From a virus, in IMG/VR virus record IMGVR_UViG_3300004095_000011, positions 1-26,973 of that record: a stretch of 26,973 nt of DNA. One strand, given 5' to 3'. Shown one piece after another: positions 1-26,973 of the stretch. Position numbers and translations under genes: made by a program. Each line of letters starts with the position of its first letter. Positions within the stretch are counted from its first letter, which is position 1. The notes beneath the pieces were generated by a model. It was not told the origin of the DNA. It did not search any database and saw only the letters and a list, made by a program, of their open reading frames with translations.

Positions 1-1
1 C

Positions 2-388
2 TTGTTCGGAGTTCAACAGTCAACTGGTACTGCTACATTGAACGCTAGTGCGTTTAACTTAGCTGGATTGCAGAGTTTGACACTTGGTGCGGTTAGTTTA
101 GGAGTTGGTTCAGCTACAATTACACAATTTAGTACTGACCCATACTTTACAGCTAACAGCGATAACGTATTACCTACGCAGAAAGCAATTAAAGCATATA
201 TTACAGCCCAAATTGGTGGTGGATCAAGTAGTTTGAACGTAAATACTATTACTTCGGGTCAGATATATATTGCTAACAATACGATAAGTAATACATCAGG
301 CAATCAAATATACGTAAGCAGTAAGATGCTGTTTACGGGCGGAATTGACGGGGCACCTGTTGCTCTAGCATTCTTTAGCCAACGATAA
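2..388 (+). CDS. Phage virion structural / tail-fibre protein, C-terminal part (5' end outside window)
   Basis: This frame is open to the left edge, so 128 residues are a C-terminal fragment. The first codon seen is TTG and is probably not the true start. The visible part is low-complexity, rich in Ser, Thr, Ala and Gly with alternating hydrophobic residues, as in beta-structured fibre proteins. Around residues 45-70 there is a segment containing DNVLPTQKAIKAYI, a pattern I associate with the C-termini of large virion structural proteins of T4-like cyanophages. The tail after it is again beta-rich and Asn/Ser-rich. The next gene starts 20 bases downstream behind a good ribosome site, consistent with a structural operon. 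No enzymatic motif is seen. The family assignment rests on composition, this motif and context. Confidence 0.6.
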   Translation: MFGVQQSTGTATLNASAFNLAGLQSLTLGAVSLGVGSATITQFSTDPYFTANSDNVLPTQKAIKAYITAQIGGGSSSLNVNTITSGQIYIANNTISNTSGNQIYVSSKMLFTGGIDGAPVALAFFSQR

Positions 389-408
389 CATTTTTGGAGA
401 AATAACAA

Positions 409-741
409 ATGGCAACAGGTAGATTAAATCTAGGCGGTACTGGTATACAGTTAGGTACAACTAACACAACTTTGTATACAGTACCGAACAACAACTACGC
501 GGTGTTCAACGTTTCGTTGACTAACACAAGCGCAACAGCAGTAACTATTAAATTAGCATTGGCAAGCAGTACTACACCAAACGCAAACGAGTGGATCGAG
601 CAACAAACTACAATCGTAGGTTATGGTGTTTTTGAGCGTACTGGTCTTGTATTACAAGCTGGTTACAGCGTAGTAGCATTGTGCAGTTCAGCTACCACAG
701 TTAATGCATGTGTGTACGGAATTGAAACATCAACAACCTAA
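409..741 (+). CDS. Small phage structural protein (110 aa), fibre-associated
   Basis: A short, Thr/Ala/Asn-rich protein with no signal peptide or membrane segment. It begins MATGRLNLGGTGIQL and continues as alternating polar and hydrophobic beta-strand-like segments, ending in a hydrophobic stretch with two cysteines near residues 91 and 99. Similar small proteins lie next to fibre genes in T4-like marine phages; the exact role is not known to me. The ATG follows a TTTTGGAGAAATAACAA leader, with GGAG at suitable spacing, which supports this start. It lies between two fibre-type genes on the same strand, so a minor virion or fibre-tip role is an inference from position and composition only. 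Confidence 0.6.
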   Translation: MATGRLNLGGTGIQLGTTNTTLYTVPNNNYAVFNVSLTNTSATAVTIKLALASSTTPNANEWIEQQTTIVGYGVFERTGLVLQAGYSVVALCSSATTVNACVYGIETSTT

Positions 742-771
742 TAAGAACTAGAAACATAAGAGAGATAAAAT

Positions 772-1878
772 ATGGCACGTTATAATACCGTCTTACCGAC
801 AACGTCGATTAGCAGTAACACATCTGTTACTGTCCCAGGCGCCGGTCAATTTACAGAATTCACTGGTTCAACATCTGCTGTAACTATTCCGGATCCTACA
901 GTATATTACGGCCAGACACAAACTTTTTTCAATAACACATCTGGATCAATTACGTTAACAACTCCAGCTGGATCTTTTTTAGGAAAAGGTTCAAGCGGAT
1001 CTTCAATACAAACTATAGTTGCTGGTGCTGCAATAACATTAGCTTCCGATGGTGCTAGTTATGTTATCACTGCGGCAAACGGTGGTGGTGTTGCAGCAAG
1101 TACACTAACAGCTAGTTCAACAGTTTCATTAAGCCCAGCTGCACTAGTTTCAATTAGTCCAACAGGCGGTTTGACTATCGCCCCAAGTAGCGTTACAGGA
1201 ACTATGGATAACGTAACTATTGGCGGCTCAACACCGGCAGCAGGAAACTTTAGTAGCATTGGTGCTACTAGCCGCGGTACTGGTTTATTCACAACATTGG
1301 GTGCTAACAGTACTGTTACACTAAGTCCATCAAACGCCAGTGTAACAATTAGTCCATCTGGTACTGGTAACGTAGTTATTAACCCAGCAACTGCTGGTAC
1401 AATGGATAATATATCAATTGGCGCAACTACACAGGCGGCAGGTAAATTTACTACTTTATCATCTAGCGGTTTAACAACATTTACTAATGGTACACAAGGT
1501 TCAAGTGCTACTTCTGGACAATCTGTATTATTTTCAGGCGGCGTTGGTATTGCTGGTACATTGTATACTGTTGGTTTAGTTGAAACTTCTAGTATAGCAT
1601 TTAAAGAAAATATTAGTCCTATTACAGGTGCTTTAGACGCTATATTAAATTTGACTGGTGTAACGTACGATCGTAAAGATAATAAAAAACATGAAGCTGG
1701 TTTAATCGCTGAACATGTTTATAAATTTGCTCCAGATTTAGTTGCTCTAGACGAAAAAGGTAAGCCTTATGGTATTCATTATACTAAGATCAGTGCTTAT
1801 CTAATTGAATGTGTTAAGACACTTCAAGCAGAAATTGATCAATTAAAAGGTAAGAAAAAAACTAAAGGTATTAAGTAA
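772..1878 (+). CDS. Tail-fibre protein with C-terminal S74 intramolecular chaperone domain
   Basis: A 368-residue fibre protein. Residues 1-265 are Ser/Thr/Gly-rich beta structure holding two copies of a repeat of about 50 residues (114-163 and 178-229). Residues 272-360 form a peptidase S74 / endosialidase-type chaperone domain, which trimerises a fibre and then cleaves itself off. The Ser-Lys dyad fits S273 and K278, in SSIAFKENI, the same five-residue spacing as in the classical SDxRxKxxI signature; the usual Asp and Arg are replaced by Ser and Ala. The domain continues with GLIAEHVYKFAPDLV and a Lys-rich coiled-coil-like tail. The stop is one base before the next ATG, so translation is probably coupled. 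Release of the domain would give a mature fibre of about 272 residues. The family call is strong; self-cleavage is inferred. Confidence 0.85.
   Translation: MARYNTVLPTTSISSNTSVTVPGAGQFTEFTGSTSAVTIPDPTVYYGQTQTFFNNTSGSITLTTPAGSFLGKGSSGSSIQTIVAGAAITLASDGASYVITAANGGGVAASTLTASSTVSLSPAALVSISPTGGLTIAPSSVTGTMDNVTIGGSTPAAGNFSSIGATSRGTGLFTTLGANSTVTLSPSNASVTISPSGTGNVVINPATAGTMDNISIGATTQAAGKFTTLSSSGLTTFTNGTQGSSATSGQSVLFSGGVGIAGTLYTVGLVETSSIAFKENISPITGALDAILNLTGVTYDRKDNKKHEAGLIAEHVYKFAPDLVALDEKGKPYGIHYTKISAYLIECVKTLQAEIDQLKGKKKTKGIK
1111..1458 (+). repeat. Two-copy internal repeat in the S74 fibre gene
   Basis: Codons 114-163 (1111-1260) and 178-229 (1303-1458) encode two diverged copies of a beta-rich fibre unit. 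Shared landmarks are S-TV-LSP near the start, SISP/TISP in the middle, then GTMDN-(V/I)-(T/S)-IG and AAG-(N/K)-F at the end. This looks like a tandem duplication typical of elongating phage fibre shafts. Confidence 0.75.
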
Positions 1879-1879
1879 A

Positions 1880-2983
1880 ATGGCAACACTACTAGGCGGA
1901 AGCTCAACAAGTTTTACCGATTTAACACTACCTAGCGGCCCAACAACTGATCGTCCAGGTAGTCCGGTTAAAGGATATATTCGATATAATACAACCTTCG
2001 GGCTGGTAGAATTTTACGATGGTACAAATTGGCGCCAAGTTACTGGATACAGTAGCGGTAGTATTGGTACAGGCGGTGATGCTATTACTGTTACTAAAGA
2101 TGGTAGCGGTATTATGCATCAATTTACCAGCGTAACTAGTGCTACATTTACCCCAACATTTACTGGATATGTACAAGTATTAGTAGTTGGTGGCGGTGGT
2201 GGATCTGGTGGCGGTTGGGCCGGAGGCGGAGGTGGAGGCGGAGTTGTCTTTAATAGAGCATATCCCGTAACCGCAGGCGTTGGTATTCCGTTAAACGTTG
2301 GTGGCGGTGGTGGTAACCCTGGAAACGGCGGTAACAGCACATTTGGTTCTATTACAGCTTACGGCGGAGGCGGTTCAGGCTATTGGGATAATGGCGGACA
2401 ACCAAACGGTGGCGCAGGCGCAACAACTGGATATATCGGTGGATCTGGCGGAGGCGGGGGAAATACTAGTATTGACGGTAGCCGTATGCGTTGTAGTGGT
2501 GGCCGTGGAATTAGTGGACAAGGATTCCCAGGTGGCGCCGGAGTTCGTTACAACGATGACGGCGAAAATACTCACAACGGTGGTGGTGGTGGCGGAGCTG
2601 GAGCACCAGGCGGCGATTCGCAAGATGCCAATATCCGTTCAGCAACAGTTGGCGGAGCAGGTGCCGCTAGTGATATTATGGGTGAAGTATATTACTGGGG
2701 AGGCGGTGGCGCAAGCGGACCACATATTTGCGATGGCGGCGGCGGAAACGGCGGAGTAGGTGGTGGTGGTGGTGGCGCAAGTCATTACTATCCAGGATTA
2801 TCATTGGCATGGAGCTCAGGTATAGGCGGCGGACAAGCTCTTAACCAAGGCGGCAATGCTAGCAATAACGGCACACACGGCAACGGCGGTGGCGCAGGTG
2901 GCGCAAATACTGGCGGAGGCGGAGGCGGAGGCGGAGGCGGCGGAAATAACGGCGGTTCTGGCATTGTAGTCGTAAGATATTAA
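1880..2983 (+). CDS. Glycine-rich tail-fibre / adhesin-type protein, copy 1
   Basis: This 367-residue protein is the first of three tandem paralogues. Residues 20-60 form a small beta module (GYIRYNTTFGLVEFYDGTNW) found in phage fibre proteins. A second module near 75-105 (FTPTFTGYVQVLVVGGGG) leads into a very glycine-rich C-terminal two thirds with runs of Gly broken by variable loops, ending GSGIVVVRY. This architecture resembles the glycine-rich, receptor-binding domains of T-even gp38 adhesins, whose poly-Gly helices pack together and whose intervening loops contact the receptor. The ATG lies one base after the preceding stop. A hexanucleotide repeat sits near its 3' end. Receptor binding is an inference; the glycine-rich fold class and the fibre context are clear. 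Confidence 0.75.
   Translation: MATLLGGSSTSFTDLTLPSGPTTDRPGSPVKGYIRYNTTFGLVEFYDGTNWRQVTGYSSGSIGTGGDAITVTKDGSGIMHQFTSVTSATFTPTFTGYVQVLVVGGGGGSGGGWAGGGGGGGVVFNRAYPVTAGVGIPLNVGGGGGNPGNGGNSTFGSITAYGGGGSGYWDNGGQPNGGAGATTGYIGGSGGGGGNTSIDGSRMRCSGGRGISGQGFPGGAGVRYNDDGENTHNGGGGGGAGAPGGDSQDANIRSATVGGAGAASDIMGEVYYWGGGGASGPHICDGGGGNGGVGGGGGGASHYYPGLSLAWSSGIGGGQALNQGGNASNNGTHGNGGGAGGANTGGGGGGGGGGGNNGGSGIVVVRY
2912..2944 (+). repeat. GGCGGA hexanucleotide repeat in glycine-rich gene
   Basis: Four perfect GGCGGA units (2912-2935) are followed by GGCGGC and GGA, all in frame and encoding a Gly run just before the C-terminal tail. Unit gain or loss would change the length by two Gly per unit without breaking the frame. 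Confidence 0.85.
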
Positions 2984-2997
2984 TAAGAGAACAATAA

Positions 2998-4158
2998 ATG
3001 GCACAGTTAAAAACAACAAGTTTTAGTCAAGATGGATTCTTATATCTTCCAGTAGGATCCACTGGCCAAAGATCTACAAACACCGCAGGCGCTATTCGTG
3101 TTAATTCGGATAATAACCTTATTGAATTTTATGATTCAGTAGGTTGGAGACCACTTACTGGTGTAAGTAAAGGATCTATTGGAACCGGCGGCGACCAAAT
3201 TTTATATGCTACGTCAAATACAGGACGCGGTAATGGAGTAACTCACATATTCACAAGTACAGGCGGAGCAACATTCACTCCAACATTTACTGGTACTGTA
3301 GAAGTATTAGTAATTGCAGGTGGCGGTTCAGGCGGTACTCACTTAGGCGGCGGAGGAGGAGGAGGCGGTATGGTTTATAACCGTACTTATCCTGTATCAG
3401 CTGGTACTGGTATTCCGTTAAGTGTCGGAGCAGGAGCACCAACTCCAAGTTTTCCTAATCCAGGTATTACTGGATCAAATAGTGCGTTTGGTTCTATTAC
3501 TGCTTATGGTGGCGGCGGCGGCGGCGACTGGGATAGTAATGCGGCACAACCAGGGGGTTCTGGTGGTGGCGCTTGTAGCGGATCACAAGGAAGTGGTTCC
3601 AATAGTAACAACGGAACTAACGACAGTCGTAACCGTAATATGGGCGGCCGTGGTGTTACAGGACAAGGTTTTCCAGGCGGATCTGGAGTAAGATATAATA
3701 ACCAAGGCCAAGATATGCACCGTACAGGTGGCGGTGGCGGAGCAGGCGGACCTGGCGGCAATGCTAAAGATGATGTTCATTCTGGTGGCATTGGCCACGG
3801 CGGTCCAGGAGCTGCCAACGATATTTTAGGTTATACATTGTATTGGGCAGGCGGTGGCGGAAGTACTGCTCACTATGGTGATGGACAATGTGCTGCAGCT
3901 GGAGGTATTGGCGGTGGCGGTGGCGGAAATATTCACCACAACGCAGGAAGTCCTATTGGTTATCCTAGCACTGGAACATATGACGGTGTAGGCGGCGGAT
4001 TTGCTTGGAATGCCGGACAAAGTGCTACAGGACAAAGTTCAGGTGGACAAGCTGGACAAAACACTGGTAGTGGCGGCGGAGGTCTAGCTTATAATTATTC
4101 TGGATCTGGATTCAACGGTGGTGCCGGCGCTAACGGTATTGTTATTGTAAAATATTAA
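2998..4158 (+). CDS. Glycine-rich tail-fibre / adhesin-type protein, copy 2
   Basis: This 386-residue paralogue of the proteins on either side has the same order of parts. There is an N-terminal fibre module (residues about 28-58, with NLIEFYDSVGW), then ATFTPTFTGTVEVLVIAGG at about 98-116, then a glycine-rich region with long variable inserts, then GANGIVIVKY at the C-terminus. A conserved internal block GQGFPGGSGVRYN is shared with the neighbours, while the loops around it differ in length and sequence. This fits a common scaffold with diversified receptor-contact loops. The leader AAGAGAACAATAA before the ATG closely matches the leader of the next copy, so the duplication included the ribosome-binding region. 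The function as a receptor-binding tip is inferred from family architecture. Confidence 0.75.
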   Translation: MAQLKTTSFSQDGFLYLPVGSTGQRSTNTAGAIRVNSDNNLIEFYDSVGWRPLTGVSKGSIGTGGDQILYATSNTGRGNGVTHIFTSTGGATFTPTFTGTVEVLVIAGGGSGGTHLGGGGGGGGMVYNRTYPVSAGTGIPLSVGAGAPTPSFPNPGITGSNSAFGSITAYGGGGGGDWDSNAAQPGGSGGGACSGSQGSGSNSNNGTNDSRNRNMGGRGVTGQGFPGGSGVRYNNQGQDMHRTGGGGGAGGPGGNAKDDVHSGGIGHGGPGAANDILGYTLYWAGGGGSTAHYGDGQCAAAGGIGGGGGGNIHHNAGSPIGYPSTGTYDGVGGGFAWNAGQSATGQSSGGQAGQNTGSGGGGLAYNYSGSGFNGGAGANGIVIVKY

Positions 4159-4169
4159 AGAGAACATAA

Positions 4170-5306
4170 ATGGCAACACTTCAAAATACTACGATTAATT
4201 CAACCGACGGACTAATATTTCCATCTAATTCAACATCTACGGCTCAAGGACTTGCTAAGATGCGTATTAATACCGCTAACGGTCAAAATACATTAGAATT
4301 TGCCGATGGAAACTACTGGCGTCCCGTTACTGGTTATAGTCAAGGTGTAGTAGGCACTGGCGGACAAACAATCGCTTACAATCGTCAAAATATTGTTCAT
4401 ATGTTCACTAGTGTAGGTAGCGGTACATTTACACCAAGTTTTACTGGTAACATTCAAGTATTAATTGTAGGCGGTGGTGGAGGCGCTGGAAACACCTGGG
4501 GCGGGGGCGGAGGCGGGGGCGGCGTTGTCTATCAACGTAACTATCCAGTAACAGCCGGAACACCATACCCAGTGAACGTTGGCGGTGGCGGATCAAATGC
4601 TAATCATTCATCTGGCGGTGGCGGAAGTAGTACATTTAATGGTATCACTGCTAGTGGCGGAGGCGGTGGTGGAAGTTGGACTCATAGCAGTGGCGGAGGT
4701 TGGCCAAGCCCAACTTCTGGACAAAGCGGAGCAAGCGGAGGCGGTGGCTCAAATACAGGTGACGGCACTGATAGTAGAATCAAAAGTCACGGAGGTCTAG
4801 GTATCGCAGGTCAAGGATTTCCAGGTGGTTCTGGTGTAAGATATAATGCGCAGGGCGATAACTGTCACCAAGGTGGCGGTGGCGGTGGCGCAGGTGGTCC
4901 TGGCGGAACAATGAGCGATACTTTTAATAATCGTCGAAATGGGTGGAACGGAGATAGTATCAAAGGTGGCCCAGGAATGGCTAGTAATATTCTTGGTCAA
5001 GAACTATATTGGGGCGGCGGTGGCGGCGGTGGCGCACATATCGGTTTTGGTTACGCTTCTGGAGGTATCGGAGGCGGTGGTGGCGGTTCAAGTCACCATA
5101 CTGGTCCTTACGGAAGCCCTGCCTCACGTCACGGGGAAGGTGGTGGACAAGCTCTTAATCGTGGCTACGGCGGCCCAGCAGACGGTACACAAGGTCACGG
5201 AGTTGCTAGCGGATGGCAAGGCGGAGTTAATACCGGTGGCGGGGGCGGCGGCGGATGTCACGGACACGCTGGCGGCGGTTCTGGTATAGTTGTTATAAAA
5301 TATTAA
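4170..5306 (+). CDS. Glycine-rich tail-fibre / adhesin-type protein, copy 3
   Basis: Third paralogue, 378 residues. It keeps the N-terminal fibre module (NTLEFADGNYWRPVTGYSQG, about residues 45-65), the FTPSFTGNIQVLIVGGGG block, the internal GQGFPGGSGVRYN block and the terminal GSGIVVIKY. The variable loops contain several His, Asn and Ser residues near the C-terminal third. Its ATG is 11 bases after the stop of copy 2, behind AAGAGAACATAA, nearly the same leader as copy 2. It is the last clear virion gene before the enzyme island. As with its siblings, the scaffold and context suggest a host-recognition adhesin, but no receptor can be named. Confidence 0.75.
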   Translation: MATLQNTTINSTDGLIFPSNSTSTAQGLAKMRINTANGQNTLEFADGNYWRPVTGYSQGVVGTGGQTIAYNRQNIVHMFTSVGSGTFTPSFTGNIQVLIVGGGGGAGNTWGGGGGGGGVVYQRNYPVTAGTPYPVNVGGGGSNANHSSGGGGSSTFNGITASGGGGGGSWTHSSGGGWPSPTSGQSGASGGGGSNTGDGTDSRIKSHGGLGIAGQGFPGGSGVRYNAQGDNCHQGGGGGGAGGPGGTMSDTFNNRRNGWNGDSIKGGPGMASNILGQELYWGGGGGGGAHIGFGYASGGIGGGGGGSSHHTGPYGSPASRHGEGGGQALNRGYGGPADGTQGHGVASGWQGGVNTGGGGGGGCHGHAGGGSGIVVIKY

Positions 5307-5312
5307 TACTCA

Positions 5313-5346
5313 GTTTGTTCCAGCTTAAATAAAGCATGGAACAAAC
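5313..5346 (+). repeat. Inverted repeat / hairpin covering the start codon of the SGNH gene
   Basis: GTTTGTTCCA (5313-5322) pairs perfectly with TGGAACAAAC (5337-5346). GCTT and AAGC inside the loop can extend the stem past one bulged A. The ATG of the next gene (5336-5338) is inside the structure. No T-run follows, so it is not a classical intrinsic terminator; it may limit translation or protect the 3' end of the fibre transcript. Confidence 0.5.
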
Positions 5347-6073
5347 ACTGGGAATATTTGGCGATTCTTACGCTGCAATAAATAAAAAAGTATATCATAC
5401 TGGCTGGAGTCAATATCTTGAAGATTTAACACCTTACAAGATACACAATCATGCGATCAGCGGTAGTAGTTTATATCACGCATGGAAACAATTTACCAAT
5501 TTTCAAAATTCTTACGATAAGATAGTGTTTGTAGTTACCCACTGGGCACGACAATATATTGAAAATTTAGATGACGGAGAAACCCCGCTCGCACATATAT
5601 CTAGTATAAATCATCTAGAATATCATTTAAAAAATCAAACAACTCCTGTTCCTGTTCGGAAACAATTATTAAATTTATATAATTACTGGATTCATGTAGG
5701 CAATGAACAACAGCGTAGAGATTATCATTTATTAATGTTAAATGATATTCGAACTAAAAGACCAGACGCTTTGATAATATCGGCAATACCTGAAACAGAA
5801 AGTCTTTACATGCATCCAGATCAAATAGATATCAATTCAATAGGAGAAATTGATATTAGTTATTACTTAGGCCCTAATGCTAATGACTGGTGGAAAAAAT
5901 ATGATTGTCGAAGACAAAATCATATGAATGATATTAATAATCAATTGTTTGCCAAGTGTATTAACACGTGGCTAGACACCAATCAACTCGATATGAAGTC
6001 TATTGAATGGCAAGCAGACACTAATCGTCCGTTTGAATATTATTTTGAAAAAAGTTTAGACTGGAGGCTTTGA
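5336..6073 (+). CDS. SGNH/GDSL-hydrolase-like protein
   Basis: This 245-residue soluble protein begins with a strand and LGIFGDSYA, a block I motif in which S11 would be the nucleophile (GDS at 9-11). AISGSSL (about 41-46) fits the block II glycine. Near the C-terminus D190 and H196 (DCRRQNH), followed by a helix NNQLFAKCI, fit the Asp/His block V of SGNH esterases. The usual Asn of block III is not obvious (VVTHWARQ). The family contains esterases and deacetylases acting on lipids, glycans and acylated sugars. It is the first gene after the fibre operon, its start codon lies in a hairpin, and its 3' end overlaps the convergent gene by 18 bases. The family call is fair; the substrate is unknown. 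Confidence 0.65.
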   Translation: MEQTLGIFGDSYAAINKKVYHTGWSQYLEDLTPYKIHNHAISGSSLYHAWKQFTNFQNSYDKIVFVVTHWARQYIENLDDGETPLAHISSINHLEYHLKNQTTPVPVRKQLLNLYNYWIHVGNEQQRRDYHLLMLNDIRTKRPDALIISAIPETESLYMHPDQIDINSIGEIDISYYLGPNANDWWKKYDCRRQNHMNDINNQLFAKCINTWLDTNQLDMKSIEWQADTNRPFEYYFEKSLDWRL

Positions 6074-6808
6074 ATGATCGTACGGACATCCGCTTGCTCT
6101 AGCTTCAGCAAGTGCGGCATATCTTTCTTTTAATGGTCTAAAACGATTTTTCATTTTAATTTGATCGCACAAATAGATTTCATCCCACGGTGTTGGCTGT
6201 TCTACTAACTTAACTGCTTCATCACTACGGAATTTAAAATAAGCCATAGCATCGCCTTTTTTAATTACAATAGTTTCTCTATTAGACCTAACTTCAAATA
6301 CAAGCTCTACGGGCCTAGTCCATTTACTAATATCGTATTCGCCAGGAATCATCGTAGCTTTTTCAGTAAAATCGTTGTGATGTAAAAATGCTGGCATTAC
6401 TTGCACTATCATACTTTCTGTACAAGTAAATTGATTCAACCAATCAAGCCCAACTAGCGGATAAGGATCTATACCTCTTGCGTCATTATATAAAAATCGT
6501 GTGTCGATTAATTTATCAAATACTGTTTGATTAATATTTGGACACCATATTCTATTAGGTTCTGTATCAATTTCACTTACTTCAACATCTATAGTAAGAT
6601 CAAACGGTGCTCTGAAAACAAATGTATTTTTTAAAAAATCAGTATTTGCCGGGCATTTTAAATATATAACACCCTTTCTAGTTTTAGTTATATCTTTTAT
6701 TAAACTAGTATAAGGATAATAATCAGGATCCATCAGAGGACGTATTTCCTCTGCGTGATCTTTAAACCAATCGTGGCTAGTAATAAACGACCAATTAACT
6801 ATTTTCAT
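6056..6808 (-). CDS. Halogenase-associated protein of unknown function, paralogue A
   Basis: A 250-residue protein of unknown function, read from an ATG that overlaps the halogenase stop as ATGA (6805-6808), so the two are translationally coupled. It is visibly related to the protein on the other side of the halogenase. Both have a K-(R/x)-C block followed by a P-x-x-D-x-x-I strand (here residues 51-73), a later PG-x-x-D block (about 155-159) followed by a hydrophobic strand, a KGDAMAY-like turn (184-190), and a C-terminal CPY motif (241-243). It may belong to the DUF6065-like group of small beta-rich proteins, but I hold this loosely. No catalytic motif is evident. Position suggests a partner or substrate-handling protein for the halogenase. 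Confidence 0.6.
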   Translation of the reverse strand: MKIVNWSFITSHDWFKDHAEEIRPLMDPDYYPYTSLIKDITKTRKGVIYLKCPANTDFLKNTFVFRAPFDLTIDVEVSEIDTEPNRIWCPNINQTVFDKLIDTRFLYNDARGIDPYPLVGLDWLNQFTCTESMIVQVMPAFLHHNDFTEKATMIPGEYDISKWTRPVELVFEVRSNRETIVIKKGDAMAYFKFRSDEAVKLVEQPTPWDEIYLCDQIKMKNRFRPLKERYAALAEARASGCPYDHSKPPV

Positions 6809-8301
6809 ATAATGCTGGTCTCAAAAATTCTATCTACTAACTGACTATGTAACATTCCAGCGACATGTCTATGTTTATCATGTTTAACAAAATTTCTTAA
6901 CATAATATTTTCTGCTTCTTCCGGACTCAACGGAATATTTCGCGGAGCTACTGGATATCCCATTTGTATCAGGATAGCACTGAAATTAACACCATTGAAA
7001 ATTGTGTTAAATCTGCCCTTGTAAGGTAAAGTTGCCTTAGGATTTGCTATTAAATCAATATGATGTTGCATACGTTCGCTAGGCTTAAATTTATTCTTTA
7101 CATAATTCCAGAAAGGAGTAGTACGTTCATTACGGTCATAGTGCACCGCTACAAAATCTACAACGTCTTCGAAATACATTTTCATAGTTTGATTAAAATA
7201 GTCTGTGCTATTTTGATCATAGAATTGTTCTCTAAGGGCATTATGTATTTGTGTTGCGCCCGATGTAATTAATGCTATACCTGTGCTTTCCAGTGGTTCT
7301 ACAAATCCAGCACTTAGACCAATTTGTACGCAATTACCTTTCCACTGATCTTCATTATAAAATGGAGTCCAATCAATCACTCTAACTGTGTCACGATCAA
7401 TTCGATTATTCCAGTATTTTACAAAGTAATCTTTAGCTTCTTCTGGATCTGTAACACTACGATTGAATAGCATCCCAGACCCAATACGACTGCTAACTCC
7501 AATTTTCCAAATCCAACCGTGGTCTACCGCTTCGCATTCAGCAAACGGTTTAAATTCTTTATCTCTGTCTTCATATGGAACTGGGTGTACTACAGCCGTA
7601 TCTACAAATAATCTATCCGACAAATCAACACGTTTATCAGCTTGTCTTAAGATACTTCTAAATCCTGTACAGTCCACAAACAAATCACCTTCTACAATTT
7701 CTCCGTTTTTAAGTATTAAATGATCTATGTCACCGTTTTCTTTATGAGCAATATCGACTACATCTGATCGAATAATCTTAATGGCATTTTTTAGCTTATC
7801 TTGTATATACATGGTTAGTTTGCCACAATCAACATGATAGCCGTATCCATCGACGGCCATGATACTCGGATCTACTTTATTATGATTAATATTAACGTCG
7901 TATGTTCCAATAGCGTATTTCTTATAATCGTATTGTTGATTCAATGTCCATATATCATGTACGTATACATCATTAGGATAATTGCTGTAACCATATTTTA
8001 AAAGTCTGTTACCTTTATAAAAAGGATGCCAAATTTCATTGCCTGGTTTAGTCCAGTTGGTAAACAAAATACCAGATTTATATCCTGCGTCAATTTTAGG
8101 AAACCAATCGCTTAATTCAAATCCGCATTCATCTAAAAAGTTTTTAAAATTAATTAAAGTAGCTTCACCGACGCCGATAGGGCTACCTACTTCTTTATCA
8201 ACAACTACAATTTCTATCTCAGGGTTGTTGTTATAAAGATATGCGGCAGTCATCCAGCCTGCTGTTCCTCCACCTACAATTACTAACTTTTCTACTTTCA
8301 T
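6805..8301 (-). CDS. Flavin-dependent halogenase (tryptophan halogenase family), copy 1
   Basis: This 498-residue FAD-dependent halogenase would use FADH2, O2 and halide to make hypohalous acid for an electron-rich substrate. An FAD-binding GGGTAGW lies at 10-16. GVGEAT (43-48) and the YKSGILF segment carry the catalytic Lys (K75). The WxWxIP signature is changed to WIWKIG (263-268), and PLEST with the conserved Glu (E338) lies in SAGFVEPLESTG. The start at 8301 is preferred to 8322 because MKVEKLVIVGGG matches family N-termini and AAGGA precedes it, two bases after the upstream stop. It is flanked by two related unknown proteins. VirX1 of cyanophage Syn10 is a known viral member. Substrate and halide are unknown. 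No flavin reductase is seen nearby. Confidence 0.9.
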   Translation of the reverse strand: MKVEKLVIVGGGTAGWMTAAYLYNNNPEIEIVVVDKEVGSPIGVGEATLINFKNFLDECGFELSDWFPKIDAGYKSGILFTNWTKPGNEIWHPFYKGNRLLKYGYSNYPNDVYVHDIWTLNQQYDYKKYAIGTYDVNINHNKVDPSIMAVDGYGYHVDCGKLTMYIQDKLKNAIKIIRSDVVDIAHKENGDIDHLILKNGEIVEGDLFVDCTGFRSILRQADKRVDLSDRLFVDTAVVHPVPYEDRDKEFKPFAECEAVDHGWIWKIGVSSRIGSGMLFNRSVTDPEEAKDYFVKYWNNRIDRDTVRVIDWTPFYNEDQWKGNCVQIGLSAGFVEPLESTGIALITSGATQIHNALREQFYDQNSTDYFNQTMKMYFEDVVDFVAVHYDRNERTTPFWNYVKNKFKPSERMQHHIDLIANPKATLPYKGRFNTIFNGVNFSAILIQMGYPVAPRNIPLSPEEAENIMLRNFVKHDKHRHVAGMLHSQLVDRIFETSII

Positions 8302-8303
8302 AA

Positions 8304-9035
8304 TTATTCCTTGTAAGGACATTGTCCTTGTTTTATTTTTTTAATTTTTCTATACGCTGATTCAAAAAACGGCAAATTACGATTCATTACTTTAGCTAAT
8401 TCTTTGTCATTCCCGCCAACATAATGTTTTCGTAATTCAATATCACTATCCGATAGTGGCAATAGTTGCGCTAAAGGATGGCCAGCGTTCCACTCGTATC
8501 GTTTGCTTTTTAATAGGAAAATATTTATACTTGAAGTATGTTGATATTTAAAATCTATTACGCCTGGAGGAGTATGGCTGACCATCAAATCTCGGGGATT
8601 ATTCCATGTAGGTTGTATAAAGGCAAATTTTACACCTGATTTTTCTTGGATACGCCAGGGACTTTCGAACTTAACATGAATATAATTGTACCATTCTTGT
8701 GATAATTGATGGTTATTATGATGTGTTAAATTGCTAAGATTATCGGCAAATTCAAAATTACAATTTGTAGCCTGTGTTTGTATAACTACATCACTCCATA
8801 GAGGAATTATAAAACCCTGCTGATATAACGCCATGAATCCTTCGCATCGTTTCATATTAGAACGATTAATAAGCATACCATTTTTGTTTTCAGTAGGCTC
8901 TATTTTAGGTAAATTTTTCCACCACTCTGGATAAAATTCTTTAGATTCTTTTATAGGGAATAAGTCGTAGGCATTAATATTGTTTGTAAAACAATCTACA
9001 ACTATTTTTTTCTTTTTAATGAATATATCAAACAT
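8304..9035 (-). CDS. Halogenase-associated protein of unknown function, paralogue B
   Basis: A 243-residue protein that is not recognised with certainty. It shares with the gene downstream of the halogenase a Cys-containing block (KRCEGFMAL, 62-70), a P-x-x-SD-x-x-I strand (78-85), a PPGVIDF block (156-162), a strand with an AGHPLAQ turn (184-190) and a C-terminal CPY (239-241). The block order and spacing, including RC, then a hydrophobic strand, then PW-x-I and N-x-F-x-L strands, recall DUF6065-like proteins. Its ATG overlaps the upstream oxygenase stop by one base (TAATG), and its own stop is two bases before the halogenase start. This places it firmly in an operon of oxygenase, unknown B, halogenase and unknown A. 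Two Trp near 38-39 and a Lys-rich N-terminus are notable. Confidence 0.6.
   Translation of the reverse strand: MFDIFIKKKKIVVDCFTNNINAYDLFPIKESKEFYPEWWKNLPKIEPTENKNGMLINRSNMKRCEGFMALYQQGFIIPLWSDVVIQTQATNCNFEFADNLSNLTHHNNHQLSQEWYNYIHVKFESPWRIQEKSGVKFAFIQPTWNNPRDLMVSHTPPGVIDFKYQHTSSINIFLLKSKRYEWNAGHPLAQLLPLSDSDIELRKHYVGGNDKELAKVMNRNLPFFESAYRKIKKIKQGQCPYKE
8522..8529 (-). promoter_or_regulatory. TATAAATA box inside paralogue B (possible late promoter)
   Basis: A perfect match to the T4 late-promoter core on the minus strand, about 220 bases before the halogenase start. It could give an internal late transcript for the halogenase. Chance occurrence in AT-rich coding DNA is a real alternative. Confidence 0.25.
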
Positions 9036-9625
9036 TATAATACCAACGGAGTAGTAGTGCTAGAGCAAACATTGCCGACTAACCAAGAATTAAACGCAAT
9101 ACTATGTCTAACAGCATCTGTACTAACAAGTGATTCAACTTCATGGTCTAAATCACTAGGCCAAATCAACAACAAACCTGGTTCTGGATTGATGGTCCAA
9201 AATTCGGCATTGTGAAAATTGTGATTTACAGTATCATACCTTAGTTGTTTATAGCCCCCACGGAGAAACTTAATAGGAGCAGGATGATTTTCAAAATATA
9301 CACATCCGCTAAACACGCTATTCGAGTGTGTGTGCCTTGGGTGGCCTTGCCCGGGGTAGTTTCTGTTAGCTAAACTAGTAGTAATTTTAATGCCGCAGTC
9401 TGGACTGGCGTGTAATTCTTCGTAGAAAAAATATTGTAAATGCGTTCTTATTTGACTTTTTAAATCTTGCCACTCGGGTAAATCTAAAAAATAGTTATTT
9501 TTACTCATTTCATGCCCGCCAATTTCAGTCCATTCAACTGTATCCCAGCTTGGACATTTACTAATATCCAGTTGAGTACAGTATAACGGTGTCGAAAATA
9601 ACGGAAGTACACAATGATTCATCAT
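9035..9625 (-). CDS. 2OG-Fe(II) oxygenase, TIGR02466-type, copy 1
   Basis: This 196-residue protein of the putative 2-oxoglutarate/Fe(II) oxygenase family with the pattern H-x-H-(x5)-SGxxY has H98 and H100 followed by SGCVYF at 106-111. After a proline-glycine turn comes LLLIWPSDLDHEV with the distal His (H161), then R173 in AVRHSIAFNSWL for 2OG binding. The fold would be a double-stranded beta helix. The family's substrates are not established. It is the first gene of a minus-strand operon leading to the halogenase; the next gene overlaps by one base. Two consecutive ATGs occur (9625 and 9622); I give the first. No clear Shine-Dalgarno sequence precedes it. The same family appears three more times in this window. 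Confidence 0.85.
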   Translation of the reverse strand: MMNHCVLPLFSTPLYCTQLDISKCPSWDTVEWTEIGGHEMSKNNYFLDLPEWQDLKSQIRTHLQYFFYEELHASPDCGIKITTSLANRNYPGQGHPRHTHSNSVFSGCVYFENHPAPIKFLRGGYKQLRYDTVNHNFHNAEFWTINPEPGLLLIWPSDLDHEVESLVSTDAVRHSIAFNSWLVGNVCSSTTTPLVL

Positions 9626-9660
9626 GTACTTATTTTATTTTCAGCCCCACCTGAATATTT

Positions 9661-9668
9661 CATAAATA
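9661..9668 (+). promoter_or_regulatory. CATAAATA late-promoter-like box in divergent spacer
   Basis: It matches the NATAAATA late-promoter core of T4-like phages at seven of eight positions of TATAAATA. It lies in the 50-base divergent spacer, 7 bases before the ATG at 9676. Transcription would start only a base or two before that ATG, giving a nearly leaderless message. Confidence 0.45.
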
Positions 9669-9675
9669 TTTGCCT

Positions 9676-10266
9676 ATGAAAATAATAGACGATTTTTTAC
9701 CTAAAGAAGTTTTTGAGCATCTTCAAAAATACGTACTGAGCATGGAATTTCCTTGGTTTTATTCGGAAGCTGTGTCCATAGATCCACGTGCAAATGATAT
9801 TCAGGATCCCATGGCTGTAGAAACTGATGGGTTGCATCACATAATTTTTGATCCTGAAAACGATGCAATAAGTTTTGTACATAAAGTTTTTACACCCTTT
9901 TATCAAGAATTAGAACATCGGTTTGGATTTAAACCCGAGCATCTAATACGCAATAGACTAAGTCAAAAAACTCCTAAAATAGGATTTGTAGACGGGAATT
10001 ATAACATACCGCACGTTGATTATTTTCGTCCACATGTAAGTTTGATATTTTATTTTAACGATTCCGATGGCCCTACTTACATTTTTGATCAAGAATTTAG
10101 ATTTGGAAAAAGAATTAATAAAGGATTTACGGTTAAGGATCGTGTTTACCCAAAGGCAAATAGATTACTTTGGATAGACGGATGGCAATATCATACTGCT
10201 AGTAATCCTATACAGTCTAATAGACGTGTAATACTTAACCTTAATTTAGAATGTCTCTCAACATAG
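9676..10266 (+). CDS. 2OG-Fe(II) oxygenase (HxD type), copy 1
   Basis: This 196-residue oxygenase has the classical iron facial triad H113-x-D115 (in IPHVDY) and distal H173 (DGWQYHTASN), with R184 as the 2OG-binding Arg in the following strand (RRVILNLNL). Between them is SLIFYFNDSDGPTYIFD, a strand pair also seen in the minus-strand oxygenase at 15224-15874, so the two are paralogues. I start at ATG 9676 (MKIIDDFLP) rather than TTG 9670 because the KIIDDFLP opening is usual for these enzymes. The first gene of a three-oxygenase plus-strand operon, it overlaps the next by 16 bases. Hydroxylation of a protein side chain or small molecule is the expected chemistry; the substrate is unknown. 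Confidence 0.85.
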   Translation: MKIIDDFLPKEVFEHLQKYVLSMEFPWFYSEAVSIDPRANDIQDPMAVETDGLHHIIFDPENDAISFVHKVFTPFYQELEHRFGFKPEHLIRNRLSQKTPKIGFVDGNYNIPHVDYFRPHVSLIFYFNDSDGPTYIFDQEFRFGKRINKGFTVKDRVYPKANRLLWIDGWQYHTASNPIQSNRRVILNLNLECLST

Positions 10267-10871
10267 AAAATCATTTTGCCGTTCCTATAGCAACTACTAT
10301 GATAAGCGAGCAAGTCATAGATAACAGTCTTGCTTTGATTAATAATTTTGTAAAAAATAATAATTTTGGAGTTACTGAAGGCAAGCTAGATACTACATAC
10401 TATAGCGATCCTGATACAAATTTGCTGGGAAAATTACAAGATTACGATTTACTAGAAATTATTAATATTAAAGCTAGAGAATTTATGAACGAATTAGGAT
10501 ATAAACCAGATTGTTTTATAGAAATTACTAGCTGGTTACAATTAAACAATCCTAATAGCTATTTTCACAGACATGAACACTATGGAGCAATAGTTAGTGG
10601 TGTTGTATATTTACAAACTCCTGAAAATTGTGGAGATATTACATTTTTTAATCCGCTAGAAGCTAGAAAACAAAATACCGCATTTTTTTATAAAATAAAA
10701 AAGACTCCTGAAAATCCTTACGGCGACATCAATATGGAATATACACCTACCAAAGGAAAAATGATACTATTCGAATCTTGGCTACAACACGCAGTTGGAT
10801 TCAATAGATCTCAAGAAAATAGAATATCTATTTCATTTAATATTTGGGGAGCGCCAGATGCCCCGCGTTGA
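10251..10871 (+). CDS. 2OG-Fe(II) oxygenase, TIGR02466-type, copy 2
   Basis: A 206-residue member of the same family as the gene at 9035-9625. The first metal motif lies in YFHRHEHYGAIVSGVVYL, with H108-x-H110 at the same six-residue distance from SG as in the siblings; H106 is extra. The distal His is H180 (SWLQHAVG), and R191 starts the strand RISISFNIWG. The ATG at 10251 lies within the end of the preceding gene (16-base overlap), and the following gene starts 14 bases before this one ends, so all three are likely coupled in translation. There is a longer insert after SGVVY with many Lys, Asn and Pro residues, which may shape substrate choice. The substrate is unknown. Confidence 0.85.
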   Translation: MSLNIENHFAVPIATTMISEQVIDNSLALINNFVKNNNFGVTEGKLDTTYYSDPDTNLLGKLQDYDLLEIINIKAREFMNELGYKPDCFIEITSWLQLNNPNSYFHRHEHYGAIVSGVVYLQTPENCGDITFFNPLEARKQNTAFFYKIKKTPENPYGDINMEYTPTKGKMILFESWLQHAVGFNRSQENRISISFNIWGAPDAPR

Positions 10872-11439
10872 AATGTGGTTTCCGGTAGCAATATATACCG
10901 AGGATGAATTATTTTCTAAAGAACAAAATGATTCATGGGCTCAACACGTTTTAAATTATAAACAAACTATACCATCAGGCGGAGATGGCTGGTATGGAGA
11001 CACATATACTACTCATGGAACGTTTGACATTTTAAATGACCCAGTATTTGAACCATTAATAGCATCTATTACTAATCATGTTAATAATTTTGCTAAAATG
11101 CACGGCAGTACAGGCTCATTTAAGTGTGATTATGCCTGGGTGAATATTGCCGAATCTGGAAATTTTCAAGAAGGGCACACGCACAATGGCAATACTTTTA
11201 GTTTAGCGTATTATATAACTGCCCCAGAAGGGTCTGGTCAAATTGTATTTGAAGATCCTAAAGAACCAGATATGAAACCAGTAAAAAATATAACTGAAAA
11301 AAATATGTTGAGTTTTACTAAAACAGGAGTAGAACCAAAACAAGGTAGTCTTGTTATTTTTAGATCATACCTTAGACATTTAGTTACTCCAGGAACTAAC
11401 ACTGAACCTCGTATCAGTGTTAGTATGAATTTTAACTAG
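10858..11439 (+). CDS. 2OG-Fe(II) oxygenase, TIGR02466-type, copy 3
   Basis: A 193-residue protein begun at ATG 10858 (MPRVEMWFPVAIYTED). The alternative TTG further upstream would overlap the previous gene by 77 bases and adds a sequence that does not match family N-termini. WVNIAESGNFQEGHTHNGNT carries H107-x-H109, with S115 six residues later, although the SG of its siblings is SL here. The distal His is H174 (RSYLRHLVTP) and R185 leads RISVSMNFN. Family N-termini typically start with a short W/F-P-V-x-I-Y strand, as here. It ends the plus-strand oxygenase trio and overlaps the end of the convergent halogenase gene by 8 bases. The function is expected to be oxidative; the substrate is unknown. 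Confidence 0.85.
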   Translation: MPRVEMWFPVAIYTEDELFSKEQNDSWAQHVLNYKQTIPSGGDGWYGDTYTTHGTFDILNDPVFEPLIASITNHVNNFAKMHGSTGSFKCDYAWVNIAESGNFQEGHTHNGNTFSLAYYITAPEGSGQIVFEDPKEPDMKPVKNITEKNMLSFTKTGVEPKQGSLVIFRSYLRHLVTPGTNTEPRISVSMNFN

Positions 11440-12892
11440 CACGTATTTTTGATATAAACTCTTTATGTCCTATTGTTGGAGTTATTTGCTCCAATGTTTT
11501 TATATTTCTGATAGCAGATTCGGCTTGCTCCTTAATAACAGGATGCATTAATTCAAATTCTTCTCTTATTGCCGACCTATCGAACAAGTTTAATCCGTTT
11601 AAAATATGTATATGATGTGGATCTCTAAATAAAATATAATCTGTGCCGCTTCTAAAATCTTCGGCTATAGGTAAATTTTTACGCCATCTTTTAAGATTAG
11701 TTGCTAGTTTTTCTGGCAACTCTAAGTTTTTAATATCACGCCAAAATTGTGTATTTTCTTTATTAGTCACATAATGTAATATAACAAAATCGCGAATGTT
11801 TGTTAAAATTTCGTCAACGGAGCGATTGTATACTTCTATGGTATGGTCGTCATAATTAGGTAATCTGTGCATTAACAAAAATGCTTGTTGTATACTTGTG
11901 CCAATGCTAGTTGCTTCTAAAGGTTCTACAAAACTAGCACTTAGACCAATTGCACAACAATTCTTAATCCATACTTTGTCTAATGCTCCTGGATCAAAGT
12001 TAATTTGTTTGCCTACTTGTATTTCTTTACCTAAAAATCTTTCAACTTCTTCCTTGGCTTGGTCGGCAGTTATATAATCGCTATCGAAGATATAACCGTT
12101 TCCGCTTCTTCCCCATACTGGAATACTAAACATCCACCCATAATCCATCGCTTGAGCAGTAGTCCATAAGTTATATTCATCAGTATCAGGTAGTTGAAAC
12201 ATTATAGCAGATTTCATTTTTAAATATTTGCTATAACTTTGCCACTTAGCACCTAATTTTGATATTAGTAATTTTTTAAAACCTGTACTATCTATGTAAA
12301 AGGTAGATTTATATTCTCCAGTTTCGCCTACAAGATAATCAATAGCACCCGAGTCATCTAATACAATATCTGTAATTTCGTCATCGATGATGTTGATTCC
12401 TTTTAATTGTGCGACTTTTGTTAAAAAATCATTTAACTTTTGTGTATTAAAGTGGTACTGATTGAAAGGCCCTCTGTCGGATGTAAGGTAAGACGCAACT
12501 ACTTGATTTTTCCAAGCACTTCCGGGATTTAATAATCTATTACCTAACCCTTCTCCGATAATTTTTCCATATGTTGGATAAGATTGACCGTTTTTCTGTT
12601 CGGCATCCGGACTTGTACTATGTAGGTAATCATTTTCTGCCCACCCCTTAAACATAATTCCTGATTTAAATGTAGCATCACAATGTTTAATTACAGTCTT
12701 AAAATTTACGCCAATATATTGCATAAATTCATTCCAGTGTTCTGTACTACCTTCCCCCACACCAATAATTCCAATCCTTTGAGATCTAATAAGTTCTATT
12801 TCAGAAGCAGGAAATCTAGTTTTAAGTATAAGTGCAGCTACGAATCCGGCAGTTCCGCCGCCTACTACTGATATTTTTTTTAATTGGTTCAT
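11432..12892 (-). CDS. Flavin-dependent halogenase (tryptophan halogenase family), copy 2
   Basis: This 486-residue FAD-dependent halogenase has VVGGGTAGF (9-17), GVGEGS at 44-49, the catalytic-Lys segment ATFKSGIMFKGW with K76, the signature altered to WMFSIP (W253, F255, P258), and SFVEPLEATS with the conserved Glu E326. In characterised halogenases the two Trp of WxWxIP help stop the flavin hydroperoxide from acting as a monooxygenase. Phe at the second position is conservative but could matter. Its ATG overlaps the upstream oxygenase stop by 4 bases (ATGA), so these two form an operon. It is more distant from the pair at 15849-18943 than they are from each other. Substrate and halide are unknown. 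Confidence 0.9.
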   Translation of the reverse strand: MNQLKKISVVGGGTAGFVAALILKTRFPASEIELIRSQRIGIIGVGEGSTEHWNEFMQYIGVNFKTVIKHCDATFKSGIMFKGWAENDYLHSTSPDAEQKNGQSYPTYGKIIGEGLGNRLLNPGSAWKNQVVASYLTSDRGPFNQYHFNTQKLNDFLTKVAQLKGINIIDDEITDIVLDDSGAIDYLVGETGEYKSTFYIDSTGFKKLLISKLGAKWQSYSKYLKMKSAIMFQLPDTDEYNLWTTAQAMDYGWMFSIPVWGRSGNGYIFDSDYITADQAKEEVERFLGKEIQVGKQINFDPGALDKVWIKNCCAIGLSASFVEPLEATSIGTSIQQAFLLMHRLPNYDDHTIEVYNRSVDEILTNIRDFVILHYVTNKENTQFWRDIKNLELPEKLATNLKRWRKNLPIAEDFRSGTDYILFRDPHHIHILNGLNLFDRSAIREEFELMHPVIKEQAESAIRNIKTLEQITPTIGHKEFISKIRAS

Positions 12893-13542
12893 ATGCTATT
12901 TAAGTTATTGTTAATATGGTCAAAACTATATATGAAAAACAATAAAGTTTTACGTATATCCGACGAAGCTTTGTAATTATTTGGACGATGATACATTTTA
13001 GAATCATAACCGACCATACGATTGTAATGATTTCCAATACGAATTGTTTCTGTAAAACAACTTCTGTTTTCTTGTAAACGTTGTTTGTAATCATCTTCAA
13101 CAACTCCATGTAAATTGAGTTGTGTAAAGACTTCTTTATCACGCAATTTAGGTATGCCCTCACCTAAAAAAATCGAAGTGCCAGTATTAAAATTTGATTC
13201 GCTACTAGTCAGATATATTAATCCAGCAAGTACAGCATCGTCCGTGTGTACCCACCCTTGGTTAAGTTCGTCATCTTCGTACACTTCATTTATATGGAAG
13301 AATATATCTATGTGATAATTGCGAATTCCAGGAAATACATCGTAAGAAACTCTATTAGAAAAATAATTAGCAAAACCGCTTATTACCGGATCTTCGCTAA
13401 ACATTAAATTTTCTGATCTTAATCCAGGATAGTAACTAGCTCGTGAATATGTTACATTATTAGATAGCGCAATAACATCTTCTGGATTTTCAAAATAGTT
13501 ATCTCTGCTTATAAGATATCGTTCAAATGGGTGGCTTGCCAT
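12889..13542 (-). CDS. 2OG-Fe(II) oxygenase-like protein (DUF6445 / prolyl-hydroxylase-like)
   Basis: A 217-residue protein with a recognisable iron site: H99-T-D101 in GWVHTDDAVLAGLIYL, then an insert containing GTSIFLGEG, then the distal His H185 (KMYHRPNNY) and R197 before the strand KTLLFFIYSF. This pattern, with a Q-x-W-V-H-x-D entry and a YHRP-type distal segment, resembles the DUF6445 group of 2OG oxygenase-like proteins. That name is a weaker claim than the fold. The gene directly precedes halogenase copy 2 with an ATGA overlap. It faces a divergent oxygenase gene across a 38-base spacer; no good ribosome site is visible upstream. It is likely to act on the same substrate as its halogenase partner, by context only. 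Confidence 0.75.
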   Translation of the reverse strand: MASHPFERYLISRDNYFENPEDVIALSNNVTYSRASYYPGLRSENLMFSEDPVISGFANYFSNRVSYDVFPGIRNYHIDIFFHINEVYEDDELNQGWVHTDDAVLAGLIYLTSSESNFNTGTSIFLGEGIPKLRDKEVFTQLNLHGVVEDDYKQRLQENRSCFTETIRIGNHYNRMVGYDSKMYHRPNNYKASSDIRKTLLFFIYSFDHINNNLNSI

Positions 13543-13568
13543 ATTTAATATATTCTGTTTTTTAGGGT

Positions 13569-13576
13569 TATAAATA
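13569..13576 (+). promoter_or_regulatory. TATAAATA late promoter at divergent junction
   Basis: An exact match to the T4 late-promoter core in the 38-base spacer between divergent oxygenase genes, ending 4 bases before the ATG at 13581. With T4-like geometry the transcript would start at about 13582, at or within the tandem ATG ATG, so translation may begin on a leaderless message. Confidence 0.55.
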
Positions 13577-13580
13577 TCTC

Positions 13581-14195
13581 ATGATGACTCTTACTGAAAA
13601 TCCAATGTTTGTAAGCTCTTGCTATACTAGTTATCTTACAACTGTCAACAACAAGGCAATAATTGAAGGTGTTGAACAAGTTCAAGCTACTAAACCAAGT
13701 AATACGTTTAGTAATGCTGGTGGATATCAATCTCCTAGTATGTATTTTCCTGATTTTGATAATCCAGAAACCGCAAATTTATTTAATGAACATATTATTC
13801 CTATGAGTAATCACGTTGTTGACGAAGTTTGGGCATTGCCTACGGGCGAACGTAAAATGAATTACTGGTATAATGTTAACGGAAAACATACATATAATAG
13901 AGAACACACACATCCTAGTTCATTTCTTAGCGGAGTTTACTATATAAAAGTTCCTAAGGATAGCGGCCATATACACTTTTTAAGAAGCCCTAGCGAAATT
14001 GATCGTATGGAATTTATGACAAAATTTATCAGAGGAAAAAAGTTTGATAACAATAGGATAAACACCGAGCACTGGTTTATACCTAAAGAAGGTATGTTAA
14101 TATTGTTTCCCGGACATTTAACCCATTTTGTTGAAAGAAACTTAACCGAAGAAGAAGACGATAGACGTATAAGTTTATCTTTTAATTTTTTCTAA
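13581..14195 (+). CDS. 2OG-Fe(II) oxygenase, TIGR02466-type, copy 4
   Basis: A 204-residue member of the H-x-H family. REHTHPSSFLSGVYYIKVP contains H109-x-H111 with SG six residues later, the most typical version in this window. The distal His is H182 (GHLTHFVE), with R195/R196 before ISLSFNFF. Two ATGs stand in tandem (13581 and 13584). The only upstream signal is the TATAAATA box, and no Shine-Dalgarno sequence lies at normal spacing. It is a single-gene plus-strand transcript between two minus-strand operons, overlapping the 3' end of the oxygenase/HD fusion gene by 21 bases. The first residues (NPMFVSSCYTSYL) differ from the short W/F-P-V strand of copy 3. The substrate is unknown. Confidence 0.87.
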   Translation: MMTLTENPMFVSSCYTSYLTTVNNKAIIEGVEQVQATKPSNTFSNAGGYQSPSMYFPDFDNPETANLFNEHIIPMSNHVVDEVWALPTGERKMNYWYNVNGKHTYNREHTHPSSFLSGVYYIKVPKDSGHIHFLRSPSEIDRMEFMTKFIRGKKFDNNRINTEHWFIPKEGMLILFPGHLTHFVERNLTEEEDDRRISLSFNFF

Positions 14196-15227
14196 TTTGT
14201 TTTTATAAGCAATAACATCTTCTTCAAATGCTTGTTTTCTAGTAATTTCATCTAGCAAATTTGCATAAGCTAGTAAAACTGGTTCGGAGTCTGTCCATCT
14301 AGCATCTAGTAATTGCTTATCTCTATCTGGTAAGCTACAAAAATTAAACACTAATTCTTCGGCACGTTCTCCAATTAAAGATTTTAAATGGTCTCTGTCG
14401 CTGATTTGAAACGTGCTATAAAATTCAGTTCCATACGCAGAGTGAAACAACCCAGCTAGGCAAATATGTAACGGTTGATTTTGAAGTTTTAAAATTTTAT
14501 AAACATTAAAACAGTGATCGAAAAACTCAATTCCGCTGTGTCTTATTCCTTGTGTACTAGATTTTAAATAATCTATAGCTTCCTGTTCAAATTCACTTAT
14601 ATCTATGTTGCCTTCTGGAAATAAATCTGCTATAGGAAAACATTCATAATATCCAGAATGTTTTCTAGTATGAAATTTCATAGTTAATACAAATCTAAAT
14701 TCTGGAGAAAAGAACGAAGGCCCTGAACTCTTATGTGGAATGCTTGCTGAAAATGTAACTACTCTACCAGGTAGTAAAGAAATGCTATGTAAAATTTCTT
14801 TAGCATATGGATCTGAAAAATGTGTTTCACCTTCCCAGCTAGGATCCCACGTTGTATTAAAATAATATAGTAATGTAAAATCTTCATCAACATCACTATC
14901 AATATGATAATGATAAACATCCTGTGCTGTTGACAGGTTAATATAAGCTCTGCTTATTCTAAGGTTATTATCTATTATTTGCTGTTTAATAACATCAGTA
15001 CAAGAACCTTTAAAAAATTCCAGCCATAACACATCGTATATACTATATTCGCTTTTTAAAGTTTTAAATTGCTGAGTAACTGGAACGGTCGAAGGAGCAG
15101 ATCTTTCAATTTTATATCCTGATTTTTTAGCAATTTCTAGCATTTGAAACATTCGGCTGAAATCAAACATATCATCATATATGTTAATAAATTTATTACC
15201 GTCTACATCAATGCGTCTGTGTTTCAT
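14175..15227 (-). CDS. Fusion: 2OG-Fe(II) oxygenase domain + C-terminal HD-like (DUF6817-like) domain
   Basis: A 350-residue protein with two parts. Residues about 1-190 form a 2OG oxygenase: H108-x-D110 in YHYHIDSDVDEDFTLLYYF, distal H165 (ASIPHKSSGPS) and R178 before FVLTMKF. Residues about 210-350 are helical and carry HSGIEFFDHCFNVYKIL (H230, D237, H238) and LHICLAGLFHSAYGTEFY (H254, H262). This is the DUF6817-type pattern, which I read as an HD-phosphohydrolase-like or HD-type di-iron oxygenase-like fold. YANLLDE (321-327) could give the last Asp. The ATG overlaps the upstream oxygenase stop by 4 bases (ATGA). This is the end of the operon with two halogenases and another oxygenase. The two metal sites suggest sequential oxidation or a small-molecule cleavage; that is inference. 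Confidence 0.8.
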   Translation of the reverse strand: MKHRRIDVDGNKFINIYDDMFDFSRMFQMLEIAKKSGYKIERSAPSTVPVTQQFKTLKSEYSIYDVLWLEFFKGSCTDVIKQQIIDNNLRISRAYINLSTAQDVYHYHIDSDVDEDFTLLYYFNTTWDPSWEGETHFSDPYAKEILHSISLLPGRVVTFSASIPHKSSGPSFFSPEFRFVLTMKFHTRKHSGYYECFPIADLFPEGNIDISEFEQEAIDYLKSSTQGIRHSGIEFFDHCFNVYKILKLQNQPLHICLAGLFHSAYGTEFYSTFQISDRDHLKSLIGERAEELVFNFCSLPDRDKQLLDARWTDSEPVLLAYANLLDEITRKQAFEEDVIAYKNKLEKIKR

Positions 15228-15874
15228 ATTGTTGTAAAATCAAAATTAATAACGATTCTAGAGCTATACTCTACGGGAAAATTACCAGCATGATATCTAT
15301 GCCCATTAAAATATAACCCTGTACCCTTTTTAGGTGTACATCTTAACAATTCTACTAACGGTTCTGCTATAATTGGATTGTACATTTCTTCTTCGGGATT
15401 AAAAATTTTATCAAAAATTATAGTATCTCCGTCGCTATCGTCTACGTAATATATAAAGGTACTGTACGGAGTATGAGTATTAAAGTCTACGTGCGGAGCT
15501 GCATACTTAGTTGTTGTGTGGCCTTTGCCCTTGTGTGTATATCGCAATCTAATTCTTAATAAATTAGATATTTTAATGTTTGTTTTTTCTAAAAAAAACT
15601 CTAAAATACTTCTAAAAAAATCATAGTGAGTAGACGAACTACTACCATCAAACGCCATATGAAAAAAACCAACATCATCAGTTATATTAGGATCGGCATA
15701 TTCAGCGACCGTGCCAGGCCCGAACTGATCCGGGTGACCAATTCTATGTAATAAAAACCATGGAAAATGTTGATCCCCTTGTACACGCTGTATAACAGCA
15801 TTTTGTAACGAAGGCGGTATTACATTTTCTATAATAAGGATTTCATCCTTAATATTTGATATCTGAAAATCCAT
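15224..15874 (-). CDS. 2OG-Fe(II) oxygenase (HxD type), copy 2
   Basis: A 216-residue oxygenase with H128-V-D130 (APHVDFNTHTPYS), distal H195 (NGHRYHAGNFP) and R206 (SSRIVINFDF). The central block STFIYYVDDSDGDTIIFD closely matches that of the plus-strand gene at 9676-10266, so the two are paralogues inverted relative to each other. Both also share FPWF near the N-terminus. The ATG lies 26 bases inside the end of the upstream halogenase gene, and the next gene follows with an ATGA overlap, so the four minus-strand genes are a tightly coupled operon. It is expected to hydroxylate or otherwise oxidise the substrate of the halogenase pair; no substrate can be named from the sequence. Confidence 0.86.
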   Translation of the reverse strand: MDFQISNIKDEILIIENVIPPSLQNAVIQRVQGDQHFPWFLLHRIGHPDQFGPGTVAEYADPNITDDVGFFHMAFDGSSSSTHYDFFRSILEFFLEKTNIKISNLLRIRLRYTHKGKGHTTTKYAAPHVDFNTHTPYSTFIYYVDDSDGDTIIFDKIFNPEEEMYNPIIAEPLVELLRCTPKKGTGLYFNGHRYHAGNFPVEYSSRIVINFDFTTI

Positions 15875-17414
15875 TTTTATATCTCAACTGTCTAAAATAT
15901 CTAATAAAATCATCATAAGAATAACATTCATTAACTTCTTGATCCCATTTCCACTGTAGTTCATAAAAAGTTTCTAACGCAATATCTGCCATGCTTCCAT
16001 GTCTAGGAATAGATTGTTGTAATGCGTTATTACCAAGCTGTTTATCAAACATGTGTAAGCCCGCCATAACAAAACTATATAATGCCCATCCTGCGCTACC
16101 TTGATATAAAGGAAAATCGTTGCTACTTGGTAATCTTGTTTTAGACATACTTAATAAAGATTCAACAAAATCTGTCTTAGTTGCGCCAGTACCGATATAT
16201 TTCCAAAATTCACTATCTGAACGACCACCCATATAGTGCATAACTAGGAAATCTTTTACATCGTCAAACATTTTTTTAGTTCGTTGATTGTAAATTTTCA
16301 TAGTTCCTTCGTTCATAGTTTCTTCTAAGGTATTTCCGCAGTATTCAAACACAAAGTTATGTGCTTGTACAATAGTAGTATGAATACTAGTAGCTTCTAA
16401 TGGTTCTAAGAATGCGCTACTTAATCCTATAGTAATACAATTTTTAACCCATGCGTTATCTTGTCTGCCGGTATGGAATTTAATTACTTTAATAGGATCT
16501 ATTTCTCTACCTAAAATAGTTTCAATTTCTTCTTGAGCTTTATCAGGAGTTGTGAATTCGTCGCTGAACACATATCCGCAACCCTTTCTATCCATCAACG
16601 GAATTTGCCACATCCATCCAGATTTTTGTGCCCAAGCAGTTGTATAAGGTTCTGGCATTTCGTTGTCTAAATATTTTAACTGGAATGGCAGTCCGGTGTT
16701 AATAGGTAAATGTTTTTGATAGCTAATCCATTTGTTTGGCAATTTATTCATAAGGACTTTAGCAAATCCAGTACAATCAATAAAGAAGTCGCCTTCGATA
16801 GTTTGCCCGTCTTTTAATAATACCGACTTTATATTTCCAGTTTCACTGTGTAACGCTACATCTAGTACTTCTGAATCTATATGGTTGGCATTTAAGTTGT
16901 TACGCATGCATACCTTTTTAAAGTATTTTCCAACTAGATGCGCATCTACGTGCATTGCGTGATTATAATCATTAAACGTATTTGTAGCTTTATTAAAATT
17001 ACTGCCGCCAGCAAGAATTCGGTGACCTATTTTAGAAGTTTTACCGATATCTTTGTGATGACTTAAATTAGCAATTCCATAAGCAAACAAGGCATCTGGA
17101 GATGCGCTGTTAGTCCAACTACCGTCGATTGGTCCTTGATAATATTCGTCTATATTATTAGTCCAGCCTTTATGTTTAATAGAATATTTTAGTGTGGCAC
17201 CTGTTTCAGCAATAAATTCATCGTGGTCACACCCGAAATCATAAAAGAAATTATTTACTAAGTCAGTTAATCTACCAGTGGTACTTTCGCCTACACCGAT
17301 AACACCAATTTTTGTCGATTCAATAACTGTGACTTTGTGTTGTTTCCATCTAGTGGCTGCCATTAATGCTGTTGCCCAACCGGCTGTGCCTCCGCCTACT
17401 ATTACTATATGCAT
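15849..17414 (-). CDS. Flavin-dependent halogenase (tryptophan halogenase family), copy 3
   Basis: This 521-residue halogenase has the canonical features: GGGTAGW (7-13), GVGEST (40-45), LKYSIKHKGW with K76, an intact WMWQIP signature (267-272), and SAFLEPLEATS with E340. Of the four copies it is the one that keeps the full WxWxIP consensus. A late block with DDVKDFLVMHYMGGRSDSEFW and SAGWALYSFVMAG is almost the same in the next-upstream halogenase, showing a recent tandem duplication. Start: ATG 17414 with AGGA at good spacing, 10 bases inside the end of the upstream halogenase. It overlaps the downstream oxygenase by 26 bases. Reduced flavin must come from elsewhere; substrate and halide are unknown. 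Confidence 0.92.
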   Translation of the reverse strand: MHIVIVGGGTAGWATALMAATRWKQHKVTVIESTKIGVIGVGESTTGRLTDLVNNFFYDFGCDHDEFIAETGATLKYSIKHKGWTNNIDEYYQGPIDGSWTNSASPDALFAYGIANLSHHKDIGKTSKIGHRILAGGSNFNKATNTFNDYNHAMHVDAHLVGKYFKKVCMRNNLNANHIDSEVLDVALHSETGNIKSVLLKDGQTIEGDFFIDCTGFAKVLMNKLPNKWISYQKHLPINTGLPFQLKYLDNEMPEPYTTAWAQKSGWMWQIPLMDRKGCGYVFSDEFTTPDKAQEEIETILGREIDPIKVIKFHTGRQDNAWVKNCITIGLSSAFLEPLEATSIHTTIVQAHNFVFEYCGNTLEETMNEGTMKIYNQRTKKMFDDVKDFLVMHYMGGRSDSEFWKYIGTGATKTDFVESLLSMSKTRLPSSNDFPLYQGSAGWALYSFVMAGLHMFDKQLGNNALQQSIPRHGSMADIALETFYELQWKWDQEVNECYSYDDFIRYFRQLRYKNGFSDIKY

Positions 17415-18943
17415 AAATTATCCTGATAATATTTACAAAACTGATCAAACGGCATTAAATCTGCTGATTCTTGACACCAATTTGACAAAGTCTGACCAAA
17501 TGCTGTTTCTGTATAACGGTCCATGGATGTTTGATTATCCATAGCCGGTATTTTAATTTCGTTATAAGCCATGTCAGCGTCTATAATACCTATACCGGCC
17601 ATGACAAAACTGTATATTCCCCAACCTGCGCTTCCAAAATACTCAGGAAAATCGTTATATGTACACAATCTATTTTTTGACATTGTTAATAACGTGTCTA
17701 CAAATTCTGTTCGAGTAGCCCCAGAAGAAATATGTCTCCAAAATTCACTATCGGTTCTTCCTCCCATATAGTGCATAACTACAAAATCTTTAAGATCTTC
17801 GTACAACGTTCCTATTCGGTTGTTATATTGTTTTATACTACCTGTATTTACTGTAAGATCTACAGTTGGTTTTATATATTCGAATATTAAATTTTTAAGC
17901 TGAACGATTACAGCGTGTATTCCAGTAGCTTCTAATGGTTCTAAAAATGCAGCACTTAGGCCAATAGCTACAACGTTGTTAACCCAAACATTTTCTAATC
18001 TACCAGATTCAAATTTAATAATTTTTATTGGGTCTATTTCTTGTCCTAGAATAGTTTCAATTTCTTCTTGAGCTTTTTCAGGAGTCGTAAACGCATCGCA
18101 GAAAGTATAACCATTGCCTTTACGATGTAATAGTGGTGTGCGCCACATCCATCCAGCTTTTTGCGCCCACGCAGTTGTATACGGTTCTGGAGTTTCTTCT
18201 ACATCGTAGGGTAATAGAAACGGCATTGCTGTATTAACCGGTAAATTTTCTTTATAACTAATCCATTTATTAGGCAAATGTTTCATTAGCAGTTTAGCAA
18301 ATCCACTGCAGTCTAAGAAAAAATCCCCTTTTATGATTTGATTATCCGAAGATATTAATTCTTTAACATACCCTCGGTCGTCGAGATTAACTCCTGTAAT
18401 TTCGCAATCAATATGGTTAATGTTTTCTTGCCTCATACACAGTTTTTTAAAATATTTTCCTACTAGATGTCCGTCTACATGGAATCCGTAATCGCTATTA
18501 ACAAAAGATTGTGTTTTATAATTAAAACTAGATAAGTTGTTTTTAATTTTGTAACCCAGTGGGGATATTATATGAAAATCATCATTGGGGAGATTTTTTA
18601 ATCCATGAGCAAACAATAAATCTGGTAGCATTTTATATGTTAAACTACCATCGAGTGGTCCAATATAGTGTTGATCTAAATTATTAGTCCATCCCTTGTG
18701 TTTAATTCCGTATTTTATCGAAGCACCAGTTTCTTTAATAAACTCGTCTTGATCGCATCCAAAATTCCATAATTCATTTGTAACAACTGATGTCAAATAC
18801 CCAGTAGTCCCTTCGCCAACACCAATTATTCCTAATTTGCTAGAATCAACAACCGTAACAGAGTGTTGCCCTTCTAGCTTCTTAAGCAAAAATAATGCAG
18901 CTAACCACCCTGCTGTGCCTCCACCGACTACGACTATATTCAT
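17405..18943 (-). CDS. Flavin-dependent halogenase (tryptophan halogenase family), copy 4
   Basis: A 512-residue halogenase, first gene of the minus-strand operon. GGGTAGW is at 7-13, GVGEGT at 41-46, IKYGIKHKGW carries K77, the signature is WMWRTP (265-270; Ile to Thr), and AAFLEPLEATG carries E338. The start is set at 18943 (MNIVVVGGGTAG), preceded by TTGGAG; a longer reading from 19003 adds 20 residues that do not fit family N-termini. It is clearly a sibling of copy 3, with shared blocks PNKWISY, EPYTTAWAQK, EEIETILG-x-EIDPIK and VMHYMGGR. The two genes overlap by 10 bases, which makes fusion or coupled synthesis possible; a heteromeric halogenase is a speculative reading. Substrate and halide are unknown. 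Confidence 0.92.
   Translation of the reverse strand: MNIVVVGGGTAGWLAALFLLKKLEGQHSVTVVDSSKLGIIGVGEGTTGYLTSVVTNELWNFGCDQDEFIKETGASIKYGIKHKGWTNNLDQHYIGPLDGSLTYKMLPDLLFAHGLKNLPNDDFHIISPLGYKIKNNLSSFNYKTQSFVNSDYGFHVDGHLVGKYFKKLCMRQENINHIDCEITGVNLDDRGYVKELISSDNQIIKGDFFLDCSGFAKLLMKHLPNKWISYKENLPVNTAMPFLLPYDVEETPEPYTTAWAQKAGWMWRTPLLHRKGNGYTFCDAFTTPEKAQEEIETILGQEIDPIKIIKFESGRLENVWVNNVVAIGLSAAFLEPLEATGIHAVIVQLKNLIFEYIKPTVDLTVNTGSIKQYNNRIGTLYEDLKDFVVMHYMGGRTDSEFWRHISSGATRTEFVDTLLTMSKNRLCTYNDFPEYFGSAGWGIYSFVMAGIGIIDADMAYNEIKIPAMDNQTSMDRYTETAFGQTLSNWCQESADLMPFDQFCKYYQDNLCI
17430..17437 (-). promoter_or_regulatory. TGTAAATA box before halogenase copy 3
   Basis: A minus-strand TGTAAATA, one mismatch from the T4 late core, ends 15 bases before the ATG at 17414, with AGGA between. 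The same box with nearly the same spacing precedes halogenase copy 4, so it may have been duplicated with the gene. Here it lies inside the coding end of copy 4. Confidence 0.3.
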
Positions 18944-18960
18944 ACAATCTCCAAGTAATA

Positions 18961-18968
18961 TATTTACA
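18961..18968 (-). promoter_or_regulatory. TGTAAATA late-promoter-like box before halogenase copy 4
   Basis: A minus-strand TGTAAATA in the 119-base divergent spacer, ending 17 bases before the ATG at 18943. A predicted start near 18955 would leave a short leader beginning at the TTGGAG ribosome site. One mismatch from TATAAATA. Confidence 0.35.
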
Positions 18969-19004
18969 TATAGCACGTGGGCACCTAAAATAAACCAGTT
19001 CAAA

Positions 19005-19032
19005 ATTACAAATATCTAAAATTTTCTATGAT
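19005..19032 (+). promoter_or_regulatory. Weak sigma70-like promoter for the plus-strand hydroxylase operon
   Basis: ATTACA (19005-19010), 16 bases, then TATGAT (19027-19032) upstream of the ATG at 19063. CCCCGGAGTAATT supplies a good ribosome site (GGAG 19054-19057). The -10 has one mismatch and the -35 two, so this is tentative. The rest of the 119-base spacer holds no other clear signal. Confidence 0.28.
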
Positions 19033-19062
19033 AAGTAACTATACATTTTCCCCGGAGTAATT

Positions 19063-19671
19063 ATGACAGACGAATTCGAATCAAACAGCGGTTTTACAGA
19101 TTTGGCCGAAGAAACAGGTACGCCAATGGCAACTTTAGACATTGTATCAGTTAATAAATCTAATATTTTCACTAAAGAAGAATGTGAAAAAATCTTAGCA
19201 GGGTGTATTGAAGAACTTTGGTTGCCAACTAAAGTTATTGGAGATAAGAATTTTCATTCAGCTAAACGACAAAAATTAAGAGGGGATGTTAGCGGATTTC
19301 CTTTTGTAAATATTCGCGATGTTACTAAATCTGCTAATACAGAAATTTATGATTTTAATTTGCTAGGAATTATTGATCAGGATTTCCCACAAATTTTTCA
19401 GTATAAAGAAGGCGACTATTATAATTGGCATATTGAAATAACTCCAATGGCTCCTTCACGTAAAATTACATTTATTATTAATTTAACAGACGACACTACA
19501 TACGAAGGTGGAAAAGTTGAATTTCTCAATACAGATACCGGCGAAGTTAATATTGCCGAACAAGGAACATGTTTAGTATTTCCTTCATATATGCCTTGGC
19601 GAATTACTCCTGTAACTAGTGGTAAGAATAGCATTATTGTTGGTCATGTTCATGGGGCCATTTTTAAGTGA
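19063..19671 (+). CDS. Prolyl-4-hydroxylase-like 2OG oxygenase with degraded active site
   Basis: A 202-residue protein with the P4H-type double-stranded beta helix pattern: QYKEGDYYNWHIE, then KITFIINLTDD-x-x-YEGGKVEF, then CLVFPSYMPWRITPVTSG. The first metal motif is H123-I-E125 (Glu in place of the usual Asp). At the position of the distal iron-binding His stands W179 (MPWRITPVT), and at the position of the 2OG-binding Arg stands N189. Its downstream neighbour has H and R at the same places (SHIQHQVTPVTRGTRYS). So this copy may be inactive, a structural partner, or able to bind metal in another way. Start: good ribosome site CCCCGGAG. Its stop overlaps the next start as GTGA. Confidence 0.8.
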   Translation: MTDEFESNSGFTDLAEETGTPMATLDIVSVNKSNIFTKEECEKILAGCIEELWLPTKVIGDKNFHSAKRQKLRGDVSGFPFVNIRDVTKSANTEIYDFNLLGIIDQDFPQIFQYKEGDYYNWHIEITPMAPSRKITFIINLTDDTTYEGGKVEFLNTDTGEVNIAEQGTCLVFPSYMPWRITPVTSGKNSIIVGHVHGAIFK

Positions 19672-20453
19672 TTTTAGAATATAGTTATTGGTGGTTTAAA
19701 TCTGTTATTCCAGCAGATGTTTGTAACCAAATTATCGAAATGGGTCTAAATAAGATGTTAGAACAGAAAGAAAAATTTGGTGAAGATTCAGTTAACGCAA
19801 GTGTTGGAGGCTGGGTACAGAAAAAACCTGGCCTTGAGATACCTGTAGCAGATAATACTATAGAATCATTACAACAAGAAGGTAAGGATCTTTCAAAAAC
19901 TTATGTTAGAGATTCTAATGTTGTATTTTTAAATGATTCAAAACTATATGAATTACTATGGCCATATGTACGTGGCGCAAACAAACAGGCTAATTGGAAT
20001 TTTGACTGGGATTATACAGAAGATTTACAATTTACCAAGTACGGTCCCGGGCAATTTTACGGATGGCATGCAGACGCTAATGCGTATCCTTATGAAGAAT
20101 TTGACCCTAATATACACGAACTTCAAAAAGATGAAAACGGCAACCCTGTAAAAGATTTTCTTGGAAATGTATTGCCAGCTGATATGAGATACACTTCTAT
20201 TAAAGACCGTATAGGTAAAATACGAAAACTTAGTGTTACAGTAAGTCTAAATGATCCTAGTGAATATGATGGCGGCAATTTAAAATTTGATTTAGGCCCG
20301 CATAGAGAAGACAGATATCATACTTGCGAAGAAATACGTCCACAAGGATCTGTAATTGTATTTCCATCGCACATACAACATCAGGTTACACCTGTAACAC
20401 GCGGCACACGTTACAGTCTAGTTGCTTGGAATATAGGAACACCATGGAAATAA
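19668..20453 (+). CDS. Prolyl-4-hydroxylase-like 2OG-Fe(II) oxygenase
   Basis: A 261-residue hydroxylase-type oxygenase. The start is GTG at 19668, overlapping the previous stop as GTGA. The iron site is H134-A-D136 (GQFYGWHADANAYP), distal H238 (SHIQHQVTPVT), with R248 for 2OG in GTRYSLVAW. An insert of about 40 residues with DENGNPVKDFLG lies between the HxD and the next strand KLSVTVSLNDPSEYDGGNL. Plain PKHD/P4H-type proteins are common in T4-like cyanophages, where their substrate is undefined. It sits between a degenerate relative and another oxygenase in a plus-strand operon that ends in a tail assembly chaperone, so a virion-protein substrate is possible but unproven. Confidence 0.87.
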   Translation: MILEYSYWWFKSVIPADVCNQIIEMGLNKMLEQKEKFGEDSVNASVGGWVQKKPGLEIPVADNTIESLQQEGKDLSKTYVRDSNVVFLNDSKLYELLWPYVRGANKQANWNFDWDYTEDLQFTKYGPGQFYGWHADANAYPYEEFDPNIHELQKDENGNPVKDFLGNVLPADMRYTSIKDRIGKIRKLSVTVSLNDPSEYDGGNLKFDLGPHREDRYHTCEEIRPQGSVIVFPSHIQHQVTPVTRGTRYSLVAWNIGTPWK

Positions 20454-21112
20454 CATACCCTGAACAATTTAAAAAAGACAGTTATTTGGCGCTTAAAAAA
20501 GTTATACCAAATGATTTGTGTCGAGTGGCTACAAAGTACGCTCTTTTGAAAGAAGAAACAGAATTTACACCAGAAGACCCTAACGCACAAGTCCCAGGAG
20601 CACACTCTGTGTATAGTGATACTTTTATGGAAACATTAATGTCATTTTTGTTACCATACATGGAAAAATATACAGGATTAGAACTAGCACCTACATATAC
20701 ATACTACAGGGTATATCGTCCAGGTATGGATTTGGCACGTCATAAAGATAGAGAAAGCTGTGAAATCAGTACCACTGTGTGTTTGGGTTACAAATACCTT
20801 AATAATAATCCAGATTACAACTGGGGTATGTACGTAGATAAAGATTCTGTAGGGCTAAATCCTCCTAGAGGATTCGTTAGTGCCGGAAATCCAGGTGAAA
20901 TGATTTTACAAGAACCCGGTGATTTAATAATATACAGAGGGTGCGAAGTGGAACACTGGAGAGAAAAGTTTGATGCTAGCTATGGTAGCTATCAAGTACA
21001 GGCATTTTTTCACTATATTGACAAAAACGGTCCTTATTATCCAGCATTTAAATATGATAAAAGACCCGGTTTAGGTAGAAAAGCCGAAACACGTCGCGGC
21101 ATAAATAACTAA
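20444..21112 (+). CDS. 2OG-Fe(II) oxygenase, third gene of hydroxylase trio
   Basis: A 222-residue protein started at ATG 20444 (MEITYPEQFKKDSYL), 10 bases inside the previous gene; the longer frame upstream is out-of-frame reading of that gene. The iron site is H100-K-D102 (LARHKDRESCEIS) and distal H171 (GCEVEHWREKF). The strand that normally carries the 2OG Arg reads YQVQAFFHYID, with Gln instead of Arg, as in a subgroup of phage oxygenases that end in FxHY-(I/V)-D. A block WGMYVDKDSVGLNPPRGF inserts between the metal motifs. The C-terminus is basic (GRKAETRRG). It completes three coupled oxygenase genes. The substrate is unknown; a role on virion or host surface protein is inference. Confidence 0.82.
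   Translation: MEITYPEQFKKDSYLALKKVIPNDLCRVATKYALLKEETEFTPEDPNAQVPGAHSVYSDTFMETLMSFLLPYMEKYTGLELAPTYTYYRVYRPGMDLARHKDRESCEISTTVCLGYKYLNNNPDYNWGMYVDKDSVGLNPPRGFVSAGNPGEMILQEPGDLIIYRGCEVEHWREKFDASYGSYQVQAFFHYIDKNGPYYPAFKYDKRPGLGRKAETRRGINN
21100..21107 (+). promoter_or_regulatory. CATAAATA late-promoter-like box before tail assembly chaperone
   Basis: CATAAATA (NATAAATA core) lies at the end of the third hydroxylase gene. Its predicted start near 21113 gives a leader of about 23 bases containing GAGGAG before the ATG at 21136. The spacing is ideal for separate late expression of the structural gene. Confidence 0.45.
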
Positions 21113-21135
21113 TAATACCCAATTGAGGAGTTCAA

Positions 21136-21597
21136 ATGACTATTAAAGCATTTACATTAGATGATATAGAAAGCGTTCCATTAGTAGCTTATATGATAGG
21201 CGTAGACGAATACTGGTTAAAAATCGTATTTAAAGGTTGTACTAATCCAGTAGATTTTCGTGCTGTTAAAACAGGTGATGCATTTTCACAAGCAGTATTG
21301 GCCGCAGTTAACGCAGGTACATACGGCGAACCAAGACATGGTTTAGGTTGCCCAATCGGTGATTACTCCGAAGGTTTCCGCACTCAACCAACATCACAAG
21401 AAGACTTAGAAGCACAAATTCGTGAAAATCGCGATCAGTTGCTAATAGCATCTGACTGGACTGATACTACTGCTGGACAAGGTCGTTTATCTGACGCTCA
21501 GAAAACTGCTTATGCCACATACAGACAAGAATTGCGCGATGTAACTAATCAAGCAACATTCCCTTGGGAAATTAATTGGCCAGTGAAACCAGCTTAA
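21136..21597 (+). CDS. Phage tail assembly chaperone-like protein
   Basis: A 153-residue protein. The C-terminal half (about 90-150) fits the phage tail assembly chaperone family: RDQLLIASDWTDTT, then LSDAQKTAYATYRQELRDV, then FPWEINWPVKP at the end, a pattern usually written R-x-x-LL-x-x-SDWT ... W-x-x-YRQ-x-LRD ... FP-x-x-x-x-WP. The N-terminal half is less familiar and may bind the tail or fibre protein. Such proteins assist tail or fibre assembly and often lie beside fibre genes. AATTGAGGAGTTCAA precedes the ATG, a strong ribosome site. It is followed by a terminator hairpin and convergent groEL. Its placement after three hydroxylase genes on the same strand links these to virion assembly in expression, not necessarily in function. 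Confidence 0.82.
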   Translation: MTIKAFTLDDIESVPLVAYMIGVDEYWLKIVFKGCTNPVDFRAVKTGDAFSQAVLAAVNAGTYGEPRHGLGCPIGDYSEGFRTQPTSQEDLEAQIRENRDQLLIASDWTDTTAGQGRLSDAQKTAYATYRQELRDVTNQATFPWEINWPVKPA

Positions 21598-21619
21598 TTT
21601 TTTAGAATTTATAGTCATT

Positions 21620-21648
21620 AAAAAAGGCAGATTTAATCTGCCTTTTTT
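21620..21648. terminator. Bidirectional intrinsic terminator between tail chaperone and groEL
   Basis: AAAAAAGGCAGA (21620-21631) and TCTGCCTTTTTT (21637-21648) form a perfect 12-bp stem with loop TTTAA. The T-run on each strand lets it serve both the plus-strand operon and the convergent groEL transcript. Confidence 0.9.
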
Positions 21649-21660
21649 GTTGGAGTAATA

Positions 21661-23355
21661 TTATTTACTACCCAAAGCGTCCTGATATTGAGGACCAAAT
21701 CCTTGATTAATATTAGGTTGAGGCCCAACAATACTTAAATCGGATTCATCTTCATCTTCATAAATCGCACAGTCTGTAGTTAGCAACAATCTAGCAACAC
21801 TGGCTGCATTAATCAATGCTGTTTTAACTACTTTAGTAGGATCGATAATTCCAATGTCAAACATCTGACCAAAAGAACTGTCACTAGCATCATATCCAAA
21901 CTCGTCATCGCCTTCTGAAACCTTATTAACAATAACATCTGGACTATCGCCGGCATTAGCGGCAATTTGACGTAATGGTTCTTCTAACGCTGTTAGAACA
22001 ATTTTTACACCAGCATCTTGTTCTACATTATTTGTAACAAGGTCTTTAAGTTTTTGTCGAACACGAATAAAAGAAACACCACCACCGGGCACTACGCCAT
22101 CTTCAATAGCGGCTCTAGTAGCGCACAAAGAATCATCTACTCGATCTTTCTTTTCATCTAATTCCATCTTAGTAGCAGATCCTACACGGATAACTCCTAC
22201 TCCGCCTGATAAGTTTGCGATACGTTCGTAGTGCTCATCGATACTTAGTACAGGAGGAATCGCTAAATGATCGCCTTCTTCTTCTTCAATTTGAACTTGA
22301 ATTGCTTTAATTCTGTCCTGAACAGCTTCGTCCGATCCATGCCCACCAATGATAGTTGTTCTATCAGCACTGATTTCAATTCTGTTACATTGACCGCAAT
22401 CAGACAATTCAGCATTTTCTACACGAGTACCTAACCCATCGGAAATTACTTTACCACCTGTAAGTATAGCAATATCTTCAATTAAAATACTACGCTTAGG
22501 ACCCTTCCAGTTAGGACCACGAATAGCACACGCTTTGATACCACCATTGATAACGTTAATAACTAGCGTAGCTAATACATCGGTTTCTAATGATTCTGCC
22601 ATGATAACGAACGGACGTTTTGTTGCGGCGAGTTTGTCTAAAATAGGAACAATATCTTGTATATTAAGAATCGGTCTATCACAAATTAAAATATAAGGAT
22701 TTTCTAATACACAGCGTTGTTTGTCAGTATTAATAAAATACGGACTAAGGAAACCTTGTTCATAAGATAAACCGCTAATTTGAGCAAAACTATCTTCAAG
22801 CCCTGTGCCATTTTCTACAGTAACAATTCCTTTTTTACCTACAGCTACCATGGCTTTAGCAATTAATGCCCCCATGTCTTCATCATTATTAGCACTAATA
22901 GTAGCTACTTGACGAATAGTTTTTTCATCTTCGCATTCTTTGCTAATTTTTTCTAATTCAGCAACTGCCGCAACTACTGCTTTATCGATTCCTCTTTTTA
23001 AATTAATTGGACTGATTCCAGCAGTAACGAATTTCATACCTTCACGAATCATAGCCTGAGCTAAAACTGTAGCAGTAGTTGTACCGTCACCGATATCACT
23101 ACTAGTTTGACTTGCCGCTTGTTTGATCATTCTTACTCCGGTGTCGGCTAGTTTGTCTCTTAAGAAGATTTCTTTAGCAACTGTAACACCATCTTTAGTT
23201 ACGTGTGGAGCACCGAATTGACGAGCAATAACAACATTTCGACCTTTTGGTCCTAATGTTACTTTAACGGCATCGCCTAATATGTTTACACCTTTTACAA
23301 GAGCATCTCGGCTCTTTTGCCCCATTGTAACAACTCTGTGACTGATTTTAGCCAT
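21661..23355 (-). CDS. groL: Phage-encoded chaperonin GroEL (Hsp60)
   Basis: A 564-residue chaperonin with the family's features: VKVTLGPKGRNVV, GAPHVTKDGVTVAKEI with D55, GDGTTTATVLAQAM (ATP site, D90), and IEDGVVPGGGVSFIR with the ATP-hydrolysis Asp near 418. Unusual points: the well-conserved apical block APGFGDRRKA is replaced by RGPNWKGPKRS (about 278-288); about seven residues are added before SIDEHYERIANLSGGV; and the C-terminus lacks the GGM tail, ending acidic then QGFGPQYQDALGSK. The ATG overlaps the groES stop by one base (TAATG). It would fold phage proteins in a double ring with GroES. A phage GroEL is known from Pseudomonas phage EL; T4 itself makes only the co-chaperonin gp31. 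Confidence 0.97.
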   Translation of the reverse strand: MAKISHRVVTMGQKSRDALVKGVNILGDAVKVTLGPKGRNVVIARQFGAPHVTKDGVTVAKEIFLRDKLADTGVRMIKQAASQTSSDIGDGTTTATVLAQAMIREGMKFVTAGISPINLKRGIDKAVVAAVAELEKISKECEDEKTIRQVATISANNDEDMGALIAKAMVAVGKKGIVTVENGTGLEDSFAQISGLSYEQGFLSPYFINTDKQRCVLENPYILICDRPILNIQDIVPILDKLAATKRPFVIMAESLETDVLATLVINVINGGIKACAIRGPNWKGPKRSILIEDIAILTGGKVISDGLGTRVENAELSDCGQCNRIEISADRTTIIGGHGSDEAVQDRIKAIQVQIEEEEGDHLAIPPVLSIDEHYERIANLSGGVGVIRVGSATKMELDEKKDRVDDSLCATRAAIEDGVVPGGGVSFIRVRQKLKDLVTNNVEQDAGVKIVLTALEEPLRQIAANAGDSPDVIVNKVSEGDDEFGYDASDSSFGQMFDIGIIDPTKVVKTALINAASVARLLLTTDCAIYEDEDESDLSIVGPQPNINQGFGPQYQDALGSK

Positions 23356-23657
23356 TATTTTTCATCTCCTGTGAATATGCCTAGTATATCTTTTTCTTCA
23401 AGGATTAGATATTCTTCGTTGTTTAATTTAATAGGAAATCCGGCATATTTTGGATAAAATATAACGTCTCCCTCTGCTACTGGCATAGGTAAAACTGTAC
23501 CTTCGTCAGTTAATTTACCTGGACCTACAGCAAGAATAGTGCCCTTTGTTGGACGTTCTTGCGCATCTTGCGAAACAATAAGTCCGCTCTTAGTTTTTAA
23601 ATCGTCCTTAATTTTTTCAATAAGAACGCGATCTCTTATTGGTTTAAAGTTTTCCAT
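23355..23657 (-). CDS. groS: Co-chaperonin GroES (Hsp10)
   Basis: A 100-residue co-chaperonin, close to the usual 97. FKPIRDRVLIEKI is the family's first strand. A mobile loop at about 18-37 holds SGLIV, the counterpart of the GroEL-binding Ile-Val-Leu tripeptide, then TKGTILAVGPGKL, VAEGDVIFYPKYAG and EEYLILEEKDILGIF. It forms a heptameric lid on GroEL. Unlike T4 gp31, which is highly diverged and lengthened, this sequence looks like a bacterial GroES. The ATG has AGGAGAG upstream and a sigma70-like promoter just before. It is followed immediately by groEL, as in bacterial operons, so host-to-phage transfer of the pair is likely. Confidence 0.96.
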   Translation of the reverse strand: MENFKPIRDRVLIEKIKDDLKTKSGLIVSQDAQERPTKGTILAVGPGKLTDEGTVLPMPVAEGDVIFYPKYAGFPIKLNNEEYLILEEKDILGIFTGDEK

Positions 23658-23685
23658 TTGCTCTCCTAAAACAATAAATTTGTAC

Positions 23686-23713
23686 TTTATAATTTATCTA
23701 ACAGGTGTATCAA
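23686..23713 (-). promoter_or_regulatory. groS: Sigma70-like promoter for groES-groEL
   Basis: On the minus strand TTGATA (23713-23708) and TATAAA (23691-23686) are separated by 16 bases, each one mismatch from consensus. Transcription would start near 23679, leaving a leader of about 22 bases with AGGAGAG before the ATG. The same -10 region reads TATAAAGT, close to the late core, so late use is also possible. Confidence 0.45.
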
Positions 23714-23731
23714 TTTTTGACAAATTTGGCA

Positions 23732-24181
23732 CTAGATTAAATCTACTAAATCGAATACAGTTTGAAGTTTTGTACGAATAGTTTTTGAGCTAAAACTATT
23801 TCTAAGGCCCTGATGTAAGGGTTTAGGAGCACGGTCTATAGTTGCCCATGCCCACCCATAATGCTCGTCGCTCAGGCATGGAATAAATTCTTCTTCTATT
23901 ACACACAAATAAGTGTGAAAATTAAACACTTTATCATTGCTGACAAAAGTTTCAAGAGGAATTGTTTTAATTATTTCCGGACTTGGTCCAATTTCTTCAT
24001 TGATTTCACGCACTAAACCTTGCCAAGGAGTCTCGCCCTGAATGTTAGTACCACCTACTAATCCCCAAGTGCCTTCGTGTTTGCCGTGTGCTTTTTGTAG
24101 CAGTAAAAAACGTCGTGTAGATTTAGCATAAAATAATGCTCCACTACAAACTATCTGATCTTTTACAGTACTATTTTCCAT
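23732..24181 (-). CDS. Nudix hydrolase
   Basis: A 149-residue Nudix protein with a complete box at 44-66: G44-(x5)-E50-(x7)-R58-E59-I-N-E62-E63-I-G65, the pattern GX5EX7REUXEEXGU, where the Glu residues bind Mg2+. The final hydrophobic position is Pro. The fold begins with GALFYAKSTRRFLLLQKA and ends with a C-terminal helix. Members hydrolyse nucleoside diphosphates linked to other groups, such as ADP-ribose, NADH, dNTPs, FAD or capped RNA; the substrate is not readable here. It overlaps the preceding gp15-like gene by 19 bases and precedes the groES promoter by about 20 bases. T4 also carries a Nudix enzyme (NudE), but similarity beyond the box cannot be judged. Confidence 0.92.
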   Translation of the reverse strand: MENSTVKDQIVCSGALFYAKSTRRFLLLQKAHGKHEGTWGLVGGTNIQGETPWQGLVREINEEIGPSPEIIKTIPLETFVSNDKVFNFHTYLCVIEEEFIPCLSDEHYGWAWATIDRAPKPLHQGLRNSFSSKTIRTKLQTVFDLVDLI

Positions 24182-25665
24182 TGTGCGGCAGTATATTCAC
24201 CTTCGAAACTCTTAACCCATGAAACACTGTTCCATAAGTATTGTATTCCAGTGTATATATTCGTTTGCCACACTAAGGCATTGTGATCGTGAGTTGAATC
24301 AAACACCACGTGCCACTCTGAACCAGTCCACTCTATTATATCATTTGCCACAGCAACTAATGCGCCCCATTCGTGCGCAGGTTCTTCATTAATTGTTGCT
24401 CCAATATCTTCTACTAACAAATAACGTGTACCTACCGCTACAGTTACGTTAGGAGGATTAACTTCGTTATGGGGACGATGAGGATTAAATGTTTGCGGAT
24501 TTATAATTGCGTCAAATGTACCAGGGCTACTAGGTCTATAACTAGTACTGGCATTATAATGCTCTGTATCAGAATCTAAATAACCATTACTGTCAATACC
24601 AGTATTTGTTGTTAAGGTATCATCGTTCCAATTAACAGTTAGCACAGTATAGTCTAATGGATTAAGAGCAATAGTACCTACTACATAACTACCATTTGGT
24701 TGTTGTAAGAATAATTGACTAGAACCTGCTACATATTTTCCAGGATACTGACTAAACACTTCTAACCAATTAATACCAGGACCCTGTCTAATACCAGCTT
24801 CTAAACTAGGTTCTGGTGGAATAACACTTTCGTGTGGTCCTAACAATAATGCTTGGCCTACTCCTTGTGGGTTATTATAAACTTGTATCTTATAACCGGT
24901 AACAGTTGTTGTGGTAGTGCTTAATATATCAGTTAATGTTGTAGTTGGATCTAAAGGATCTCGACCTAATCCAGCAATATATGTTCCGCTAGTAACACTA
25001 CCGCCATACATATTGGCAATAATTTTAGTAACAACACCAAGATGTTTAACCTTAACTGGCGGACTAATCCAAGCAGGAGTACTTACAGTTAGTGTAGCAA
25101 TATCAATAGGTGTATCATTTCCAACAGGAACTGTACGACTATCCCAGTTGATATCTTCTAAATTTAATACTGTTAAACTAGTCCAGTCAATATAGTTGTC
25201 TGTAGTTTGTAATTCTAAACTAGGATTAAACAATACTAAAATTTGTTCAAGTATTTGTAATTTTTGATCTGTACTGCTTGACCAAATATCTACTTTCATT
25301 TTTAATTGAAATGGTGTAGGCATTATACGTTCAACTGTATAATTTTTACCCTGTGTATTAAGATATTGTGTGCCGTCAGAATTAATGTCTCTTTCTCTAA
25401 TATGAACTTTATCTACGAAAGTTTGATCAGCTAGTCGATCTCTATCTAATTTTAATTCTGTTACATATACACTAATGCGCGGCACACTATTAACCGCATT
25501 TTCGCTATTTTGTCTAATAATACTAGCGGCTTGTCTGTCAGCATCTCCGTACACAACTGGTATACGATGTAGTGTTCCGTCACCATATTTGACCACAAAG
25601 TTACTAAACACACGAATTGTTTGTGTGATATATCTTCTTATCTGTCCGTCATAAAACCATTGCAT
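24163..25665 (-). CDS. T4 gp15-like tail sheath stabiliser / tail completion protein
   Basis: A 500-residue protein whose first 230 residues match the gp15 pattern. The N-terminus is WFYDGQIRRYITQTIRVFSN (T4: FYNSSFRRY...LFSNI). Then come RIPVVYGDADRQ, SVPRISVYVTEL, MPTPFQLKMKVDIWSS (T4: PSPIKMIYELSIF), QILEQILVLFNPSLEL and finally a strand leading to WISPPVK (T4: WMYPPV). gp15 forms the hexameric ring that caps the tail tube and sheath and joins the head. T4 gp15 is 272 residues, so the C-terminal half here is an extra Thr/Asn/Pro-rich beta region of unknown role, possibly a decorated extension. The ATG overlaps the upstream gp14-like stop by one base (TAATG). Confidence 0.85.
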   Translation of the reverse strand: MQWFYDGQIRRYITQTIRVFSNFVVKYGDGTLHRIPVVYGDADRQAASIIRQNSENAVNSVPRISVYVTELKLDRDRLADQTFVDKVHIRERDINSDGTQYLNTQGKNYTVERIMPTPFQLKMKVDIWSSSTDQKLQILEQILVLFNPSLELQTTDNYIDWTSLTVLNLEDINWDSRTVPVGNDTPIDIATLTVSTPAWISPPVKVKHLGVVTKIIANMYGGSVTSGTYIAGLGRDPLDPTTTLTDILSTTTTTVTGYKIQVYNNPQGVGQALLLGPHESVIPPEPSLEAGIRQGPGINWLEVFSQYPGKYVAGSSQLFLQQPNGSYVVGTIALNPLDYTVLTVNWNDDTLTTNTGIDSNGYLDSDTEHYNASTSYRPSSPGTFDAIINPQTFNPHRPHNEVNPPNVTVAVGTRYLLVEDIGATINEEPAHEWGALVAVANDIIEWTGSEWHVVFDSTHDHNALVWQTNIYTGIQYLWNSVSWVKSFEGEYTAAQWKIVL

Positions 25666-26973
25666 TATAAATCCGCCTTAGGTCTAAGAACCTGACTAAG
25701 GCTCTGTCTTTGTTCTTCTCTACTGTTGTACAATTTAATAGTCCATTGACCAGCAAATGGAATTGTTTGCTGTACTGGGTTATTATTTACATCTGGCACA
25801 GTTGGTAATTGTATTCTTATTTTGTTACTCATAACACCAGTTGGACTTGTGTAACTATAACTTACAAACAAATTTGGATAATCTGCTAACGCAAAAGATA
25901 ATTTTTCTGTCGACAAACTAATTACCACATAAGGTGTAAGATGGAAATTGGCATAATCAATAGTAGTATTAACTACAGTAGCATCTTTTGCCAAGTTAAC
26001 AAAATCACTAGCTAACTCATTATTATATGTATATTCTACATTATTAATGAATCCAGTCTTCTGTGTATTGCGTGTATCGTTGTTAGTCATGTTCATGCGT
26101 ACAGCATCTTCAACAGCAATCCATCCGTTACTATCGGCATCAAATCTATAAAGTCTGTTAGGCAACATATCTACACGTAAGAAGAAATCGTTGTTAGCAG
26201 GCAAGCTAGGAAATTGAATTCCAAAACCAAACGCATAACCATTGACTGGATATCCATCGCCTACTAAGTAGCCTTGATAACCGGTACGTAATGGAACACC
26301 GTCTTGTGCGCTAGCTAACGATCCTCCGCTAGCATTCATTGTTCCCGAGTCTACAGTTTGTAATGTAGTAGTGCCGCCATTCTCTGCCGCAAGTGTGTAG
26401 AATTGTCTAGTTTCATATCCGCTCTTAGGTGCGTCAATTTCTGCTTGAGCAACAACAGCATCGTTAAGTTGTAGTTCTTTGTTGAATGTACTGAGTAAGT
26501 CTTTAAGAGTTGCTCCGCTAGCAACAGGATCACCGTTAATGTCTGTAGCTGGCGCATTTAAAATCTGAGCAAATTGTTGGCTATCTGTTACACGTTTTAA
26601 TTTTAATCTATACAAATGAGGAAACCATGTTTGACTGAAACCCTCGCTAGCACGACCTACATCCTCAATAACATAATACCTTGGTAAACTCACATCCGCA
26701 TCATTAAGCGCAAAGTCGTCTCGTAAATGCGGCAATTCTAAAACGTCACCACTAATAGGTTTACGACCAATATAGTTAATGAAATCATTAATATGTACAG
26801 TCATAAAAAGTGTGTCGTTATCAATAAACAGACCAAATTGACTTAGGTTAAAGTCAATATTTTGTACATTATAAATTCCACGAATTCTATAAATTTGACT
26901 ATCGTAAGTTCTGTCGCGATTTTCTAAAAATAGCAAATCTTGTATGTTTGTAACCGCAGTTGAAGCATAGTTT
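25665..26973 (-). CDS. T4 gp14-like neck protein (5' end outside window)
   Basis: The frame stays open to the right edge (about 436 residues seen), so this is a partial protein; a TTG at 26936 is not its start. FNLSQFGLFIDNDTLFMTVHIND is followed by RKPISGDVLELPHL, then RYYVIEDVGR and FPHLYRLKLKRVTDSQQF. This order resembles T4 gp14: a FG-x-Q-x-x-DE strand, a KEGDLIYFP turn and a strand before a partner contact. gp14 and gp13 form the neck that joins head and tail, next to gp15 in T4, and the adjacent gene here is gp15-like. T4 gp14 is 256 residues, so this version has added C-terminal beta-rich sequence. The match is by pattern and synteny, so moderate confidence. Confidence 0.6.
   Translation of the reverse strand, partial: NYASTAVTNIQDLLFLENRDRTYDSQIYRIRGIYNVQNIDFNLSQFGLFIDNDTLFMTVHINDFINYIGRKPISGDVLELPHLRDDFALNDADVSLPRYYVIEDVGRASEGFSQTWFPHLYRLKLKRVTDSQQFAQILNAPATDINGDPVASGATLKDLLSTFNKELQLNDAVVAQAEIDAPKSGYETRQFYTLAAENGGTTTLQTVDSGTMNASGGSLASAQDGVPLRTGYQGYLVGDGYPVNGYAFGFGIQFPSLPANNDFFLRVDMLPNRLYRFDADSNGWIAVEDAVRMNMTNNDTRNTQKTGFINNVEYTYNNELASDFVNLAKDATVVNTTIDYANFHLTPYVVISLSTEKLSFALADYPNLFVSYSYTSPTGVMSNKIRIQLPTVPDVNNNPVQQTIPFAGQWTIKLYNSREEQRQSLSQVLRPKADL

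Follow-up and report, generated by a model that had tools for sequence, protein, structure and literature searches.

The stretch of viral DNA analysed here (the window: 26,973 nt of IMGVR_UViG_3300004095_000011) comes from a large tailed phage, a T4-like, jumbo-type myophage, and carries, at 6056-21112 (~15 kb), four flavin-dependent halogenase (FDH) genes and eleven 2OG-oxygenase-like genes, all intact, together with two DUF6065 genes. This block is a real, recurrent island whose address is fixed, with tail-fibre genes on one side and the neck genes gp13-gp15 on the other, given its synteny in about ten further contigs and the association of FDH and 2OG genes in phages chosen by a neck gene. 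Its most probable role is to decorate either the fibres of the virus itself or the surface of the host. We tentatively favour the tailoring of virion fibre proteins, at a probability of about 0.4.

Gene content of the block

The genes of the fibre-side flank, the block and the neck-side flank are as follows.

772..1878, + strand: T1, fibre protein with Peptidase_S74 intramolecular chaperone (Pfam PF13884, E 6e-11)
1880..2983, + strand: T2, glycine-rich fibre/adhesin-like protein, candidate substrate (weak Gly_rich_2 match; orthologues 62-65% in L005/L006/L046)
2998..4158, + strand: T3, glycine-rich fibre/adhesin-like protein, candidate substrate (PF21722 Gly_rich_2, E 6e-12)
4170..5306, + strand: T4, glycine-rich fibre/adhesin-like protein, candidate substrate (PF21722 Gly_rich_2, E 2e-7)
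5336..6073, + strand: protein with an SGNH-like N-terminus as judged by eye, without Pfam match
6056..6808, - strand: U17480, DUF6065-family, 4-nt overlap with FDH1 (phrog_17480; homologous to the U7084 family; family PF19541)
6805..8322, - strand: FDH1, halogenase, likely start 8301 (PF04820, E 5e-91; orthologues in L005/L006/L046/L086)
8304..9035, - strand: U7084, DUF6065-family, predicted dUTPase-like fold (phrog_7084; AF2 pLDDT 86.7; Foldseek)
9035..9625, - strand: O1, PF13759 2OG-like oxygenase, HxH...H...R (E 1e-14; A3)
9670..10266, + strand: O2, 2OG-like oxygenase, HxD...H...R (phrog_274, E 1e-29; A4)
10251..10871, + strand: O3, PF13759 2OG-like oxygenase, HxH...H...R (E 3e-22; TIGR02466 over cutoff)
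10858..11439, + strand: O4, PF13759 2OG-like oxygenase, HxH...H...R (E 4e-20; A3; ORF opens at 10795, likely start 10858)
11432..12892, - strand: FDH2, halogenase (PF04820, E 8e-90; orthologues 62-71%)
12889..13542, - strand: O5, DUF6445 2OG-like protein, HxD...H...R, 4-nt overlap with FDH2 (PF20043, E 3e-6)
13581..14195, + strand: O6, PF13759 2OG-like oxygenase, HxH...H...R (E 8e-21; A3)
14175..15227, - strand: O7, 2OG oxygenase fused to DUF6817 (PF20680, E 4e-22; PF13640, E 4e-5; orthologue in L086)
15224..15874, - strand: O8, 2OG-like oxygenase, HxD...H...R, overlaps FDH3 (phrog_274, E 9e-27; 78% to L046)
15849..17414, - strand: FDH3, halogenase (PF04820, E 1e-94; orthologues 62-68%)
17405..18943, - strand: FDH4, halogenase, FDH3 paralogue in the tree (PF04820, E 4e-93)
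19063..19671, + strand: O9, 2OG-like protein, distal His replaced by Trp (PF13640, E 1e-8; A8)
19668..20453, + strand: O10, 2OG oxygenase, HxD...H...R (PF13640, E 6e-14)
20444..21112, + strand: O11, 2OG-like protein, HKD...H motif (phrog_2954, E 1e-42; ORF opens at 20324, likely start 20444)
21136..21597, + strand: TFA, tail-fibre assembly chaperone (PF16778, E 6e-17)
21661..23657, - strand: phage GroEL and GroES (PF00118, E 7e-71; PF00166, E 6e-29)
23732..24181, - strand: Nudix-like protein (labelled by eye from sequence), neck-side edge of the island address, adjoining STR1 in relatives too
24163..25665, - strand: STR1, gp15-like tail sheath stabiliser (profile matches annotated gp15 of S-SSM7, E 3e-88)
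25665..26972, - strand: STR2, virion structural protein of the neck region (phrog_11591, E 3e-66; Atu_ph07, PA5oct)

The earlier note on this DNA had placed four FAD-halogenases and eleven 2OG-like proteins inside a structural region, and Pfam and PHROG matches together with metal-ligand motifs (HxH variants and the exception of O9 included) bear this out; the surrounding genes encode a gp23-like capsid protein, giant fibres, an S74 chaperone, Gly_rich_2 fibres, a tail-fibre chaperone, a tail sheath and a gp15-like protein. Its operon-level pairing was partly right: the gene order alternates strand and so falls into about six units (U17480-FDH1-U7084-O1; O2-O3-O4; FDH2-O5; O6; O7-O8-FDH3-FDH4; O9-O10-O11-TFA). 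An assembly artefact as the origin of the block was ruled out by contig G001 (66,241 b), which is 100% identical to the window over 16.8 kb and holds the same four halogenases. No flavin reductase was identified within the window. T4 late promoters were not enriched (two matches, below the chance number), so we infer the timing of expression from position.

All four halogenases match PF04820 over their full length (E 8e-90 to 1e-94), share the FAD-binding GxGxxG as GGGTAG and, as the earlier note had stated, keep the catalytic Lys and Glu equivalent to PrnA K79 and E346. These residues are retained in 272/275 and 256/275 viral FDHs, respectively. The GWxWxIP motif is exact in FDH3 (GWMWQIP) and altered in FDH1 (GWIWKIG), FDH2 (GWMFSIP) and FDH4 (GWMWRTP), and the C-terminal regions vary. 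In the FDH tree, the phage paralogues form three deep phage-only clades common to relatives, which rules out their reading as an AMG acquired once. The flavoproteins QhpG and LodB oxygenate, rather than halogenate, Trp residues within proteins; their fold is related, but their profiles match the window FDHs weakly, below cutoff.

The metal triad is kept in 10 of the 11 2OG-like proteins, six with HxD/H and four with the all-histidine HxH/H. O2, O5, O7, O8 and O10 have the full HxD/E...H triad with the distal Arg (in O5, H99, D101, H185 and R197 are invariant in A7); O11 has HKD...H with the Arg not aligned, and O1, O3, O4 and O6 carry HxH...H...R in place of HxD...H...R. O9 keeps HxE, its distal His being W in the window and Y in the orthologues of L046 and L005. 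The PHROG labels "DNA endonuclease V" (O2/O8), "minor coat protein" (O5) and "ferrochelatase" (O11) were set aside because these proteins bear 2OG-type motifs.

The two proteins flanking FDH1, unknowns in the earlier note, are both present but not family-less. U17480 and U7084 are mutually homologous, and their DUF6065 (PF19541) membership is assigned through the family: the profile matches 6/35 members (best E 7e-7), with no direct Pfam match for U7084 itself. U17480 used alone as a scan query retrieved two loci only. Adjacent DUF6065 and FDH genes overlap by 1-89 nt in nearly all pairs, and those of the window are translationally coupled.

Recurrence and genomic address

About ten further contigs preserve the order of orthologous halogenase, 2OG and DUF6065 genes, over 45-78% protein identity. 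Within FDH-selected loci, 2OG gene density was flat with gene distance from the FDH; a control was therefore adopted in which phages were picked by their gp15-like neck gene STR1, independently of FDH or 2OG content. In that sample, 2OG genes accompanied halogenases in 14/15 cases vs 5/21 (p=4e-5). The idea of a dedicated, conserved island is thus supported, and the search of related phages for conserved halogenase-oxygenase neighbours found them, excluding the outcome that they never co-occur.

In the window and syntenic contigs, the island is bordered by Gly-rich fibres at one end and, at the other, by the genes for the fibre chaperone, GroE, the Nudix-like protein and the gp15-like protein; both flanks are within reach in 20/151 viral FDH loci. 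In about 16 of the 36 phages that share this structural lineage, the address holds no FDH and no 2OG gene. The content varies among relatives, with U7084, O1 and O7 inserted and FDH3/4 paralogy, and the SGNH-like gene at 5336..6073 occupies the place of a fifth halogenase in L005/L006/L046. As a separate observation, some phage FDHs (an S-RIM44 copy) are outside 2OG clusters beside fibre genes, which speaks against virion decoration.

Over-cutoff Gly_rich_2 matches were present in 6/7 FDH-positive and 0/8 FDH-negative contigs of the first STR1-found set. A further 26 contigs gave no over-cutoff match. Most of the FDH-positive ones among them stop within the island or shortly beyond it, so they entered the count only if they included the far flank, a selection made by eye. 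Pooled informative contigs gave 6/11 vs 0/19 (p=8e-4, in a small sample uncorrected for relatedness), five informative FDH-positive contigs having no such match. The Trp and Tyr residues of T2-T4 are overall no more conserved than other residues.

Possible functions of the island

Among the Pfam and PHROG matches in 6056-21112 there was no NRPS, PKS, ligase, carbamoyltransferase or sugar-nucleotide gene, so any scaffold for these enzymes would have to come from host metabolism or translation. This lack of a recognisable scaffold-making enzyme and the link to glycine-rich adhesins lead us to favour fibre-protein tailoring over decoration of a host glycan or metabolite. Gly_rich_2 association links the island to a candidate substrate, and the fixed address beside fibres and neck, seen also in S-SSM7 and HTVC008M, the FDH-DUF6065 overlaps and the precedent of Trp modification by QhpG and LodB point the same way. 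FDH paralogues in three deep clades, with differing C-termini and conserved catalytic residues, are as expected for several target sites. It is possible, if more doubtful in this specific form, that the phage adds halogens and hydroxyl groups to the glycine-rich adhesins of its own tail fibres, and that DUF6065 proteins work as partners of the halogenases. Using reduced flavin supplied by the host, each FDH would form an electrophilic halogen species and with it modify aromatic side chains (Trp/Tyr); hydroxylation of other side chains would fall to the 2OG enzymes, and DUF6065 might assist each FDH in acting on a polypeptide. The targets could be T2-T4 or the giant fibres, with altered stability or receptor binding as the consequence. 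Fibre adjacency may, on the other hand, reflect only a plastic insertion site.

It is somewhat less probable that the block modifies a host surface glycan, a capsule or an amino acid- or sugar-derived small molecule during infection, serving superinfection exclusion or host competitiveness. Such a role has been proposed in a published prediction for jumbo cyanophages (Iyer et al., PMC7824862), and related islands (L022, L024, L033, L036 and S-SSM7) mix FDHs with heptose kinase/adenylyltransferase, epimerase and carbamoyltransferase genes; cellular FDH arrays, moreover, adjoin TonB-dependent receptors, a context of nutrient or glycan uptake. However, no sugar, carbamoyl or scaffold-building genes were recognised in the block of the window or in the contigs closely syntenic with it, and a place beside fibres in the structural module would be odd for a host-surface pathway. 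A hyperplastic site that gathers oxygenase and halogenase genes without one common function, each acting separately or under loose selection, would account for the differing gene content and the same-lineage phages that lack both genes, but is improbable given the conserved gene order, the FDH-DUF6065 overlap, the strong FDH-2OG association and the catalytic residues retained in nearly all viral FDHs. Modification of phage nucleotides or DNA appears very improbable. 2OG enzymes are able to hydroxylate bases and the U7084 model finds dUTPases in Foldseek, but with low TM-scores (0.3-0.4 to the query); the 2OG members have their matches in PF13759 and P4H-like families rather than in TET/JBP, no partner that modifies DNA was recognised, and the location is a structural region.

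Annotations of halogenases in phages go back to at least 2010. The recurrence of the island, its fibre-side address, the DUF6065 overlap and the Gly-rich association narrow the question of their native substrate to halogen or hydroxyl marks on fibre proteins. If virion fibre tailoring is correct, enzymatic halogenation would be tied to virus-host recognition, receptor-binding proteins would be chemically tuned or diversified, for which we found no description in phages, and many diverged halogenases that may act on polypeptides would become available as tools.

Relation to known systems

The earlier note took a single viral halogenase to be known, which does not hold: viral halogenases are common, and a smaller halogenase/2OG cluster was already predicted at the same address in jumbo cyanophages. 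By tblastn, 70 named phage records match FDH3, at no more than ~36% identity, and annotation of prnA in cyanophages, with one or two copies per genome, dates from 2010 (PMC3037559). In S-SSM6a and S-SSM7, Iyer et al. (2021) predicted a cluster of a halogenase and several 2OG enzymes producing a halogenated amino acid or sugar (PMC7824862), its linkage to Gly_rich_2 being unreported there. The FDH, 2OG and DUF6445 genes of S-SSM7 lie between tail fibre/TFA and gp13-gp15. Unlike the window block, the S-SSM7 cluster has one FDH rather than four, no detected DUF6065, and carbamoyltransferase, heptose and cupin genes, none of which Pfam or PHROG recognised in 6056-21112. Our searches of open-licence papers turned up no account of DUF6065 or of multi-FDH/2OG islands in phages.

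The FDHs of T4-like cyanophages (prnA), HTVC008M and cyanophage Syn10 (VirX1) share PF04820 and the catalytic residues with those of the window. The prnA-type genomes have one or two FDHs (PMC3037559) vs four in one block here, and in those inspected the FDHs are not in a single block with many 2OG genes. Cellular FDH arrays (BrvH/Xcc4156 type) also place tandem FDHs beside the gene for an exposed surface protein, in some cases together with DUF6445 or Cupin_8 hydroxylase-like genes. That neighbour is a TonB-dependent receptor, whereas the window block adjoins fibre and neck genes and has no adjacent receptor gene; the cellular arrays have no DUF6065 and few 2OG genes detected, and their FDHs fall mostly in clades separate from those of phages. 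Up to three places match FDH3 in S-RIM44, and Pelagibacter phage HTVC008M has an overlapping 2OG-FDH pair and five 2OG genes around its neck genes.

Halogenase-oxygenase block and its recurrence

The window spans an entire virus record of 26,973 bases. Between positions 6056 and 21112 lie four full-length PF04820 flavin halogenases (FDH1-FDH4), 11 2OG-oxygenase-like proteins (O1-O11), and two other proteins, all in intact reading frames. Family searches of the window agreed with the gene coordinates proposed in the earlier note and, as it had claimed, the catalytic Lys and Glu positions are kept in all four halogenases. The halogenase-oxygenase neighborhood described there is also conserved in related phages. 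The block order is common to L005, L006, L046, and L086, with most orthologues 45-78% identical, and a second scan found the order GroE-TFA-2OG-FDH...FDH1-DUF6065 (TFA, tail-fibre assembly chaperone) in L177 and L179-L183 as well. Because earlier loci had been found via halogenases, an independent control was anchored on STR1, a gp15-like neck protein: it retrieved 80 loci, of which 36 extend 6 kb or more past STR1 and were kept. An FDH occurs in 15 of these and a 2OG gene in 19; 14 have the two together and 16 lack both. FDH and 2OG genes are associated, a 2OG gene being present in 14/15 FDH-positive versus 5/21 FDH-negative loci (Fisher p=4e-5, a statistic that ignores relatedness). The cassette therefore behaves largely as a unit that is either there or missing, and its position within this one structural lineage is fixed.

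Components of the block

The two proteins outside the enzyme families, U17480 (6056-6808) and U7084 (8304-9035), form one family, as each profile finds the other, and DUF6065 is matched by six of its relatives. No function for DUF6065 was found in the literature searched. The AlphaFold model of U7084 (pLDDT 86.7) weakly resembles dUTPases, and on this model DUF6065 proteins appear to share a dUTPase-like fold, with the pattern GxxDxxY...AGxPLxQxxP. In a first neighbor survey, an FDH adjoins 26 of 39 DUF6065-family genes, nearly always with an overlap of 1-89 nt, and both window genes overlap halogenase genes. This arrangement suggests that the two proteins are co-produced, and perhaps that they form a complex.

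The HxD...H motif is present in O2, O5, O7, O8, O10, and O11. Four other oxygenase-like proteins belong to PF13759:

9035-9625, O1
10251-10871, O3
10858-11439, O4
13581-14195, O6

In contrast to the HxD...H of classic 2OG enzymes, these have an all-histidine HxH...H...R motif, invariant over 22 aligned relatives. Their closest solved structures, 3bvc and 2rg4, are both uncharacterised. O9 (19063-19671) keeps HxE, and its distal metal-ligand His is replaced by Trp in the window and by Tyr in L046 and L005; judged by these residues, it is possibly a non-catalytic member retained in the block. In O7 (14175-15227), the 2OG domain is fused to DUF6817, whose motif, HxxxAGLFHSxYGT, resembles the HD type and might form a second oxygenase center. 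The labels of PHROG 274, 1644, and 2954, namely “DNA endonuclease V”, “minor coat protein”, and “ferrochelatase”, are probably misapplied to these 2OG-like proteins; records of S-SSM7 and HTVC008M carry them as well.

Genomic setting

The 66-kb contig G001 is 100% identical to the window over the 16.8 kb compared. As it adds a gp23-like capsid protein, a tail sheath, and two giant fibres, the source phage is a T4-like myophage. The fibres beside the window are:

L089 1-10725, giant fibre of 3575 aa
L089 10774-19200, giant fibre of 2808 aa

They contain five to six CBM_5_12-like modules. For STR1, a match was obtained to the protein annotated as gp15 in S-SSM7 (E 3e-88), and the best named relatives of STR2, a neck-region structural protein, are in jumbo phages, e.g., Atu_ph07 and PA5oct. 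The block is bordered by the tail fibres T1-T4 at one end and by genes for the fibre chaperone, GroE, Nudix, and neck proteins at its opposite end. The phage-encoded GroEL and GroES at its edge (21661-23657) occupy the same place in L176-L185 and L245-L246.

The earlier note's statement that a single viral halogenase is known could not be upheld, as 70 named phage records match FDH3. In single cyanophages, prnA genes number as many as two and 2OG genes as many as five (PMC3037559); an FDH is present in 20/153 cyanophages (PMC10452541). In S-SSM7 and HTVC008M the locus is present in a small form at a similar position, and one relative reaches up to six PF04820 matches, versus four FDHs here. 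What is new is the scale of the FDH set, its coupling to DUF6065, the address conserved across lineages, the HxH-type oxygenases within the set, and the suggestive association with glycine-rich fibres.

Possible substrates

No scaffold-building enzyme was recognised in the block, which has tailoring enzymes only; the substrate must therefore come from host metabolism or translation. Among translated candidates, the glycine-rich fibre proteins T2-T4 lie closest, and we favor virion-fibre tailoring, with a probability of about 0.4. Over-cutoff Gly_rich_2 matches occur in 6/7 FDH-positive versus 0/8 FDH-negative contigs of the first STR1-anchored set and, pooled with the informative contigs of the second, in 6/11 versus 0/19 (p=8e-4). 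As the second set taken alone yields none above the cutoff and FDH-positive contigs in it mostly end early, this association is suggestive only. Several aromatics are kept in all orthologues (T2 W113, W169, and W273; T3 W178 and W283; T4 W110 and W170), and in the orthologue alignments T2-T4 aromatics are no more conserved than the average residue. Tailoring of a host glycan or metabolite, the reading of Iyer et al. for a smaller cluster (PMC7824862), is strengthened by heptose, epimerase, and carbamoyltransferase genes in related islands, and we consider it only somewhat less likely than fibre tailoring.

Evolution and cellular relatives

In a FastTree-quality tree of 168 FDHs, sampled by similarity to the window, the phage/cellular label changes four times, versus 48.7 in shuffles. 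The window FDHs fall into three deep phage-only clades, with FDH3 and FDH4 as paralogues. Tandem arrays next to a TonB-dependent receptor are common among the cellular relatives, and Cupin_8 or DUF6445 genes accompany some of them; as in the phage island, tailoring enzymes there adjoin an exposed surface protein. Divergent halogenase-like proteins of about 390-410 aa (G008:38419-39462, G013:133143-134183, and G037:3837-6055) match PF04820 in two pieces, often with full-length FDHs nearby.
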